This document shows, in pieces, positions 1 through 64,000 of a stretch of 64,000 nt of DNA. Source of the DNA: Amycolatopsis sp. 195334CR (lineage in GTDB: Bacteria > Actinomycetota > Actinomycetes > Mycobacteriales > Pseudonocardiaceae); NCBI RefSeq assembly GCF_017309385.1, contig NZ_JAFJMJ010000001.1:2666001-2730000 (forward strand). The letters are read 5' to 3'. How positions within the stretch are numbered: the stretch's first letter is position 1; each line of letters starts with the position of its first letter. Position numbers and translations under genes: made by a program. The notes beneath the pieces are model-generated. The model was not told the origin of the DNA and ran no database searches. It saw only the letters and a program-made list of their open reading frames with translations.

Positions 1-188
1 CGGGCCCCAAGCTGTTCTGGCTCGACGCCGACCGGGTGGTCGACGAAGGCCTGGCCGATCTGCGCCGCGGGCGGTGGGTGTCCATCCCGAGCCCGCAGTA
101 CAAGGCACTGGTGGCGGTACTGCGCGTGGTGCCGCGGTCGCTGATCCGGATCGCCGCGGGTCGCTTCGCCGGACGAGGCCGTACCTGA
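1..188 (+). CDS. SDR-family oxidoreductase, C-terminal fragment (partial)
   Basis: The reading frame is open from base 3 and ends at TGA 186-188, giving the last 61 residues of a protein cut by the window edge. The fragment contains KLFWLDADRVVDEGLADLRRG and SIPSPQYKALVAVLRVVP, followed by a basic tail. This resembles the C-terminus of actinobacterial short-chain dehydrogenases, where the last helices contact the lipid or acyl substrate. The catalytic part is outside the window, so the assignment rests on the tail alone. The gene lies 36 bases upstream of pyrE in the same direction and could be co-transcribed with it. Confidence 0.55.
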   Translation, partial: GPKLFWLDADRVVDEGLADLRRGRWVSIPSPQYKALVAVLRVVPRSLIRIAAGRFAGRGRT

Positions 189-224
189 GCGATTCCGTCG
201 GTGCCGTGTGAGAAGCTGAGCGCC

Positions 225-788
225 GTGGCGATTCCTGGCATTGATCAAGCGGCGAAACTCGAGCTCGCCCGGCTCATCACCGAACTGTCCGTGGTGCACG
301 GCAAGGTGACCCTGGCTTCCGGCAAGGAGGCCGACTACTACGTCGACCTGCGGCGCGCGACCCTGCACCACGCGGCCGCCCCGTTGATCGGCAAGCTGCT
401 CCGCCAGCTCACCGCCGACTGGGACTTCGTCTCCGTCGGCGGCCTCACCCTCGGCGCCGACCCGGTCGCCGCCGCCATGCTGCACTCCGCGGCCGCGGAC
501 GGCGTGGTGCTCGACGCCTTCGTGGTCCGCAAGGCCACCAAGACCCACGGCATGCAGCGCCGGGTCGAAGGGGTTGAGGTGCGCGGGCAGCGGGTACTCG
601 CGGTGGAGGACACCTCCACCACCGGCGGCAGCGTGCTCACCGCGGTGGAAGCACTGGAAGAGGCCGGTGCCACGGTGGTGGGTGTGGCCACCGTGGTGGA
701 CCGCGACACGGGTGCCAGGGAAGCGATCGAGAAGGAAGGCCTGGCGTACCGCTACCTTCTGGATGCGCACGACCTCGGTCTGTCCTGA
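225..788 (+). CDS. pyrE: Orotate phosphoribosyltransferase PyrE
   Basis: Makes orotidine 5'-phosphate from orotate and PRPP in cytosolic de novo pyrimidine synthesis. The product is about 187 residues, normal for the family. The 5-phosphate/PRPP-binding loop EDTSTTGGS lies at about 128-136 and is preceded by the hydrophobic strand RVLAV. The catalytic flexible-loop signature RKATKTHG is at about 102-109. The N-terminal half has VTLASGKEADYYVDLRR, typical of OPRTases. The frame can be extended to a GTG at 201, but the GTG at 225 gives the usual N-terminus and is preferred; neither start has a strong ribosome-binding site. A strong terminator follows, so pyrE probably ends its transcript. Confidence 0.95.
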   Translation: MAIPGIDQAAKLELARLITELSVVHGKVTLASGKEADYYVDLRRATLHHAAAPLIGKLLRQLTADWDFVSVGGLTLGADPVAAAMLHSAAADGVVLDAFVVRKATKTHGMQRRVEGVEVRGQRVLAVEDTSTTGGSVLTAVEALEEAGATVVGVATVVDRDTGAREAIEKEGLAYRYLLDAHDLGLS

Positions 789-805
789 CCCCCGGGTTTC
801 CCCTA

Positions 806-844
806 CGGGTCTTCCCCCCATTGTGGGGTGAGACCCGGTTTTCA
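806..844 (+). terminator. Rho-independent terminator of pyrE
   Basis: A stem CGGGTC-TTCCCC (806-817) pairs with GGGG-TGA-GACCCG (825-837), with a one-base bulge and a short C/A/T loop. It is followed by GGTTTTC (837-843). It starts 18 bases after the pyrE stop. Confidence 0.7.
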
Positions 845-905
845 CCAGCGGTTCTCCAGCGGGCAGGAGTACGTTGGTGATGTAAGGGGGACGTGAAGGG
901 GAGGG

Positions 906-1322
906 GTGACGGAGCCGGTGGCCGGATTTCTCGCGGATGTCACGGTCGCGATCCACGTTGTTGCCCTGCTGTACATCGGCCTGGGCGGGTTCGTCGCGTG
1001 GCGGTGGCCCAAGACCATTTTCGTGCACATCTTTTTCGCCGCATGGGGAATTCTGGTCAATGTTTTTCCCATTCCCTGCCCGCTGACCGCGCTGGAGAAC
1101 TTCTTCCGCGCGCAGGAGGGGCTCGGCGACCTGCCCGGCGGGTTCAACGCGTACTACATCTACGACACGGTGTTCCCGCGCGAGATGATGCCGGTGATCG
1201 CCGCGCTCGCGCTGGTGGTGCTGGTGGTCTCCTACATCGGGGCCTACGTGCACTGGAAGCACCGCGACAGCGACGACGACCAGGCCGAAGGCACCCAGGC
1301 CCACCCCATCGGCCTCGGCTGA
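906..1322 (+). CDS. DUF2784 family membrane protein
   Basis: A 138-residue integral membrane protein. Hydrophobic segments lie at about 8-32, 36-54 and 96-116, and the tail is acidic and hydrophilic (HWKHRDSDDDQ). The internal segment with PIPCPLTALENFFR and a Gly/Tyr-rich loop (GGFNAYYIYD) is characteristic of DUF2784 proteins, whose function is unknown. The start is GTG 906, just after GAAGGGGAGGG. The gene is followed 13 bases later by another membrane-anchored protein, suggesting a small operon that continues to the TrmH gene. Confidence 0.8.
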   Translation: MTEPVAGFLADVTVAIHVVALLYIGLGGFVAWRWPKTIFVHIFFAAWGILVNVFPIPCPLTALENFFRAQEGLGDLPGGFNAYYIYDTVFPREMMPVIAALALVVLVVSYIGAYVHWKHRDSDDDQAEGTQAHPIGLG

Positions 1323-1335
1323 GGAGAATCGCAAC

Positions 1336-1995
1336 GTGGTCATCGTTGCGATCTTTCTCGGCATCATCCTGCTGGGCCTGGTGATCGGCCTGGTCATGCG
1401 GCCGAAGGTGCAGGCCCGCGCCCGCGCGCACGTGGACGCGCTGCAGGCGATGGCCACCTCGTTCGGCTGGCAGATCGACCGGCGCGCGGTACCGGACATC
1501 CGGGCCCGGCTGCCGATCGGCGGCATGTGGGACGAGGACACCGGCATCCGCGCCACCGCCCAGCTGACCGGCCAGTGGCGCGGGGTGCCGGTGGTGGCGC
1601 TGCAGCTGGCCTACGGCACCGAGGGGCTGGCCACGCACACCTGGCACACCATGACGATGATCATGGTGCCGCGGCCGGTGCCCGGTCCGGTGGTCGCGCT
1701 GACCCCGCCGGGCGTGTCGTGGGCGAACTTCCTCGCCTCGGACCGGCAGGTCGGTTATCCCCCGTTCGACGGGCGCTTCCACGTGCACGCGAGGAGCGAC
1801 GAGGAGGCCCGCGTCACGCTGACCCCGGCGGTGGCCGGTCAGCTGGCCGCCGACCCGCGCACGCGGGACCGGATGCTGTTCTTCGGGGAGCGCGACCTCG
1901 CCGCCACCTTCCCGGGTTCGATCACGCAGCAGCAGGCCGTGGCGCAGACCGCGGACCTGCTGCTGGAGGTCTCGCAGCGGATGGCGGTCCGATGA
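1336..1995 (+). CDS. Membrane-anchored protein of unknown function
   Basis: 219 residues with one N-terminal membrane helix (about 2-22, IVAIFLGIILLGLVIGLVM) and then a soluble domain of about 190 residues. The soluble part has a Met/Thr-rich strand (HTWHTMTMIMVPRP) and ends in a helix. I do not recognise the family. An anchored domain facing the cytoplasm or outside cannot be decided from the sequence, although MRPK after the helix suggests the C-terminal part may be cytoplasmic. GAGGAG lies 8 bases before the GTG start. The stop overlaps the next start as ATGA (1992-1995), so it is translationally coupled to the RNA methyltransferase gene. Confidence 0.75.
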   Translation: MVIVAIFLGIILLGLVIGLVMRPKVQARARAHVDALQAMATSFGWQIDRRAVPDIRARLPIGGMWDEDTGIRATAQLTGQWRGVPVVALQLAYGTEGLATHTWHTMTMIMVPRPVPGPVVALTPPGVSWANFLASDRQVGYPPFDGRFHVHARSDEEARVTLTPAVAGQLAADPRTRDRMLFFGERDLAATFPGSITQQQAVAQTADLLLEVSQRMAVR

Positions 1996-2639
1996 CCGAG
2001 GCCGGGCCCACCGAATGGGTGGCGGAGCACGAGGTCGGCGTCGGACCGTGGCCGGGCGAATGGCCGACCGACGAGCGCTACGACCCGGAACTGCTGGCCG
2101 AGGGCGACCGCCGCAACGTGGTGGACGCCTACCGGTACTGGCGGCGCGAGGCCATCGTGTCCGATGTGGACAGCCGACGGCACCCGTTCCACGTGGCCAT
2201 CGAGAACTTCCAGCACGACCACAACATCGGCACGGTGGTGCGCACGGCGAACGCGTTCGCCGCGGCCGCGGTGCACATCGTCGGCCGCCGCCGCTGGAAC
2301 CGCCGGGGCGCCATGGTCACCGACCGCTACCAGCACCTGCACCACCACCCGACGGTCGGCGAGTTCACCAGCTACGCGGCGGAGTCCGGGCTGGCGGTGG
2401 TCGCCGTCGACAACACCCCGGGCGCGGTGCGGCTGGAAACCGCCGAGCTGCCGCGCGAGTGCGTGCTGTTGTTCGGGCAGGAGGGGCCGGGCCTGTCCGC
2501 CGAGGCGCAGGAAGCCGCGTCGCTGGTGGTGTCGATCGCGCAGTTCGGCACCACGCGGTCGATCAACGCCGGGGTGGCGGCGGGCGTGGTCATGCACACG
2601 TGGATCGAGCAGCACGCGGATCTCTCGACGGCTTGGTGA
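1992..2639 (+). CDS. TrmH/SpoU-family RNA 2'-O-methyltransferase
   Basis: Predicted SAM-dependent ribose methyltransferase acting on tRNA or rRNA in the cytosol. At 215 residues it has the three SPOUT motifs. Motif 1 is ENFQHDHNIGTVVRTANAFA (about 71-90), with the catalytic Arg in VVRTAN. Motif 2 is LLFGQEGPGLS (159-169). Motif 3 is SINAGVAAGVVMHTW (190-204), which forms the trefoil knot and SAM site. About 60 N-terminal residues precede the domain and may bind RNA. The start is ATG 1992, overlapping the stop of the preceding gene. The exact RNA target cannot be read from the sequence. Confidence 0.9.
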   Translation: MTEAGPTEWVAEHEVGVGPWPGEWPTDERYDPELLAEGDRRNVVDAYRYWRREAIVSDVDSRRHPFHVAIENFQHDHNIGTVVRTANAFAAAAVHIVGRRRWNRRGAMVTDRYQHLHHHPTVGEFTSYAAESGLAVVAVDNTPGAVRLETAELPRECVLLFGQEGPGLSAEAQEAASLVVSIAQFGTTRSINAGVAAGVVMHTWIEQHADLSTAW

Positions 2640-2643
2640 TTCC

Positions 2644-4791
2644 CTAGGCGGGCGCGATCTCCACCGGGATGCCGTTCAGCACGCTGGTGCCGGACAGCGC
2701 GTCCATCAGGGTTTCGTCGGAGAGCAGGTTCGTGTTCGCGCCGGCGTGCGCGGTGGCCACCGCGGTCCGCATGCCCGCCGGGTCGTGGCCCCAGCCGTGC
2801 GGAATGCTCACCACGCCGGGCCGGATGACGTCGGTGACCTCCACCGGCACCTCGATCTTGCCCGCCCGCGAGTGCACCACGGCCTGCCCGCCGTCGGTCA
2901 GCCCGAGCCGCGTCGCGTCCTCCGGGTGCACCTGGACCGTGCACCGGTTCTGCCCGCGCACCAGCGGTTCCAGGTTGTGCATCCACGAGTTGTTCGAGCT
3001 GAGGTGCCGCCGTCCGATGAGGACCAGTTCGCCGTCGGGCGTCCGGTCCAGCTCGCGCGCCAGCCGCGGCACGTCCTCGGTGATCGGTTCGGGGGCCAGT
3101 TCGATCTTGCCGCTGGCGGTGGTCAGCACCTCGGGGACGCGCTGCTTCAGCGGTCCCAGGTCGACGCCGTGCGGGGCGGCTTCGAGATCGGCCAGCGTCA
3201 GGTCGTACGGCCCGGCGCGCAGCATCAGGTCGACCAGCCGCTCGGGACCGGTGCGCCCGGCGGCGACCGCGGGATCCAGCCCGGCGCGCCGCGCGGCTTC
3301 GGCGGCGACGAACTCGTCGAGCGCGGCGACGTCGGCGTCCGGCCCCTGACCGGTGACGACGCCGGTCAGCCGCAGCATGGTCTCCCACTCCTGCGGCAGC
3401 TCGGTCGGCAGCGCGGCCGGGGTCCAGTTCGCCACGTCCCGGACCGCGTACTGGTAGAGCGCCATGTCGTAGTGCGGGCGTTCCAGCGCGCTCGGGCCGG
3501 GCAGGATCACGTCGGCCAGCCTGCTCGTCTCGTTCAGGTAGACGTCCAGCGAGACCATGAAGTCGAGCTGCTCCAGCGCGCCGGTGAGCCGGTCGGCGTT
3601 CGGGGTGCTCAGGCACGGGTTGCCGCTGACCGTGACCAGCGCGCGGACCTGGCCTTCGCCGGGGGTGAGGATCTCGTCGGCCAGCACGCCGACCGGGACC
3701 TCGCCGAGCACTTCGGGCAGGCCGTGCACGCGGGTCTTCCAGCGGCCGGTGCGGAACGGCTTCGGCTTCGGCGTGGAGCTGTTCGGCTGCCCGGCGGCGG
3801 CCAGCGGGAACATCGCGCCACCGGGGCGGTCGAGGTTCCCGGTGAGCGTGTTGAGCACGTCGACCAGCCAGCTCGCGACCGTGCCGAAGGCCTGCGTGGT
3901 GGTGCCGATCCGGCCGTAGACCGCGGCGTGGTCGGCGTCGGAGAGTTCGCGGGCGAGCCGCCGGATCTCGTCCGCCGCGATGCCGGTCGGCCCGGCGACG
4001 GCCTCCGGGGTGAACTCGCGCGCCAGTTCACGGACTTCGTCGACGCCGTTGACGTGCTCGGTGAGCCTGCCGAGGTGCACGCGGTTCTCGTCGAACAGCA
4101 CGTTGATCATGGCGAACAGCAGCAGCGCGTCGGTGCCGGGGCGGATGGCGTGGTGCTCGTCGGCGAGTTCGGCGGTGCGCGTGCGCCGCGGGTCGACCAC
4201 GACGACCTTGCCGCCGCGGCGCTGGATGCCCTTGAGCCTGCCGCGCGCGTCCGGGGCGGTCATCAGGCTGCCGTTGGAGACGAGCGGGTTGGCGCCGAGG
4301 ATGAGGAGGTGGCCGGTGCGGTCGAGGTCGGGCACCGGGATGGAGAGCCCGCTGCCGAAGAGGTAGCCGGACGAGAAGTGCTTCGGGACCTGGTCGACCG
4401 TGCCGGCGGTGAAGAAGTTCTTGGTGCCGAGCGCCTTGTAGAGGACGCGGCCGTAGAGCAGGGCGCCCAGGTTGTGCGCGCTGGGATTGCCGACGTAGAA
4501 GGCGACCGCGTCCTTGCCGTGGGCCTCGATGATCGGCGGCAGCCGCCGGTGGATCTCGGCGAACGCCTCGTCCCAGGAGGCCTCGACGAACTCGCCGTCG
4601 CGCTTGATCAGCGGCGTGCGCAGGCGGTCGGGGTCGTGGTGGAGCGCGCCGAGCGAGGCGCCCTTCGGGCAGATGTACCCGCTGGAGAAGACGTCGGCGC
4701 TGTCCCCTCGCACCTTCGAGACACGCGTTCCCTCGAACGTGACGTCGAGTCCGCAGGTCGCTTCGCACAGTGGGCAGGTGACGGCAGCCAT
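2644..4791 (-). CDS. Molybdopterin-dependent oxidoreductase (DMSO reductase superfamily)
   Basis: 715 residues. An N-terminal [4Fe-4S] motif uses Cys6, Cys9, Cys13 and Cys41 (CPLCEATC, ICPKG). The bis-MGD domains follow (GNPSAHNLGA, LLILGANPLVSNGSLM, SGNPCLSTPN, DVILPGPSALERP). A molydop-binding C-terminal domain follows with HPEDATRLGL and PHGWGHDP. There is no twin-arginine signal, so it is probably cytosolic. No Cys or Sec is present where formate dehydrogenases carry the Mo ligand. The local sequence is AGTVDQVPKHF (about 129-139), leaving Asp133 as a possible ligand. The substrate is unknown, and no partner subunit lies nearby. Confidence 0.9.
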   Translation of the reverse strand: MAAVTCPLCEATCGLDVTFEGTRVSKVRGDSADVFSSGYICPKGASLGALHHDPDRLRTPLIKRDGEFVEASWDEAFAEIHRRLPPIIEAHGKDAVAFYVGNPSAHNLGALLYGRVLYKALGTKNFFTAGTVDQVPKHFSSGYLFGSGLSIPVPDLDRTGHLLILGANPLVSNGSLMTAPDARGRLKGIQRRGGKVVVVDPRRTRTAELADEHHAIRPGTDALLLFAMINVLFDENRVHLGRLTEHVNGVDEVRELAREFTPEAVAGPTGIAADEIRRLARELSDADHAAVYGRIGTTTQAFGTVASWLVDVLNTLTGNLDRPGGAMFPLAAAGQPNSSTPKPKPFRTGRWKTRVHGLPEVLGEVPVGVLADEILTPGEGQVRALVTVSGNPCLSTPNADRLTGALEQLDFMVSLDVYLNETSRLADVILPGPSALERPHYDMALYQYAVRDVANWTPAALPTELPQEWETMLRLTGVVTGQGPDADVAALDEFVAAEAARRAGLDPAVAAGRTGPERLVDLMLRAGPYDLTLADLEAAPHGVDLGPLKQRVPEVLTTASGKIELAPEPITEDVPRLARELDRTPDGELVLIGRRHLSSNNSWMHNLEPLVRGQNRCTVQVHPEDATRLGLTDGGQAVVHSRAGKIEVPVEVTDVIRPGVVSIPHGWGHDPAGMRTAVATAHAGANTNLLSDETLMDALSGTSVLNGIPVEIAPA

Positions 4792-4798
4792 CGCCTGA

Positions 4799-4816
4799 AC
4801 ATACCGACTGGTATGT
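4799..4816. promoter_or_regulatory. Perfect palindrome, TetR-type operator candidate
   Basis: ACATACCGACTGGTATGT has 7-base perfect arms around GACT. It sits in the 50-bp gap between the divergent molybdo-enzyme and GH76 genes. The size and arm structure fit a TetR-family dimer site. No regulator gene is adjacent, so the binder would act in trans. A related core occurs at 30864. Confidence 0.6.
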
Positions 4817-4841
4817 CGACGAACAAGGGAGAATGGGCGGC

Positions 4842-5855
4842 ATGACGGCGGCGGAACGGGCCGGTGAGGCGGAGAACGCGCTGCGGACGAGGCATTTCCG
4901 GCGGTTGTGGGGCTGGCCGTCGACGGTGCTGTCCCGCAGTGGCTGGCCCGCCGACGCCGGGCAGCGGGTGCACTGGCACTGGAACTACTGGTGGCAGGCG
5001 CACGTGCTGGACTGCCTGGTCGACGCGCAGGTCCGCGCGCCGTCGCCGGAGCGCGCCGAGCTGGTCTCGCGGTACGCGCGGACGATCAAGCTGCGGAACT
5101 TCGGCCGGTGGACCAACGAGTACTACGACGACATGGCGTGGCTCGGCATCGCGCTGGAGCGGGCGCGGCGGCTGGTCGAGTTGGAGTGCTCCCCCGCGGT
5201 GGACGCCCTCGTCGCGCAGCTGCGGGAGGGCTGGACCGAGGACGCGGGCGGCGGGATCTGGTGGCGGAAGAACGACCAGTTCAAGAACGCCCCGGCGAAC
5301 GGGCCGGCGGCGATCCTGCACGCGCGGGTCGGGGACCTGACGCGGGCGCGGGAGTTGTTCGCGTGGATGGATTCGCGGTTGGTGGATCCGGTGACGGGGT
5401 TGGTGTGGGACGGGCTGCGGGTGGATACCGGGGAGCTGGTGAAGCACATTTACACGTACTGCCAGGGGGTTTTCCTGGGGACGTGTCTAGAACTGTCCGA
5501 AGTGGAGGCTGCTTCGCGGACCGTGCTGGCGGTGGCGGAGCATTGTGCGCCGGGCGGGGTGCTGCGGGCGCAGGGCGGTGGGGACGGGGGGTTGTTCGCC
5601 GGGATTTTGGCTCGGTATCTGGCGTTGGCGGCGCTTCGGCTGGAGGGGGCGGCGGCTGTGGTGGCTCGGGAGTTGGTGCTTTCTTCGGCGGAGGCTTGTT
5701 ATGGGAGTACGGTAGCTGCTCCTGGTGGGCCCCTGTTCAGTCCAACGTGGACGGAGCCGGTTGCGTTGCCGTTGGTGGGTGGTGATCCGGCGCGGGATCT
5801 TTCCGTGCAGGTGGGTGCGTGGATGTTGTTGGAGGCGGCTGCGACGCTCGAATGA
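4842..5855 (+). CDS. GH76-type (alpha-1,6-mannanase-like) six-hairpin glycosidase
   Basis: 337 residues, no signal peptide, so probably cytosolic or exported by other means. The aromatic N-terminus (VHWHWNYWWQAHVLD) and the DD pair in YYDDMAWLGIALERA (about 94-108; Asp96/97) match the catalytic Asp-Asp motif of glycoside hydrolase family 76. IWWRKNDQFKNAPANGPAAI and IYTYCQGVFLG are the other usual family blocks. ATG 4842 is preferred over ATG 4833 because AAGGGAGA (4825-4832) is correctly spaced only for 4842. The last third (about 5480-5855) shifts to codons such as TTG and GCT and to G/T-rich runs unlike the neighbouring genes. A long hairpin follows. Confidence 0.75.
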   Translation: MTAAERAGEAENALRTRHFRRLWGWPSTVLSRSGWPADAGQRVHWHWNYWWQAHVLDCLVDAQVRAPSPERAELVSRYARTIKLRNFGRWTNEYYDDMAWLGIALERARRLVELECSPAVDALVAQLREGWTEDAGGGIWWRKNDQFKNAPANGPAAILHARVGDLTRARELFAWMDSRLVDPVTGLVWDGLRVDTGELVKHIYTYCQGVFLGTCLELSEVEAASRTVLAVAEHCAPGGVLRAQGGGDGGLFAGILARYLALAALRLEGAAAVVARELVLSSAEACYGSTVAAPGGPLFSPTWTEPVALPLVGGDPARDLSVQVGAWMLLEAAATLE

Positions 5856-5872
5856 AGACGCTTGAATGAAGC

Positions 5873-5968
5873 GGGCCCCGCCCCGGTTTTTTAGTGTGAC
5901 TACGGCGAAGTACCCGTTGTCAAGGCGGGAAAGATGCCTTGACAACGGGTACTTCGCCGTGTTTTTGG
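5873..5968 (+). terminator. Long hairpin, family A copy 1 (terminator-like repeat)
   Basis: Perfect 25-base arms at 5902-5926 and 5936-5960 enclose the 9-base loop GGGAAAGAT. The outer part of the arm is ACGGCGAAG and the inner part is GTCAAGGC. GTTTTTGG follows on the + strand, as for a terminator of the GH76 gene. About 30 bases of 5' flank, GGGCCC through CCCCGGTTTTTT to GTGACT, are also shared with the copy at 33438-33524. It lies between convergent genes. Confidence 0.85.
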
Positions 5969-6073
5969 CTGGGGACCGGGGTGGGATGGGGAGTCTGGGC
6001 GGTGGTTTCGGTTTTGCGCCCGGGTTCTGTTTGTGCCCGGGTTCTGGTCTGTGGCCGGGGGCGGCCTTGGTGG

Positions 6074-6958
6074 TCAGCCTCGGCGTTGTTGAGGGCAGCC
6101 GCAGGAGGTGCGGTGTTGGAAGGTGGGGGCCAGGCGAACCGAGTCCGGGCGGCGGTCCGGGGTGGTGATCCTGCTGATCAGGGTGTGGACGGCGCGCCTG
6201 CCGATCTCCTCGATGGGGGGCGCCATGGTGGTCAGAGCGGGATCCACCTTGCCCATCCAGTCCGCGTCCCCGTAGCCCGCCAGGCCCAGTTCCTCGCCTA
6301 GCCGGAGGCCTCGGCGGTGCACTTCGTAGTGCACGCCGATCATCATCGCTTCGCTGGCGACCACGAGTGCGGTGGGTGCGTCCGCCATGTCGAGCAGTCG
6401 TCCGGTGGCGGCGGCCGCTCCACCTGCTGTCGACTCGCCGCAGGCGACCAGGTCCGGTTGCCACGCGAGGCCCGCTCGGCCCAGGCCGAGGCGGTAGCCG
6501 AGGGCGCGTTCGTCGTTCGCGGCTATGCCCACCGCGCCGGAGATCAGCCCGATCCGCTCGTGCCCGGCGCCGGCCAGGTGGCGGACCAGGTCGCACATGG
6601 CCTGGATGTTCTCCGTCCCCACCTGGTCCACGTCCCCCCGCGTGGCCAGCCGGTCCATCAACACCGTCGGCACGCCCAGGCGCACCAGGCTGGTCACCAC
6701 CACGTCGTCCCCGGCGGCGGGCGTGAGCAGGATGCCGTCGATGCCCCCCGCGCGCAGCGAGCGCACGGCGTCCATCTCGACCCTGGCGGCGTCCTCGGTT
6801 TCGGCGAAGGTCACCGCGCAGCCCGCGTCGGCGGCGGCGCGTTCGATCGCCCTGGACAGTGCGGTCGCGTACGGGGTGGCGTCGAACGCCATCGCCACGC
6901 CCAGCCGATGGGTGACAGGCGCGCCCCAAAGTGGAATGTCGTGTGTCAGTGCGGTCAT
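6074..6958 (-). CDS. LacI-type sugar-binding regulator domain lacking the HTH
   Basis: 294 residues. It is a periplasmic-binding-protein-like effector domain of the LacI/GalR family ending in TSCGCP. The usual N-terminal helix-turn-helix and hinge (about 60 residues) are absent: the protein begins MTALTHDIPLWG and enters the first strand (HRLGVAMAF) at about residue 17. It is a paralogue of the complete LacI protein encoded immediately upstream, sharing exact strings such as DRLATRGDVDQVG and LGYRLGLGR. The start is ATG 6958 behind GGGAGAG, with short spacing. An extension to 7069 adds no HTH. It could form heterodimers with the full regulator or act as a ligand sensor. Confidence 0.8.
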   Translation of the reverse strand: MTALTHDIPLWGAPVTHRLGVAMAFDATPYATALSRAIERAAADAGCAVTFAETEDAARVEMDAVRSLRAGGIDGILLTPAAGDDVVVTSLVRLGVPTVLMDRLATRGDVDQVGTENIQAMCDLVRHLAGAGHERIGLISGAVGIAANDERALGYRLGLGRAGLAWQPDLVACGESTAGGAAAATGRLLDMADAPTALVVASEAMMIGVHYEVHRRGLRLGEELGLAGYGDADWMGKVDPALTTMAPPIEEIGRRAVHTLISRITTPDRRPDSVRLAPTFQHRTSCGCPQQRRG

Positions 6959-7085
6959 CTCTCCCGGCCCCTCGATGCCTGAATGAGAACGTGCCCGCCC
7001 GATAGACGCTCTCGAAACTACCGGCGCCGAAGATATCCCCGATTCGGGCGTCATCCGGTCGGGAGTCACTCGATGAAGCAGAAAT

Positions 7086-8123
7086 TCAGCGAACCGGGTG
7101 AATTCCGGCGCAGCCGCACGACTCTCGGTGTCGCAGGGTCGGGGGCAGCCGGACCACCTCGGCCTTGCGGTCCGGGTCGGCGATCCTGGCCAGCAGCAAC
7201 CGCACCGCGCGGCGGCCGATCTCCTCGATCGGCTGCGCCATGGTGGTCAGCGGCGGGTCGACCAGATCGGCCCACTCGACGTCGTCGTAGACCACCACCG
7301 GCAGGTCGCGCCCTATTTTCAGGCCGCGGCTGCGTGCCTCGTGCAGCACGCCGACCATCATGCCGTCGTTGGCCACCACCAGCGCCGTCGGTGGTTCGGG
7401 GAGGGCGAGCAGGGTGCGCAGGGCCGCCGCCCCGCCGTCGCGTGAGGAGTGTCCGCATTCGACCAGGGACGGGTTCCACACCAGCCCGCCGCGCCCCAGC
7501 CCGAGCCGGTAGCCGAGCGTGCGTTCCTCGCTCGTGGACAGTCCGGCCGCGCCGCTGATCAGGCCGATCCGGCGGTGGCCGAGTGAGGCGAGGTGCTCGG
7601 TCAGCGCCGAGGTCGCCTGGATGTTCTCCGCGCCGACCTGGTCCACGTCCCCGCGGGTGGCCAGCCGGTCGACGAGCACCGTCGGCACGCCCAGCGACAC
7701 CAGTTCCCCGACCACCTGGCCGTCACCGGGCGCCGGCGTGATCAGCAGGCCCTCGACCCGGCGTGACCGCAGCGCGCGCACGGTCGACTGCTCGGTCTCC
7801 AGCTCGTCGTGGGTGTCGGCCAGCAACACCGTGTACCCGGCGGCCGCGGCCTCGCGTTCCACGGCCTGCATCAGCATCGCGAAGTACGGGTTCGCCATCA
7901 GGGAGATCGCCACGCCGATCGACCGCGTGCCGCCGGTGACCAGCGAGCGCGCGATCGCGTCGCCGGTGTAGCCGGTGGTCTCGATGGCCCGCAGCACCGC
8001 GGCCCTGGTCTCCTCCGCCACCGCGCGCGTGCCGTTGACCACGTGTGACACGGTGGTGATCGAGACGCCGGCCATCTCGGCGATGTCGCGCTGGGTCGGG
8101 CGGGACGAGCGTCCTGGTGGCAC
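7086..8123 (-). CDS. LacI-family transcriptional regulator of the adjacent sugar operon
   Basis: 345 residues. The N-terminal HTH (RPTQRDIAEMAGVSITTVSHVVNG, about 7-30) and hinge are intact and are followed by the type I periplasmic-binding-protein-like sensor domain ending in ESCGCAG. GTG 8123 is chosen because GAAGGGAG precedes it and because longer starts would place the 24-bp operator inside the gene. Divergent from the frcB-like gene and separated by that operator, so it most likely represses the transport operon and itself, with release by the imported sugar or its phosphate. Confidence 0.9.
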   Translation of the reverse strand: MPPGRSSRPTQRDIAEMAGVSITTVSHVVNGTRAVAEETRAAVLRAIETTGYTGDAIARSLVTGGTRSIGVAISLMANPYFAMLMQAVEREAAAAGYTVLLADTHDELETEQSTVRALRSRRVEGLLITPAPGDGQVVGELVSLGVPTVLVDRLATRGDVDQVGAENIQATSALTEHLASLGHRRIGLISGAAGLSTSEERTLGYRLGLGRGGLVWNPSLVECGHSSRDGGAAALRTLLALPEPPTALVVANDGMMVGVLHEARSRGLKIGRDLPVVVYDDVEWADLVDPPLTTMAQPIEEIGRRAVRLLLARIADPDRKAEVVRLPPTLRHRESCGCAGIHPVR

Positions 8124-8145
8124 GGGGCTCCCTTCGCCGGTGTTG

Positions 8146-8169
8146 GCAAGCGTTTGCGCAAACGCTTGC
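8146..8169. promoter_or_regulatory. LacI-family operator in the divergent promoter region
   Basis: A perfect 24-bp palindrome with half GCAAGCGTTTGC and its reverse complement. It contains two overlapping LacI-type cores, AAGCGTTT and AAACGCTT. It lies 22 bases upstream of the lacI start and 64 bases upstream of the frcB-like start, a position that would control both directions. Confidence 0.85.
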
Positions 8170-8233
8170 GCGGCAGCATAGCCCGATCTACCGTCCCGGG
8201 TCATCTGTTCCGATCCTCAACGCGGAGGATGTC

Positions 8234-9247
8234 GTGCGAAAAATCTTGACCGCGGGGCTGGCGGTCGCGGTACTGGTGTCGGCGGGCGGGTGCACCGTCG
8301 AGCGGCACTGGGGCGGCAACACCAACTCCGGTGGCGGGGGCGGCAAGGCCAAGGTCGGCCTGGTCACCAAAACCGACACCAATCCCTACTTCGTCGAACT
8401 GCGAGCCGCGGCGAGCGCGGCCGCGCAGGCCAACGGCGCCGACTTCAGCGCGCTGGCCGGCCAGTTCGACGGGGACAACGACGGCCAGGTCCGGGCCATC
8501 GAGAACCTGATGCAGCAGGGCGCCACCACCATCCTGATCACGCCGAGCTCGTCCACCGGCGTGCTCGACGCGATCGACCGGGCGCGCAAGTCGGGCGTGC
8601 TGGTGATCGCGCTGGACACCGCGACCGAACCGGCGGAGGCGGTCGACGCCACCTTCGCCACCGACAACTTCGCGGCGGGCCAGCAGCAGGGCGCCTACGT
8701 GAAGGCCGCGCTCGGCGGCGCGCAGCCGAAGCTGTTCATGGTGGACGGCACCGCGGGCAGCACGGTGGACACCCAGCGGCACACCGGGTTCCTCTCCGGC
8801 ATCGGCCTGGCCGACGGCGCACCCGAGATCAAGGGCGCCACGCCGGCCAACGGTGACCAGAGCACCGCGCAGCAGGGCGTGGAGAACCTGTTGCAGCGCA
8901 CCACCGACATCAACGCCGTGTACACGATGAACGAGCCGATGGGCCGCGGCACCTACGCGGCGCTGAAGGCCCGCGGGCTGACCGGCCAGATCGTGATGGG
9001 CTCGATCGACGGCGGCTGCGAAGGCGTGCAGAACGTGCGCGACGGGCAGTACGCGGCCACCGTCATGCAGTTCCCGAAGAAGATGGCCGAGCAGGGCGTG
9101 CTCGCCGCCGTCGAATACGCCAAGACCGGCAAGAAGCCGACCGGGTTCAACAACACCGGGTCCGTGGTGATCACCAACAAGCCGATGCCCGGGGTGGAAA
9201 GCCGGAACACCGACTGGGGTCTGCAGAACTGCTGGGGGGAGAAATGA
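8234..9247 (+). CDS. Sugar ABC transporter substrate-binding lipoprotein (FrcB-like)
   Basis: 337-residue lipoprotein. Signal VRKILTAGLAVAVLVSAGGC places the lipidated Cys at residue 20, followed by a Gly-rich tether and a type I sugar-binding fold. VGLVTKTDTNPYF, FATDNFAAGQ, YTMNEPMGRGTYAALKA and SIDGGCEGVQNV match the fructose/ribose-type binding proteins, closest in pattern to FrcB. GTG 8234 has GGAGG five bases upstream. First gene of a + strand operon (SBP, permease, ATPase, PfkB kinase, second kinase, SDR) under the LacI operator. Fructose or a related hexose or pentose is likely, but the ligand is inference. Confidence 0.9.
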   Translation: MRKILTAGLAVAVLVSAGGCTVERHWGGNTNSGGGGGKAKVGLVTKTDTNPYFVELRAAASAAAQANGADFSALAGQFDGDNDGQVRAIENLMQQGATTILITPSSSTGVLDAIDRARKSGVLVIALDTATEPAEAVDATFATDNFAAGQQQGAYVKAALGGAQPKLFMVDGTAGSTVDTQRHTGFLSGIGLADGAPEIKGATPANGDQSTAQQGVENLLQRTTDINAVYTMNEPMGRGTYAALKARGLTGQIVMGSIDGGCEGVQNVRDGQYAATVMQFPKKMAEQGVLAAVEYAKTGKKPTGFNNTGSVVITNKPMPGVESRNTDWGLQNCWGEK

Positions 9248-10227
9248 GCACCGCCACCGTTGAGTCCGATCGCCCCTCCGTCGGCGAGTTCTTCCTGCGC
9301 GCCCCGGCGGTCGGCCCGGCGCTGGCCCTCGTGGTCGCCGTCGTGGTCTTCTCGCTGTCCACCGACACCTTCCTCAACCTGGACAACATCTCCCTGGTGG
9401 TCCAGCAGTCGCTGGTGATCGGCACGCTCGCACTCGGGCAGACGCTGATCATCCTCACCGCGGGCATCGACCTGGCGAACGCGGCGTCGATGGTGCTGGC
9501 CACGCTGATCATGGCGAAACTGCTGGCCGGCGGGGTGTCCGGGATCTTCGCGCTGCTGCTCGGGATCGTGGCCACCGTGCTGGTCAGCGGGGTGGTCGGC
9601 TCGCTGGTCACCAAGGTGAAGCTGCCGCCGTTCATCGTCACGCTCGGCGCGCTGACCATGCTCACCGCGGCGGGCAGGCTGTTCGCCGGCGGCGAGGCGG
9701 TCCCGGTGGCCGACGGGCTGCTCAACTGGCTCGGCACCCGCCGCTACCTGTTCGGCGGCATCGAGATCACCTACGGCATGACGCTGGCGCTGATCATGTA
9801 CCTGGTCATGTGGTACGCGCTGACCAGGACGGCGTGGGGCAAGCACGTGTACGCGGTGGGCAACGCGCCGGAGTCCGCGCGGCTGTCCGGGATCAAGGTC
9901 AACCGCACGGTGCTCTCGGTGTACCTCGTCGCGGGCGTGATCTTCGGCATCGCCGCGTGGCAGGCGCTGGGCCGCGTGCCCAACGCCGACCCGAACGCCT
10001 ACCAGCTGGGCAACCTCGACTCGATCACCGCGGTGGTGCTGGGCGGAACCAGCCTGTTCGGCGGCCGCGGTTCGGTGCTCGGCACGATGATGGGCGCGTT
10101 GATCGTGGCGGTGCTGCGGTCCGGGCTGACCCAGCTGGGCGTGGACGCGCTCTACCAGGACGTGGCGACCGGCGCGCTGGTGATCGCGGCCGTCGCGGTG
10201 GACCGACTCGCCAGGAGGCAGCGATGA
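9244..10227 (+). CDS. Sugar ABC transporter permease (FrcC/RbsC-like)
   Basis: 327 residues with about nine or ten membrane helices. The RbsC-type pattern includes LALGQTLIILTAGIDLANAA, the cytoplasmic coupling motif region GSLVTKVKLPPFIVTLGALTM and YAVGNAPESARLSGIKVN, ending with TAVVLGGTSLFGGRGSVLGTM split across the last helices. ATGA overlap with the SBP stop (9244-9247) and with the ATPase start (10224) shows tight translational coupling. Two permease copies probably pair with two ATPase copies, as in the ribose/fructose class. Confidence 0.93.
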   Translation: MSTATVESDRPSVGEFFLRAPAVGPALALVVAVVVFSLSTDTFLNLDNISLVVQQSLVIGTLALGQTLIILTAGIDLANAASMVLATLIMAKLLAGGVSGIFALLLGIVATVLVSGVVGSLVTKVKLPPFIVTLGALTMLTAAGRLFAGGEAVPVADGLLNWLGTRRYLFGGIEITYGMTLALIMYLVMWYALTRTAWGKHVYAVGNAPESARLSGIKVNRTVLSVYLVAGVIFGIAAWQALGRVPNADPNAYQLGNLDSITAVVLGGTSLFGGRGSVLGTMMGALIVAVLRSGLTQLGVDALYQDVATGALVIAAVAVDRLARRQR

Positions 10228-11042
10228 CTTCGTCGAACCAGCCCACCCTGTCCGCCCGCGGCCTGGTCAAGCGCTACGGCCGGGTGACCGCGATCGACGG
10301 CGCCGACTTCGACCTGTACCCCGGCGAAGTGCTCGCCGTGGTCGGGGACAACGGTGCCGGGAAGTCCAGTCTGATCAAGGCGCTGTCCGGCGCGCTGGTG
10401 CCCGACGAGGGCGAGATCCAGGTCGACGGCGAGGCGGTGCACTTCCGCACGCCGATCGACGCGCGCAAGTTCGGCATCGAGACGGTGTACCAGGACCTCG
10501 CCGTGGCGCCCGCGCTCGACATCGCGTCGAACATGTTCCTGGGACGGGAAAAGCGGCGCTCGGGGCCGTTGGGTCTGGTGCGCAAGCTGGACACGGCGAC
10601 CATGCGCGCCGAGGCGCAGCGGATCCTCGACGAGCTGGGCATCCAGATCAAGTCGATCACGCAGCCGGTGGAGACGCTCTCCGGTGGTCAGCGCCAGGGC
10701 GTGGCGGTGGCGCGCGCGGCGGCGTTCGGCACCAAGGCGGTGATCATGGACGAGCCGACCGCGGCGCTCGGCGTCGCCGAGTCCGGCAAGGTGCTCGCGC
10801 TGATCGACCGGATCCGCGAGCGCGGCCTGCCGGTGGTGCTGATCAGCCACAACATGCCGCACGTGTTCGAGATCGCCGACCGGATCCACGTGCACCGGCT
10901 GGGCAAGCGGGTGGCCGTGGTCTCGCCGAAGACGCACACGATGAACCAGGTGGTCGGGCTGATCACCGGGGCGCTGCGGATCGGTGAGAACGGTGAGGTG
11001 GAAGAGGTCCCGGCGGCTGTGCGGGCGGGTCTGTCCGGATGA
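10224..11042 (+). CDS. Sugar ABC transporter ATP-binding protein (FrcA-like)
   Basis: 272 residues with a single ABC domain. Walker A is GDNGAGKSS (41-49), the Q-loop is VYQDLAVAP, the signature is LSGGQRQG (about 152-159), Walker B is VIMDEPTAALG and the H-loop is LISHNMPHV. RbsA and XylG have two fused ABC domains, whereas FrcA-type proteins have one, which supports the fructose-type assignment. ATG 10224 follows AGGAGG. The stop overlaps the start of the PfkB kinase gene. Confidence 0.93.
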   Translation: MTSSNQPTLSARGLVKRYGRVTAIDGADFDLYPGEVLAVVGDNGAGKSSLIKALSGALVPDEGEIQVDGEAVHFRTPIDARKFGIETVYQDLAVAPALDIASNMFLGREKRRSGPLGLVRKLDTATMRAEAQRILDELGIQIKSITQPVETLSGGQRQGVAVARAAAFGTKAVIMDEPTAALGVAESGKVLALIDRIRERGLPVVLISHNMPHVFEIADRIHVHRLGKRVAVVSPKTHTMNQVVGLITGALRIGENGEVEEVPAAVRAGLSG

Positions 11043-11866
11043 GGGTGGTACTGGCTGGACTGTCCACTGTGGATCTCGTGCAGCGGGTGGCGGAGCTGCC
11101 CGCGCCCGGGGAGAAGGTGCAGTCGCTCGCGGTCGAGGTGGCCGCGGGCGGTCCGGCCGCGAACGCGGCGGTGACGGTGGCGGCGCTGGGCGGCGAGGCG
11201 GTCCTGCTGACCGTGCTCGGTGCCCACCCGCTCGCCGACCTGGCGCGCGCCGATCTCGAGGCGTACGGCGTGCGGGTGGTCGACGCGTTGCCGTCGCGGG
11301 TTTCGCCGCCGCCGGTGAGCGCGGTGTCGGTGCGCGACGAGGACGGCGAGCGCACGGTCGTCTCGCACAACGCCGCCGACGTCCCGGATTTCCCGGTTTC
11401 CCCGTTGCTGGACGAGGTTCACGGCGACTGCGTGTTGTTGGACGGGCACCACCCCGAGCTGGCGCTGGGAGTCGCGCGGCGGGCGCGGGAACTCGGCGTG
11501 CCGGTGGTCCTCGACGCGGGGAGCTGGAAGCCCGTGCTGACGGATCTGTTGCCACTGGTGGACATCGCGGCGTGCTCGGCGAATTTCCGGGCGCCGGTCG
11601 AACTGGACGTGCCCGTGGTGATCACCACCGCGGGGGCCGGGCCGGTGCGTTATTCCACTGTGGACGATTCCGGTTCGGTGCCGGTGCCCGAGGTCGAAGC
11701 CGCCGACACGCTGGGCGCGGGGGACGTCTGGCACGGCGCGTTCGCTTACGGCGCGGGCCTTCCGCTGGTGGAGCGGATCCGCTTCGCCAACGAGGTGGCC
11801 GCCGAACGGGTGTGGCATGCGGGGCCGCGGGCGTGGGTACCCGCGGTCCGCGAAATGAGGAGATAG
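11039..11866 (+). CDS. PfkB-family carbohydrate kinase
   Basis: 275 residues. A ribokinase fold with the N-terminal Gly pair region (AAGGPAANAAVTVAALGG, about 38-55) and the C-terminal signature DTLGAGDVWHGAFAYGAG, where the second Asp is the catalytic base. It probably phosphorylates the imported sugar or a downstream intermediate in the cytosol. The gene overlaps the ATPase stop by four bases and shares the operon. The substrate cannot be read from the sequence. Confidence 0.9.
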   Translation: MRVVLAGLSTVDLVQRVAELPAPGEKVQSLAVEVAAGGPAANAAVTVAALGGEAVLLTVLGAHPLADLARADLEAYGVRVVDALPSRVSPPPVSAVSVRDEDGERTVVSHNAADVPDFPVSPLLDEVHGDCVLLDGHHPELALGVARRARELGVPVVLDAGSWKPVLTDLLPLVDIAACSANFRAPVELDVPVVITTAGAGPVRYSTVDDSGSVPVPEVEAADTLGAGDVWHGAFAYGAGLPLVERIRFANEVAAERVWHAGPRAWVPAVREMRR

Positions 11867-11876
11867 AGGGAGTGCG

Positions 11877-12512
11877 ATGACCTCGTTCGAGGACCTGCTG
11901 GAGCGCGCGCAGGGGTTGATCAAGTCCGGTGAGCGGGCCGTGCTGGGCATCGTCGGCGCGCCGGCGTCGGGCAAGACGACGCTGGCGTGGGGGCTGGCGG
12001 ACGCGCTGGGCAACCGGGCCGCGGTGGTCGGCATGGACGGGTTCCACCTGGCCCAGGTCGAACTGCGGCGGCTGGGGCGGACCGAGCGGAAGGGCGCGCC
12101 GGACACCTTCGACGCGGGCGGCTACGTCAGCCTGGTCTCGCGGCTCGCGGCGGGCGGGGAAACGGTGTACGCCCCGGAATTCCGGCGGGAGATCGAGGAG
12201 CCGATCGCGGGTGCGGTGGCCGTGCCGCCGGACGTGCCGCTGGTCATCACCGAAGGCAACTACCTGTTGGTCGACGAGGATCCGTGGTCGCGGATCCCGC
12301 CGCTGCTGGCGGAAACGTGGTTCCTCCGCCCGGACGAAAACGACCGCATCGAGCGGCTGGTGTCGCGGCACCGGCACTACGGCCGTTCACTGGTGGAGGC
12401 GCAGCAGCGGGCGCGGGGCTCGGACCAGCGCAACGCCGACCTGATCGCGACCACGGCTTCACGCGCGGACCTGATCGTCGAGGACATGTCGCTGGCGAAC
12501 TTCTCGCTCTAG
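11877..12512 (+). CDS. FrcK-like P-loop kinase (uridine kinase-like fold)
   Basis: 211 residues. Walker A GAPASGKTT at 27-35, then MDGFHLAQVELRRLGR with the substrate-binding Asp, and TEGNYLLVDEDPW as the Walker B-like/NYL block. This is the pattern of the kinase encoded next to frcBCA in rhizobia and related to phosphoribulokinase/uridine kinase. Its position directly after a FrcBCA-like transporter and a PfkB kinase supports a role in processing the imported sugar. Ten bases separate it from the PfkB gene. Confidence 0.85.
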   Translation: MTSFEDLLERAQGLIKSGERAVLGIVGAPASGKTTLAWGLADALGNRAAVVGMDGFHLAQVELRRLGRTERKGAPDTFDAGGYVSLVSRLAAGGETVYAPEFRREIEEPIAGAVAVPPDVPLVITEGNYLLVDEDPWSRIPPLLAETWFLRPDENDRIERLVSRHRHYGRSLVEAQQRARGSDQRNADLIATTASRADLIVEDMSLANFSL

Positions 12513-12522
12513 GGTGACGCCT

Positions 12523-13248
12523 ATGAGCGTTGTGATCGTCACCGGGGGAAGTCGCGGCATCGGCGCGGAGATCTGCGTGCAGGCGGCCGCGGGCGGCTAC
12601 GACGTGGTGGTCAACTACGCCGGAGACGCCGCGGCTGCCGCCGATGTCGTTTCGCGGGTCGAGGCGTTGGGGCAGCGGGCGTTGGCCGTGCGGGGCGATG
12701 TCTCGTCGGAGCCGGACGTGCTCGCGTTGTTCGAGGCCGCTGTTTCCTTGGGCCCGCTCTACGGGCTGGTGAACAACGCGGGCGTCGTCGGGCGGTCGGC
12801 GCGCCTCGAGGACCAGGACGTCGACACGGTCCGGCGGGTGATGGACGTGAACGTGGTCGGGGTGTTCCTGTGCTGCCGGGAAGCCGTGCGCCGCATGGCC
12901 GACGGGGGTGCCATCGTGAACGTCACCTCCACGGCCGCCCGGCTGGGCTCGGCGGGCGAATGGGTCCACTACGCGGCCAGCAAGGCGGCGGTCGAAACGC
13001 TCACGTTCGGCCTGGCCCAGGAGGTGGCGGCGGCGGGCATCCGGGTGAACGCCGTGGCCCCGGGCCTGGTGAACACCGGCTTCCACGCAACAGCCGGCGT
13101 CCCCGACCGGATCTCGAGGCTGGGTCCCGCGCAGCCGATGGGCCGCGCGGGGGACCCGGCGGAAATCGCCGCCGCGGTGGTGTGGCTGCTGTCGCCGGCC
13201 GCCTCGTACGCCTCGGGCGCGGTCCTCCCCATCTCGGGTGGCCGCTGA
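12523..13248 (+). CDS. SDR-family NAD(P)-dependent oxidoreductase
   Basis: 241 residues, classical SDR. TGGSRGIG (7-14) binds the nucleotide, NNAG (84-87) stabilises the central sheet, and Tyr150 and Lys154 (YAASK) with the upstream Ser form the catalytic set. ATG 12523 is preferred over GTG 12514 because AGGGTGA is then correctly placed. Last gene of the sugar operon, so oxidation or reduction of a sugar or polyol is the likely reaction. Confidence 0.88.
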   Translation: MSVVIVTGGSRGIGAEICVQAAAGGYDVVVNYAGDAAAAADVVSRVEALGQRALAVRGDVSSEPDVLALFEAAVSLGPLYGLVNNAGVVGRSARLEDQDVDTVRRVMDVNVVGVFLCCREAVRRMADGGAIVNVTSTAARLGSAGEWVHYAASKAAVETLTFGLAQEVAAAGIRVNAVAPGLVNTGFHATAGVPDRISRLGPAQPMGRAGDPAEIAAAVVWLLSPAASYASGAVLPISGGR

Positions 13249-13998
13249 TCAGTCCGCGGGGAACTCGTACGCGAGCTCGTAGCGATCGCCGGACAGCCGC
13301 ATGTCGTTGACCTCGACGACGACGCCCTCCCGGTCGAACGCCACCCGGCGCACCACGATGATCGGCGTGCCCGCGGTCAACTGAAGCAGCGATGCCTCCT
13401 CGGGTGTCGGCATGCGGGCGCCGACGGTCTCGCTGAAGTGGCCGAGCACGTGCCCGGCCTCCTCCAGGCGGGCGTAACTGCCACCGGGTCCGGTGTCGGC
13501 CTGCTCGATGGCGGTGCCTTCGGTGAGCGTCCGCGGAAGGCGCGACGTGGCCAGCTGGATGGGGTGCCCGTCCGCACTCATCACCCGCTCACGAACGAGG
13601 ACTTCGTTCCCTTCGTCGATCCCGAGGATCACCGCTGTCTCCGCGTCGGCCTCTTCGACCCGGACCTCGACCTCGACGGTAGGCGTGAACTGGTTGGTCT
13701 CGGCGTCTCCCAAGAACGCGCCCTTCTCCGCAGCTCGCGCCGCCCGGGTAAGCCGCTCCGGCGAGCGCGCGAGCCGGTACTTCTCACGGACGAACACCCC
13801 TTTGCCGTGAATGGCCACGACCAGGCCTTCCTCGGTCAGTAGGCGGACCGCTTCGCGTGCGGTGTTCCGCGCGACCCCGTGCTCGTCGGAGAGCGAGCGC
13901 TCCGACGGCAGCTTCATCCCCTGGGCGAGTGCGCCCGAGTTGATCGAGTCGCGCAGTGCGGCGGCGAGTCGGCGGCTGGGAAGTTCGCTGCTGGACAC
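13249..13998 (-). CDS. GntR-family regulator (HutC subfamily, UTRA domain)
   Basis: 249 residues. An N-terminal winged helix (LPSERSLSDEHGVARNTAREAVRLLTEEGLV, about 26-56) is followed by a linker and a UTRA effector domain (VLVRERVMSADGHPIQLATSRLP and the terminal strand VVVEVNDMRLSGDRYELAYEF). Convergent with the SDR gene (stop to stop with no gap) and divergent from the methyltransferase gene. Three operator-like boxes lie in the divergent gap, so autoregulation and control of the methyltransferase are likely. The effector is unknown. Confidence 0.92.
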   Translation of the reverse strand: MSSSELPSRRLAAALRDSINSGALAQGMKLPSERSLSDEHGVARNTAREAVRLLTEEGLVVAIHGKGVFVREKYRLARSPERLTRAARAAEKGAFLGDAETNQFTPTVEVEVRVEEADAETAVILGIDEGNEVLVRERVMSADGHPIQLATSRLPRTLTEGTAIEQADTGPGGSYARLEEAGHVLGHFSETVGARMPTPEEASLLQLTAGTPIIVVRRVAFDREGVVVEVNDMRLSGDRYELAYEFPAD

Positions 13999-14009
13999 GC
14001 CACGACCCT

Positions 14010-14025
14010 ACTGGTTCAAGCCAGT
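14010..14025. promoter_or_regulatory. GntR operator box 1
   Basis: ACTGGTTCAAGCCAGT: 5-base outer arms ACTGG/CCAGT, 12 bases upstream of the gntR start. It belongs to the same 16-mer family as the boxes at 14055 and 14071. Confidence 0.75.
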
Positions 14026-14028
14026 TCC

Positions 14029-14057
14029 TTGACAAGGCCGCCATCGGGTACTTCACT
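14029..14057 (+). promoter_or_regulatory. Candidate sigma-70 promoter of the methyltransferase gene
   Basis: TTGACA at 14029-14034, a 17-base spacer, then TTCACT at 14052-14057. The -35 is perfect and the -10 weak. The -10 overlaps operator box 2, consistent with repression. Confidence 0.45.
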
Positions 14058-14070
14058 GGCTTGAGCCAGT
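14055..14070. promoter_or_regulatory. GntR operator box 2
   Basis: ACTGGCTTGAGCCAGT: 7-base arms ACTGGCT/AGCCAGT around TG. The best palindrome of the three boxes and directly abutting box 3. Confidence 0.75.
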
Positions 14071-14086
14071 ACAGGCTTAAGCCAGT
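14071..14086. promoter_or_regulatory. GntR operator box 3
   Basis: ACAGGCTTAAGCCAGT: one outer-arm mismatch and a GGCTTAAGCC centre. It ends one base before the TGGAG ribosome-binding site of the methyltransferase gene. Confidence 0.7.
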
Positions 14087-14096
14087 TGGAGTGACC

Positions 14097-14853
14097 ATGC
14101 GACGTGCACGTGGGCTCAAGGCGTTTCTCGACGAGTTGGTGGTGGCGGGTGAGATCGGCTCGCCGGCGGTTTCGGCGCGGACGGTGCGGTCGTTGCAGCC
14201 GCTCGAGTTGCAGCGCGACCATTCCGTGCTGGAGATCGGCGTCGGTGACGGGGTGACGACCGCGGTGCTGGCGGAGACCGTCGGGCACGGGGGGTTGGTG
14301 ACCACTGTGGACAGTGACGTCGACCGCGTCGTGCTGGCGCGGAGGAGGTTGGTTCGGCACTACGGGCACGTGTCCGTGCTCCACCGCGAGGCCGCCGCCG
14401 GGGCGCCGAAGTACGCGCCCTTCGATCGCGTGCTCGCGCACGCGGGCATTCCGCTCCGGCGGCTCCCCTACGCCTGGGTCGAGCAGGCCGAGCCCGGCGC
14501 GCTCATCCTCGCGCCGGTGCGGGACTTCCTGGTCCGGTTCACCGTGCACGCCGACGGCACGGCGACCGGGCGTCCCGTGCTCGTGCACGCCGATCTGACC
14601 GAGGTGAACTGGCGGATTCGCTGGGACGAGCGCGCACCACGCCGCACCGGACGGGGACGCCAGTCCGTGGGCGTCGGTCGCCCCCGAGGGTGGGGCTTAC
14701 CTGGTGCGACAGGCCGGTCCACGTCGCCTCTGGGACGAGAGCGAAGCCGCTTACCGGTGGTGGTTGGACCGCGGCACGCCGAACCCGCAGGACTGGGAAT
14801 GGCTGGTGGCACGCGACCGCCAGTGCGTGCGCCTGCGGCCTGAACTGCGGTGA
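14097..14853 (+). pseudogene. Methyltransferase (L-isoaspartyl methyltransferase-like), probably frameshifted
   Basis: ATG 14097 follows TTGGAG. The first part (VLEIGVGDGVTTAVLAE, about 41-57, then VTTVDSDVDRVVLARR) is a SAM-binding Rossmann domain of the protein-isoaspartate methyltransferase type. From about 14625 the starting frame becomes low-complexity Arg/Gly and ends at 14843. The next frame (+1) reads APDGDASPWASVAPEGGAY, then QAGPRRLWDESEAAYRWWLDR and WEWLVARDRQCVRL, ending at TGA 14851-14853, which is the expected family C-terminus. A one-base gain or two-base loss, possibly with a deletion, near 14600-14650 would explain this. It may be a sequencing error or true decay. Confidence 0.65.
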
Positions 14854-14981
14854 TCCCCGGCCACGGACAGGTCACGTTTTGTGGTCGACAAGGTCGGGTA
14901 CGTGGGCGGCAACGGGGAATTCACGGAGGGTGGGTGAAGGTCGGAGCCGGTCCACGACTAGGGAAGGGCGGCCGCGTAGCC

Positions 14982-15395
14982 ATGCCGAGATTGAAGTCCG
15001 TGCACCACCTGGCCCTCACGGTCACCGACGTGGACCGGAGTGTGCCGTGGTACGTGCGGGTTCTCGAGCTCGAGGAAGCCGCGCGGCGCGAGGATCCCGA
15101 GAGCGGGTTGCGCAAGGTTGTGCTCAAGTCCGCTGACCAGGGGTTCTCCGTGGTCCTCGTACAACACCCGGACACCGAGCGCCCCTGGTTCGACGAGCGT
15201 CGCACCGGGCTGGACCACGTTGCCTTCTGCGTGGGCACCAGGGACGAACTCAAGGACTGGGAGAAGCGCCTCGCCGAGCACGGGGTGACCTTCAGCTCCG
15301 CGAAGGAGTCACGCACGCTGCCCGGGTCCGAGGTCGTCGTCTTCCGCGATCCGGACGGGATCCAGCTCGAGGTCTGGGCCGACACCGACAGCTGA
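14982..15395 (+). CDS. VOC-family (glyoxalase/bleomycin-resistance fold) protein
   Basis: 137 residues with two beta-alpha-beta-beta-beta modules. The first begins with the metal-binding VHHLALTVTDVDRSVPWY (His8 or His9), and the second with GLDHVAFCVG. The last strand FRDPDGIQLEVWAD carries the usual metal Glu. This combination marks a metal-dependent VOC enzyme, possibly a lyase, dioxygenase or resistance protein; the substrate is not determinable. ATG 14982 is used. The 3' end overlaps the convergent DedA gene by 87 bases. Confidence 0.85.
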   Translation: MPRLKSVHHLALTVTDVDRSVPWYVRVLELEEAARREDPESGLRKVVLKSADQGFSVVLVQHPDTERPWFDERRTGLDHVAFCVGTRDELKDWEKRLAEHGVTFSSAKESRTLPGSEVVVFRDPDGIQLEVWADTDS

Positions 15396-16040
15396 CCCGT
15401 CGTCCACCGGCTTCTTCATCTCCTGCCGGTACCGCCACACGCCCCAGCCGGTGCCCAGCACGAAGAACGCCACGCTCAGCCACACCACCGCCGTCTTCAA
15501 CCACGGCAGCACGTCCAGCAACCCGGCCCCGTAGTACCCCAGCAGCACCAGCGTCGGCACCCACAGCAGGCCACCGGCCGCCGTGGCCAGGGCGAAGCGC
15601 TTCGGGTCCATGCGCGCGGCACCGGCGATCAGCGGCGCCAGCGTCCGCACCCACGGGATCCACCGCGCCGCGACGATGGCGAAGAACCCCCGCCGATCGA
15701 GGAACGCCCGCGCCCGCTCCAGGTTGTGCCGGTTCAGCACCTTGCCGCCGCGCCGGGCGATCAGCCTGGTCCCCGTGTGCTTCCCGATGTAGTACCCGAC
15801 CTGGTTGCCGACCACCGCCACGACCAGCGCGGCCAGCGACAGCAACCACGCGCTCAGCTCGGCGTGGTGCTGCGCGAGCACCACGCCGGCCCCGAACAGC
15901 AGGGAGTCACCCGGCAGGAACAGGCCGACGATCAGCGCGCACTCGACGAAGACGAAGCTCAGCACGATGATCCACACCAGCGTGGGACCGGCCGTGTCCA
16001 GCCAGCTCACCCCGGTGCCCGCGGCCAGTACCTCCGTCAC
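15309..16040 (-). CDS. DedA-family membrane protein (first of two)
   Basis: 243 residues with about five or six hydrophobic segments. DedA signatures are VFVECALIVGLFLPGDSLLFGAG (re-entrant region, given here in the order seen), NQVGYYIGKHTG, and the Arg-rich amphipathic block AARWIPWVRTLAPLIAGAARM. DedA proteins are lipid scramblase or transporter-like and support envelope homeostasis. The last 29 codons are antisense to the VOC gene. The polar tail (KKPVDDGSAVGVG...) contains much of that overlap, so a shorter ancestral protein is possible. Confidence 0.9.
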   Translation of the reverse strand: MTEVLAAGTGVSWLDTAGPTLVWIIVLSFVFVECALIVGLFLPGDSLLFGAGVVLAQHHAELSAWLLSLAALVVAVVGNQVGYYIGKHTGTRLIARRGGKVLNRHNLERARAFLDRRGFFAIVAARWIPWVRTLAPLIAGAARMDPKRFALATAAGGLLWVPTLVLLGYYGAGLLDVLPWLKTAVVWLSVAFFVLGTGWGVWRYRQEMKKPVDDGSAVGVGPDLELDPVRIAEDDDLGPGQRA

Positions 16041-16086
16041 ACCGGCAGCCTACGTCGGGAATCCCGGACCGGCCCGGCTTCCGTGG

Positions 16087-16914
16087 TCACAGCTGGGGAA
16101 GGGCCTCGCCCTGCATCGCCTGGATGTCCAGCTCCACCTTGACCACCGTGCCGATCGCCGCCACCCCGGCGCGCACCATCGCGTTGTAGTTGATGGCGTA
16201 GTCACCGCGCCGCAGCTGCGTCTCGGCGTGGAAGGCCGCCCGCACCCCGCCCCACGGATCGGCCTCGCAGCCGCCGTAGCGCAGGTCCAGCTCGACCTCC
16301 CGCTGCTGCCCGTGCAGCGTGAGCACGCCGTGCAGGGTCCAGTTCACCGGCCCGTGCTGGCGCAGCCCGGTGCTGGCGAACTCGATCACCGGGTACCGCT
16401 CCACGTCGAGGAAGTCGCTGGAGCGGAGGTGGTCGTCGCGCATGGTGATGCCGGTGTCGATGGCGGCCGCCTTGATCTCGGCCTGCACCGACGACCGCTC
16501 GGCGGGCCGGGCCACGGTGATCCGCCCGGACAGCTCGCTGAACCGCGCCTTGATGCTGGCGATGCCGAGGTGGCGGGCGGTGGCCACGACCGTCGAATGC
16601 GCCGGGTCGATCACCCACGGCCCGGCGGGCGGCAGTTCGACCGCCTCCGCGTCGGACTCGAGAACGATCTCGCCGAGCGAGCCGGAGCCGTCCGCGCCGA
16701 CCCGCGCGGTGCGGGCGACCGGGGCGAACCCGGCCGCCGTGAGCACCGCGGTGTAGACGCCGGGGGCCAGCGGCGCGGTGTTCACCACGCCCAGCTGGTC
16801 GGCCTCCACCCTGGCCACCTGCTTGCCGGTCAGGTCGGTCACGGTCAGCACGGCGTGCGCCACGGCCCAGCCCGCGGCCCCGCTGACCTGCGCGCGCAGT
16901 CCCGCTGTGCTCAT
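16087..16914 (-). CDS. YceI-family protein with N-terminal carboxypeptidase-regulatory-like domain
   Basis: 275 residues. An N-terminal beta-sandwich of about 90 residues (GWAVAHAVLTVTDLTGKQVARV, LAPGVYTAVLTAAGFAPVAR) resembles carboxypeptidase-regulatory-like domains. A YceI lipocalin-like domain follows (WVIDPAHSTVVATARHLG at about 100-117, HLRSSDFLDVERYPVIEFAS, LTLHGQQREVELDL). YceI proteins bind polyisoprenoids. No signal peptide is seen. The start overlaps the stop of the upstream MFS gene (16911-16914), and that MFS protein carries the same type of domain, so the two probably work together. Confidence 0.88.
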   Translation of the reverse strand: MSTAGLRAQVSGAAGWAVAHAVLTVTDLTGKQVARVEADQLGVVNTAPLAPGVYTAVLTAAGFAPVARTARVGADGSGSLGEIVLESDAEAVELPPAGPWVIDPAHSTVVATARHLGIASIKARFSELSGRITVARPAERSSVQAEIKAAAIDTGITMRDDHLRSSDFLDVERYPVIEFASTGLRQHGPVNWTLHGVLTLHGQQREVELDLRYGGCEADPWGGVRAAFHAETQLRRGDYAINYNAMVRAGVAAIGTVVKVELDIQAMQGEALPQL

Positions 16915-19502
16915 GCCCGTCCGTTCGTCAGCTCGTCGATCACCTGGTCGTAGCCGAGCCGGACGTCGTGGGTGGAATCACCGCCGCCCGCGAGCTCGAC
17001 CCGGCTGGTGGCCGGAGGGTACCCGCTGGCCACGACGGTATAGGCGCCTTCGGGAAGATCGCTGATCACGTAGTTGCCCGAGTCGTTGGTCCGCGACACG
17101 GCCGCCACGTTGCCCTGGTCGTCGAGCACGGTGATCCGCGCGTCCGGCACCGGCTGGTCCGCCTCGTTCAGCGCGGTCCCGGACAGCACCACCGCGCCGC
17201 TGAGCTTCACGTCGTGCCGCAGCACACCGCAGTCCGGCACGGCCAGCGTGACCGCGAGCGGGCGCAGGTGCTCCCCGCTGGCGACCAGCGTGTAGTTGCC
17301 CGCGCCGATGCCGTGGAAGGCGTACCGGCCCTCTTCGTCGGTGGCCGAGGCCCCGGCGACCTCACCGCGTTCGTCGGTCAGCGTCACGGTGACCCCGCGC
17401 AGCGGCTCACCGGAGCCCGCCGCGGTCACCATCCCGCCGACCTCGCCCGAACCGGCGAGCGTGAGGTCCAGCTTGGCCGGGCCGTCCCCGACGACCACGC
17501 TCGACGCCTGCGGCTCGTGCCCGGCGGCCGAGACGATCAGCACGTAGGTGCCCGGTCCCGGGGTGACGATGGTGTACTCGCCGTCGCCACCGCCGGTGGC
17601 GCGCGAGACCTGGCGGCCGCTCTGGTCGATCAGCGTCAGCGCGGCCCGGACCACCGGGCTGCCGTCCTGCCGCCGGACGTATCCGGTGATCGGCTGCCCG
17701 ACGTCGAGGTGACCGCTGACCGCGGCGGTGGTGATCGGCTGGGTCATGCCCTGCATCCTCGCGTGTCCGTTCTCCTCCGGCCGGGCGTGCGCGCCCACCA
17801 GTTCGGGCTCGCGCAGCGCCTGGTCGACCTCGTCCCAGGTGTCGGTCTTGGTGGACGACACCGCGGTCGCCTTCTTCTCCGGCTCCTCCTCCATCAGCGC
17901 CTCGCCGCCTTCCAGCACCGAAGCCGCGGCCGAGGGCGCGCCACCGGCCAGCGGGATCTCCCGCATGAACAGCAGCACGACGAAGGCCACCAGGGTCACC
18001 GCCGCCGCGCACCAGAACACCGTGGTGATCGACTCGGTGAACCCGGTCAGCACCGGGATCTTCAGCGCGTCCGGCAGGTTCGCGATGCCGGAGGTGTCGG
18101 CCTGGAAGTTGCCCAGCTGCGCCCCGGCTTCCGGCGGCAGCGCGCCGCCGAAGGCCTTGGCGATGTTGTCGGCCAGGGTGTTGAACAGGATGGTCAGGAA
18201 CACCGCGACCCCCGCGGTGCCACCGATCTGGCGGAAGAAGGTGGCGGTCGCGGTGGACACGCCCATGTCGCTGCGCGGTCCGGCGTTCTGCACCGCGATC
18301 ACCAGCGTCTGCATGCAGCTACCGAGGCCGAGGCCGATGATGCCGGCCGCGACCAGCGGGTGCCACAGCGCGCTGTCGTACTCGACCTGCGCGAAGAACA
18401 CCGAGCCGGCGGTGATGATCAGCGTGCCGATCACCGGGAAGATCTTGTACCGGCCGGTGCGGCTGGTGATCTGCCCGGAGATCACCGAGGCGGCCATGAT
18501 GCCGACCATCAGCGGCAACATCAGCAGCCCGGACTCGGTCGGCGAGTAGCCCTGCACCACCTGCATGTACTGCGGGATCATCATGATCGCGCCGAACATG
18601 CCGATGCCGACGATGAAGCTGCCCGCGATGGCCACCGAGAAGGTGCCGTTGCGGAACAGGCGCAGCGGGATCAGCGCCTCGTCCTTCATCAGCCGTTCCA
18701 CGAACAGGAACAGCAGGATGCCCACGCCGCCGATGACGTAGCAGGCGATCGCCTCGGTGGAGCCCCAGCCCCACTTGTTGCCCTGCTCGGCGATGATCAG
18801 CAGCGGCACCACGGCCACCACCAGCGCCAGCCCGCCCCACCAGTCGATCCGGTGGTCGTGGCGCTCGTGCGGCACGTTGAGCACCTTGGCCACCACCAGG
18901 AAGGCGGCCAGGCCGATCGGCACGTTGATCAGGAACACCCAGCGCCAGCCGGTGATGCCGGCGATCGAGTCGATGTCGGCGAAGAAGCCGCCGAGCACCG
19001 GGCCGAGCACCGTGGACACACCGAACACGGCGAGGAAGAAGCCCTGGTAGCGGGCGCGTTCCCGGGGCGGCACGATGTCGCCGATGATGGTCATCGCCAG
19101 CGACATCAGGCCGCCGGCGCCGAGGCCCTGGATGGCCCGGAACGCGGCGAGCTGGTACATCGAGTCGGCGAAGGTGGCGGCCACCGAGCCGATCACGAAG
19201 ATGGAGATCGCGGCCAGGTAGAACGGCCGCCGCCCGTAGATGTCGGACAGCTTGCCGTAGATCGGCGTGACGATCGTCGAGGTGATCAGGTAGGCGGTGG
19301 TGATCCACGCCTGGAGGTCGAAGCCGTGCAGGTCGTTGGCGATCCGCACGATCGAGGTGCCGACGATGGTCTGGTCCAGCGCGGCCAGGAACATGCCGGA
19401 CATCAGGCCGATCAGGATGGTGACGATCTGCCGGTGGGACAGGCGTTCCGGTTCCTTCGCGGCGTGCTGTGGTGGTTGCACCGGGTTCGCGGCGCGGGTC
19501 AT
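16911..19502 (-). CDS. MFS (DHA2, 14-TM) drug exporter fused to carboxypeptidase-regulatory-like repeats
   Basis: 863 residues, far longer than ordinary DHA2 exporters (about 500). Residues 1 to about 525 are a 14-helix MFS domain with LDQTIVGTSIVRIANDL in helix 1, KLSDIYGRRPFYL (motif A) and GFFADIDSIAGITGWRWVFLINVP split around helix 5. A charged linker follows and then about three beta-sandwich repeats (GYVRRQDGSPVVRAALTLID, GMVTAAGSGEPLRGVTVTLTD, GTALNEADQPVPDARITVLDD). The DHA2 topology puts the C-terminus in the cytoplasm. ATG 19502 follows AAGGGGGG and overlaps the marR stop. Confidence 0.92.
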   Translation of the reverse strand: MTRAANPVQPPQHAAKEPERLSHRQIVTILIGLMSGMFLAALDQTIVGTSIVRIANDLHGFDLQAWITTAYLITSTIVTPIYGKLSDIYGRRPFYLAAISIFVIGSVAATFADSMYQLAAFRAIQGLGAGGLMSLAMTIIGDIVPPRERARYQGFFLAVFGVSTVLGPVLGGFFADIDSIAGITGWRWVFLINVPIGLAAFLVVAKVLNVPHERHDHRIDWWGGLALVVAVVPLLIIAEQGNKWGWGSTEAIACYVIGGVGILLFLFVERLMKDEALIPLRLFRNGTFSVAIAGSFIVGIGMFGAIMMIPQYMQVVQGYSPTESGLLMLPLMVGIMAASVISGQITSRTGRYKIFPVIGTLIITAGSVFFAQVEYDSALWHPLVAAGIIGLGLGSCMQTLVIAVQNAGPRSDMGVSTATATFFRQIGGTAGVAVFLTILFNTLADNIAKAFGGALPPEAGAQLGNFQADTSGIANLPDALKIPVLTGFTESITTVFWCAAAVTLVAFVVLLFMREIPLAGGAPSAAASVLEGGEALMEEEPEKKATAVSSTKTDTWDEVDQALREPELVGAHARPEENGHARMQGMTQPITTAAVSGHLDVGQPITGYVRRQDGSPVVRAALTLIDQSGRQVSRATGGGDGEYTIVTPGPGTYVLIVSAAGHEPQASSVVVGDGPAKLDLTLAGSGEVGGMVTAAGSGEPLRGVTVTLTDERGEVAGASATDEEGRYAFHGIGAGNYTLVASGEHLRPLAVTLAVPDCGVLRHDVKLSGAVVLSGTALNEADQPVPDARITVLDDQGNVAAVSRTNDSGNYVISDLPEGAYTVVASGYPPATSRVELAGGGDSTHDVRLGYDQVIDELTNGRA

Positions 19503-20035
19503 CTGGTGCCCCCCTTGGGCTGTGCGTGTTCTTCGGCGTGCTGCTGCTGGACCTGCTGCTGCTGGTGCTCGATGCCGACGTTGAGCCGGTCGAGCAGGCG
19601 CATCAGCGTGTGCCGGTCCTCCTCCGGCCAGTCCGCGAGCAGTGCGGCGATCCACTGGTTGCGCGACTTGCGGTTCTCCTCGAAGACCCGCTGGCCCTCG
19701 GCGGTCGGCGCGAGCAGGCAGGCGCGGCCGTCCTCGGGATCGGCGGTGCGTTCCACCAGGCCGTGCTGCACCAGCGAACTGCTCTGCCTGCTGATCGTGG
19801 AGATCTCCGAGTGGAGCGATTCGGCGAGCTTGCTGGTGCGCTGCGGGCCCTCGTGGATCAGGGTGAACAGGATCGCGTAGGCGGCCCGTTCGATGCCGTC
19901 CGGTCCCTGCTTGGCGACCTGCGCCTTGGCGCGGTTGACCAGCCGCATGAAGCGGACGAGCTGGAAGCCGAGCTGGTCGGCGACGTCGAGCTCGGCGTCG
20001 CTGGCCGAGGGTGGATCGCCGTGAAGAGGTGCCAT
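19499..20035 (-). CDS. MarR-family transcriptional regulator
   Basis: 178 residues. Winged-helix core with TSKLAESLHSEISTISRQSSSLVQHGLVERTADPEDGRACLLAPT (shown here as the recognition helix through the DGR wing) and flanking dimerisation helices. The Gln-rich tail (HQQQQVQQQHAEEH) is unusual. First gene of a three-gene minus-strand unit, marR, MFS exporter, YceI, each overlapping by ATGA. It probably represses that unit in response to a lipophilic compound. A palindrome lies 48 bases upstream. Confidence 0.93.
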   Translation of the reverse strand: MAPLHGDPPSASDAELDVADQLGFQLVRFMRLVNRAKAQVAKQGPDGIERAAYAILFTLIHEGPQRTSKLAESLHSEISTISRQSSSLVQHGLVERTADPEDGRACLLAPTAEGQRVFEENRKSRNQWIAALLADWPEEDRHTLMRLLDRLNVGIEHQQQQVQQQHAEEHAQPKGGTR

Positions 20036-20082
20036 GACCGGGTCTTTCGTGGGGTATGTCCGCTATGACTTGTTTGATCTCT

Positions 20083-20094
20083 GCAACTAGTTGC
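20083..20094. promoter_or_regulatory. MarR operator candidate
   Basis: GCAACTAGTTGC is a perfect 12-bp palindrome upstream of the marR start (20035). It contains CTAG, which is rare in this sequence. Size and place fit a MarR site. Confidence 0.6.
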
Positions 20095-20181
20095 CTCTGG
20101 CAAGCATGTGCCCGGACCGCGGGCGGGCGCAACTCGATTTACCTGGTTGTGGCTGAGGCCACCCTCGATCGGGTGGCGGGA

Positions 20182-20706
20182 TCAGGCGCCGAGGCGCCGG
20201 AGGACCTCGTCGATCTGGTTGGCCAGCGTCTCGGTCTCCTCGCCCATGGTGGCGCGCAGGTAGAGGCCGTCCCCGAGGGCGCCGACCATCTCCGCGGTCA
20301 GCGGGTCCTCGATGTGCTCGGCGAGCAGGTTCCGCCAGAGCTGGCCGCAGTTGCGGATGGTCTGCGCGACGCGCTCGTCCGCGCCGACCTGGCGCAGGGC
20401 GGCCATCGAGGCCCGGTGGGCTGGCTTGTCCATTGAGGCGTCGGTCACCGACGAGGTGAGGAAGTAGCGGACCGGGCCGCCGGGTGCGGTCCGTGCGTGC
20501 TCGACGTCGGCGAAGCTGAGCCGCCACACGCGGTCCAACAGGCCCGTGAGCAGGGCTTCCTTCGAGCCGAAGTGGTAGAGCAGGCCGCCCTTGGAGACCT
20601 TCGCCTTGGCTGCGACGGCGTCCAGGGTGACCGAGCCGGGGCCGTGCTCGATGAGGATGTCGACGTAGGCGTCGAGCACGATTTCGCGGGCGGATGGCCG
20701 GGGCAC
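20182..20706 (-). CDS. TetR-family regulator of the adjacent MFS exporter
   Basis: 174 residues. N-terminal HTH with VTLDAVAAKAKVSKGGLLYHFGSKEALL (about 24-51), then a helical ligand domain of the TetR_C type with WRNLLAEHIEDPLTAEMV. Divergent from the MFS gene at 20793. Two copies of an ACCGTCTGGAC motif lie in the gap, so it most likely represses both genes until a drug-like ligand binds. Confidence 0.93.
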   Translation of the reverse strand: MPRPSAREIVLDAYVDILIEHGPGSVTLDAVAAKAKVSKGGLLYHFGSKEALLTGLLDRVWRLSFADVEHARTAPGGPVRYFLTSSVTDASMDKPAHRASMAALRQVGADERVAQTIRNCGQLWRNLLAEHIEDPLTAEMVGALGDGLYLRATMGEETETLANQIDEVLRRLGA

Positions 20707-20717
20707 GAGTTGACTGT

Positions 20718-20731
20718 ACCGTCTGGACGGT
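20718..20731. promoter_or_regulatory. TetR operator box 1
   Basis: ACCGTCTGGACGGT has perfect 6-base arms, 12 bases upstream of the tetR start. The preceding ACTGT is also repeated at box 2. Confidence 0.75.
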
Positions 20732-20757
20732 TTACTTTCGAATCGGGCGGAAACTGT

Positions 20758-20771
20758 ACCGTCTGGACTGT
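20758..20771. promoter_or_regulatory. TetR operator box 2
   Basis: ACCGTCTGGACTGT is a one-mismatch copy exactly 40 bases from box 1, near four helical turns, so both lie on the same face. It ends 21 bases before the MFS start. Confidence 0.72.
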
Positions 20772-20792
20772 TCAGTAATCAGGGGAGAGATC

Positions 20793-22265
20793 GTGGTCAA
20801 GGCGGGTCGCCGGGAGTGGGCGGCATTGGCCGTACTGGTGCTGCCGGTGTTGTTGATCAGCGTGGACATGACCGTGCTGGGGTTCGCGCTGCCCTACCTC
20901 AGCGAGGACCTCGCGCCCACCGGCACCGAGCAGCTGTGGATCGTGGACATCTACTCGTTCATGCTCGCCGGGTTGCTGGTGCTGATGGGCACGCTCGGCG
21001 ACCGGATCGGCCGCCGGAAACTGCTGCTGGCCGGGGCCGTCGCGTTCGGCGCGGCCTCGGTGCTCGCGGCCTTCGCGACCAGCCCGTGGCTGCTGATCGC
21101 GGCCCGCGCGCTGCTCGGGGTCGGCGGGGCGACGCTGATGCCGTCGACGTTGTCGCTGATCCGCGGCATCTTCGTGGACCCGACGCAGCGGCGTGTGGCG
21201 ATCGCGGTGTGGAGCGCCGGCTTCTCCGGCGGGATGGCGCTCGGCCCGGTGCTCGGCGGCTGGCTGCTGGAGCACTTCTGGTGGGGCTCGGTGTTCCTGA
21301 TCAACGTGCCGGTGATGCTGGTGCTGCTGGTCGCCGGTCCGCTGCTGCTGCCGGAGGCGCGCGACCCGAACCCCGGCCGCTTCGACCCGCTGTCGGCGGT
21401 GCTGTCGCTGGCCACCATGCTGCCGGTCGTCTACGGCATCAAGCTGTTCGCCGAGCACGGCTTCGACCTGGTGGCCGTGGTGAGCGTGCTGGCCGGTGCC
21501 GGGATCGGCGTGTTGTTCGTGCGGCGCCAGCAGGTGCTCACCGATCCGATGCTCGACCTGGGGTTGTTCCGGAACCGCGCGTTCAGCACCTCGGTGGTGA
21601 CCAACCTGCTCGGCGTGTTCTCGCTGACCGGGCTGCTCTTCCTGGTGCCGCAGTACCTGCAGCTGGTGCTCGGGCTGCGGCCGATGGTGGCCGCGCTGTG
21701 GTTGCTGCCGACCACGGTGGCCGGCGTGGCCGGCGCGCTGCTCGCCGCGCGGCTGGCGCGCCGGATCCCGGTGTCCACGCTGATCGGGACCGGCCTGCTG
21801 ATCGCGGCCGGTGGGTTCGCGCTGCTGCTCGGCATCGGCGTCGACTCCGGGCTGGCCGCGCTGGTGATCGGGTTCGTGCTGGTCAGCATCGGGGTGGCGT
21901 TGTCGGAGACGCTGACGAACGACCTGATCATCACCGCCGCGCCGCCGGAGCGCGCGGGGGCCGCGTCGGCGATTTCGGAGACCGGCTTCGAGCTCGGCGG
22001 GGCGCTGGGCACCGCGGTGATCGGCAGCGTGGCCACCGCCGTCTACCGCGCCGGGGTGCCGGAGAGCGCGGGCGAAGCCGCCCGCGAAACCCTCGGCGGC
22101 GCCGCCGCGACGCTCGACGGGGACCTGCTGCACACCGCGCGCGAGGCCTTCGTGAGCGGGCTGCACGTGACGGCCGTGCTGGGCACGTTGCTGCTGGCTT
22201 ACACCGCGGTGCAGGCGATGGTGCTGCTGCGCCGCCGACGCGAAACCGCGGAGGTGGCTGCCTAG
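20793..22265 (+). CDS. MFS transporter (DHA2, 14-TM, QacA-type)
   Basis: 490 residues with about 14 helices. Helix 1 has SVDMTVLGFALPYLSEDL, the DHA2 signature, and loop 2-3 has GTLGDRIGRRKLLLAG (motif A). GTG 20793 is used, with AGGGGAGA four bases upstream. Regulated by the divergent TetR. The stop codon TAG (22263-22265) is inside the CTAG at which an IS element has inserted: the coding sequence is intact, but its original downstream region is now displaced by 945 bases. Confidence 0.93.
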   Translation: MVKAGRREWAALAVLVLPVLLISVDMTVLGFALPYLSEDLAPTGTEQLWIVDIYSFMLAGLLVLMGTLGDRIGRRKLLLAGAVAFGAASVLAAFATSPWLLIAARALLGVGGATLMPSTLSLIRGIFVDPTQRRVAIAVWSAGFSGGMALGPVLGGWLLEHFWWGSVFLINVPVMLVLLVAGPLLLPEARDPNPGRFDPLSAVLSLATMLPVVYGIKLFAEHGFDLVAVVSVLAGAGIGVLFVRRQQVLTDPMLDLGLFRNRAFSTSVVTNLLGVFSLTGLLFLVPQYLQLVLGLRPMVAALWLLPTTVAGVAGALLAARLARRIPVSTLIGTGLLIAAGGFALLLGIGVDSGLAALVIGFVLVSIGVALSETLTNDLIITAAPPERAGAASAISETGFELGGALGTAVIGSVATAVYRAGVPESAGEAARETLGGAAATLDGDLLHTAREAFVSGLHVTAVLGTLLLAYTAVQAMVLLRRRRETAEVAA

Positions 22266-23209
22266 GGCGTGTCCTGCGGATCTTTTCCATGATCGTGTGC
22301 AGATGATGGATTGTGGTGGGTCGTGGTGAGCTGACGGATAAGGCGTGGGCGGTGATTGCGCCGTTGTTGCCTGCGGAGACAGGTCGGCGGGGTGGTCGGT
22401 GGCGTAGTCATCGGCAGGTGATCAACGCGATTCTGTGGCATGAGCGCACGGGTGCGCCGTGGCGTGATCTTCCGGAGCGGTATGGGCCGTGGAAGACCGC
22501 GCATGAACGGTTGCGGAAGTGGACCGCGGACGGGACCTGGGACCGGATCCTGGAACACGTGATCGTCAAGGACGACTCCCTCGGGACACTCGAGGACAAC
22601 GTCGAGTTCGTGATCAGCGTCGATTCCACGAGTGTCCGGGCCCATCAGCACGCGGCGGGCGCCCGGAAAAAGGGGGCTGCGCGGGCTGGATCGACGACCT
22701 CGCGATCGACGGGGAATGCCTCGGGCGTTCCCGGTGAGGACTGACGACCAAGCTCCACCTGGCCGTCGACGGCGCGGGTTTGCCGCTGGCAGTGATCCTC
22801 ACGCCCGGTCAGGCCGGAGACAACCCACAGCTGCTGCCGCTGCTGGAGGAGATCCACGACATTGAGGTGGATGGGCAGAAGGTCCGGGTGGGGCGGGTCC
22901 TGGCAGACAAGGCCTACACCCACCCGAGCACCCGCACGGCGCTACGGAAGCGCAGGATCAAGGCCACTATTCCCGAGCGCGCCGACCAGATCGCCCGCCG
23001 CAAGGCACGAGGCTCGGCCGGTGGCAGGCCACCGGCCTTCGACCCCGACCTCTACAAGCTCCGCAACGTGGTCGAGCGCTGCTTCAACCGCCTCAAACAA
23101 TTCCGCGACCTGGCCACCAGATTCGCGAAACGAGCCGCCTACCACCGCGCAGAGATCATCCTCGCCTGCATCGTCCTCCACCTCCGATGAAGATCCCCAG
23201 GACACGTCC
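22265..23209. mobile_element. IS5-family (IS427-like) insertion sequence, decayed
   Basis: Ends are imperfect inverted repeats: GGGCGTGTCCTGCGGATCTT at 22265-22284 and the complement at 23190-23209, with two mismatches in 20. CTAG occurs at both junctions (22262-22265 and 23209-23212), consistent with the known CTAG/TA target preference of this group. If TA is the duplication the element is 945 bp. It carries a single transposase split by a frameshift and a nonsense codon. Confidence 0.85.
22313..23190 (+). pseudogene. IS5-type DDE transposase, frameshift plus premature stop
   Basis: The first frame (22313-22744) gives the N-terminal domain (LTDKAWAVIAPLLP, WRDLPERYGPWKT) and the first catalytic Asp (VISVDSTSVRAH). 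The second frame gives IDDLAIDGECLGRSR, then LTTKLHLAVDGAGLPLAV, the second Asp (GRVLADKAY) and the Glu helix (VVERCFNRLKQFRDLATRF). The join is a -1 shift, plausibly at G-AAA-AAG (22666-22672), which resembles programmed sites in this IS group. However, the second frame has an in-frame TGA at 22735-22737 between GRSR and GLTT, so full-length transposase would not form without readthrough. Confidence 0.82.
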
Positions 23210-23236
23210 TAGTCACCCCGCGGGCGCGTCCCAGGC

Positions 23237-23289
23237 GCAGTGAATGTGGCTTTCGCAGCGCCAGGCGCTGTGAAAGCCACATTCACTGC
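23237..23289. repeat. Long hairpin, family C (terminator-like repeat)
   Basis: 26-base arms at 23237-23262 and 23264-23289 pair throughout with one G-U. The outer part is GCAGTGAATGTGGCTTTC. Only one base separates the formal arms, so the real loop must open a few inner G-C pairs. It lies 27 bases beyond the IS and 23 bases after the 3' end of the minus-strand gene at 23313. Before the IS arrived it would have sat between the convergent MFS gene and that gene. Confidence 0.8.
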
Positions 23290-23312
23290 ATCGCGGGGCC
23301 TGACAAGACGGG

Positions 23313-23795
23313 TCAGAGCACGACGGTCGGGGTGACCACGGTCCGCCGGGACGTCTCCGTGCCGACGTAGACCACGATCTGCGTGGTGCCGCGCGGCACG
23401 TCGTCCAGGACGAACCGGCCGCCCTCGTCGGCGGTGGTGGAGGTGGTGCCGTGCTCGGCGACGCGCACCTCCACCCCGTGCTCGCCGGCCGGCACCAGCC
23501 AGCCGTCGATCCGGTGGTGCTTGCCTATCTTGGTCAGGTTGATCATCACGGTCAGATCGCTGACGGTGAAGGTGATGGTGCCCTCGTCGCTGCCGCCGCG
23601 CACGCCTTCCAACGCGTTCGCGTGCACCCAGCGGGCCACCTCCACGTCCAGGCTCTCCAGCGCGATGGCGAACTGGACGCGCTCGACCAGGTCGCTCGGC
23701 GGCGGATCGAGCTGGTCCATCAGCCGGTCCAGGTCGGCGAGCAGCGCCTCGTCCTCGGGATTCGCGCTCCCCCCGAACTCCTCGATTCCGTTCAT
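23313..23795 (-). CDS. Small sigma-linked protein with carboxypeptidase-regulatory-like domain
   Basis: 160 residues. The N-terminal part is acidic and helical (PEDEALLADLDRLMDQLDPPP, split around Asp/Leu repeats). The C-terminal part is a beta-sandwich (DGWLVPAGEHGVEVRVAEH, ADEGGRFVLDDVPRGTTQIVVYV) like carboxypeptidase-regulatory domains. No membrane helix, so it is not a classical membrane anti-sigma factor. ATG 23795 overlaps the sigma stop, so the two are translationally coupled and probably interact. Function is inferred only from that coupling. Confidence 0.75.
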   Translation of the reverse strand: MNGIEEFGGSANPEDEALLADLDRLMDQLDPPPSDLVERVQFAIALESLDVEVARWVHANALEGVRGGSDEGTITFTVSDLTVMINLTKIGKHHRIDGWLVPAGEHGVEVRVAEHGTTSTTADEGGRFVLDDVPRGTTQIVVYVGTETSRRTVVTPTVVL

Positions 23796-24397
23796 TGGCT
23801 GCCCCCTTCGGCCTCGAACAATGTGCGCAACCGGGTCAGGCAGCGTCGCCTGGTCGGTCCGATGCTGCCACGCGGTATCCGCAGTGCCTCGGCTACCGAG
23901 TGGTATTCGGCGCGGCCCGCCAGGACGGTCAGCCGGAGGAGGTCCTGGCAGTTCTGCGGCAGGTTGAGGAACGCCCGCCACATCCGGCTGTCCCGGTCGG
24001 TGCGCACGGCCTCGGCCTCCGGTGCCGGTTGGGTGCTCTCCACCCGCTCGGCCATCTCCTCGGTCAGTGGGACGGGCGGCGTCTTGCGGCCGTAGGGCCG
24101 CTGCGCCTCCCGCCGCGCGGTGGTGATCAGCCAGCCGGCCAGCGCCCGCGGTTCGTGCAGCTGGTCGAGATGGCTGAACAGGGCCAGCCACACCGTCTGG
24201 ACCACGTCCTCGGCGGTGTGCCGGTCCAGGCCGTTGGCTCTGGCCACGTGCCAGACCAGCGGGGTGAGTTCGGCGACGAGCCGATCCATGGCCACGCGGT
24301 CACCCGCCCTGGCCGCCTGCATGCAGGCCGCGTACAGATCGGTGCCCTGGAGGCCCTCCCACGGCGGATCCGCCTCCGCGGTTCGCACTTCGGTCAC
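23792..24397 (-). CDS. Sigma-70 family (ECF-like) RNA polymerase sigma factor
   Basis: 201 residues. Region 2 is MDRLVAELTPLVWHVARANGLDRHTAEDVVQTVWLALF (the core-binding and -10 recognition part, about 37-74), and region 4 is LLRLTVLAGRAEYHSVAEALRIPRGSIGPTRRRCLTRLR. The IPRGSIGPTR helix is the typical recognition helix of this subgroup. The linker has a Pro/Glu-rich segment. Divergent from nothing close: its upstream side is a 661-base gene-free region with hairpins. Coupled downstream to the small protein at 23313. Confidence 0.9.
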   Translation of the reverse strand: MTEVRTAEADPPWEGLQGTDLYAACMQAARAGDRVAMDRLVAELTPLVWHVARANGLDRHTAEDVVQTVWLALFSHLDQLHEPRALAGWLITTARREAQRPYGRKTPPVPLTEEMAERVESTQPAPEAEAVRTDRDSRMWRAFLNLPQNCQDLLRLTVLAGRAEYHSVAEALRIPRGSIGPTRRRCLTRLRTLFEAEGGSQ

Positions 24398-25058
24398 TGC
24401 ATCGACCCCCCAACGGGTGTCCGCTGCTCCTCAAGTTGGCGCTCGCAGTATCGCGGGACCATCGGGACTAGAGAGCACATGGGCTAGCACTGGATACATT
24501 TGTCACTTACTTGGCGTAGTAGGAGCGTATTACCTGAACACGGAAAAGAGCACACCTCGCGGTGTGCTCGTCCACTCCGGGATGGCCGGAGTGGGTGCCG
24601 GCCGGCGCCTGGCGGCGTTGGTCTAGTCGACCAAGTCCGGCGCCGGCCGGCGAACCCCACCCATCCCAGGCGGCCCCGCCCCCGCGGCCGCCTGCCCCCT
24701 TCCCGGGTGGCCCTGTTCCCCCGCGCACTGCTCGACGGTCCCTGTCCCGGTCGGTCCGATGACCCCCTTCGGGCCGTTTCCGGCCACACCGGCCCGGTGT
24801 TCCGGGACTCCCCGCTCCGTGCGAGCACTGCACCTCCTCCTCAGGGCTATCGGGTTCCAGGGTCGAAGGTGTCCGGCGGCCCCCTCGGCTGTCGGACACC
24901 TCCCCCGACCCTGGCTGGCGACCACCCGCACCGGGGCGTCCCCGGCGGTACAAGTGATCGTTGCCCCATATGACGCAGCAGCCGGACGCGCAGATACATT
25001 CCGCCGCGAAATTTTCCGACGACTTCTTCCATTGGGGGGAAGGGCATACCTTGGGGTG
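24398..25058. other. Gene-free region between sigma gene and FAD oxidase gene
   Basis: 661 bases with no convincing coding frame on either strand: the open frames are Arg/Pro/Gly-rich shadows. It holds three consecutive strong hairpins at 24548-24651 (listed separately), other G/C-rich inverted repeats around 24860-24930 (GGTGTCCG with CGGACACC), and the promoters of the two flanking genes, which I could not place with confidence. Confidence 0.6.
24541..24651 (-). ncRNA. Candidate structured RNA or attenuator ending in a terminator
   Basis: On the minus strand there are, in order, a 13-base perfect stem (24639-24651 with 24597-24609) enclosing a 6-base inner stem TTGGTC/GACCAA, a 9-base stem (24586-24594 with 24572-24580, loop five), and a 9-base stem GAGCACACC/GGTGTGCTC with a tetraloop (24548-24569). 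The last is followed by TTTTCC, a normal intrinsic terminator. The terminator ends about 145 bases upstream of the sigma gene on the same strand. It could be the end of a small RNA or an attenuator in the sigma leader. No known RNA family was recognised. Confidence 0.5.
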
Positions 25059-26447
25059 ATGAGCAACGACGCTTTGGTGACCAGGCTGCGGGACGCGCTC
25101 GGCAAGGACGCCGTGCTGACCGACACCGACGTCACGGCCGCCTACTCGCGCGACATGATGCCCCTCGCGCCGGTCGGCACCCCGCTCGCGGTGGTGCTGC
25201 CCGCCGACGTCGAACAGGTGCAGGCCGTGGTCCGCGCCTGCGCCGAGGCCAAGGTGCCGATCGTGCCGAGGGGCGCGGGCAGCGGGCTGTCCGGCGCGGC
25301 CAACGCGATCGACGGCTGCGTGGTGCTGGTGCTGACCAAGCTCGACCAGATCGTCGAGGTGGACGCGGGCAACCGGCTCGCCGTGGTGCAGCCCGGTGTG
25401 GTCAACCTCGACTTCCGCAACGCGGTGGAGAAGCACGGGCTGTTCTACCCGCCGGACCCGTCCAGCTACGACTGGTGCACGATCGGCGGCAACCTGTCCA
25501 CGAACGCCGGTGGCCTGTGCTGCGTGAAGTACGGCGTCACCACGGATTCCGTGCTGGGCCTGGAAGTGGTGCTGGCCGACGGGTCGCTGCTGAAGACCGG
25601 GCGCCGCACGGTCAAGGGCGTGGCGGGCTACGACCTGGCCAGGCTGTTCGTCGGCAGCGAGGGCACGCTCGGCGTGATCACCCAGGCCACGGTGGCGCTG
25701 AAGCCGCTGCCGCAGGCGCCCGCCACGCTGGTCGCCGGGTTCACCAGCACCGCGGCCGCCGGCGAGGCGGTGGCCAGGGTGGTGCGCGAGGGGCTGGTGC
25801 CCTCGCTGATGGAGATCATGGACGCCACCTCGATCAAGGCGGCCGAGACCTACCTGCGCACCGACATCGGGGCCGGTTCCGACTGCCAGGCGCTGCTGCT
25901 GTGCCAGTCGGACTCCGGCGGCGAGGTGGCCCGGCGGGAGCTGGCCGCGCTGGAGCAGATCTGCCTGGACTGCGGGTCCGACATGACCTACGCGACCGAC
26001 GACCTCGCCGAGGGCAACATGCTGCTGCAGGCGCGGCGGGTGGTGCTGACCGCGCTGGAGACCTACGGCGTCTGGCTGACCGACGACGTCTGCGTGCCGC
26101 GGACCCGGATCGCCGAGCTGATCGCCGGGTGCCAGCGGATCAGCGAGGAGGTCGGGCTGCGGATCGCCGTGGTCGGCCACGCCGGCGACGGCAACATGCA
26201 CCCGACGATCGTCTACTCACCGGATTCCGAGGACGAGTTCGCGCGGGCGCAGAAGGCGTTCGACGCGATCCTCGAGGTCGGCATGTCGCTGGGCGGCACG
26301 GTCACCGGCGAGCACGGCGTCGGCAAGATCAAGCGGGAGTGGCTGGAGCGGGAGATCGGCCCGGTCGGCCTGCGGGTCCACCGCGAGATCAAGCGCGCGC
26401 TGGACCCGGAGAACCTGTTCAACCCGGGGTCGATGTTCGCCCTCTGA
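25059..26447 (+). CDS. GlcD-like FAD-binding oxidase (D-2-hydroxyacid dehydrogenase type)
   Basis: 462 residues, FAD_binding_4 plus FAD-oxidase C domains. The PP-loop IVPRGAGSGLSGAANAIDG and IGGNLSTNAGGLCCVKYG bind FAD. The C-terminal HAGDGNMHP and GEHGVGKIKREWL carry the catalytic His and metal ligands seen in GlcD/D-lactate dehydrogenases. It oxidises a D-2-hydroxyacid such as glycolate or D-lactate, at or near the membrane or with an electron-transfer partner; no GlcE or GlcF gene lies nearby. ATG 25059 follows TTGGGGTG, and longer in-frame extension is non-coding. Confidence 0.92.
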   Translation: MSNDALVTRLRDALGKDAVLTDTDVTAAYSRDMMPLAPVGTPLAVVLPADVEQVQAVVRACAEAKVPIVPRGAGSGLSGAANAIDGCVVLVLTKLDQIVEVDAGNRLAVVQPGVVNLDFRNAVEKHGLFYPPDPSSYDWCTIGGNLSTNAGGLCCVKYGVTTDSVLGLEVVLADGSLLKTGRRTVKGVAGYDLARLFVGSEGTLGVITQATVALKPLPQAPATLVAGFTSTAAAGEAVARVVREGLVPSLMEIMDATSIKAAETYLRTDIGAGSDCQALLLCQSDSGGEVARRELAALEQICLDCGSDMTYATDDLAEGNMLLQARRVVLTALETYGVWLTDDVCVPRTRIAELIAGCQRISEEVGLRIAVVGHAGDGNMHPTIVYSPDSEDEFARAQKAFDAILEVGMSLGGTVTGEHGVGKIKREWLEREIGPVGLRVHREIKRALDPENLFNPGSMFAL

Positions 26448-26451
26448 GCGC

Positions 26452-27135
26452 CTACGGCTGCTGCGGCTCCGGCTCGGCCGGGGCCGCAGGGGTGCGCTTC
26501 TTCTCGCGGCGGGCCTTCAGGTACTCGAACACGATCGGCAGCACCGAGATCAGCACGATCAGGATGAAGATCGCGTCCACGTTGTTCTTGATCAACGGGA
26601 TCTCGCCGAGCAGCGAGCCCAGCACGATCAGGCCGGCGGCCCACAGGATGCCGCCGAGCACGGTGTAGGTGAAGTACTTCTTCGGGTCCATCCGGCCGAT
26701 GCCGGCGATCCAGGTGATGAAGGTCCGCACGAACGGCACGAACCGCGCCAGCACGACCGCCTTCGGGCCGTGCTTCTCCAGGAAGCCGTGCGTCTGGTCG
26801 ACGTACTCCTGCTTGAAGAACTTCGAGTTCTTCTTGAACAGCGCGGGGCCGACCTTCCAGCCGATGCCGAAGCCGACCACGTTGCCGATCAGCGCGGCCG
26901 CGGTGGCGCAGACGCAGGCCAGCCACAGCGGCAGGTCGAGGGAGTCGTTGGCGATCAGCAGCCCCGCGGTGAACAGCAGGGAGTCACCCGGCAGCACCGG
27001 GAAGATGCTGCTCTCGGCGAAGATGATCAGGCACAGCACACCGAGTGCGACTGGGCCGAGCCCCGACAGCAGGACCTCGGGGTTGAGCCAGTCGGGCATA
27101 AGGCTCATCTGGTCGATGTTCTGCGCTGCGCTCAC
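26452..27135 (-). CDS. DedA-family membrane protein (second of two)
   Basis: About 227 residues with five or six hydrophobic segments. Signatures are IIFAESSIFPVLPGDSLLF, NVVGFGIGWKVG, and LARFVPFVRTFITWIAGIGRMDPKKYF, closer to classical DedA than the protein at 15309. The C-terminus is basic and Pro/Glu-rich (KKRTPAAPAEPEPQQP). The start is uncertain: GTG 27135 (SAAQNIDQMSLMPDW) is used, the frame extends to 27168, and an ATG occurs nearer the first helix. It converges on the FAD oxidase gene with a four-base gap. Confidence 0.9.
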   Translation of the reverse strand: MSAAQNIDQMSLMPDWLNPEVLLSGLGPVALGVLCLIIFAESSIFPVLPGDSLLFTAGLLIANDSLDLPLWLACVCATAAALIGNVVGFGIGWKVGPALFKKNSKFFKQEYVDQTHGFLEKHGPKAVVLARFVPFVRTFITWIAGIGRMDPKKYFTYTVLGGILWAAGLIVLGSLLGEIPLIKNNVDAIFILIVLISVLPIVFEYLKARREKKRTPAAPAEPEPQQP

Positions 27136-27182
27136 GCCGGAACACGGTACAGGGGTGACGTTGCGCACTCTTCGGTGTGTCG

Positions 27183-27590
27183 CTAAAGCAACGTGAGCAG
27201 GCCCGCGACGGCGCCCGCCGCCAGGCCGAGCAGGAGCGCGAGCAACAGCACCCAGCGCGCGGCCACCGGAGCCGGTGCGCTCGCCTGGCGCGTGACCGCG
27301 ACGGGATCCGGCGACGGCTGGGACGCCGGCGCGGGCTCCAGTGCCGCGCGCTCGCGTTCCAGCGAACCGGCGTCCGCGCCGGACAGCAGCCCGTACCCGG
27401 CGGGCGCCGGGAAGGCGGGCTTGGCCAGGTGCGTGGTCGGCGGCTCCTCGACCGGCGCGGCCGGTGTGGCCGGTTCCGGCTGGCGGACCGGCTGGGCGGG
27501 CTGGGGTGGCTGGGGTGGCTGGGGTGCCCGCACGGCCTGCGCCCGCAGTGCCTCGGCCAGCAGGCGCTCGGGGTCTTCCGGCTCACTCAC
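27183..27590 (-). CDS. Pro/Ala-rich C-tail-anchored protein of unknown function
   Basis: 135 residues. The first 25 are acidic and helical (SEPEDPERLLAEALRAQ). The middle is Pro/Ala/Gln-rich with a repeated PQPPQPPQP element. One membrane helix closes the protein (WVLLLALLLGLAAGAVAGLL, about 114-133), leaving almost no residue outside. I do not recognise the family. It could link a cytoplasmic partner to the membrane. It follows nagA by 18 bases on the same strand. Confidence 0.65.
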   Translation of the reverse strand: MSEPEDPERLLAEALRAQAVRAPQPPQPPQPAQPVRQPEPATPAAPVEEPPTTHLAKPAFPAPAGYGLLSGADAGSLERERAALEPAPASQPSPDPVAVTRQASAPAPVAARWVLLLALLLGLAAGAVAGLLTLL

Positions 27591-27608
27591 GCGGAAAGGG
27601 TATCGGGG

Positions 27609-28781
27609 TCACCCGGCGTCGGGAATCCACTGGCCCCGGCGCAGCACCCGCGACGGCCGCAGCTGGTCGTCGAGCACCACCAGGTCCGCGGCCAGGCCCG
27701 GCCGCAGCGACCCGGTCTCCTTCTCGATGCCCAGCAGTTCCGCCGGTCGCGTCGAGGTGGCGTGCACCGCTTCGGCCACCGACAGCCCGGCACCGGTGAC
27801 CAGGTTGCGGAAGGCGGCGTCCATGGTGAGCGTGCTCCCGGCCAGCGAGCCGTTCTCGGCCAGCGTGGCCACCCCGCCGGTGACGTCGACCTCCAGCCGC
27901 CCGAGCCGGTAGCTGCCGTCGGCCGCGTCGGTGGCCGACATGGCGTCGGTGACCAGCACCGTCCGCTCCGGCCCGGCGTGCCGGGCGGCCAGCCGCAGCA
28001 TGGTCGGGTGGACGTGCACCAGGTCGCAGATCAGCTCCACAGTCACCCGCTCGTCGTCCAGCAGGGTGCCGATCGGGCCGGGTTCGCGGTGGTGCAGCGG
28101 GCGCATCCCGTTGAACAGGTGCGTGGCCACGGTGGCCCCGGCGTCGATGGCCGGCCGGATCTGCTCCTCGACCCCGTCGGTGTGCCCGATCGCGGCGATC
28201 ACCCCGCCCTCGGTGAGCTGGCGGATCGCCTTGACCCCGCCGTGCAGTTCGGGCGCGAGCGTGATCATCCGGATCGCGTCCTTGCCCTCGCGCAGCAGTT
28301 TGGTCACCGTGGCGGTGTCCGGTTCGAGCAGTGCGCCCGGATCGTGCGCCCCGCAGCGGGCCTTCGAGATGAACGGCCCCTCCAGGTGCACCCCGGCCAG
28401 CTCGCCGTCGGTGACCAGCTCGGCGAGCGCGCCCACCTGGCGGGCCAGCTCCGGCACGGTCTCCGAGACCAGGCTCGCCAGCAGGGTGGTGGTGCCGTGC
28501 CTGCGGTGCGCCTGGACCGCGCGCAGCAGCTGTTCCGGCTGGCCGCTGGAAAATGATCCACCACCACCGCCGTGGCAGTGCGTGTCGACGAACCCGGGGA
28601 CGACCAGCGCGCCACCCACGTCGAGGTGTCTCCCCGCCGGCGGCGTGCCGGCGCCGACCGCGCTGATCGAGCCGCCCGACACGGCCAGCCAGGTGGCGTC
28701 GTTGGTCTCCTCGTCCGGTGTGGCCAGCCGGCCCCCGGTGATCACGAAATCGATTTCGGCACCCGTCACGCGCTCCAGCAT
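27609..28781 (-). CDS. nagA: N-acetylglucosamine-6-phosphate deacetylase NagA
   Basis: Deacetylates GlcNAc-6-P to GlcN-6-P in amino-sugar and cell-wall recycling (cytosol). 390 residues, amidohydrolase fold. DTHCHGGGGG is the metal site near the N-terminus, and HLEGPFI, GHTDGVEEQI, ATHLFNGM and VTDAMSATD are in the correct order, the last holding the catalytic Asp. ATG 28781 abuts the DasR-like box and has no ribosome-binding site. GTG 28769 has GGAG three bases before it and is a good alternative. The box suggests control by a DasR-like GntR regulator. Confidence 0.93.
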   Translation of the reverse strand: MLERVTGAEIDFVITGGRLATPDEETNDATWLAVSGGSISAVGAGTPPAGRHLDVGGALVVPGFVDTHCHGGGGGSFSSGQPEQLLRAVQAHRRHGTTTLLASLVSETVPELARQVGALAELVTDGELAGVHLEGPFISKARCGAHDPGALLEPDTATVTKLLREGKDAIRMITLAPELHGGVKAIRQLTEGGVIAAIGHTDGVEEQIRPAIDAGATVATHLFNGMRPLHHREPGPIGTLLDDERVTVELICDLVHVHPTMLRLAARHAGPERTVLVTDAMSATDAADGSYRLGRLEVDVTGGVATLAENGSLAGSTLTMDAAFRNLVTGAGLSVAEAVHATSTRPAELLGIEKETGSLRPGLAADLVVLDDQLRPSRVLRRGQWIPDAG

Positions 28782-28797
28782 ATTGGTCTAAACCAGC
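28782..28797. promoter_or_regulatory. DasR-type (dre) operator of nagA
   Basis: ATTGGTCTAAACCAGC matches the known streptomycete DasR consensus core (TGGTCTAGACCA) at all but two positions. It touches the ATG of nagA. No dasR gene is in the window. Confidence 0.75.
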
Positions 28798-28859
28798 TGA
28801 TGGGTCACAACCCGCCAACCATGTGCGGAGATACGCCGTTCGAGGACGCTCTTCCAGGG

Positions 28860-29435
28860 CTAGTTGGGGGATTGCATCGCCCGCTGCAGGGCCTCCAGTG
28901 CCCGGCTCGCGGTCGACTTCACGGTGCCCTTGGAGATGCCGGCGGCCTCGGAGATCTCCGCTTCGGACAATCCGCCATAGTAACGGAGCACCAGCACCTC
29001 GCGCTGCCTCGGCGGCAGCTTGGACAGCGCGTTCACCACCGCCTGGTGCTCGGTGGACAGCATCGCCAGGCTCTCCGCGGACCGCGCGTTGACCGCGTGC
29101 GGCGGCACGTACTCGCGGGCGGTCTTCCGCCGGCGCAGCACGCTGCGCGAGCCGTTGACCACGGCGGTTCGCAAATAACCAACAGCGGCGGCGGCATCCC
29201 GGAGGCGGCCCCAGTTGCGGTGCAGCCCGGTGAACGCCTCCTGCACCACGTCCTCGGCGGTGGCCGGTTCGTCGACCAGCAGGATGGCCAGCCGCACCAG
29301 GCGCATCCGGTGGGTGCGGTAGAGGTCCTCCAGGGTCAGCGGCGCGGCGGGGGGCGGCGGGGCCGCCGGTCCGTCGACCGCGCGCAGGTGCCCGAGCGTG
29401 CGCTCCACGCTCTGCTCAGCGCTCGCCTCGTGCAT
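28860..29435 (-). CDS. SigE-type ECF RNA polymerase sigma factor
   Basis: 191 residues. Region 2: LEDLYRTHRMRLVRLAILLVDEPATAEDVVQEAFTGLHRNW (shown from its start, about 40-80), region 4: LSKLPPRQREVLVLRYYGGLSEAEISEAAGISKGTVKSTASRALEAL. The pattern of WGRLRDAAAAVGYLRTAVVNGSRSVLRRRK between them is the SigE-50-family type common in actinobacteria. ATG 29435 is preferred over the upstream extension to 29591, which is not protein-like. No anti-sigma gene follows: the next gene downstream is nagA. Confidence 0.88.
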   Translation of the reverse strand: MHEASAEQSVERTLGHLRAVDGPAAPPPPAAPLTLEDLYRTHRMRLVRLAILLVDEPATAEDVVQEAFTGLHRNWGRLRDAAAAVGYLRTAVVNGSRSVLRRRKTAREYVPPHAVNARSAESLAMLSTEHQAVVNALSKLPPRQREVLVLRYYGGLSEAEISEAAGISKGTVKSTASRALEALQRAMQSPN

Positions 29436-29602
29436 GGTCCGCCCGTCCCGTGCTGGTCTCCGCCCGTACCCGGGAATGATCGCCGGGTCGGTTACCGTTT
29501 CCTGCGCTCGCCTGCTCACACCGGCAACACGCACGCAAAGCGTATCGGGTTGGCCAGGCGGCGCCACTGTCCGAACCCTCAGATACCGCATCCGGAGGCG
29601 TC

Positions 29603-29884
29603 ATGGCCTGGTTCCTCGTCGAAATCCGCTACGTCCAGGAGAAGTACGGCGAGGTGCGGCCGGCGCACCGGGCCTTCTTGGCGGACCTGGCCGAGAAGGG
29701 CGTGGTGGCGCTCGGCGGGCCGCTGACCGACGGCACCGGCGGGATCACCCTCTACCAGGCCGAGGACGAAGAGGCCCTGCAGAAGATCATCGACCAGGAC
29801 CCGTACTTCCTCGAAGGCGCGGTCGCCGAGCGGACGGTGCGCGGGTTCGACCCGAAGATCGGCGCCTGGCTGCCGTCGGCCTAG
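29603..29884 (+). CDS. YciI-family protein
   Basis: 93 residues with a ferredoxin-like fold. VEIRYVQEKYGEVRPAHRAFLADLAEKG contains the conserved HRAFL motif with the catalytic-type His, and ALGGPLTDGTGGITLYQAEDEEAL follows. YciI proteins have a hydrolase- or oxygenase-like pocket, and some are involved in dechlorination. The role here is unknown. GGAGG lies five bases before ATG 29603. Confidence 0.9.
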   Translation: MAWFLVEIRYVQEKYGEVRPAHRAFLADLAEKGVVALGGPLTDGTGGITLYQAEDEEALQKIIDQDPYFLEGAVAERTVRGFDPKIGAWLPSA

Positions 29885-29923
29885 GCACGCGGCCGGTGAG
29901 CCCGGGCGCTCACCGGCCAGTGG

Positions 29924-30808
29924 TCAGGCGCGTGTCGCGGCGCGGCCTCCGTGACCGGTCACGGAGGCTTCCCGCGCGCCGCGCTTCGCGATGTCCTCCA
30001 GTGCCAGCTTGTCCGCCGACGGCACCCGTGAGCGCGAGCCGAGTTCGATGATCGGCGGCAGGAAGGCCCGGATCAGCTTGAGCGCGCCGACCCAGCGCGG
30101 CACGTGGATCGTCCGGCCGCGGCGCAGGATGCCCGCCTCCAGGCAGTCCAGTGCGGTGGACAGCGGGTAGGTCTTGCCGATCAGTCCGGGCATGCCCGCC
30201 CGCAGCTTGCCGAACACCGGGTGCGCGTCGGCGCTTTCCACCAGGTCCGTGCGAATCCAGGTCGGGTGCGCGACACCGACCTTCACGCCGAGGTGGGCGA
30301 CTTCGGCGCGCAGGCTGTTCGAGAACGCTTCGACGCCCGCCTTGGCCGCGGCGTAGTTGGCCATGCCGGGCGCGTGCGTGATCGCGGCCAGCGAGGAGAT
30401 GGCCAGCAGGTAGCCCTTGCGCTCGATGACGTGCGGCAGGGTCACCCGGAACGTGCGCCAGACGCCGAGCAGGTCCACCTCGATCACCTTCTCGAAGGCG
30501 ACCGGGTCGACCGAGCGGACGAACCCGGTGGACGCGATGCCCGCGTTGGCGATCACCACGTCGATGCCGCCGAAGTGCTCGACCACCTCGCCGGTGACGC
30601 GTTCGAGCGCCTCCCAGCTGGTCACGTCGGCCTCCCAGGACCGGGCCGCGGTGCCGATGCGCTCGGCCACCTTCGCCTGCTCCTCGGCTTCGAGGCCGAC
30701 CAGTGCCACCTTGGCGCCCCGCGCGGCCAGCCGCTCCGCGAGCCCGGCGCCCATGCCCCGCGCCGCACCCGTGATGAGCACGACCTTTCCGCTGACCTTG
30801 CGTGCCAT
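29924..30808 (-). CDS. SDR-family oxidoreductase
   Basis: 294 residues. TGAARGMGAGLAERLAARG (14-32) is the Rossmann dinucleotide motif. NAGI (about 89-92) and the catalytic YAAAK (Tyr about 153, Lys about 157) follow with an SSLA Ser. A long C-terminal part (about 240-294, with IIELGSRSRVPSADK) is typical of actinobacterial SDRs acting on lipids or steroids, but the substrate is not known. The start is ATG 30808, with CGAGGAGG upstream. Divergent from the F420-type oxidoreductase gene with a shared operator-like box. Confidence 0.9.
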   Translation of the reverse strand: MARKVSGKVVLITGAARGMGAGLAERLAARGAKVALVGLEAEEQAKVAERIGTAARSWEADVTSWEALERVTGEVVEHFGGIDVVIANAGIASTGFVRSVDPVAFEKVIEVDLLGVWRTFRVTLPHVIERKGYLLAISSLAAITHAPGMANYAAAKAGVEAFSNSLRAEVAHLGVKVGVAHPTWIRTDLVESADAHPVFGKLRAGMPGLIGKTYPLSTALDCLEAGILRRGRTIHVPRWVGALKLIRAFLPPIIELGSRSRVPSADKLALEDIAKRGAREASVTGHGGRAATRA

Positions 30809-30863
30809 GGTGCCTCCTCGTCGAGTTCTCCTCCGGGACCGTACCTCAACTTACCGCGAGTAG

Positions 30864-30879
30864 GCTACTGGTCGGTAGC
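30864..30879. promoter_or_regulatory. TetR-type operator candidate
   Basis: GCTACTGGTCGGTAGC has 5-base arms and lies between divergent SDR and F420-type genes. Its core TACTGGTCGGTA differs at two positions from the reverse complement of the core of the palindrome at 4799. Confidence 0.5.
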
Positions 30880-30922
30880 AACGGCTCGGAATGAACCGGT
30901 CACCGTGCGGGTTGGCACCGGC

Positions 30923-31744
30923 ATGGCATTCGAACTCGGCAAGATCGGCGTCTGGCGGCCGCTGTGGACCTCCACCCCGGAGCTGGCCGCGAAGGCGGAG
31001 GAACTCGGCTACGGCACCTGGTGGATCGGCGGCTCACCGCCCGCCGAGCTGGAGATCGTCGAGCAGCTGCTCGAAGCGACCAGCGCGCTGGTGGTGGCCA
31101 CCAGCATCGTGAACATGTGGTCCGCCGACGCCGCCGAGGTGGCGCGCTCGTACCAGCGCATCGAGCAGAAGTACCCCGGCCGGTTCCTGCTCGGTGTCGG
31201 GGTCGGGCACCCGGAGGCCACGCAGATCTACCAGAAGCCGTACGACAAGATCGTCGAATACCTGGACCAGCTCGACGCCGGCGGCGTGCCGGTGGAGGCG
31301 CGGGCGCTGGCCGCGCTCGGCCCGAAGGTGCTCAAGCTCTCCGGCGAGCGGACGCTGGGCGCGCTGCCGTACCTGACCACGCCGGAGCACACCCGGCAGG
31401 CCCGTGAACTGCTCGGCAAGGACAAGCTGCTGGTCGCCGAGCACAAGGTGGTGCTGGACACCGACGACGCGCGGGGCCGCGCCACCGGCCGCGAGATGGT
31501 CAAGATGTACCTCCAGCTGCGCAACTACACGAGCAACCTGAAGCGCCTCGGCTTCACCGACGAGGACGTCGCCGGTGAGGGCAGCGACCGGCTGATCGAC
31601 GCGCTCGCGCTGCACGGTGACGCGGAACACATCGCGGCCGGGCTGACCGCGCACCTCGACGCCGGTGCCGACCACGTGGCGATCCAGCCGCTCGGCGACG
31701 ACCCGGTGCCCGCGCTCGAAGCGCTGGCCTACTTGGCCAAGTAG
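30923..31744 (+). CDS. LLM-class F420-dependent oxidoreductase
   Basis: 273 residues of the luciferase-like monooxygenase fold, with the N-terminus MAFELGKIGVWRPLW, the WWIGGSPPAEL strand-loop, IVNMWSADA and FLLGVGVGHPEA. These fit the short F420-dependent subfamily found in mycobacteria and Pseudonocardiales. It uses reduced F420 rather than FMN, but the substrate is unknown. ATG 30923 is used; a GTG at 30905 is possible. Its last codons lie in a 20-bp palindrome shared with the convergent HD gene. Confidence 0.88.
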   Translation: MAFELGKIGVWRPLWTSTPELAAKAEELGYGTWWIGGSPPAELEIVEQLLEATSALVVATSIVNMWSADAAEVARSYQRIEQKYPGRFLLGVGVGHPEATQIYQKPYDKIVEYLDQLDAGGVPVEARALAALGPKVLKLSGERTLGALPYLTTPEHTRQARELLGKDKLLVAEHKVVLDTDDARGRATGREMVKMYLQLRNYTSNLKRLGFTDEDVAGEGSDRLIDALALHGDAEHIAAGLTAHLDAGADHVAIQPLGDDPVPALEALAYLAK

Positions 31745-31746
31745 GC
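31727..31746. repeat. 20-bp palindrome spanning both stop codons
   Basis: GCCTACTTGGCCAAGTAGGC is a perfect palindrome. Read in either direction it is Ala-Tyr-Leu-Ala-Lys-stop, so the two convergent genes end with the same five residues. It could also serve as a bidirectional pausing or terminator stem, but the loop would be too tight without opening. Confidence 0.9.
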
Positions 31747-32295
31747 GTAGTTCTCCTGCCACTCGGCGAACCGGTCCCGGAAGTACGGGAGCCGGTCGGC
31801 GAGTGGCAGGAAGATCCGCGCGGTTTCGGCGTAGTAGCTGGCTTGCTTGGCCGGTCGCGGGTGGGTGTGCAGCCGCTGCACGTTGCTGTAGCGGTCGGCG
31901 AGCTTGATCGTCAGCACCTCTTCGGGCGCGGTGACGAACCGGCTCAGGTAGCTCTCGCGCGAACCCGACTTGGTCACCCAGTCGACGAGTTCGGCCGCCT
32001 TCGCGCCGAACTCGTCGCGGACCTCGCCCAGGCCGCACGGGGTGTCCTCGACCACGTCGTGCAGCAGGGCGGCGACCAGCACGTCCCGGTCGCGCGCCCC
32101 GGCGTCGACGGCGATCTCCAGCGCTTCCAGCAGGTGCCACGAGTACGGCTCACCGGCCGGGCGGGTTTGGTCGCCGTGGTGCGCGGCGGCGAATTCGTAG
32201 GCCCTGCCCAGTACTTCGACGGTCTCGGCGGGCAGTTCTCCGGCCAGCGCGGCCGCTGCGGACGGCCAGTCGCGCCAGGCCCCGAAAACGCGCAT
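31729..32295 (-). CDS. HD-domain phosphohydrolase (RelA/SpoT-type HD fold)
   Basis: 188 residues. HHGDQTRPAGEPYSWHLLEAL then VAALLHDVVEDTPCG and IKLADRYSNVQRL give the His, His-Asp, Glu-Asp and Asp residues of the HD domain of (p)ppGpp hydrolases. It is a stand-alone hydrolase without synthetase, TGS or ACT domains, like MESH1-type small alarmone hydrolases. The substrate may be (p)ppGpp or another nucleotide; this is inference. The gene ends in the palindrome shared with the convergent gene. Start ATG 32295. Confidence 0.85.
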   Translation of the reverse strand: MRVFGAWRDWPSAAAALAGELPAETVEVLGRAYEFAAAHHGDQTRPAGEPYSWHLLEALEIAVDAGARDRDVLVAALLHDVVEDTPCGLGEVRDEFGAKAAELVDWVTKSGSRESYLSRFVTAPEEVLTIKLADRYSNVQRLHTHPRPAKQASYYAETARIFLPLADRLPYFRDRFAEWQENYAYLAK

Positions 32296-32397
32296 CGCGC
32301 ACCCCCTTTTCGCCTGATCAGGCTAGCCGGTCGGGGTCTCTCCGGTGGCTCGTAAGATGCGGTTGAACGGCGAACCCTGCTTCGAGGAGGACCAACG

Positions 32398-33429
32398 ATG
32401 CCCATCGCCACCCCCGAGGTCTACGCGGAAATGCTGGACCGGGCCAAGGCGAACGAGTTCGCTTATCCCGCCATCAACGTGACCTCTTCGGAAACCCTGA
32501 ACGCGGCCATCCGCGGCTTCGCCGAGGCGGAGAGCGACGGGATCATCCAGTTCTCCACCGGTGGGTCGGAGTTCGCCTCGGGGCAGAAGGTCAAGGACAT
32601 GGTGGTCGGGGCGACCGCGCTGGCCGAGTTCGCGCACGTGGTGGCGGACAAGTACGACGTCAACGTCGCGCTGCACACCGACCACTGCCCGAAGGACAAG
32701 CTGGACGGCTTCGTCCGCCCGCTGATCGACATCTCCGCGGAGCGGGTCAAGCGCGGGGAGAACCCGCTGTTCCAGTCCCACATGTGGGACGGCTCGGCGA
32801 TCGACCTCGACGAGAACCTGGAGATCGCGGCGGAGCTGCTGGCCAAGACCGCGGCCGCCAAGATCATTCTCGAGGTGGAGATCGGCGTGGTCGGCGGTGA
32901 GGAGGACGGGGTCGCCAACGACATCAACGACAAGCTGTACACCGCCGACGGCGACTTCGTGAAGACGATCGACGCGCTCGGTGCCGGGGAGAAGGGCCGC
33001 TACCTGCTGGCCGCGACCTTCGGCAACGTGCACGGCGTGTACAAGCCGGGCAACGTGAAGCTGCGCCCGGAGGTGCTCAAGAACGGCCAGGCGGTGGCGG
33101 CGGACAAGCTGGGCCTCGCGGCCGGGTCGAAGCCGTTCGAGCTGGTGTTCCACGGTGGCTCTGGCTCGCTGCTGGAGGAGATCCACGAGGCGCTGTCGTA
33201 CGGCGTGGTGAAGATGAACGTCGACACCGACACGCAGTACGCCTTCTCGCGGCCGATCGCGGACCACTTCTTCAAGAACTACGACGGCGTGCTGAAGATC
33301 GACGGCGAGGTCGGCAACAAGAAGGTGTACGACCCGCGGAGCTACCTGAAGGTGGCCGAGGGCGCGATGGCGAAGCGCGTGGTGGAGGCCGCTGAGTCGC
33401 TGAAGTCGGCTGGGCAGAAGTTGAAGTAG
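32398..33429 (+). CDS. fba: Class II fructose-bisphosphate aldolase
   Basis: Zinc-dependent reversible cleavage of fructose 1,6-bisphosphate in glycolysis and gluconeogenesis. 343 residues. ALHTDHCPKDKLDGF holds the catalytic Asp and Zn His, EVEIGVVGGEEDG the following ligands, AATFGNVHGVYKPGNVKL the second His block, and VFHGGSGS the phosphate loop with the last Zn His. Length and motifs fit the bacterial FbaA type. ATG 32398 follows GAGGAGG with seven-base spacing. It is followed by a family A hairpin. Confidence 0.96.
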   Translation: MPIATPEVYAEMLDRAKANEFAYPAINVTSSETLNAAIRGFAEAESDGIIQFSTGGSEFASGQKVKDMVVGATALAEFAHVVADKYDVNVALHTDHCPKDKLDGFVRPLIDISAERVKRGENPLFQSHMWDGSAIDLDENLEIAAELLAKTAAAKIILEVEIGVVGGEEDGVANDINDKLYTADGDFVKTIDALGAGEKGRYLLAATFGNVHGVYKPGNVKLRPEVLKNGQAVAADKLGLAAGSKPFELVFHGGSGSLLEEIHEALSYGVVKMNVDTDTQYAFSRPIADHFFKNYDGVLKIDGEVGNKKVYDPRSYLKVAEGAMAKRVVEAAESLKSAGQKLK

Positions 33430-33437
33430 TTTTTCGG

Positions 33438-33524
33438 GGGCCCACCCCGGTTTTTCAGGGTGACTACGGCGAAGGCCCCGATGTCAAGGCGGGAAAGATG
33501 CCTTGACATCGGGGCCTTCGCCGT
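33438..33524. terminator. Long hairpin, family A copy 2 (terminator-like repeat)
   Basis: Perfect 25-base arms at 33466-33490 and 33500-33524 with the same 9-base loop GGGAAAGAT as the copy at 5902. The outer (ACGGCGAAG) and inner (GTCAAGGC) thirds are identical to copy 1, while the central third differs at three positions, each compensated in the other arm. The 5' flank from GGGCCC is shared too. It lies between the convergent fba and membrane-protein genes. Confidence 0.87.
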
Positions 33525-33550
33525 GTTGGCGGCCCCGGCTCACCGTTTGG

Positions 33551-34768
33551 TCAGACCACGGCGTCTGGGAGGGGGGCCGGTGGTTTCCGCGGGGTGTTCA
33601 GGCGGCGGGCGATCGGGCCCGCGGCGGCCCACAGCAGGGCGACGCCTACCAGCACGAACGGCACCGTGTAGTAGTCGACCGGAGGGGCCGATTCGGTGAT
33701 GGCGTCTTCGCCGACGAAGAGGGGGCGCACTTGCGACTGCAGCCACAGCGCGCCGTAGCCGAAGGCCGTCACCAGGAGGCCGCCGACGCCCGCGGTGAGC
33801 AGGCGGTGCCCCCGGCCGATGCGGAAGGTCAGGTCCACCGCCAGGCCGACGAAGATCAGGTAGAACGGGACCGTCGAGGTCGGGAAACCGGCGCCCAGCA
33901 GCAGCGGCCAGATCACCGCCCGGTAGGCCACGTACGCCACGGCCACCGTCGTCGCGGTCCAGGGGTTCCGCACGGTGTGCCGCGCCATCGCCAGGATCAG
34001 CGCCATCACGCCGATGCCCCACACCGGGTACACCCACTCCTCGATCGGCATCGCGAAGTGGATCACCGCGTCGCGGTCGACCGGGCGGCCCATCTGCTCG
34101 GCGGCGAACTCCAGCAGCGTCGGCTCGGCGTACGGCTCACCGCGGTCCCATGAGCGCAGCTCCAGGATGCCGTACTCCTGCTGGCCGTTCGGGAAGAACG
34201 TGTTCTCCAGGAAGAAGATCCACAGCCCGGTCAGCACGGCCGAGCGCATCCGCCCCGGGGGCGCGGTCTTCAGCCAGCCGTCGATCGCGCCGGCCAGCAT
34301 GATGCCGGTGCCGATGTAGAGCAGCAGGTGCGACGGGCTCCACGCGGTCAGGTCCAGGCCGTTGACCCGGTGGTTGAGCACGTCCAGCGGCCCGGCGATG
34401 AGGAACACCACGGTGCCCGCCTGCATCAACCGCAGCGAGCGCTTGTCGCAGCCGAGGCCGGTGTAGCTGTGGATGGCCACCAGCACCACCACGATGCCGG
34501 TGCCGACGGTGTTGATCAGGTGCGGCGGGGCCAGGTCGTCGCGCAGCCACATGAAGTGCCACGACATGTCCCACGACGAGCCGATCAGCTTGAACGCGAA
34601 CGCGATCAGCCACATGCCGTAGGCGAAGTTCAGCGCCCACGGCGCGGTCGGCTGCCCGGGCGCGCCGCGCTTCCAGTACAGGCGGAAGAACAGCTTCGTC
34701 TTCGCGATCGGACTCTTCGGGATGACGTCGGGCTCGGCTTCCCCAGACGCACTCACTGCCTTCGTCAC
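33551..34768 (-). CDS. Polytopic membrane protein of unknown function
   Basis: 405 residues with about ten membrane helices. The N-terminal 45 residues are hydrophilic. Notable polar pieces in or near helices are SSWDMSWHFMWLRDDLAPPHLINTVG, AIHSYTGLGCDKR, LDVLNHRVNGLDLTAWSPSH and FFLENTFFPNGQQEYG, with several His and Asp residues that might bind metal or haem. I do not recognise the family with confidence. GTG 34768 is the chosen start because further upstream the frame is not protein-like. It converges on fba. Confidence 0.75.
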   Translation of the reverse strand: MTKAVSASGEAEPDVIPKSPIAKTKLFFRLYWKRGAPGQPTAPWALNFAYGMWLIAFAFKLIGSSWDMSWHFMWLRDDLAPPHLINTVGTGIVVVLVAIHSYTGLGCDKRSLRLMQAGTVVFLIAGPLDVLNHRVNGLDLTAWSPSHLLLYIGTGIMLAGAIDGWLKTAPPGRMRSAVLTGLWIFFLENTFFPNGQQEYGILELRSWDRGEPYAEPTLLEFAAEQMGRPVDRDAVIHFAMPIEEWVYPVWGIGVMALILAMARHTVRNPWTATTVAVAYVAYRAVIWPLLLGAGFPTSTVPFYLIFVGLAVDLTFRIGRGHRLLTAGVGGLLVTAFGYGALWLQSQVRPLFVGEDAITESAPPVDYYTVPFVLVGVALLWAAAGPIARRLNTPRKPPAPLPDAVV

Positions 34769-34882
34769 AAGGTCATCATCCCTGGTCAAGGTCACGGTCG
34801 ATAGAGCGGGCGGGTAATCGGCGCGGAAACCAGGGTTCACCCGTAAGGGTTCCGGGTTTGCCTTCCGGCGGGTGGCGACGGC

Positions 34883-34981
34883 ATGGTGGCGGCGATGATG
34901 CCGAAACGTATGGTCGCCGCCGTGCTGGTCGCCGCGCTCGTGCTGGGTGCGGGTGGGATCGTGACGAGCCTGTTCCTGTAG
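34883..34981 (+). CDS. Small single-helix membrane peptide
   Basis: 32 residues: a short charged N-terminus (PKRM) followed by one hydrophobic helix (VAAVLVAALVLGAGGIVTSLFL). ATG 34883, 34895 and 34898 are in the same frame, and GGTGGCGACGGC is the only purine-rich stretch upstream. It ends 16 bases before the DUF3151 gene and could be co-translated with it. Short ORFs of this type are easily spurious, but the helix and position favour a real peptide. Confidence 0.45.
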   Translation: MVAAMMPKRMVAAVLVAALVLGAGGIVTSLFL

Positions 34982-34997
34982 CGAGCAGAATGGCCGC

Positions 34998-35408
34998 ATG
35001 ACGCACAACCTGCTGGGACCCGACCCGACCGAACTGCCGGAGCGCACGGCCGCGCAGGCCGCGCTGGACGCCGGCACCGACCCCGCCGAGGTCGCCGCCG
35101 AGCACCCGGACTTCAGCGAGGCGTGGGCCTCGCTCGCCGAGAAGGCCTTCGAGAGCGGTGAGACCGTGGCCGCCTACGCGTACGCGCGCACCGGTTACCA
35201 CCGCGGCCTCGACCAGCTCCGCCGCGCGGGCTGGAAGGGCTTCGGCCCGGTGCCGTGGGCGCACCGGCCGAACCAGGGCTTCCTGCGCGCGCTCGCCGTG
35301 CTGGGCAAGTCGGCGCAGCGCATCGGGGAGACCGAGGAGTACGAGCGGTGCCGCAAGTTCATCGCCGACTCCGACCCGGCCGCCGCCGAAGCCACCGGCC
35401 TCGCCTGA
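34998..35408 (+). CDS. DUF3151 family protein
   Basis: 136 residues, soluble. TAAQAALDAGTDPAEVAAEHPDFSEAWASLAEKAF is TPR-like helical, then ARTGYHRGLDQLRRAGWKGFGPVPWAHRPNQGFLRALAVLGKSAQRIGE, a strongly conserved DUF3151 block. Such proteins occur near fba and purA in many actinobacteria, as here. Function unknown. ATG 34998. A family B hairpin begins two bases after the stop. Confidence 0.9.
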   Translation: MTHNLLGPDPTELPERTAAQAALDAGTDPAEVAAEHPDFSEAWASLAEKAFESGETVAAYAYARTGYHRGLDQLRRAGWKGFGPVPWAHRPNQGFLRALAVLGKSAQRIGETEEYERCRKFIADSDPAAAEATGLA

Positions 35409-35410
35409 AT

Positions 35411-35463
35411 GCTATGAGTGGGGCATTACTTGCAATCAACGCAAGTAATGCCCCACTCATAGC
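35411..35463. terminator. Long hairpin, family B copy 1 (terminator-like repeat)
   Basis: Perfect 23-base arms at 35411-35433 and 35441-35463, outer part GCTATGAGTGGGGCATTAC, loop AATCAAC. It fills the 67-base gap between the convergent DUF3151 and lipase genes. The loop and strand orientation are the reverse complement of the copy at 46697. Confidence 0.87.
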
Positions 35464-35475
35464 AATGCCCCGGGG

Positions 35476-36699
35476 TTAGAACCAGCCGCAGTTGCTCGGG
35501 GCCGGTTTGCCGGCGAAGCGGCCTTCCAGCCACAGGAACGCCTCCGGGAAGGCGCGGATCGCGCCGCCCACGTGCGTCGGCACCAGTGAGCTGCTGAACT
35601 GCACCTTCGCGCCCTGTTCACACCACTCGCGCGCCATGTCGCGCCCCTGCCCGTACGGCACGATGTCGTCGAGCGCGCTGTGCACCACCAGCGTCGGCAC
35701 CGCGGGCTTCCGCTCCCCGATCCGCTGCTCGGCCAGCCGCGACCGGTACGGCTCCTCGCCCAGGTACGCGGTCAGCGGCCGGCCGTCCTTGGTCAGCCCG
35801 GTCGACTTGGTGAACGCGTGCGCCGCGATCGCCTCGATGGTGCACTGCGTCGACACCTGGTCGAGCATCTTGTTGCCCTTGTCGTTGAGCACGCCGCGGA
35901 TGTTCAGCTCCGGGTAGGCCGCGTCCATGCTCAGCAGCGCGTACCCGAGGAACCCGGCCGCGTAGGCACCGTCGAGGTTCTTCGCCACGTCCGCCAGGTC
36001 GGCCGGGACCGCACCCGCGTACGCGCCCTTGAGCTTCAGTTCCGGCGCGTAGGCGGGCTGGAGTTCGGCCGCCGCCGCGGAAGCGCCGCCGCCCTGCGAG
36101 TAACCGGCGATCGCGACCGGACCGGCGTCGGGCAGGTTCGCCGCGTCGAGCCGCTGTGCCGCGCGGATCGAGTCGAGCACGGTGTGCGCCTGCGATTCGC
36201 GGTTCGCGTAGGTGTGCATCCCCGGTGTGCCAAGGCCTTCGTAGTCGGTCACCACCACCGCGTACCCGCGCAGCAGCAGGCCCGAGATGAACGGCCCCTC
36301 GTACTCCATGCCCGCGGCCATCGCCCGCGACGGCGCGCAGTTGTCGCCGACGCCCTGCGTGCCCGCCGCGTAGCCGATGATCGGCCGGTCACCGCCGCCG
36401 GTCCACGCCTGGTCCGGGGTGAGCACGGTGCCGGTCACCGCGATCGGCTCGCCGTGCGTGTCGCGGCTGCGGTACATGATCCGCCGCACCTTCGCCGGCG
36501 CGCGGATCAGCTTCACCGGGTCGATGAAGAACTCGGCGGGTTCGTGCTTGATGATGTCGCCGTTGTCGCCCGCGGGCAGCGGGGAAGGCGGATCGTAGAA
36601 GGATTCCGCGTTCGCCGGTGCCGCGGCGAACGACACCAGGCCCGTGAGCGTGAGGGCGGACAGGGCCGTGGCGAACGCCCGGCTGAGTGATCGGCGCAA
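35476..36699 (-). CDS. Secreted lipase-family (alpha/beta) hydrolase
   Basis: 407 residues. Signal peptide MRRSLSRAFATALSALTLTGLVSFAAAPANA with cleavage near residue 31. The body resembles secretory triacylglycerol lipases: RIMYRSRDTHGEPIAVTGTVL, the nucleophile motif GYSQGGGAS (G-x-S-x-G), the acid-residue region LVVHSALDDIVPYGQGR and a C-terminal HVGG with the His. It probably hydrolyses esters outside the cell. Divergent from a TetR regulator with an inverted repeat between, so it may be induced by its ligand. Confidence 0.9.
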   Translation of the reverse strand: MRRSLSRAFATALSALTLTGLVSFAAAPANAESFYDPPSPLPAGDNGDIIKHEPAEFFIDPVKLIRAPAKVRRIMYRSRDTHGEPIAVTGTVLTPDQAWTGGGDRPIIGYAAGTQGVGDNCAPSRAMAAGMEYEGPFISGLLLRGYAVVVTDYEGLGTPGMHTYANRESQAHTVLDSIRAAQRLDAANLPDAGPVAIAGYSQGGGASAAAAELQPAYAPELKLKGAYAGAVPADLADVAKNLDGAYAAGFLGYALLSMDAAYPELNIRGVLNDKGNKMLDQVSTQCTIEAIAAHAFTKSTGLTKDGRPLTAYLGEEPYRSRLAEQRIGERKPAVPTLVVHSALDDIVPYGQGRDMAREWCEQGAKVQFSSSLVPTHVGGAIRAFPEAFLWLEGRFAGKPAPSNCGWF

Positions 36700-36726
36700 G
36701 GTGGCTCCCCGTTGAGCTGCGCGGCT

Positions 36727-36748
36727 TTTCCGACGACAGTGTCGGAAA
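36727..36748. promoter_or_regulatory. TetR operator candidate between lipase and tetR
   Basis: TTTCCGAC (36727-36734) and GTCGGAAA (36741-36748) are perfect 8-base arms around GACAGT. It sits in the 72-base gap between divergent lipase and tetR genes, ending 23 bases before the tetR start. Confidence 0.72.
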
Positions 36749-36771
36749 TATCGTCAGGTGAGGTGGCGCAC

Positions 36772-37410
36772 ATGTCAAGACGAGTGGGCAGGCCGCGCAA
36801 GCTGCCGGTCGACGAGCAGCGCGCGCTGATCCTGGGTGCGGCCAGGCGGGTGTTCGCCGAGAGCGGGCTCCACGCGGCCACCGTCGAGCAGATCGCCAGT
36901 GCCGCCGGGCTCACCCGGCAGGCCGTCTACGAGACCTACGGCGGCAAGAAGGAACTCTTCGCCGAGGCGGTCAAGGCCACCGAGGAACTGGTGCACGCCA
37001 AGGTCGGCAAGCCCGCGCTGGACGCCTCCGAGCCGAAGCTGCGGGTGTGGGCGCGGGCGAACTACGCGGCGATGTTCGCCTTCGTCGCCGAGCACCCGGA
37101 CGCGCTACCCCTGTTGCAGCAGGCCGAACGCGCCGGCGATCCGGCGATGGACCGCGTGCGGGCCCGGCTCGCCACGATCTACGCCGAGGCGAGCCGGGCC
37201 CGGTGGGCCGCGCAGGGGGTCGAATCGGGACGCACCGACAAGGCGCTGGTGGCCATGTACTTCGCCATGACCGAGGCGCTGGTCGGGCTGAGCTGGGACG
37301 AGTCGGCGCCCGATCCGGAGGCGCTGATCGACCTGCTCACCGAGTTCACCGTGGGCGGCGTCCTGCGGTTGCAGGGGCACGCCCCGGAGATCATCGCCCG
37401 GTTGCGTTAG
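36772..37410 (+). CDS. TetR-family transcriptional regulator
   Basis: 212 residues. N-terminal HTH GLHAATVEQIASAAGLTRQAVYETYGGKKELF (about 31-62) with the usual TetR recognition helix, then a helical ligand domain. Divergent from the lipase gene and most likely controls it and itself through the inverted repeat at 36727. ATG 36772 is chosen over upstream codons because translation before it has no family similarity. The 3' end overlaps the HNH gene by four bases. Confidence 0.92.
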   Translation: MSRRVGRPRKLPVDEQRALILGAARRVFAESGLHAATVEQIASAAGLTRQAVYETYGGKKELFAEAVKATEELVHAKVGKPALDASEPKLRVWARANYAAMFAFVAEHPDALPLLQQAERAGDPAMDRVRARLATIYAEASRARWAAQGVESGRTDKALVAMYFAMTEALVGLSWDESAPDPEALIDLLTEFTVGGVLRLQGHAPEIIARLR

Positions 37411-38048
37411 CAGCGTCCGAGCATGTCGGTGAGCGCGGTCTTCTCGGCGTCGCTCACGGTCAGCTCCCACTTGTGCTTCACGCCGATCCACATCCGCGCG
37501 TAGGTGCACCAGTAGCCGGTCGACGGCGGCTTCCAGGCGTCCGGCGACTTGTCGCCCTTCTCCTGGTTGACGTTGTCGGTGACGGCGATCAGTTGCGGCG
37601 CGTCGAGGTCGTTGGCGTACTGCTCGCGCTTGTCGTCGGTCCAGCTCGCCGCGCCGGTGCGCCAGGCGGCGGCCAGCGGCACCACGTGGTCGATGTCCAC
37701 ATCGGACGGCTGCGTCCAGGTGGCGTCGTCGTACGGGCTGAACCAGCTGCCCGAGGTGGCCGCGCAGTCGGTGCCGACCTCCACGTCGGTGCCGTCGCGC
37801 TTGAGCACCGCCTCGCGGGTGTTGCAGTTGTCGCCCTGGTCGCTCCAGTGCGGGAACTTGTCGCGGTCGTACCCGTCCTGCGAACCGTCCGGCTGCACGG
37901 TCAGCTCGCCGAGCTGGGTCTGCGCGGTGCCCGCGTCCGGGATGTTCGGCGGTTCGGCGGAGGCGATCCCCGGCAGGCCCGCGACGAGCAGGGCGGAGAC
38001 TCCGAGCGTGGTCAGTGCGGTGCGGGCGGTGCGGCGGTGCAGGGTCAC
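37407..38048 (-). CDS. Secreted HNH endonuclease family protein (DUF1524-type)
   Basis: 213 residues. Signal peptide with cleavage after GIASA (about residue 31). The domain has DCAATSGSW, VDIDHVVPLAAAWRTGA (HNH-type His-His core), DLDAPQLIAVTDNVNQEKGDKSPDAW (the Asn and following residues) and WCTYARMWIGVKHKW. This is the pattern of actinobacterial secreted HNH/DUF1524 nucleases. Two Cys pairs suggest extracellular disulphides. It probably degrades extracellular DNA; target unproven. Confidence 0.9.
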   Translation of the reverse strand: MTLHRRTARTALTTLGVSALLVAGLPGIASAEPPNIPDAGTAQTQLGELTVQPDGSQDGYDRDKFPHWSDQGDNCNTREAVLKRDGTDVEVGTDCAATSGSWFSPYDDATWTQPSDVDIDHVVPLAAAWRTGAASWTDDKREQYANDLDAPQLIAVTDNVNQEKGDKSPDAWKPPSTGYWCTYARMWIGVKHKWELTVSDAEKTALTDMLGRC

Positions 38049-38151
38049 CAGGTCACCTCTCGATCAGCTGTTGGGAACTTTCTGACCTTGACTCACATGG
38101 GTGAAGCTAGCAACGCTGCGAAGTGAACAGTAGGTGCTTTCGTCTGGTGGC

Positions 38152-40177
<2,026 letters not shown>

Positions 40178-40220
40178 GGGCGGCGGGAATCCCGGCGCGG
40201 CGACGGCGGTTGCCCAGGGC

Positions 40221-41153
40221 ATGACCCTGGGAATCGCTATCGCCCCGGCCGCCGGTGCGGTCAACGCCGTGGACGACGTGGTCGGCCAGGCCCGCCGCGC
40301 GGCGGCCGCCGGTGTCCGGTCGGCCTGGTTCGGTCAGCTCTTCAGCTACGACTCGATCACGCTGGCGACGGTGGTCGGCCGCGAGGTGCCGGAGATCTCG
40401 GTCGGCGTGTCCGTGGTGCCGATCGCCGGACGGCACCCGCTGCTGGTCGCTTCGCAGGCGCAGACCGCGCAGGCGGCCACCGGCGGGCGCTTCACCCTCG
40501 GCCTGGGGCTGGGGGCGCCCGCGTTCGCCGAGCCGGTCTACGGCGTGCCGAACGACCGGCGGATCACGCGGCTGCGGGAGTTCCTGACCGTGGTGCGCTC
40601 GGTCTTCGAGACGGGCACGGCGTCGTTCGACGGCGAGCTGATCACCGCCAAACCGCCGATGACGGCGAAGGTGGCCGGCGCGGCACCGGTGCCGGTGGTG
40701 GTCGCCGCGATGGGGCCGCAGGCGCTGCGCGTCACCGGTGAACTGGCGGACGGCACGATGCCGCTGCTGGCCGGGCCGAAGGCGCTGGCGAACCACATCG
40801 TGCCGTCGATCAGTGCCGCGGCGGAGGCGGCGGGACGGCCGGCGCCGAAGATCATCGCCGCGTTGCCCGCGCTGGTCACCTCGGCGGTGGAGACCGCGCG
40901 GCAGCGGGTTGCCGAGCAGACCGCGTTCTACGACGGGATCCCGTCGTACCAGCGGATCATCGAACTGAGCGGGGCGTCGAAGGCGGCCGAGCTCGCGGTG
41001 GTCGGTGACGAGGAGACGGTCGCCGCGGAGATCCGGCGCTACTTCGACGCGGGGGCCACGGAGGTGGTGGTGACGCAGTCGGATCTGGCCGGTACCGCGG
41101 ACCAGTTGCGCACCTGGCGCCTGGTCGGCGAACTGACCCGCTCGGTGGGCTGA
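40221..41153 (+). CDS. LLM-class flavin/F420-dependent oxidoreductase
   Basis: 310 residues. TIM-barrel luciferase-like fold with VRSAWFGQLFSYDSITLATVVGREV, GVSVVPIAGRHPLLVASQAQTAQAATGGRFTLGLGLGAP (given here as the phosphate-binding strand region) and VVAAMGPQALRVTGELADGTMPLLAG, as in TIGR03564-type F420 enzymes. Substrate unknown. The start is ATG 40221 immediately downstream of purA, with a 43-base gap, so the two may share a transcript. Confidence 0.88.
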   Translation: MTLGIAIAPAAGAVNAVDDVVGQARRAAAAGVRSAWFGQLFSYDSITLATVVGREVPEISVGVSVVPIAGRHPLLVASQAQTAQAATGGRFTLGLGLGAPAFAEPVYGVPNDRRITRLREFLTVVRSVFETGTASFDGELITAKPPMTAKVAGAAPVPVVVAAMGPQALRVTGELADGTMPLLAGPKALANHIVPSISAAAEAAGRPAPKIIAALPALVTSAVETARQRVAEQTAFYDGIPSYQRIIELSGASKAAELAVVGDEETVAAEIRRYFDAGATEVVVTQSDLAGTADQLRTWRLVGELTRSVG

Positions 41154-41212
41154 GCCTCGGCCCGTTTCGGTGAGCGGAACGTCGCCTTCGCCGGGTGGCA
41201 CCCGCCGCTCAT

Positions 41213-41246
41213 CATGGGACGCCCCCAACGGTGGAGGCGTCCCATG
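41213..41246 (+). promoter_or_regulatory. Stem covering the RBS and start codon of the MFS gene
   Basis: CATGGGACGCC (41213-41223) pairs perfectly with GGCGTCCCATG (41236-41246), loop of 12. The right arm holds the last bases of GGTGGAGG and the whole ATG start codon (41244-41246). In RNA this would hide the start. In DNA it could be an operator. The left arm also has an ATG in the same frame (41214). Confidence 0.6.
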
Positions 41247-42431
41247 AAACCCTCGGCGGTACTTCCCCTCTGCTGGGCCGCGGTCCTGCTCGACGGCTTC
41301 GACCTGGTGGTGCTCGGCACGGTCATCCCGGTGCTGCTGGAGGACAAGGTGTGGGGCTTCACGCCCGGCACCGGCTCGGCGGTGTCCACCGTCGGCCTGG
41401 TCGGGATGATGCTCGGCGCGCTCGCGATCGGCACGGTCACCGACACCATCGGCCGCCGCAAGGCGCTGATCTACGCGGTCGCCGGGTTCTCCTTCTTCAC
41501 CCTGCTCTGCGCGTTCGCCCCGTCCGCGCTGGTCTTCGGCATCCTGCGGTTCCTCGCCGGCCTCGGCCTCGGCGGCTGCCTGCCGACGGCGATCACCCTG
41601 GTCACCGAGTTCTCCAGGGGCAAGGTCGGCGGCGCGGCCACCACGATCATGACCGGCTACCACGTCGGCGCGGTGCTCACCGCGCTGCTCGGCATCGTGG
41701 TGCTGCCCGCCGCGGGCTGGCGCTGGATGTTCGTCATCGGCGCGGCGCCCGCGCTCGTGCTGGTCCCGCTGATGGTCAAGTACCTGCCCGAGTCCGAGGT
41801 CTTCGAGAAGGCCGAGAAGGTCGGCCTCAAGGCCGTCAGCGGCCTCTTCAAGGGCGGTTTCCTGCGCGCCACGCTGGCCTTCTGGGTGGCGTCGTTCATG
41901 GGCCTGCTGCTGGTCTACGGGCTGAACACCTGGCTGCCGCAGATCATGCGCGTGGCCGGGTACGAACTCGGCGCGGCACTGGCGCTGCTGCTCACGCTCA
42001 ACGTCGGCGCGATCGTCGGGCTGGTGGTCGCCGGGCGGGTCGCGGACCGCGCCGGCGTGCGGCCGTCGACCATCGCGTGGTTCGCCGCGGGCGCGGTCTT
42101 CCTGGCCCTGCTGAGCGTCCGGCTGCCGACCCTCGGGCTCTACGCCGCGGTGTTCCTCGCCGGGTGCTTCGTGTTCAGCGCCCAGGTGCTGGTCTACGCC
42201 TACGTCGGGCGGACCTACCCGGCCGAGGGCCGCGCGACCGGGCTCGGCTGGACCGCCGGCATCGGGCGGCTGGGCGCGATCACCGGGCCGCTGCTGGGCG
42301 GCGCCCTGCTGTCGGCCGGAATCGCCTACCCGTGGGGGTTCTACGTCTTCGCCGGGGTGGGCGCGCTGGGCGCCCTCGCCGTACTGGCCGTGGGCGCCCG
42401 CGCCTTGACCCTTACCCAGCAGCCTCGATAG
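41244..42431 (+). CDS. MFS transporter (aromatic acid/organic anion type)
   Basis: 395 residues with about 12 helices. DGFDLVVLGTVIPVLLEDK in helix 1 is the sequence of the aromatic acid:H+ symporter (AAHS) type, with a D-G-F-D motif. GTVTDTIGRRKALIYAV is motif A, and loop 6-7 is YLPESEVFEKAEKVGLK. The likely cargo is a benzoate-like or other organic acid, but the class also includes efflux carriers. ATG 41244 has GGTGGAGG seven bases upstream and is masked by a stem. It overlaps the convergent GDPD gene by 20 bases. Confidence 0.85.
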   Translation: MKPSAVLPLCWAAVLLDGFDLVVLGTVIPVLLEDKVWGFTPGTGSAVSTVGLVGMMLGALAIGTVTDTIGRRKALIYAVAGFSFFTLLCAFAPSALVFGILRFLAGLGLGGCLPTAITLVTEFSRGKVGGAATTIMTGYHVGAVLTALLGIVVLPAAGWRWMFVIGAAPALVLVPLMVKYLPESEVFEKAEKVGLKAVSGLFKGGFLRATLAFWVASFMGLLLVYGLNTWLPQIMRVAGYELGAALALLLTLNVGAIVGLVVAGRVADRAGVRPSTIAWFAAGAVFLALLSVRLPTLGLYAAVFLAGCFVFSAQVLVYAYVGRTYPAEGRATGLGWTAGIGRLGAITGPLLGGALLSAGIAYPWGFYVFAGVGALGALAVLAVGARALTLTQQPR

Positions 42432-43515
42432 CGGTGTCCGGGTGGTCGGCGAACACGCCGTCCACGCCCGCCTTGAAGAAGGCCTCGAACTCACCGAACG
42501 CGTTGCCCCACGCGGCCGGGTCGGCCGAGGAGCGGAGGTTCAGCGGCAGGAAGTTGTTCTCGTTGCGGAAGGTGTAGGGCACCACCGGCAGCCCGGCCTG
42601 GTGCGCGTTGGACACCAGCGCGGTCGGCGAACCGAGGTTGCCCGCCGCGTCGCGGCCGATCACCTGGTTCTTCTCCGGGCCGAGCGAGTCCGCGTACCCG
42701 GCGATCTCCTTCAGCCCGGCCGGGGTGACCAGGTCGGCGTAGGTGCGCGGGTCGCCGTTCTCGACGAAGTCGGCGGGCGCCCCGGTGGCCGAGGTCAGCT
42801 GCACCAGCCGGACCTTGAGCTGCTTGTTCAGCTCCTTGAGGTTGCCCACCTCGAAGGACTGCACGATCACCGGCGCGCTCTTGCGGTTGAGCCCGTTGCG
42901 CTTGATCAGCTCGACCAGCTTCGGCTCGGTCGGGTTGCCGATCTTGCGGAAGTAGGTGGAGTGCTTGATCTCCGGGTAGGTGCCCAGCTCCCGGCGCAGC
43001 TCGCGGCCGAGCTTCCGGGTCAGGTCCAGCACCTCCTGGTAGGTGGCGATCGGGAACCGGCCGTCGTAGATCTTGTTGTTCGGCCGCAGGTCCGGGATGC
43101 GCTCCTTGGCCCGCAGCATCTTCAGCTCGGCCAGGGTGAAGTCCTCGGTGAACCAGCCGATGTAGCTGGTCCCGTCGATCACCTTGGTGGTCTTGCGGCC
43201 GGCGAACTCGGGGTGGTCGGCGACGTTCGTGGTGCCGCCGATCTCGTTCTCGTGCCGGGCGACCAGCTGCCCGTCCTTGGTCGGCACCAGGTCGACGTCG
43301 ACCCAGTCGACGCCCTGGCGGTAGGCCAGCTCGTAGGAGGCCAGTGTGTGCTCGGGCCGGTAGCCCGGCGCCCCGCGGTGTCCGACGATCACCGGCTCAT
43401 CGTGCCCCCTGCCGTAACCGTCCCGCACCTCGCCCGGCTGGGCCGCGGCCGGGGCCGCCAGGCCGAGCACCGCCAGCCCGCTCAGCGCCAGCACCGCGAG
43501 TCTCTTGCGCACCAT
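42412..43515 (-). CDS. Secreted glycerophosphodiester phosphodiesterase
   Basis: 367 residues. Signal peptide MVRKRLAVLALSGLAVLGLAAPAAA (cleavage about 25). GDPD catalytic elements are VIVGHRGAPGYRPEHTLASYELAY (HRG...PEHT), DWVDVDLVPTKDGQLVARHE and EIKHSTYFRK. The IGWFTEDFTLAELKMLRAKERIP block marks the long GlpQ-type. It releases glycerol-3-phosphate from glycerophosphodiesters outside the cell. A PHO-type regulator site was not found. It overlaps the convergent MFS gene by 20 bases. Confidence 0.92.
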   Translation of the reverse strand: MVRKRLAVLALSGLAVLGLAAPAAAQPGEVRDGYGRGHDEPVIVGHRGAPGYRPEHTLASYELAYRQGVDWVDVDLVPTKDGQLVARHENEIGGTTNVADHPEFAGRKTTKVIDGTSYIGWFTEDFTLAELKMLRAKERIPDLRPNNKIYDGRFPIATYQEVLDLTRKLGRELRRELGTYPEIKHSTYFRKIGNPTEPKLVELIKRNGLNRKSAPVIVQSFEVGNLKELNKQLKVRLVQLTSATGAPADFVENGDPRTYADLVTPAGLKEIAGYADSLGPEKNQVIGRDAAGNLGSPTALVSNAHQAGLPVVPYTFRNENNFLPLNLRSSADPAAWGNAFGEFEAFFKAGVDGVFADHPDTAIEAAG

Positions 43516-43670
43516 CTTCGTCCTCCTCGTGTGTGGGTCGGCGCTACCTTCACCGCCCCGGAAGTCCGGCCGCTTAAATACGGGTTAACGCGATCTGGAT
43601 CAACCCTTCAACTGTGAGCCGGGACACCGTAGCGTGCATTCAGCGTTATGGCGTGCGAGCGGAGTGTGCC

Positions 43671-45692
43671 TTGGCCGAGACAGTGAAGTCACCAGAGGCA
43701 GCGGAAGTGGTCGCTGTACAAGACGAGGAACGGCCCGCCAGGCAGCTTTCCCGGCGGCCGGACCTGCTCGTCGGCGTGGTCTGCTTCGCCGTCTCGCTGT
43801 TGGTGCTCAAGCAGGTGTTCTTCCCGTTCGCCCAGGGCGTCCAGTACTACCTGGTGATCTTCCTCGGCTGCACGCTGCCCGCGGTTTTCCTGTGCTACCG
43901 GCCCAGGTCGCGAAAGGACAGCGCGGCGGCCGACGACCCCGGCGTGCTCGACTGGGTGCTCGCGGTGATCGCCCTGCTCACCGGGCTGTACCCGGTGCTG
44001 CCCTTCCCCGGCGGCGGTTTCGACGAGTTTCTCGACCGCCAGGGCGTGTTGTCCACTGTGGACATCGTAGCCGGGGCGCTACTCCTGGTGCTGGTGCTGG
44101 AGGCGACCAGACGGACCACCGGGCTGGTGCTGCCGCTGGTCTGCGTGGCCTTCCTCGCCTACGCCTACTACGGCGGTTTCCTGCCGCAGAGCTGGGGCAT
44201 CGCGCACGCGGGCATCGACTTCGGCCAGATCGTCAACGCGTTGTACAACGACGCGAGCGGCTTCTACGGCACCCCGCTGGACGTGGCGGCGAGCTACATC
44301 GTGCTGTTCACCATCTACGGCGCGGTGCTCAACGCCTCCGGCGCCGGGCAGTTCTTCGTCGAGTTCAGCTTCGCGTTGTTCAAGCGGTCGCGCACGGCCC
44401 CCGGCCGCACCACCGTCCTTTCCGGATTCCTGCTCGGCACGGTTTCCGGTTCCGGCACGGCCACCGCGGTCAGCCTCGGCTCGATCACCTGGCCGATCCT
44501 GCGCAAAGCCGGGTATCCCAAGGAGAACGCGGGCGGGCTGCTGGCGGCGTCGGGCATCGGCGCGATCCTGTCGCCGCCGACGCTCGGCGCGGCGGCCTTC
44601 ATCATCGCCGAGTACCTGGAGACCGAGTACCTGACCGTGCTGGTCTGGGCGATCGTGCCGACGCTGCTCTACTACCTCGGCATCGTGCTCGCGGTCGAGG
44701 CCGACGCCCGCCGCTTCGGCGCGAAGTCCGTCGAGGTGGCCCACGGCAAGGCCGGCAAACTGCTGCTGCGCGGTGGTTACCACTTCCTGTCGCTGGCCAT
44801 CATCGTGGTGTTCCTGGCACTGGACATCCCGCCGTTCGCCGCGGTCGTCTACGCGACCGGGGTGGCCGCGTTGTTCGCGCTGATCGCCAAGCTCGCCGGT
44901 GCCGGGGAGGAACGCGGTACCGCCCTGAAGGCGTGGGGCAAGGAGATGGTCAGCGCGCTGGCGCTCGGCGTGCGGGGTGCGCTGCCGGTGATCGCGGTCT
45001 GCGCGGCGGCCGGGATCATCACCTCGACCATCACCAAGACCGGGCTCGGCCAGGTGCTCGCCGACGCGCTGGTCCAGGCGGCGCGGGCGATCTCCAGCAA
45101 TCCGACCGCGGTGCTGGTGCTGACCGTGTTCTTCTCGGCGATCGCGGTCGGCGTGCTCGGCCTCGCGGTGCCGGTGACCGCGTCGTTCATCATCGCCTGG
45201 GTGGTGCTCGGCCCGGCGCTGGCCGACGTCGGGGTGGCGGACGCCGAGCGCGCGATGTTCATCTTCTACTACGCCGTGCTGTCCGAGGTGACGCCGCCGA
45301 CGGCACTGGCCGCGGTGGCCTCCGCCGCGATCACCGGTGGCTCGGTGATCGGCACCATGTGGCAGGCGTGGAAGTACACGCTGCCCGCGTTCCTGGTGCC
45401 GATCGCCTTCGTGCTCACCGACAACGGCTCGGCCCTGTTGCTGCAGGCGGATTTCGGCACCGTGCTGTGGGTGGCGGTGGTGTCCGCGCTCGCGGTGGCC
45501 GTGCTCGCCGTGGTCACCGGCGGCTGGGTGGCCGGCCCGGTCCGCTGGCAGGTGCGGGCGCTGTGCGTGCCCGCCGCGGTCTGCCTGCTCTACCTGGAAC
45601 CGATCGCGATCGCCGTGGGCGTCGGGCTCTGCCTGCTGGCCGCGGTGGCGCACCTGATCTGGCGCGAGAAACCCACTCGTGAAGCCGTTTAA
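43671..45692 (+). CDS. TRAP transporter fused 4TM/12TM permease (TAXI type)
   Basis: About 673 residues. The small DctQ-like and large DctM-like membrane subunits are fused, with about 16-18 helices. SGFLLGTVSGSGTATAVSLGSITWPILRKAGYPKENAGGLLAASGIGAILSPP, given here as the core DctM segment, and EVTPPTALAAVASAAITGGSVIG are typical. It imports an organic acid, often a dicarboxylate or amino acid, using the solute-binding protein encoded next. TTG 43671 is preferred because GGAG lies six bases before it; GTG 43614 would add 19 residues with no family similarity. Confidence 0.9.
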   Translation: MAETVKSPEAAEVVAVQDEERPARQLSRRPDLLVGVVCFAVSLLVLKQVFFPFAQGVQYYLVIFLGCTLPAVFLCYRPRSRKDSAAADDPGVLDWVLAVIALLTGLYPVLPFPGGGFDEFLDRQGVLSTVDIVAGALLLVLVLEATRRTTGLVLPLVCVAFLAYAYYGGFLPQSWGIAHAGIDFGQIVNALYNDASGFYGTPLDVAASYIVLFTIYGAVLNASGAGQFFVEFSFALFKRSRTAPGRTTVLSGFLLGTVSGSGTATAVSLGSITWPILRKAGYPKENAGGLLAASGIGAILSPPTLGAAAFIIAEYLETEYLTVLVWAIVPTLLYYLGIVLAVEADARRFGAKSVEVAHGKAGKLLLRGGYHFLSLAIIVVFLALDIPPFAAVVYATGVAALFALIAKLAGAGEERGTALKAWGKEMVSALALGVRGALPVIAVCAAAGIITSTITKTGLGQVLADALVQAARAISSNPTAVLVLTVFFSAIAVGVLGLAVPVTASFIIAWVVLGPALADVGVADAERAMFIFYYAVLSEVTPPTALAAVASAAITGGSVIGTMWQAWKYTLPAFLVPIAFVLTDNGSALLLQADFGTVLWVAVVSALAVAVLAVVTGGWVAGPVRWQVRALCVPAAVCLLYLEPIAIAVGVGLCLLAAVAHLIWREKPTREAV

Positions 45693-45702
45693 GGAGAGAG
45701 TC

Positions 45703-46689
45703 ATGCGTTCGAAGCTTTGGCTGGCAGGCGCGCTCGCCGTGGTGCTCGCGGCGTCCGGGTGCGGTGGCAAGCAGACCGCGGAACCCGCGCAGGGGCAGGG
45801 CGGCCAGGTCGCGTGCGAGGCCGCGGACGGCCGGATCACCATCGCCACCGGCAACGTCGGCGGGGTCTACTACGTGATGGGCGGCGGCATCGCGCAGCTG
45901 CTCAGCAACAACACCAAGCTCAAGGCGACCGCCGCGGAGACCGGCGCCTCGGTGCAGAACATCCAGCAGCTCACCGGCCGCGAGTACGACGTGGCCTTCA
46001 CCCTGGCCGACACCGCCGCCGACGCGGTCAACGGCAAGGGCGCCTTCGACGGCAAACCGCAGAAGATCCAGGCGCTGTCCCGGATCTACCCGAACTCCAC
46101 GCAGGTGGTGGTCCGCGCGGACGCGGGCATCAACTCGGTGGAGGACATGCGCGGCAAGCGGATCTCCACCGGCTCGCCGAAGTCGGGCACCGAGGTGATC
46201 GCGAACCGGCTGCTCACCGCGGCCGGGCTGAACCCCGACGCGGACATCCAGGCGCAGCGGCTGGCGCTGGGCAAGTCGGTGGAGGGCATGAAGGGCGGCA
46301 CGATCGACGGGCTGGTGTGGTCCGGCGGCCTGCCCACCCCGGAGATCACCGACCTGACCACCTCGATGGGCACCGGGGTGAAGTTCATCGACATCACCCC
46401 GCTGCTGCCGAAGCTGCAGCAGATCAACCCGGTCTACGAGGCGGGCTCGATCCCGGCGGCCACCTACAAGCTGCCCGCCGACGTGCCAACCATCGTGGTG
46501 CCGAACCTGCTGGTGGTCCGCGACGACTTCCCGACCGGGGACGCCTGCGCGCTGACCAAGCTGATCTTCGACCGGAAGGCGGAGCTGGAGCAGGTCCACC
46601 CGGCGGCGAAGCAGATCGTCAAGGAGCACGCGAGCCACACCGACCCGGTCCCCCTGCACGCGGGCGCCAAGCAGGCCCTGGGTAGCTGA
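45703..46689 (+). CDS. TAXI-family TRAP solute-binding lipoprotein
   Basis: 328 residues. Lipoprotein signal MRSKLWLAGALAVVLAASGCGG with Cys20. Body begins ITIATGNVGGVYYVMGGGIAQLLSNN, the TAXI signature (ATGxxGGxYYxxG), then ETGASVQNIQQL and MRGKRISTGSPKSGTEVIANRLLTAAGL. It delivers the ligand to the fused permease encoded 10 bases upstream. ATG 45703 has AAGGAG in front. A family B hairpin starts eight bases after the stop, before purD. Confidence 0.92.
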   Translation: MRSKLWLAGALAVVLAASGCGGKQTAEPAQGQGGQVACEAADGRITIATGNVGGVYYVMGGGIAQLLSNNTKLKATAAETGASVQNIQQLTGREYDVAFTLADTAADAVNGKGAFDGKPQKIQALSRIYPNSTQVVVRADAGINSVEDMRGKRISTGSPKSGTEVIANRLLTAAGLNPDADIQAQRLALGKSVEGMKGGTIDGLVWSGGLPTPEITDLTTSMGTGVKFIDITPLLPKLQQINPVYEAGSIPAATYKLPADVPTIVVPNLLVVRDDFPTGDACALTKLIFDRKAELEQVHPAAKQIVKEHASHTDPVPLHAGAKQALGS

Positions 46690-46696
46690 CCCCAAT

Positions 46697-46749
46697 GCTA
46701 TGAGTGGGGCATTACTTGCGTTGATTGCAAGTAATGCCCCATTCATAGC
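46697..46749. terminator. Long hairpin, family B copy 2, inverted orientation
   Basis: 23-base arms at 46697-46719 and 46727-46749 with one G-U pair, loop GTTGATT. The whole element is the reverse complement of the copy at 35411 with a single base change. It lies between the TAXI gene and purD, both +. Confidence 0.85.
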
Positions 46750-46794
46750 AATCCCGGCGGGCGGTCGGGTGCGGGTCACGGCTACCCTGGCCCC

Positions 46795-48057
46795 GTGCGT
46801 GTCCTGGTAATCGGGTCCGGTGCCCGTGAGCATGCCCTTGTCCTGGCTCTGTCGCACGATCCGGCGGTGACCGCGATCGGGTGCGCCCCGGGCAACGCGG
46901 GCATCGCCGCGCTGGCCGAGCCGCTCGCCGTCGACGTCTCCGACGCGGCCGCGGTCGCCGAGCTGGCCACCCGCTGGAAGACCGACCTGGTGGTGATCGG
47001 CCCCGAGGTCCCGCTGGTGGCCGGGGCCGCCGACGCGGTCCGCAAGGCGGGCATCCCGTGCTTCGGTCCGTCCGCCGCCGCCGCGCGGATCGAGGGCTCG
47101 AAGGCCTTCGCCAAGGACGTGATGAACACCGCGGGCGTGCCGACCGCGCACAGCGAGATCGTGGACAACCCCGCGCACCTCGACGCCGCGCTCGGCCGCT
47201 TCGGCCCGACCTGGGTGGTCAAGGACGACGGCCTCGCGGCGGGCAAGGGCGTGGTGGTCACCAGCGACCGCGACCGGGCCCGCGCCCACGCGATGACCCT
47301 GCTCGACGGCGGTCACCCGGTGCTGCTGGAGTCGTTCCTCGACGGGCCGGAGCTGTCGCTGTTCTGCCTGGTCGACGGTCGCACGGTGGTCCCGCTGCTG
47401 CCCGCGCAGGACTTCAAGCGCGTCGGTGACGGCGACGCCGGGCCCAACACCGGTGGCATGGGCGCCTACGCGCCGCTGCCGTGGGCACCCGCCGGGCTGG
47501 TCGACGAGATCGTCCGGGTCGCGGTGCAGCCGGTGGTCGACGAGCTGGCCAACCGGGACACCCCGTTCACCGGCCTGCTCTACGCCGGGCTCGCGTTGAC
47601 CTCCGACGGTCCGCAGGTGATCGAGTTCAACTGCCGCTTCGGCGACCCGGAGACCCAGGCGGTGCTGGCCCTGCTGCACACGCCGCTGGCCGGGCTGCTG
47701 CACGCGGTGGCCACCGGCGAGCTGGCCGAGCACCCGCCGCTGGACTGGGAAGAGGGCGCCGCGGTCACCGTGGTGATCGCCGCCGACGGTTATCCGGGGG
47801 TCCCGCGCTCGGGTGACGTGATCACCGGCGCCGAGGCCGACGGCGTGCTGCACGGCGGCACCCGCCGCCGCGACGACGGCGCTGTGGTCGCGCACGGCGG
47901 CCGCGTGCTGTCGGTGGTCGGGGTCGGCGCCGATCTCGCCGCCGCGCGCCAGGAGGTCTACGCCAAGGTGGAGAAGGTGCACCTGCCCGGTTCGCACCAC
48001 CGCACCGACATCGCCCTGCGCGCCGTCCACGGGGAGATCGCGGTTCCCGCGAATTGA
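46795..48057 (+). CDS. purD: Phosphoribosylamine-glycine ligase PurD
   Basis: ATP-dependent synthesis of GAR in purine biosynthesis. 420 residues, ATP-grasp. [15 protein letters not shown] at the N-terminus, [38 protein letters not shown] (ATP-grasp P-loop), [27 protein letters not shown], given here as the signature block, and [15 protein letters not shown] for metal binding. Ends normally. GTG 46795 start. The following 98 bases hold a short GAACC/GGTTC inverted repeat and the promoter region of the PE-like gene. Confidence 0.96.
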
Positions 48058-48155
48058 GCGGAACCATAACGCTGGTTCTCCCGTCCAAGAGCAGTCCGCC
48101 GTTGTCCGCGCGTTGGTAGCCTGCCAGCACAGGCAACCGTAGGTGGGGTGCGCAG

Positions 48156-48572
48156 ATGTCAGAGAACGAGCCGTCGGTGACCGGTGCGGTCTACCGCCAG
48201 ACCTCGTCGGGGTTGCCCACGGCCGTGCCGTCGGTGCCCGGGGTCAAGGACCTCCAGGTCCAGCCCGACCAGGTCGACGCGGTGGCCAAGATCATCCACG
48301 ACCAGGCCGAGCAGCTCGAGCAGCGGCTCGCGCAGCGCCTCGGCCAGCTGTGGATCGATCCGCCGTCCGAGGACATCGTGAGCAAGCACGCCGTCGAGGC
48401 CTGGAACGAGGTCGTGGTGGCCGGTGAGGGCTCGTACGAGAAGCAGGTCCGCTCCTACGTCGAGGGCCTGCGCACGCTGGCCGACCAGTTGCGCACCGCC
48501 TCGCAGACGTACCAGGTCAACGAGGACGCGACCGTGGGCGCCCTCGAGGACCGGCGTGTCCACCCGGCTTAA
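48156..48572 (+). CDS. PE-like ESX substrate with YxxxE export motif
   Basis: 138 residues, mostly two long helices (DQVDAVAKIIHDQAEQLEQRLAQRLGQLW, then HAVEAWNEVVVAGEGSYEKQVRSYVEGLRTLADQLRTASQTY). The C-terminal YQVNE (119-123) fits the YxxxD/E type VII secretion signal. It is the first gene of a four-gene set with DUF3558 lipoprotein, PPE-like and EspG, which is the usual PE/PPE/EspG arrangement. It would pair with the PPE-like protein at 49147. Not a canonical PE domain by motif, so the label is by position and structure. Confidence 0.72.
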   Translation: MSENEPSVTGAVYRQTSSGLPTAVPSVPGVKDLQVQPDQVDAVAKIIHDQAEQLEQRLAQRLGQLWIDPPSEDIVSKHAVEAWNEVVVAGEGSYEKQVRSYVEGLRTLADQLRTASQTYQVNEDATVGALEDRRVHPA

Positions 48573-49137
48573 GCCCTTCGTCTGCCTGGCCGCCGGGCTG
48601 GCCACGGTGGCGTGCGGGTCCGAGCAGGCCCCGGCCCCGGCGCCGACCACCGAGGCCGCGCCGGCGCTGGTCGCGCGCCCGGCCGAGCTGCGCCTGGACG
48701 GGGTCGACCCGTGCACGCTGTTCACCGAACCGCAGCTCGACGAGCTGAAGATCACCGAGCAGCCCGAGCCGCTGCCCGTGGACAACCAGCGCGAAGGCCC
48801 GACCTGCTCGCTGCCGGTCGCGAAGGGCGAACCGCACTACACCTACTACGTGGAAGCGATCACCGGCGCCGATCTCGCCGCCTGGCTGACCGGTGACCGC
48901 CACAAGAGCAGCAAGAACACCGAACCGGGCCAGGTGGAGCGCTTCCCGGCGCTGACCCACTACGGCCGCGGTGGTGCACCCAGCGACTGCGAGACGCTGG
49001 TCGGCGTGGCCGAAGGCCAGACCCTGCGGGTGCAGCTCTACCCGGTCACCAGGGGCGCGTTCGACCAGCGGCAACTGTGCGAGCTGTCGGCGGGCGCGGC
49101 GGCGCTGGCGGTACGGACCTTGGGATCCAGGGGTTAG
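48556..49137 (+). CDS. DUF3558 domain lipoprotein
   Basis: 193 residues. Lipoprotein signal VSTRLKPFVCLAAGLATVACGS (Cys near 20), Pro/Ala spacer, then the DUF3558 core beginning LDGVDPCTLFTEPQLDEL, with paired Cys in DPC and PTCSLPV. GTG 48556 follows GAGGA and overlaps the preceding gene by 17 bases in another frame, showing translational coupling. DUF3558 proteins are surface lipoproteins of actinobacteria with unknown function. The same fold type appears in the outer domains of the kinases at 52257 and 54087. Confidence 0.85.
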   Translation: MSTRLKPFVCLAAGLATVACGSEQAPAPAPTTEAAPALVARPAELRLDGVDPCTLFTEPQLDELKITEQPEPLPVDNQREGPTCSLPVAKGEPHYTYYVEAITGADLAAWLTGDRHKSSKNTEPGQVERFPALTHYGRGGAPSDCETLVGVAEGQTLRVQLYPVTRGAFDQRQLCELSAGAAALAVRTLGSRG

Positions 49138-49146
49138 GGGAGAGAC

Positions 49147-50805
49147 GTGGACATTTCGGCGATGGTGGAGCGGATCCGCGGCCACCGGTTCGACGGGTAC
49201 AGCCCCAACGGGATCGCGGACGAGATCGACAAGTTCCGCTCCGGCGGCGGGGTCGGTGGCATCGGCGAGGCCGTCGACGCGATGAAGGCGGTGGCGGCCG
49301 AACTGGCCAACACCGACAAGACCCTGCGCGAGGAGCTGTCGAAGCTCGGCGTGGCGTGGACCAGCGGAGCGGGTGGCCGGGCCAGCGCGGTGCTGGTCGA
49401 GCAGGCCGGGTTCTCCGCCGACGCGGGCGACAAGGTCACGCAGTCCGCGGAACTGATCTTCGCCCAGGGCGAGGCGTTCACCCGGACCCTGCACAAGCTG
49501 CCGGAGTCGAGCGCGATCCGCGCCGGTTCGGGCGGGTACTCGCTCGGCGACGGGCTGATGAGCCTGATCGGCTACGAGACCGACCACGCGAAGGCGGTCA
49601 AGGAGTCCCGCGAGGCGAAGGACCAGGCCGTCGGCGTGCTGAACGACTACGCCAAGGCCAGCGGTGACAACCTCTCCTGGACCGAGGCGCTGAACGCACC
49701 CGAGGCGCTCAACCTGGCCGGTGCGCCGGGTGGGCCCAGCCCGCTCGACATCGGCACGCAGGCCGCCAACGTGCACGCCGGCGGCTCGCCGATCGACGAC
49801 TGCCCGCCGACCAGCGGGGGCAAGGGCTCGATGCCGACCACGAAGTCCGGCGCGGCGTTCGACCCGCCGACCCCGCCGATGGGCCTGCCCGCGCAGCCAC
49901 AAGGTGCCAGCCGTCCCGGAGTGTCCATTCCGGACTCCTCCACCGCGCCGAGCTCGGCCACCCCGCCGTCGTCCGCCCCGCCGGTGGTCGCGCCGGGGCC
50001 GGTGGTGCCGGGCGGCCGGGTGCCGCAGCACACCCAGCCGAACCAGCCCGGCCAGCCGGGTCCGGGTCAACCGGGTCAGCCGGGGCCGGGTCAGCCCGGG
50101 GTGCCGAACACGCCCGGCGTGATCGGCCAGAACCCGCCGACCGGTCAGGGCAGCGCCAAGCCGTTCCCGAACAACTTCGGCACGCCGGTGACCCCGGGCG
50201 CACCCGGCACCACGGGCGTGCCCGGCCAGTCCGGTGGGATCGCGGGCAAGCTGAGCGGGCTCACCGGCGGAGGTGGCCCCGGTGCGGACAACCTGGTCGG
50301 TGGCAAGGGCGGCCCGCCGGGTGGCGGTGGCGGTGCCGACGGCCCGCTCGGCAAGGGCAAGATCTTCGGCTCCGGTCCGCAGGGACCCGGCCCGGTGCCC
50401 GCGGCCGGTGGTTTCACCGCGGTGCCGAAGCCGGGCGGGGTCGGCGACTTCGCCTCCGGCGCGGCGGCCCTCGGTGCCGGTGCGGTCGGCGGCGCGATGG
50501 CCGGTGAGGGCGACCGGCGCGGGCGCGGAGTCGGCCGGAGCGGCTCCCCCGGTTCGTTCCCGCGGACCGGCCAGGTGCCGATGGGCGACCTGCCCGAGGA
50601 GGAGCAGCGCGCGCTGCGCCGGTCCGGCCAGGGCCCCGAGACCGAGAAGCGCCGCGGGTTCCTGGAGCAGGCGGCCACCCAGGACGGCGAGAACGACGCC
50701 GAGCACGTGCGCAAGTTCGGCATCGACGACAAGGACCTGTTCACCGACCAGCGGATGGTGGCGCCCGACGTGATCGGCCGCGACGATGCCGGGGACGCAC
50801 GCTGA
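49147..50805 (+). CDS. PPE-like ESX substrate with Pro/Gly-rich tail
   Basis: 552 residues. The first 200 form a helical domain with LGVAWTSGAGGRASAVLVEQAGFSADAGDKV, a WxxG-type turn as in WXG100/PPE proteins. From about 245 to 430 it is low-complexity (Pro, Gly, Gln, Ser, Thr) including a PGQPG repeat. The C-terminal 90 residues are charged (MGDLPEEEQRALRRSGQGPETEKRRGFLEQA). It is paired by gene order with the PE-like protein and EspG. No membrane helix. It is probably exported by an ESX system encoded elsewhere. Confidence 0.75.
   Translation: MDISAMVERIRGHRFDGYSPNGIADEIDKFRSGGGVGGIGEAVDAMKAVAAELANTDKTLREELSKLGVAWTSGAGGRASAVLVEQAGFSADAGDKVTQSAELIFAQGEAFTRTLHKLPESSAIRAGSGGYSLGDGLMSLIGYETDHAKAVKESREAKDQAVGVLNDYAKASGDNLSWTEALNAPEALNLAGAPGGPSPLDIGTQAANVHAGGSPIDDCPPTSGGKGSMPTTKSGAAFDPPTPPMGLPAQPQGASRPGVSIPDSSTAPSSATPPSSAPPVVAPGPVVPGGRVPQHTQPNQPGQPGPGQPGQPGPGQPGVPNTPGVIGQNPPTGQGSAKPFPNNFGTPVTPGAPGTTGVPGQSGGIAGKLSGLTGGGGPGADNLVGGKGGPPGGGGGADGPLGKGKIFGSGPQGPGPVPAAGGFTAVPKPGGVGDFASGAAALGAGAVGGAMAGEGDRRGRGVGRSGSPGSFPRTGQVPMGDLPEEEQRALRRSGQGPETEKRRGFLEQAATQDGENDAEHVRKFGIDDKDLFTDQRMVAPDVIGRDDAGDAR
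50038..50103 (+). repeat. PGQPG-type codon repeat in the PPE-like gene
   Basis: A short tandem pattern in which CCGGGTCAGCC-type units encode NQPGQPGPGQPGQPGPGQPG. Copies differ by single bases. Typical of length-variable linkers. Confidence 0.7.
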
Positions 50806-50819
50806 GGAGTAACAAGGAC

Positions 50820-51593
50820 GTGGGTTCGCCCAACGGCAGCCTGGTGCTGTCCGCGCTGGAATTCGACGTGCTCTGGGAAGCCCAAGGCCTGCCCGAGCGG
50901 CACGTTGCGCTCGACGTCCCGACGCCGGGCCACACCCACGCCGAACGAGCGGCGCTGATCGAGCGGGCGTGGCGCACGCTCGCCGACAAGCGCCTGGCCA
51001 GAGGCCGCCGTGCCGACGGTGACGTGCTCGACATGCTGAACCTGCTCGCCCACCCGAAGCTCAGCATCGACGTCTGGGTGTGGGCGGAACGGGAGATCCA
51101 CGGGCTCGCGGCGAGCGTGGGCAGCGACGCGCTGCTCGGCGTGGTCGACGGAGACGAGGTGTGGCTCATCCCGACCAGGGACAGCTCGCTCGCCGAGGCC
51201 GCGGTGTCGGTTACCGGCGAGCTGTCCCCCGGCGTGGGCCGGTCGGTCAGCCTGCCGCACGACGTGCTCGTCGAAGCCGACGCCGACGCCCGCGGGGACG
51301 CGAAAGCGCTGGTCACCGCGCTGGAGGACCGCGGGGTCCCGTTGTGGCAGTGCCAGGAGCTGGCCGGGATGCTGCTCGGCACGCTCGCGCGCGGCCAGTT
51401 CGGGGTGGAGCGGCAGGGCCGGGACGGGACGATGCGCCGGGCGCCGAGGGTGGTCGCCTTCCACGACACCGACGCCGGTCGTTACCTGTTCCAGCTGGCC
51501 CGCAACACGGACAACCGGAACTGGGCGACCATCGCCCCCGCCGACAACACCCTGCTGGCCCAGCGGGTTTACGAACTCATGGAAGAGGTCTAA
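50820..51593 (+). CDS. EspG-family ESX secretion chaperone
   Basis: 257 residues. EspG fold with SLVLSALEFDVLWEAQGLPERHVALDV at the N-terminus, then ERAWRTLADKRLARGRRADGDVLDMLNLLAHP and RAPRVVAFHDTDAGRYLFQLARN. EspG proteins bind the tip of PPE partners and guide them to the ESX machine. The last of four co-directional genes, 15 bases after the PPE-like gene, with GAGGAG upstream. GTG 50820. It overlaps the convergent isomerase gene by four bases. Confidence 0.88.
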   Translation: MGSPNGSLVLSALEFDVLWEAQGLPERHVALDVPTPGHTHAERAALIERAWRTLADKRLARGRRADGDVLDMLNLLAHPKLSIDVWVWAEREIHGLAASVGSDALLGVVDGDEVWLIPTRDSSLAEAAVSVTGELSPGVGRSVSLPHDVLVEADADARGDAKALVTALEDRGVPLWQCQELAGMLLGTLARGQFGVERQGRDGTMRRAPRVVAFHDTDAGRYLFQLARNTDNRNWATIAPADNTLLAQRVYELMEEV

Positions 51594-52246
51594 CCGAGCA
51601 CGAAAGGCAGCTTCGCGGCCAACTCGCCGAGCTCGGCCGTTTCGGCGTCGGTCGGGGTGCGGCGGCCGGTACCGACGAGCAGCGCGTCCTGGTCGGAAAA
51701 CGACGCGGGGAACTTCGTCCCGGCGATTTCCTCCAGCATTTCGCGTGTCCTGGCGAGACCCGCCGCGGGCGGTTGCGCGGCTCCGGGCAGGTGCGCGATC
51801 AGGTCGAGGTGGTGCAGCGTCCACTCCAGGACGTACGCGGAGAGGTAGTCGCCCGCGGTGAGCACCATGTCCTGCGTGCTGACGCGCAGCCCCGGGTCGG
51901 CGAGCACCGCCGCGCGTCCGGCGGCGGACCCGACGTCGTTGAGGTGGAACTTCAGCAGGCCCGGTTCCTGGTACGCGGCAGCCAGCCGGACGATCAGCGC
52001 GTCGAGCGGGTCGTCGCCGGTCGGCGGGGTCTGCGAGACCGCCCAGTAGGTGACGGCGTCGCGGTCCGGTTCGGCTTCGGTGGGCGTGACCAGGGTGATC
52101 AGCACGTCCTGGGCGTCGATCACCAGGTGGCAGACCAGATCGCGGACGAGCCAGCCCGCGCAGCCCGAAGGCCGGGCGAATTCCTCATCGGTGAGTTCGG
52201 CGACCGCCGCGAGCAAAGCCGTCCAGGAGCGCGAAAAGAGATCCAC
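51590..52246 (-). CDS. Maleylpyruvate isomerase-type mycothiol-dependent enzyme
   Basis: 218 residues, DinB-like four-helix bundle of the MDMPI group. FARPSGCAGWLVRDLVCHLVIDAQDVL carries the conserved Trp and metal-binding His (H40 region). LEWTLHHLDLIAHLPG has the second His pair. These proteins use mycothiol as thiol cofactor, or act as metal-dependent transferases. Substrate unknown. The start is ATG 52246, 11 bases after the stop of nothing upstream but next to the kinase gene at 52257. Confidence 0.88.
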   Translation of the reverse strand: MDLFSRSWTALLAAVAELTDEEFARPSGCAGWLVRDLVCHLVIDAQDVLITLVTPTEAEPDRDAVTYWAVSQTPPTGDDPLDALIVRLAAAYQEPGLLKFHLNDVGSAAGRAAVLADPGLRVSTQDMVLTAGDYLSAYVLEWTLHHLDLIAHLPGAAQPPAAGLARTREMLEEIAGTKFPASFSDQDALLVGTGRRTPTDAETAELGELAAKLPFVLG

Positions 52247-52256
52247 ACCGGCCAGG

Positions 52257-54077
52257 TTAGGGCTTCGGCAGCTTCGGGATAACCGCTTTTGCCGCCTCTT
52301 CCGCTTTCGCGCAGGCGTCGCCGCCGGTCGCCGAGTAGTAGGTCAGCCGGACGTTGTCGCCCTCGCGCGCGCTCGGCTTCACGTGCACCCAGGCCAGCGC
52401 GCACAGTTTGGATCCGGAGCTGTTGGTTTCCTTGCGCCGCACGGGAATCCCACCGATATCGACCTCCTCGCCCTCGGTGTCGGGCGCGCCGTGGTCGAGG
52501 CTGATCGACAACGTGTCCTGCGCGGCCCATTCGCAGCGGCGCAACGCCTGCGGCGCGGGTTTCACCGCCGCGCCGACGATCTTCTGGGCGGTGGCGTCGT
52601 CGAGCACCGAGCACGGGTCCACCGGGAGCAGGCTGCCCGGCCACGTCTGCCGGTCGACCACGGGATCGCGCAACCGCTTCAGCGCCTCGGTCATCGCGGT
52701 TTCGGCGATGGCGCACGGATCGCCGTCCCGCGAGGAGTTGTAGATCATCACACTGGACTGGGGTCGGGTGGGCAGCCGGACCATCGCCTCGCAGCCGCCG
52801 CTGATGTCGTTGAGCAGCACGCCCTGTCCGTCGATCACCGTCGGCGAGGTGCGGATGCCGGTGGTCTCCAGCGCGTCGCCGAGCACCAGGTCGAACTCCA
52901 CGCCCTTGGTGCCGGTGTACTTGCAGCGGTGGGTGTACACGGGACGCTCGTCGGGGGTGTACTCGCTGTCGAGCACCTTGCAGGGATCGGCGCGCAGCAG
53001 GCGTTCCGGGGTCAGAGCGTCCTGAATGGACAGTGGTGGTGGGGCGTCGCGCTCGGCCTTCGCCGACTGCGCCACCCGGTAGATCGTCACCGTGCCCGCG
53101 ACCAGCGCCACCGCGAGCACCGCCGCGCTCACCGCCCAGATCCAGCGGCGGCGCTTCTTCGCCGGACGCGGTTTCGGTGGCGGTGGCTGCCAGGCGGGCA
53201 GTGGCAGGGAGAGCGCGGTGCGGACCTCGGCGTCCTGCCGGCGGATCTGTGCGTGGACGTGCTCAGGCCACGGTGTGGTGCCGGGCGGGACGTGGCCGAG
53301 GAAGTCGAGCAATTGCGCCGGAGTCGGGCGGTGCGCGGGATTCTTGGCCAGGCACGGCTCGACGAAGCGGCGGATCTCCGGCGGCACGGCGCTGAGGTCC
53401 GGCTGGTTGTGGACCACGTTGTAGAGGGTCTGCGCGGTGGTGGTGCCGGTGAACGGACCCTGTCCCGTGGCGGCCATGACCATCAGCGCGCCGAAGGAGA
53501 ACACGTCGCTGGCCGGGGTGACCGGCGCGGTCCCGGCCTGCTCGGGCGACATGAACGCGGGTGAGCCGATGATCGCGCCGGTGCCGGTGAGCTCCTGCCC
53601 GTCCTCGACGGCCCTGGCGATGCCGAAGTCGATCACGCGCGGGCCGTCGTCGGTGAGCAGGACGTTGCTGGGCTTGAGGTCGCGGTGGATCAGCCCGGCG
53701 CGGTGGATGTCGAGCAGCGCGGCGGCCAGCCCGGTGGCCAGGTGCCGCAGCGAATCGACCGGCAGTGGCCCGGCTTCCTTCAGCGACGGCCCGGTGACGA
53801 ACACCGACGCCAGCCACGGGGTTTCGGCCTCGGGATCGGCGTCCATCACCGCCGCGGTGTAGGCGCCGGAGACCAGCCGGGAGGTGGCCACCTCCCGGCG
53901 GAACCGCTCGCGGAACCCGGGATCGTGCGCGAACTGGGCGTGCACCTGCTTGACCGCGACCAGCCTGCCGTCGGGCGCGATGCCCAGCAGCACGCGCCCC
54001 ATGCCGCCCTCGCCGAGTGCGGCGATCAGGCGGTACGGGCCGAGCTGGCGTGGTTCGTCGGGGCGAAGCGGCTGCAC
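52257..54077 (-). CDS. Ser/Thr protein kinase with DUF3558-like outer domains (1)
   Basis: 606 residues. Kinase domain about 12-268: GEGGMGRVLL (glycine loop), VAVKQV (Lys), HRDLKPSNVLL (catalytic loop), VIDFGIARA (DFG), and SPAFMSPEQ (APE region). A basic juxtamembrane stretch and one helix (WAVSAAVLAVALVAGTVTIYRV, about 312-333) follow. The outer part has two similar Cys modules (ADPCKVLDSEYTPD...RCKYTG and VDPCSVLDDATAQK...RCEW), like DUF3558 lipoproteins, instead of PASTA repeats. It probably senses an envelope signal. Nine bases separate it from the upstream kinase gene. Confidence 0.93.
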   Translation of the reverse strand: MQPLRPDEPRQLGPYRLIAALGEGGMGRVLLGIAPDGRLVAVKQVHAQFAHDPGFRERFRREVATSRLVSGAYTAAVMDADPEAETPWLASVFVTGPSLKEAGPLPVDSLRHLATGLAAALLDIHRAGLIHRDLKPSNVLLTDDGPRVIDFGIARAVEDGQELTGTGAIIGSPAFMSPEQAGTAPVTPASDVFSFGALMVMAATGQGPFTGTTTAQTLYNVVHNQPDLSAVPPEIRRFVEPCLAKNPAHRPTPAQLLDFLGHVPPGTTPWPEHVHAQIRRQDAEVRTALSLPLPAWQPPPPKPRPAKKRRRWIWAVSAAVLAVALVAGTVTIYRVAQSAKAERDAPPPLSIQDALTPERLLRADPCKVLDSEYTPDERPVYTHRCKYTGTKGVEFDLVLGDALETTGIRTSPTVIDGQGVLLNDISGGCEAMVRLPTRPQSSVMIYNSSRDGDPCAIAETAMTEALKRLRDPVVDRQTWPGSLLPVDPCSVLDDATAQKIVGAAVKPAPQALRRCEWAAQDTLSISLDHGAPDTEGEEVDIGGIPVRRKETNSSGSKLCALAWVHVKPSAREGDNVRLTYYSATGGDACAKAEEAAKAVIPKLPKP

Positions 54078-54086
54078 GGCGCGACT

Positions 54087-55964
<1,878 letters not shown>

Positions 55965-56122
55965 GACTCTCCCCACGCTCCTGGGCCCCGATGCTACAAA
56001 CACCTCAGTGGGGGAAAGCACGCGCGAGGTGCGGCGGAAGTTCTAAAGTGGGCGCGGGAACCGCCGCCGGGGCAGCCACGTCTGATCCGACGGACGAAGC
56101 TTGGCGAAGGGGATGACCAGAC

Positions 56123-56434
56123 GTGCCTGTGTACGACTCGGAGTCGATGGGGATCGCGGCGCGGCGGGTGGCGAAGCTGCGCGACGAATTCGACAAGTCC
56201 AAGGGCAAGGTCATGCCGGTCGAGGGGGAGCACAACCCGTTCGGCAGCATGGGCGGTTCGGAGGACGTCAAGGGCGCACTCGGCGGTTTCCAGACCGGCG
56301 TGCACTCGGAGTTCGAGGCCGGGGGCCAGCTGATGACCTCACTGAGCGACGCCCTGCTGCGGGCCGCCGGCCTGATCGCGGAGAACGACCAGGCCTCCGG
56401 TGAGGCCATCGCCCGGCAACAACGCCAGGCCTGA
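56123..56434 (+). CDS. EspC/WXG100-like small ESX protein
   Basis: 103 residues, helical, no signal. VYDSESMGIAARRVAKLRDEFDKSKGK forms helix 1, DVKGALGGFQTGVHSEFEAGG the turn, and LMTSLSDALLRAAGLIAENDQASGEAIA helix 2. The final IAEND holds the position of the YxxxD export signal, with Ile replacing Tyr. EspC-type proteins are small ESX substrates or partners. GTG 56123 is the only start. It precedes the WXG100-transglycosylase gene by 28 bases, so the two are probably one transcript. Confidence 0.75.
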   Translation: MPVYDSESMGIAARRVAKLRDEFDKSKGKVMPVEGEHNPFGSMGGSEDVKGALGGFQTGVHSEFEAGGQLMTSLSDALLRAAGLIAENDQASGEAIARQQRQA

Positions 56435-56462
56435 GAAGAAACTGGCGTAAGGGGGTCGAATC

Positions 56463-57578
56463 ATGGGCGCACTCGGATTGCCGGCGGAATGGCCGGAGGT
56501 CGAGAACAAGGCCAAAGAGGTCGAAAAGGTCAATCCGGCCACCATTCAGAAGGCGGCCGACGAATTCAAGGAAGCCGGCGCGAATGCCGACGACCACGCC
56601 GCCGAGCTGAAGAACGCCGCGGCCGGCCTGCAGGACGGGGTCTGGGACGGCCCGGCGGCCGACGAGTTCTTCGCCTACGTGGCCAAGGTCGGGGACGCGG
56701 GCAAGAAGTTCAAGGACAAGCTCGACGAGGTCGCCACCGAGCTCGAAGGCCTGCAGAAGGACCTCACCGAGATCAAGCGCAAGATCGAGACCACCCGCGA
56801 CGACGCGAAGAAGAAGATCGACGACAAGATCGCGGCCACCGACACGGCGGTCGCCCAGGCCCAGCAGCAGGCCCAGAACGGGCAGACGCCGAACCCGAGC
56901 CCGGACGCGATCATCGCCGCCGCCAAGGCGGAGAACGACACCACCGCCAGCAACGCCAAGACCGACATCGAGAACCTGCTCGCCGAGGCCGACAAGAAGA
57001 TCGCCAAGTCACAGGAGCTGATGAAGAAGGAGATCGAGGGCGGTTTCTCCTCGGTCACCCCGCCCGGGACCGCCAGCGGTGGCTCCAGCGGCCACAACGG
57101 CGGTGGCGGCGGCAGCTCCGGCGGTGGTGGCGGCTCGTCCAGCGGCGGGGGCGGGAGCTCCTCGGGCGGTGGTGGCGGCCTCGGCCCGAGCGGTGGCCCG
57201 CCGTCCAGCGGACCGCCGCCCGGCAACGTGGACCAGTGGATCCGCGAGGCCATCAAGATCCTCCAGGCCAACGGCATCCCGGTCACCGAGGACAACATCG
57301 ACGAGATCTGGACGATCATCGAGAAGGAGTCCGGCGGCGACCCCCACGCGATCAACAACTGGGACTCCAACGCGGCCAAGGGCACCCCGTCCAAGGGCTT
57401 GATGCAGTGCATCGACCCGACCTTCCAGGCCCACAAGCTGCCCGGCCACGACGACATCTACAACCCGGTGGACAACATCATCGCGGGCGTCCGCTACACC
57501 TTCGACCGCTACGGCGGCTTCGAAGGCCACCCCGGCCTGAAGGCGATGGCCGGCGGCGGCGGGTACCAGGGCTACTGA
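56463..57578 (+). CDS. WXG100-domain protein fused to a transglycosylase SLT domain
   Basis: 371 residues. Residues 1-100 form a WXG100-like helical hairpin with VWDG (60-63). A coiled coil follows (about 90-192), then a Gly/Ser-rich flexible linker (204-254). The C-terminal SLT domain (256-360) has IIEKESGGDP with catalytic Glu289, GLMQ (312-315), DPTFQAHKLPGHDDIYNP and NIIAGVRYTFDRYGG. The architecture predicts an ESX-exported peptidoglycan lytic enzyme for growth, for passage of the secretion machine, or against competitors. It converges on an L,D-transpeptidase gene with a 10-base gap. Confidence 0.88.
   Translation: MGALGLPAEWPEVENKAKEVEKVNPATIQKAADEFKEAGANADDHAAELKNAAAGLQDGVWDGPAADEFFAYVAKVGDAGKKFKDKLDEVATELEGLQKDLTEIKRKIETTRDDAKKKIDDKIAATDTAVAQAQQQAQNGQTPNPSPDAIIAAAKAENDTTASNAKTDIENLLAEADKKIAKSQELMKKEIEGGFSSVTPPGTASGGSSGHNGGGGGSSGGGGGSSSGGGGSSSGGGGGLGPSGGPPSSGPPPGNVDQWIREAIKILQANGIPVTEDNIDEIWTIIEKESGGDPHAINNWDSNAAKGTPSKGLMQCIDPTFQAHKLPGHDDIYNPVDNIIAGVRYTFDRYGGFEGHPGLKAMAGGGGYQGY
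57073..57225 (+). repeat. Gly/Ser linker repeat region
   Basis: Imperfect GGTGGTGGCGGC / AGCTCC-type units encode runs of GGGGGSSSGGGG. It lies between the coiled coil and the SLT domain and may vary in length among strains. Confidence 0.7.
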
Positions 57579-57588
57579 GCCCGTCGCG

Positions 57589-58203
57589 TCAGCGCACGAC
57601 CTGCACCGGGTCCCCGACCTTCAGCGTGGAGAAGTACTTCGCCGAGGCGCCGGGCGACAGGTGGATGCAGCCGTGCGACTGCTGCGACAGGCTGCCCGAG
57701 TGGAACGCGATGCCGGGTACGAAGAACACCGAGTTCGGCATCGGCGCGTCGAACTGCCTGCTGTGGTAGTTCTTCACCTTCGAGATCACGCTGAACGTGC
57801 CGAGCGGCGTGGGGTAGCCCTTCTTGCCCGCGGTGATCGGCACCGGCCCGTAGACCACCTTGCCGTCGCGGATGATCCAGGTCTTCTTCGCCGAGAGGTC
57901 CACGCACGCGCCCGAGCTGATCGAGCACGGGACCCCGGCGGCGGGCTTGGGCTTGTCCACCGGCTTCGGCTTGGGCTTCGTGGTGCTCGGTTTCGGCTTC
58001 GAGGATGACGTCGGCGGCGGTGGGGGCGTGCTGGACGGCGTCTCCACCGGCACCGAGGACGGCGACGGCGTCGTCGTGGTCACCACCGGCGTCGTCGTGG
58101 TCGCCACGGGCGCCGCGGCCGGAGCCGCCGATCCCCCGCCCGAGCAGGCACCGAGCACCGCGGCCGCGGCCACCCCGGTCACCGCCGAGATCAGCTTCTT
58201 CAC
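57589..58203 (-). CDS. Secreted L,D-transpeptidase (YkuD)
   Basis: 204 residues. Signal/lipoprotein-like N-terminus MKKLISAVTGVAAAAVLGACSGGG with Cys20, then a Thr/Pro-rich stalk with PKPKP, then YkuD. VDLSAKKTWIIRDGKVVYGPVPITAG starts the domain, and FHSGSLSQQSHGCIHLSPGASAKYF holds the catalytic Cys and the preceding His. It forms 3-3 crosslinks or attaches proteins to peptidoglycan outside the membrane. Convergent with the transglycosylase gene, so the two wall enzymes share their 3' ends but not a promoter. Confidence 0.92.
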   Translation of the reverse strand: MKKLISAVTGVAAAAVLGACSGGGSAAPAAAPVATTTTPVVTTTTPSPSSVPVETPSSTPPPPPTSSSKPKPSTTKPKPKPVDKPKPAAGVPCSISSGACVDLSAKKTWIIRDGKVVYGPVPITAGKKGYPTPLGTFSVISKVKNYHSRQFDAPMPNSVFFVPGIAFHSGSLSQQSHGCIHLSPGASAKYFSTLKVGDPVQVVR

Positions 58204-58304
58204 CGTAACCCCCAGAAGGTCGCCTACCCAGTGGAAGACGCCATAACCCCAGTTCAGTTGCCTCCGCGGAGATCACGCTTGCGCAACGCGCCTACGCTCC
58301 ACCC

Positions 58305-59480
58305 ATGGCCACGTTCCCCGGTCCGGCCCGGCGCGCCGACGTTCCCCCGTTCCACGTGATGGATGTGCTGTCCGCGGCGCAGGCCCGCCAGCGTTCCCAC
58401 GGCGACGTCGTTTCGCTCGCCGCGGGCCAGCCCACCGCCGGCGCGCCCCGCCCGGTGCGGGAGGCCGCCGAGAAGGCGCTCCACGACGACAACCTCGGCT
58501 ACACCGTCCAGCTCGGCATCCCGGAACTGCGCGAAGCCATCGCCGAGCACTACGACCGCCAGTACTCGCTCGAGGTCGGCGCCGAGGACGTGATCGTCAC
58601 GACCGGCTCGTCCGGCGGTTTCCTGCTCTCGTTCCTGTCCGCCTTCGACCCCGGCGACCGGGTCGCGATGGCCAGGCCCGGCTACCCCGCCTACCGCAAC
58701 CTGCTCACCTCGCTCGGCTGCGAGGTGGTCGAGTTCGGGGTGGACGCGAGCACCCGCTTCCAGCCGACCGTGGACCTGCTCGACCAGCTCGGCCCGATCA
58801 AGGGGCTGATCGTGGCCAGCCCGACCAATCCGGCGGGCACCGTGCTGCCGCCGGGTGAGCTGGCCGCCATCGCCGGCTGGTGCTCCTCGCACGGCGTCCA
58901 GCTGATCAGCGACGAGATCTACCACGGCATCACCTACGACACCGAGGCCGCGTGCGCCTGGCAGAGTTCGACCGAGGCGCTGGTGCTCGGCTCGTTCTCC
59001 AAGTACTTCGCGATGACCGGCTGGCGGCTGGGCTGGATGCTGGTGCCGCAGCGGCTGCACCGCGCGGTCGACGTGCTGACCGGCAACTTCACCATCTGCC
59101 CGCCCGCGCTCGCCCAGCAGGCCGCGCTCGCCGCCTTCCACCCCGAGTCCTACGCCGAACTGGACGGCCACGTGGCGCACTACCGCGCCAACCGCGACCA
59201 CCTGCTCGACGGCCTGCGGAGCATCGGCCTGGACGTCGCGGCCCCGGTCGACGGCGCCTTCTACGCCTACGTCGACGTGTCCGCGTACACCGACGACAGC
59301 CTCAGCTGGTGCCAGCGCCTGCTCGCCGACACCGGCCTGGCGATCACCCCCGGCATCGACTTCGACCCGGTGGACGGCGGCAAGTTCGTCCGGCTGTCCT
59401 TCGCCGGTGCCCGTGAAGATCTCACCGAAGCCGTGCGCCGGCTGGGCGGCTGGCTCGGGGGAACCCCGGCTTTTCCCTGA
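58305..59480 (+). CDS. PLP-dependent aminotransferase (class I/II)
   Basis: 391 residues. FHVMDVLSAAQAR at the start, SLAAGQPTAGAP, NLGYTVQLGIPELREAIAEHY, VTTGSSGGFLL, SPTNPAGTVL, SDEIYHGITYD, and LGSFSKYFAMTGWRLGW, in which Lys of SFSK is the PLP Lys. The C-terminal KFVRLSFAGAREDL binds the carboxylate. Substrate uncertain: aspartate- or aromatic-type enzymes both have this pattern. ATG 58305 start. Confidence 0.92.
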   Translation: MATFPGPARRADVPPFHVMDVLSAAQARQRSHGDVVSLAAGQPTAGAPRPVREAAEKALHDDNLGYTVQLGIPELREAIAEHYDRQYSLEVGAEDVIVTTGSSGGFLLSFLSAFDPGDRVAMARPGYPAYRNLLTSLGCEVVEFGVDASTRFQPTVDLLDQLGPIKGLIVASPTNPAGTVLPPGELAAIAGWCSSHGVQLISDEIYHGITYDTEAACAWQSSTEALVLGSFSKYFAMTGWRLGWMLVPQRLHRAVDVLTGNFTICPPALAQQAALAAFHPESYAELDGHVAHYRANRDHLLDGLRSIGLDVAAPVDGAFYAYVDVSAYTDDSLSWCQRLLADTGLAITPGIDFDPVDGGKFVRLSFAGAREDLTEAVRRLGGWLGGTPAFP

Positions 59481-59557
59481 ACGTTGCCCTGGTGACGGGC
59501 TGATCGGCCACCCGCCGTGGGAGCCTGGGGGCACGTCAAGCGATACCGGAGGAAGCC

Positions 59558-59731
59558 ATGTTCTGGAAGATCGTCGGCGCGCTGATCGTCATCTGGCTGG
59601 CGTTCACCGTGCTCGGATTCGTGGTCAAGGGCCTGTTCTGGCTGGCCGTCATCGGCGGGGTGCTCTTCGTCGGCACCGCGGCCTACGGTGCGATCAAGGG
59701 CAAGAGCGACCCGAAGCGCCTGCGTTCCTGA
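59558..59731 (+). CDS. Small two-helix membrane protein
   Basis: 57 residues: MFWKIVGALIVIWLAFTVLG and a second helix (LFWLAVIGGVLFVGTAAYG) close together, with a basic tail (KGKSDPKRLRS). GGAGG lies five bases before ATG 59558. The good ribosome-binding site and hydrophobicity support a real protein. Function unknown. Confidence 0.75.
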   Translation: MFWKIVGALIVIWLAFTVLGFVVKGLFWLAVIGGVLFVGTAAYGAIKGKSDPKRLRS

Positions 59732-59801
59732 GCCGTTGTGAGTGGCCCCCGTCACCTGACAAGCTGTACGCGCACGTACACGCTGCGGAGGGGACGGGGC
59801 G

Positions 59802-60161
59802 ATGGGTTCGAGCGGACTGGTCTTCTCGCCGCTGTCGATCGTGCTCGCCGCGGTGTTCTGCGCGGCGGGCGGGTCGAAGCTCGCCGGCGCGCCCGCGATG
59901 CGGCAGACGGCGGCCCACCTGCGGATCAGCCCGGCCACGGACAAGCTGGTCGGCGCGCTCGAACTGGCCGCCGTCGCGGCGCTGATCGTCGGGTTCTGGG
60001 CGGTCGGGCTGGCCATCGCCGCTTCGGCCGGCCTGGTCCTGCTGATGCTCGGGGCGGTGCTGGCCCACCGCCGGGTTGACGACCAGCTGGGCCGGTACAT
60101 GCCCGCGCTGGTGCTGGGCCTGCTCGCGGCGGGGAACGTGGTGCTGTTGACTGTCAGTTAA
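59802..60161 (+). CDS. DoxX-like membrane protein
   Basis: 119 residues with four hydrophobic segments. FCAAGGSKLAGAPAMRQTAAHLRISPATDKLVGALELAAVAALIVGF is the DoxX-type pattern (GxxKL and EL-A). DoxX proteins are quinone-linked or redox membrane proteins, with some involved in thiosulphate or oxidative stress. ATG 59802 behind GGGACGGGGCG. The end overlaps the DUF574 methyltransferase gene by four bases. Confidence 0.85.
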   Translation: MGSSGLVFSPLSIVLAAVFCAAGGSKLAGAPAMRQTAAHLRISPATDKLVGALELAAVAALIVGFWAVGLAIAASAGLVLLMLGAVLAHRRVDDQLGRYMPALVLGLLAAGNVVLLTVS

Positions 60162-60949
60162 TCCTTGCGGGCGACCCCGCACAGGTGCGTCTCGTGGGCG
60201 TCGGACAGGGGGCGCATGCGCGGCCCGTCCGGCCACCACTGGTGCGCGTGGACCAGCCCGGGTTCGAGGATCCGCAGCCCGTCGAACAACTCGGTGATCT
60301 GCTCGCGCGAACGCGCGACCGCTTGCAGCGGCGTGCCTTCGTACAGCTTCAGCAGCTCCCGCGCCGCCGGGCTCTCGTTGTGCAGGTGCGTGAGCAGCAG
60401 GTAGGACCCGGGCGCGAGCGCGTCCACGTAGCCGTGCAGCACCTTCTTGGCCTGGTCGAGGTCCTCGAGGTGGTGCAGCATCGCGTTGGCCACCAGGCCC
60501 ACCGGCTGGTCCAGGTCCAGGTGCACGGCCAGGTCGGCGAGCGTGCCTGCCGGATCGGTGAAGTCGCAGCCGAGGAAGTGCGTGGAGTCGTAGTCCACCA
60601 GCCGCGCCCGGCCGTGGGCCAGCACCAGCGGGTCGTTGTCCACGTAGGCCACCCGCGCGCGCGGGTGGAACTGCTGCACCACGCGGTGGATGGGCGGCGC
60701 GGAGGGCAGGCCGGAGCCGAGGTCGGCGAACTGCGCGACCCCCGCGCGCTCGGCGAGGAAGCGCACCGCCCGCAGCATCCACAGCTGGAGTTCCTTGGCC
60801 GCCGCCGGGGCGCCGGGCACGACTTCGAGCACCCGCCGCAACAACTCCCGGTCGGCTTCGTAGTTGTCCGCGCCGCCGAGCAGCGCGTCGTGGAAGCGGG
60901 CCTGGTTGGGCTGCGAGTAGTCGATCGGCACCGGGCCGGGGCCGGGCAT
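60158..60949 (-). CDS. SAM-dependent methyltransferase (DUF574 type)
   Basis: 263 residues. IDYSQPNQARFHDALLGGADNYEADRELL at the N-terminus is the DUF574 hallmark. VAQFADLGSGLPSAPPIHRV is a SAM-binding strand variant, and YVDNDPLVLAHGRARL is the motif 2 Asp. This family is numerous in streptomycetes and Pseudonocardiales and often linked to regulatory or Bld-type systems, but targets are unknown. ATG 60949 start. Divergent from nothing near; convergent with DoxX gene. Confidence 0.9.
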   Translation of the reverse strand: MPGPGPVPIDYSQPNQARFHDALLGGADNYEADRELLRRVLEVVPGAPAAAKELQLWMLRAVRFLAERAGVAQFADLGSGLPSAPPIHRVVQQFHPRARVAYVDNDPLVLAHGRARLVDYDSTHFLGCDFTDPAGTLADLAVHLDLDQPVGLVANAMLHHLEDLDQAKKVLHGYVDALAPGSYLLLTHLHNESPAARELLKLYEGTPLQAVARSREQITELFDGLRILEPGLVHAHQWWPDGPRMRPLSDAHETHLCGVARKD

Positions 60950-61011
60950 GCGGACACCTCAGAACTGTGACGGGGGCAACACCGAGTACTTACTCTATGA
61001 CGTCCCGCTCA

Positions 61012-61623
61012 TCAACTGAACGGCAGCGGCCCTTCAGTACCCTTCCAGCCCAACTGCGCCCGGGCTTTTCCACTCCCGGTCCACCTTTCCGCGCGCAGCC
61101 CCGCTGCGATGGCGCCGTCCACGTTCACCTGGCGATCGTCGAAGAAGAGGCATTCCTCGCCGCGGGCGCCGAGCCGGTCGAGCAGTGCGCGGAAAATCGC
61201 TGGATCGGGTTTGAGCACCCCGAGGTCGCCGGAAAAGACGAGGTGCCGGAAATGCCGCGCCCACTCCTGCCGCTCCACGTGCCTGCCCATCGACGGCGCC
61301 GCGTTGGACAGCAGGGCCAGCGGCACCCCGGCCTCGTCCAGTTCCGCCAGCAGGGCCAGGGTTTCCGGGTCGGTCCGCGACCAGCCGCCGATGTCCAGCG
61401 CGGTGAGTTCGGCGGAGAAATCCGCGTCCACCTCGACGCCGAGGTCGGCGCCGATGGCGCCCCAGTATTCGAGGTCGCTGGCACCGGCGTCGTAGGCGTC
61501 GCGGTGTTTCCAGTACGCCGGTTCGAAATCACCGAGGGCGGCGCGGTAACGCGTGGCGAGTTCCGGCAGCGCCTCGGTGCGCCGGACGATCACCTCGCCG
61601 AAATCGAAGACCACCCAGTTCAT
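61012..61623 (-). CDS. HAD-family hydrolase
   Basis: 203 residues. Motif I is VVFDFGEVIVRR (about 4-15), with DFG in place of the usual DxDG/T: the first Asp is present, but the second is Glu (D-F-G-E). Motif II LLSNA, motif III KPDPAIF and motif IV CLFFDDRQVN. The order is normal, so it is probably an active phosphatase or haloacid dehalogenase of the YihX/YjjG group. ATG 61623 start. Follows the threonine aldolase gene by 11 bases in the same direction. Confidence 0.87.
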   Translation of the reverse strand: MNWVVFDFGEVIVRRTEALPELATRYRAALGDFEPAYWKHRDAYDAGASDLEYWGAIGADLGVEVDADFSAELTALDIGGWSRTDPETLALLAELDEAGVPLALLSNAAPSMGRHVERQEWARHFRHLVFSGDLGVLKPDPAIFRALLDRLGARGEECLFFDDRQVNVDGAIAAGLRAERWTGSGKARAQLGWKGTEGPLPFS

Positions 61624-61634
61624 CGTGGTTCCTT

Positions 61635-62669
61635 TCACTGACCGGCAACCGATTTGATCCGGCTGAGCGCTTCCTCGATGTCCAGCGCGGAAACGTCGCG
61701 GTGCGTGACGAACCGGACCTTGCCGGCCATCGGGGAGGCGAGCACGCCGGTGTTCTCCAGCCGGGAAATGGTCAGAGGCACGTCCGGCACCCCGGCCAGC
61801 ACGATGTTCGTCTGCGGGGCGTGCACCGACCAGCCGATCTCGGCGAGGCCCTCGGCCAGCCGCCGCGCGTTGTCGTGGTCGTGGGCGAGATCGTCCACAT
61901 TGTCCAGCGCGCGCAGGCAGGCGGCGCCGAGCACGCCGCCCTGGCGCACCCCGCCGCCGAGCATCTGCCGCATGCGGCGCGCCTGCTCGATGAACTCGCG
62001 CCCGCCCGCGAGCGCGGAGCCGACCGGTGCGCCGAGGCCCTTGCTGTAGCAGACCGAAACGGTGTCCGCGCCGACCGCGAGCGCGGCGACCGGCAGGTCG
62101 AGCGCGACCGCCGCGTTCCACAACCTTGCCCCGTCCAGGTGAACTTTGAGCCCGGCTTCCTTCGCGGTGGCGGCCAGCTGGGCGTGTTCGTGGGGTGGGG
62201 TGACCGAGCCACCCGCCGCGTTGTGCGTGTTCTCCAGGCAGAGCAGCGTGGTCCGCAGCAGGAGGTAACTGGTGTCGCGCGGGCCGATCGCCTTCGCCAG
62301 CGTCGCCGCCGTCGGACGGCCGGGCCCGGCGTCCGGTTCGAGCGGTTCCGGCATGCCGCCGGCCAGCCACGACGACGAGCCCAGCTCGCGGACCAGCACG
62401 TGGGCGTCGCGCGGGGCGAGGAAGCGGTCACCGCGGCCGAGGTGCAGCGACAGCGCGATGATGTTCGCCATCGTGCCGCTGGGCACCCAGAGCGCGGCGG
62501 GCAGGCCGAGCAGTTCGGCGGTGCGCTCTTCGAGCCGGCGGAGGGTGGGGTCGACGTCGATCACCGCGTCGCCGACCTCCGCGGAGGCCATCGCGGCGCG
62601 CATGGTTTCATCCGGGCGGGTGACGGTGTCCGATCGAAGATCGATGGTCGGGCTCGTTGCGAAGGTCAC
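61635..62669 (-). CDS. Threonine aldolase family PLP enzyme
   Basis: 344 residues. IDLRSDTVTRPDETMRAAMASAEVGD is the family N-terminus, LWVPSGTMANIIAL follows, LENTHNAAGGSV, KVHLDGARLWNAAVAL contains the Asp that holds PLP, and SVCYSKGLGAPVGS contains the PLP Lys. It cleaves L-threonine or a beta-hydroxy amino acid to glycine and an aldehyde. GTG 62669 is chosen because the signature begins directly after it; no strong ribosome-binding site is seen. Confidence 0.93.
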   Translation of the reverse strand: MTFATSPTIDLRSDTVTRPDETMRAAMASAEVGDAVIDVDPTLRRLEERTAELLGLPAALWVPSGTMANIIALSLHLGRGDRFLAPRDAHVLVRELGSSSWLAGGMPEPLEPDAGPGRPTAATLAKAIGPRDTSYLLLRTTLLCLENTHNAAGGSVTPPHEHAQLAATAKEAGLKVHLDGARLWNAAVALDLPVAALAVGADTVSVCYSKGLGAPVGSALAGGREFIEQARRMRQMLGGGVRQGGVLGAACLRALDNVDDLAHDHDNARRLAEGLAEIGWSVHAPQTNIVLAGVPDVPLTISRLENTGVLASPMAGKVRFVTHRDVSALDIEEALSRIKSVAGQ

Positions 62670-62817
62670 GGCCGGATCACACCATATCGTTCGTTGCGCT
62701 TTCAAACGTTCTGGTGGAATCCCGGTTCCGGTGGATCGATCCGACAACCCGTGCAACCGTGGACGGGCCGGGTTCCGTCTACCCTGTCGAACACCCGAGG
62801 AGCGGAGAGCCAACCGC

Positions 62818-63339
62818 GTGGACCAGCGCGAGGAGCAGGAGTTCGCGGAGTATTTCGCCGCCAAGCGGGACTCCGTGCGTAGAACCGCGTACATGCTCTG
62901 CGGCGACTGGCACCGCGCGGACGATCTCGCGCAGACGGCGTTCGTCTCGCTGCACCGGCGGTGGCGCAAGATCCGCGACCGGGCGGCGACCGACGCCTAC
63001 CTGCGCAAGACGCTGGTGCGGGCCTCGATCGACGAGTCGCGTCGGCCGTGGCGTCGGGAACGGCAGGTGGAGGAGCTGCCAGAGCCCGCCGTCCAGTCCG
63101 GTCCCCGGCTCGACGAGCAGGTCGCCACCAGGGAGGACCTGCTGGCCGGACTGCGCGGCGTGCCGTCGAGACAGCGGGCGGTGCTGGTGCTCCGGTACTT
63201 CGAGGGGCTGGACGTCAGCGGCGTCGCGAAGGCGCTCGGGTGTTCCGAAGGGACGGTGAAGAGCCAGACCGCCCGCGGGTTGGAGAACTTGCGGAAGGTA
63301 CTGGGCGGACTCGGTGAGGAGGTGGACTCCCGTGGATGA
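62818..63339 (+). CDS. SigE-type ECF RNA polymerase sigma factor
   Basis: 173 residues. Region 2 EFAEYFAAKRDSVRRTAYMLCGDWHRADDLAQTAFVSLHRRW (shown from its start), region 4 LRGVPSRQRAVLVLRYFEGLDVSGVAKALGCSEGTVKSQTARGLENLRK. GTG 62818 with GGAGAG upstream; the frame extends far upstream but that part is the shadow of the divergent gene. The following gene starts before this stop (63332 versus 63339), showing coupling as for sigma/anti-sigma pairs. Confidence 0.92.
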   Translation: MDQREEQEFAEYFAAKRDSVRRTAYMLCGDWHRADDLAQTAFVSLHRRWRKIRDRAATDAYLRKTLVRASIDESRRPWRRERQVEELPEPAVQSGPRLDEQVATREDLLAGLRGVPSRQRAVLVLRYFEGLDVSGVAKALGCSEGTVKSQTARGLENLRKVLGGLGEEVDSRG

Positions 63340-64000
63340 CCGGCAGCTCGAGACCCTGTTCCGCGACGCGCCGGGCGAGCCCCCCGAGTCGACGTTCGAC
63401 CTCGGCCAGGTGACCAGGGCGTCCCAGCGGGCGACGGTGCGCAGGCGGACGATGGTTTCGTCGGTTTGCGGTGCCGTGCTGGTGGTACTCGTGGGCGCGG
63501 GTGTGGTCGGGGTGTCCCAGGACAGCGGCGAGAAGGCGACTTCCGCCGCGGCCCCCCGTTCGACCGAAGAGGTGAATGGCAATACCCAGCTCGGCCCCAT
63601 GGGGCAACCTGGGGACGGGTCGGGGCGTCCTCCGATCGCGGCACCAGAAAGCTTCCCGTCCGGCTCGCCCATGCAGGGGGGCGAGACGACCGGGGAGACC
63701 GGCCCTCGGGCCGAAGGCACCCACGGGTGCGACCAGGCGGACCGGGAGCTCGCCACCGCCCTCGCTGGCGAGCTCCCGGTCCCCGTCCCGGACGGGACGG
63801 CGATGCCCGGTCGCGTGTGTTCGACGGATTTCCGGTCGGCCTCGTTCCCGGTGAGCGGCGGGGTCGTCTCCGCGTCGGTGGTGCCGTCCGGGGTGTCGCT
63901 GACGCTGGCCACCCAGCCCGAAGGCACGCTGACCGCCGAGGCGCAGTCGCGCACCGGGGCGACGGTGCTGGTGCTGAGCATTCCGGCGGCGGGTTCGACC
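63332..64000 (+). CDS. Membrane protein coupled to sigma factor, possible anti-sigma factor (partial)
   Basis: 223 residues to the window edge. The N-terminus is cytoplasmic (DDRQLETLFRDAPGEPPESTFDLGQVTRASQRATVRRR), then one helix (MVSSVCGAVLVVLVGAGVVGVS, about 44-66), then a Thr/Pro/Gly-rich outer part with one Cys pair (GCDQADRELA, GRVCSTDFR). GTG 63332 follows GAGGAGG and overlaps the sigma gene by eight bases. Topology and coupling suggest an anti-sigma factor or a membrane protein of that regulon. The N-terminus lacks a zinc motif, so the label is inference. Confidence 0.75.
   Translation, partial: MDDRQLETLFRDAPGEPPESTFDLGQVTRASQRATVRRRTMVSSVCGAVLVVLVGAGVVGVSQDSGEKATSAAAPRSTEEVNGNTQLGPMGQPGDGSGRPPIAAPESFPSGSPMQGGETTGETGPRAEGTHGCDQADRELATALAGELPVPVPDGTAMPGRVCSTDFRSASFPVSGGVVSASVVPSGVSLTLATQPEGTLTAEAQSRTGATVLVLSIPAAGST

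Follow-up and report, generated by a model that had tools for sequence, protein, structure and literature searches.

Two intergenic hairpins in the window (the whole 64,000-nt stretch of Amycolatopsis sp. 195334CR DNA analysed here) raise the question of how long arms can change in sequence and stay perfectly paired. Both hairpins are real: each has 25-nt arms (5902–5926/5936–5960 in copy 1 and 33466–33490/33500–33524 in copy 2, both on the + strand) that are 100% complementary and enclose the 9-nt loop GGGAAAGAT (5927–5935 and 33491–33499). The middle eight bases read TACCCGTT and GCCCCGAT, respectively; three positions are different and, as the first-pass annotation reported, all three differences are compensated. 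The convergent setting it described also holds with the gene calls made in the present analysis. Copy 1 lies between genes at 4833–5855 (+) and 6074–6898 (−; start codon uncertain), copy 2 between genes at 32398–33429 (+) and 33551–34768 (−), and the upstream stop codons end 46 and 36 nt, respectively, before the main stem. Folded as + strand RNA, copy 1 reaches −65.4 kcal/mol (z = −8.2) and copy 2 −79.4 kcal/mol (z = −9.7) relative to shuffles.

A dispersed repeat family

The core pattern GTCAAGGC-N9-GCCTTGAC occurs at 32 places in this genome (G000), and a reversed control pattern at none. It is confirmed that the two window hairpins are members of a larger dispersed repeat family than the first-pass annotation reported; that annotation had held that a total of only two copies would speak against its reading. 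None of the 32 copies, each a short extragenic palindromic unit as in REP/REPIN sequences, lies inside a called gene.

Alignment of the 32 copies defines a unit of about 120 bp comprising an outer stem (P1), an internal loop, the 25-bp main stem (P2), the loop GGGAAAGAT, a U-tract and a G-rich tail, with unpaired motifs and tail conserved. Aligned with the other 31, copy 1 spans 5878–5998 (+; CM R1, 136.7 bits; outer limits approximate), from the outer stem through the internal loops and main stem to the start of the tail. Here, CCGCCCCGGT (5878–5887) forms the 5′ strand of P1 and pairs with ACCGGGGTGG (5975–5984), TTTTTAGTGTGACT (5888–5901) is a conserved 5′ internal loop, and the U-tract GTTTTTG (5961–5967) follows P2. 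Copy 2 (33442–33524, +; CM R1, 110.6 bits) is 3′-truncated, a feature absent from the first-pass annotation: it retains the P1 5′ strand, the internal loop and the complete P2 hairpin, and has lost the P1 3′ strand and the U-tract, in place of which GTTGG stands.

The repeat is placed just 3′ of genes in some soil actinobacteria. It reaches 87 copies in one species and, with up to two mismatches allowed, is absent from 25 of the 36 genomes compared in the genus. The 25-nt core is identical across genera; in distant relatives, which were found via this core, core and loop are retained and the rest of the stem varies. Rfam gave no match above the gathering threshold in the window, and sub-threshold matches to unrelated families near copy 1 and in L382 and L383. 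A search of the open-licence literature found nothing on Amycolatopsis hairpin repeats, repeat-type terminators or repeats derived from integrative conjugative elements (AICEs), a paper on REPINs being the only related one among those listed.

Further hairpin families (B, C and D) were counted roughly in the same genome and suggest that placement at gene ends, at least, may be wider. In family B the inner arms pair much worse (274/372 cells); perfect pairing is thus no general rule.

Paired change in the two arms

The statistical check of covariation proposed in the first-pass annotation gave a clear outcome. In the 32-copy alignment, 96.9% of pair cells are standard, against 85.2% in shuffles and 29–47% with slid partners, and 109 cells are changed on both sides (shuffle mean 25). 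Chance mismatches in the middle third, named beforehand as contrary evidence, were not seen.

Paired drift is also observed at orthologous sites in related genomes, from which the best-scoring copies were taken (best 40 of G074, 20 of G060 and 20 of G004). The copy-2 locus carries four different, fully paired stems in G000, G004, G060 and G074. At the copy-1 locus, three different paired stems occur in G000, G060 and G074, the outermost pair being broken in G060, and the hairpin is absent from G004. Across 20 comparisons at 11 loci, 52 of 160 middle pairs were doubly changed and nine were changed on one side; six of these nine fall in L003, a hybrid of two stem types, and two one-sided cells in L351 are loop-length artefacts. 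Fourfold-site divergence in the same comparisons was 0.194. Middle paired changes per pair are thus no fewer than fourfold divergence, which favours single-event copying, the middle eight pairs having been picked as the variable part and fourfold sites being imperfectly neutral. Over all 25 pairs the proportion (67/500 = 0.13) lies below that divergence. Transversions, which offer a double change no G-U intermediate, account for 32 of the 67.

One-sided states are rare, with 14 in the 2375 pairs of 95 copies. Removal of one loop artefact leaves 13 genuine mismatches (four G-T, four A-C and five other), so wobble is not clearly favoured. This count and that of private changes left out L003, L374 (indel) and five copies with another loop length. 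Ten G060 copies had first been dropped for a differing core; in a later parse of all 20, 19 were perfect over 24 pairs, and five A-C cells in G060 are artefacts of a longer loop. The outer stem P1 covaries among copies as well (5 of 102 left out) and tolerates G-U in its sense strand.

Single-event copying, by template switching or conversion, fits these data better than slow two-step compensation. Multi-base compensatory changes in perfect stems have been explained by copying of one arm (Monttinen and Loytynoja 2022, PMC8794818). Perfect stems and multi-base changes are common to both cases, although that work, in the part considered here, deals with ancestral reconstructions of RNA genes, whereas the present case concerns orthologues of a multicopy bacterial intergenic family. 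The combination expected from template switching, paired changes with few one-sided intermediates, is found here; private changes are nonetheless split between three compensated and three one-sided, and the position of the copies is tightly constrained. Template switching and conversion from another copy explain the double changes equally well. Homogenisation among copies is seen in G004 but in neither G000 nor G060. With L003, L374, the five other-loop copies, L010, L013 and L028 set aside, stem type follows the 5′ flank in two genomes (G000 and G004) and does not do so in G074; in no genome does it follow the 3′ flank. The core of L362 carries a private double change, which would speak for template switching rather than conversion by another copy. 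The first-pass annotation had invoked structural selection or repair in which one arm is copied to the other, a reading supported in part: its paired drift is borne out at orthologous sites, and the terminator-like placement and AICE link described below were not foreseen.

Placement after genes and a related hairpin in AICEs

Among 98 copies with called neighbours in this genome and three related ones, 88 lie in sense orientation past a stop codon, 80 of them at a distance of 25–60 nt; 74 of the 98 occupy convergent gaps and one a divergent gap. A U-tract is visible by eye 3′ of the stem in copy 1 and most listed copies. With a stable stem, a U-tract and a short sense distance past the stop codon, the chromosomal copies look, by sequence, like intrinsic terminators. 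A simple terminator scan, whose loop limit is 8, did not list the hairpin, the loop of which has 9 nt. Copy 2, which lacks the U-tract and the P1 3′ strand, would at best be a weak terminator of such type. There is also a tension: if transcription stopped at the U-tract, P1 would never be transcribed whole, yet it covaries. The RNIE paper (Gardner 2011) reportedly describes TRIT terminators of Mycobacterium tuberculosis, for which we know of no AICE link. As far as a paper citing them portrays TRITs (PMC3526491), they and the present family share the notion of a terminator model for one actinobacterial lineage, a likeness at the level of description.

An imperfect relative of the hairpin, with a GCGT loop, recurs in RepSA-type AICEs. 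By tblastn, 13 of 20 sampled GCGT-loop copies have RepSA no more than 10 kb away, and another gene of the L391 element occurs in five further regions; the sample comes mostly from genomes with few such copies, the GCGT-rich G023 (31), G103 (25) and G092 (17) lying outside it. In the reverse direction, a hairpin at a like place and orientation was found at 11 of 19 other RepSA loci, with no match at the remaining eight. Seven genomes (G002, G006, G007, G008, G014, G015 and G018) have one R1 match and one GCGT-loop copy each; of five such single copies inspected, four are accompanied by RepSA and one by DUF5919. In 30 AICE-form copies read in the sense direction, mismatches comprise 93 A-C against 2 G-T cells and 59 other, and AICE copies thus favour the opposite strand.

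The parental-like hairpin L382 adjoins genes for FtsK-type, RepSA and HTH_17 proteins and an integrase-like start, as in pSAM2/RepSA-type AICEs (PMC3218068). Unlike the present family, that account, in the part considered, describes no dispersed chromosomal descendants, and its main text never uses 'hairpin', 'inverted repeat' or 'terminator'. RepSA, Tra or Int genes at a like place characterize the AICE form and not the dispersed copies of G000, all 32 of which are more than 40 kb away from each of the three RepSA genes there. AICE proteins were likewise not found in 98 sequences with dispersed copies; this control is weak, since in 80 of the 98 the flanks extend for only about 2 kb per side, and the G000 distances are the better one.

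RepSA number was considered as a driver of copy number and showed no visible relation by inspection: G071 has at least 60 R1 matches and no RepSA, G095 one match and seven RepSA hits, some of them fragments. Carriage by plasmids or phages was also rejected, with no core pattern in viral_contigs, no match of copy 1 in plasmids and none of the AICE form in plasmids or phages. tRNA attachment sites near the AICE form were rejected as well: ARAGORN placed tRNA genes in one of the 20 AICE-form regions, and in L391 a single one of undefined type. By eye, L392 shows a duplicated gene end, and L391 ends in a tRNA-like manner at a 3′ end. As regards a possible rolling-circle origin (dso or sso), the motif CCTTGAC bears a resemblance, and no more, to CTTG/A nick sites.

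Origin of the family and competing explanations

We favour, with a probability of roughly 0.55, an AICE-borne hairpin that became dispersed in the chromosome and took on a second use as a terminator, its arms being kept perfect by copying. The ancestor of the ~120-bp family would be a structured single-strand element located at one terminus of RepSA-type AICEs. On the chromosome, copies are found mainly where intrinsic termination would be possible, within the upstream gene's 3′ UTR: a long perfect stem begins some 35 nt past the stop codon and is followed by a short U-tract. A change in one arm would soon be copied to the other, through either a replicative template switch inside the hairpin or conversion by another copy, and the arms would stay perfect. 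The opposite direction could also apply, with AICEs capturing a chromosomal terminator.

Tight stop-codon spacing and sense orientation would equally suit ordinary intrinsic terminators, alike by shared descent or a shared factor and without mobile origin, and by eye other hairpins fill the same gap at the orthologous site in many of the other species compared. However, a core identical across genera, a copy number that ranges from none in 25 of the 36 genomes compared to 87 in one species of the genus, the conserved unpaired motifs and tail, and the similar location of the AICE form make this reading unlikely. The core might instead serve as a DNA operator bound by a protein, or as a structural site, with termination incidental, as its retention with the loop in core-selected distant relatives, where the rest varies, could indicate; given the fixed orientation and distance relative to the stop codon and the single divergent gap among 98, we consider this decidedly improbable.

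Selection that maintains an RNA structure by way of ordinary compensatory mutation in two steps would account for the strong covariation, the G-U tolerance of P1 and the one-sided half of the private changes (3/6). We regard it as quite improbable in view of middle paired changes (52/160) exceeding fourfold divergence, the share of transversions and the scarcity of one-sided states. REP/REPIN-type elements mobilised by a RAYT (Y1) transposase are likewise extragenic and palindromic with lineage-specific copy number, and the part of the REPIN study considered (Bertels and Rainey 2011, PMC3116915) reports many copies, conserved parts and compensatory changes in a variable paired spacer. The present family differs from that description in its central rather than terminal core, its placement tied to stop codons and its relation to the AICE hairpin. 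Moreover, Y1_Tnp (PF01797) was absent from all 60 genomes of the genus at E ≤ 1e-5 (controls positive in 5 of 14), and a RAYT/REPIN origin is rejected on this ground as extremely improbable.

We also speculate, as an unlikely elaboration of the favoured AICE origin, that RepSA, the rolling-circle initiator of the AICE and an HUH protein, handles the hairpin as if it were an origin end and spreads it over the host chromosome as single-stranded hairpin DNA. Fold-back synthesis would complete each copy, leaving arms perfect by construction and middles rewritten, and the host would keep the copies past stop codons as terminators. If this were true, host transcript ends would be supplied by a conjugative element.

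Compensatory double changes are commonly read as proof of RNA selection. With many orthologous copies in close species, the rate of simultaneous change in two arms, an open question in RNA evolution, becomes measurable against neutral divergence, and the family offers a natural test case for the evolution of perfect hairpins. It also connects a set of host gene ends with an integrative conjugative element, and would represent a RAYT-free route to REP-like repeats.

Architecture of a dispersed hairpin repeat

The two window hairpins (copy 1, 5902–5960; copy 2, 33466–33524) are real: rechecked in the sequence, their arms and loop have the form given in the first-pass annotation, and they fold with much greater stability than shuffled sequences (z = −8.2 and −9.7). 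More than two copies exist, as the pattern GTCAAGGC-N9-GCCTTGAC matches 32 places in the Amycolatopsis sp. 195334CR genome (G000; 9.93 Mb, 7 contigs, the window being 2666001–2730000 of contig C1), where the reversed control pattern has 0 matches. When all 32 copies are read in the sense orientation and aligned, the repeat unit consists of the 5′ strand of an outer stem, P1 (CCACCCCGGT); a 5′ internal loop (TTTTTAGTGTGACT); the 5′ arm of the 25-bp main stem, P2 (ACGGCGAAG-variable-GTCAAGGC); the P2 loop (GGGAAAGAT; GGGAAGGAT in one copy); the complementary 3′ arm; a U-tract with the 3′ internal loop (GTTTTTGGCTGTGG); the 3′ strand of P1 (ACCGGGGATGG); and a G-rich tail. Much of the 3′ part is gone in window copy 2 (L010) and in two further copies, L013 and L028. 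Loci L385, L386 and L387 hold decay forms, in which the hairpin is partly or wholly deleted between recognizable flanks.

The co-variation of the arms, first noticed in two copies, holds across the 32-copy alignment: 96.9% of cells are paired and 109 are doubly changed, against 85.2% and 25 in shuffles; control structures with slid partners are 29–47% paired. Eleven P2 pairs are invariant, eight of them by construction, since they belong to the core used as search anchor. Unlike P2, P1 varies partly through G-U pairs in the sense strand, including 13 at a single pair, which perhaps largely represent one inherited type.

Paired change of the arms

The first-pass annotation proposed selection on structure or arm-to-arm copying. 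Copies from three other genomes (G074, G060 and G004) were paired with orthologous sites by flanking sequence, giving 20 comparisons, spread over 11 loci, in which the upstream flanks share at least 89% identity. Among the variable middle eight P2 pairs, 99 are unchanged, 52 are doubly changed and paired, and nine are changed on one side, six of the nine coming from the hybrid copy L003. Across all 25 pairs, 67 of 500 are doubly changed (32 of these by transversion) and 12 are one-sided. In the upstream genes, 738 of 3807 fourfold-degenerate sites differ (0.194); in the variable middle, paired changes per pair are thus at least as frequent as neutral-like single changes, and slow two-step compensation is therefore hard to reconcile with the data. 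When the conserved parts of the stem are counted too, the double-change rate is lower (0.13).

One-sided states are few: the 2375 pairs of 95 copies contain 14 one-sided mismatches, one being a longer-loop artefact and the other 13 comprising four G-T, four A-C and five of neither type. The perfect stems of 82 copies are of 44 distinct types, and 24 pairs of types lie one base pair apart. In G060, 19 of 20 fetched copies are perfect over 24 pairs, with 13 different stems, and 15 have a loop that differs from the one in the window. Both window loci have orthologues. Counting G000, the copy-2 locus has four paired stems in four species, and the copy-1 locus three in three species, the outermost pair being broken in G060; in G004 the latter site has a tail-like stretch and no hairpin, which suggests a deletion. 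We infer that both arms were altered in single events, and PMC8794818 proposes template switching for compensatory changes of this kind. However, changes private to one copy are evenly divided, three compensated and three one-sided.

Conversion between copies is likely to contribute alongside single-event copying. The stem distance is 3.25 of 13 between orthologues versus 4.20 for random same-genome partners (P = 0.005); stem type follows the 5′ flank in two genomes (G000, G004) but not in a third (G074), and in none of the three does it follow the 3′ flank; and L003 combines one arm from each of two stem types. Within-genome distances (2.30 in G004, 3.63 in G074, 4.75 in G000 and 5.07 for six copies in G060) make homogenization plain in G004 only.

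Position at gene ends

According to gene positions predicted by a caller written for this analysis, 28 or 29 of the 32 G000 copies lie sense-oriented 3′ of a stop codon. A four-genome set (the 32 copies of G000, the 20 top-scoring copies from G004, the 40 top-scoring from G074, and 10 of the 20 fetched from G060) yielded 102 parsed copies, 98 with neighboring gene calls. Sense orientation 3′ of a stop codon is found in 88 of the 98, and in 80 of these P2 starts 25–60 nt past the stop. The gap is convergent for 74 of the 98 copies and divergent for one; in the window, 3 of 23 gaps of at least 100 nt are convergent. The hairpin is absent from the output of a simple terminator scan, which permits loops of up to 8 only. 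Gene ends also carry other hairpin families (GAATGTGGCTTTC; ATGAGTGGGGCATTACTTGC), and inspection by eye shows different hairpins in the copy-2 gap of many among 26 other genomes. Judged from this placement, the dispersed family would act as intrinsic terminators. TRITs are a lineage-specific terminator family.

Two window hairpins (35408–35466 and 46696–46750) belong to a second dispersed family (TGCTATGAGTGGGGCATTACTTGC) and lie directly 3′ of stop codons; a further copy is in L016. The GAATGTGGCTTTC family, at 23237–23289 in the window, has variable outer arms and 53 copies in the fetched DNA; four of its five G000 loci lie 2–19 nt from the stop of the opposing gene, and it adjoins the main repeat in several loci. 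Locus L227 (G019) contains, 3′ of a gene stop, a sequencing-adapter-like stretch in which an N falls within a hairpin; this probably reflects an error of assembly.

Relation to integrative conjugative elements and distribution

L382 and L383, two weak G000 matches, are imperfect forms that carry a GCGT loop. L382 adjoins genes for DUF5919, FtsK, RepSA (PF20199, E = 6.6e-103) and an HTH_17 (Xis-like) protein, together with an integrase-like start (24 bits, under that family's cut-off), a gene set that reads as a putative pSAM2-type integrative conjugative element (AICE). L383 lies within a remnant bounded by two copies of a gene's 3′ end, which we take by eye to be acyl-CoA dehydrogenase-like, and containing an integrase fragment (PF00589, 39.7 bits). 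At L392:4800–8400 the AICE remnant lies between the duplicated acyl-CoA dehydrogenase-like 3′ ends, with a stretch like the dispersed-repeat tail just outside.

With at most one mismatch, the GCGT form occurs in 38 of 60 Amycolatopsis genomes, often as a single copy. Twenty such copies were examined within 20-kb regions, chosen mostly where a genome has few of them. In 13 of the 20 regions tblastn finds RepSA, at 7.4–9.9 kb from the hairpin; by a rough estimate this is far more than the few per thousand per copy expected when 9–10 Mb hold two or three such genes. Of the other seven, four have DUF5919, one has the L391 element's 140-aa gene and two have nothing. The hairpin is directed away from the AICE genes in all 18 regions with a gene match. 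Conversely, 11 of 19 RepSA loci have a match to R1, the covariance model of the repeat (E ≤ 6e-4), about 5–10 kb off and always directed away from RepSA; this count is conservative because loci previously fetched with a hairpin were excluded and a twentieth locus, L463, known to have one, is uncounted. None of the 32 dispersed G000 copies lies within 40 kb of the three RepSA genes there. A second AICE hairpin type, with outer stem CCCTCGC/GCGAGGG and an identical core, is present at L447, L448, L453, L454, L461 and L463.

The two forms differ in strand preference. In the outer 17 pairs of 30 AICE copies, the sense reading gives 93 A-C, 2 G-T and 59 other mismatched cells, A-C being G-T on the opposite strand, and the antisense fold is better in 25 copies and the sense fold in four. 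For dispersed copies the sense fold is better in 99 of 102, a count to which flank base composition contributes and in which related copies are non-independent. Together, these patterns suggest that the antisense strand, single-stranded as ssDNA or RNA, is the working state of the AICE form, and that the dispersed copies turned to a sense-strand role. Since seven genomes (G002, G006, G007, G008, G014, G015 and G018; neighborhoods viewed for G006, G007, G014, G015 and G018) have one R1 match and one GCGT-form copy each, the dispersed copies would appear to descend from the AICE form.

RepSA is described in PMC3218068 as an HUH-type rolling-circle initiator. Its number shows no visible relation to repeat copy number among the genus genomes, and no Y1 transposase was found in 60 of them. 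The CCTTGAC within the core resembles CTTG/A nick sites.

The 25-nt core occurs with up to two mismatches in 11 of 60 genomes, all among the 36 of the genus (G000 included), at 1 to 87 copies each, and R1 matches (E ≤ 1e-6) in 48 of 60 Amycolatopsis genomes; per-genome R1 figures of 60 mean at least 60, and palindromes can score on both strands. At up to three mismatches, a survey of 249 genomes from the order gives five with the core. Three belong to the genus; a fourth is G224, whose lone three-mismatch match may be chance; the fifth is G205, from another genus of the same family, with 42 copies, whereas the five congeners of G205 included in the survey have none. Named records with the core, among the matches listed, include at least 12 Amycolatopsis strains, Umezawaea endophytica and Actinokineospora sp. 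NBRC 105648. The family is therefore patchy and seems to have been amplified in bursts. Contigs of G010, G023 and G024 have several copies less than a few hundred bases from their starts; assemblies may therefore break at the hairpins, and draft-genome copy numbers may be too low.

The nearest repeat class is that of REPINs (PMC3116915), but the RAYT test is negative in the 60 genus genomes. No description of the hairpin family was found in the open-licence papers searched. The repeat family is real and sizeable; it is REP-like, with a probable conjugative-element origin and probable terminator use, and it lends itself well to measurements of paired mutation.
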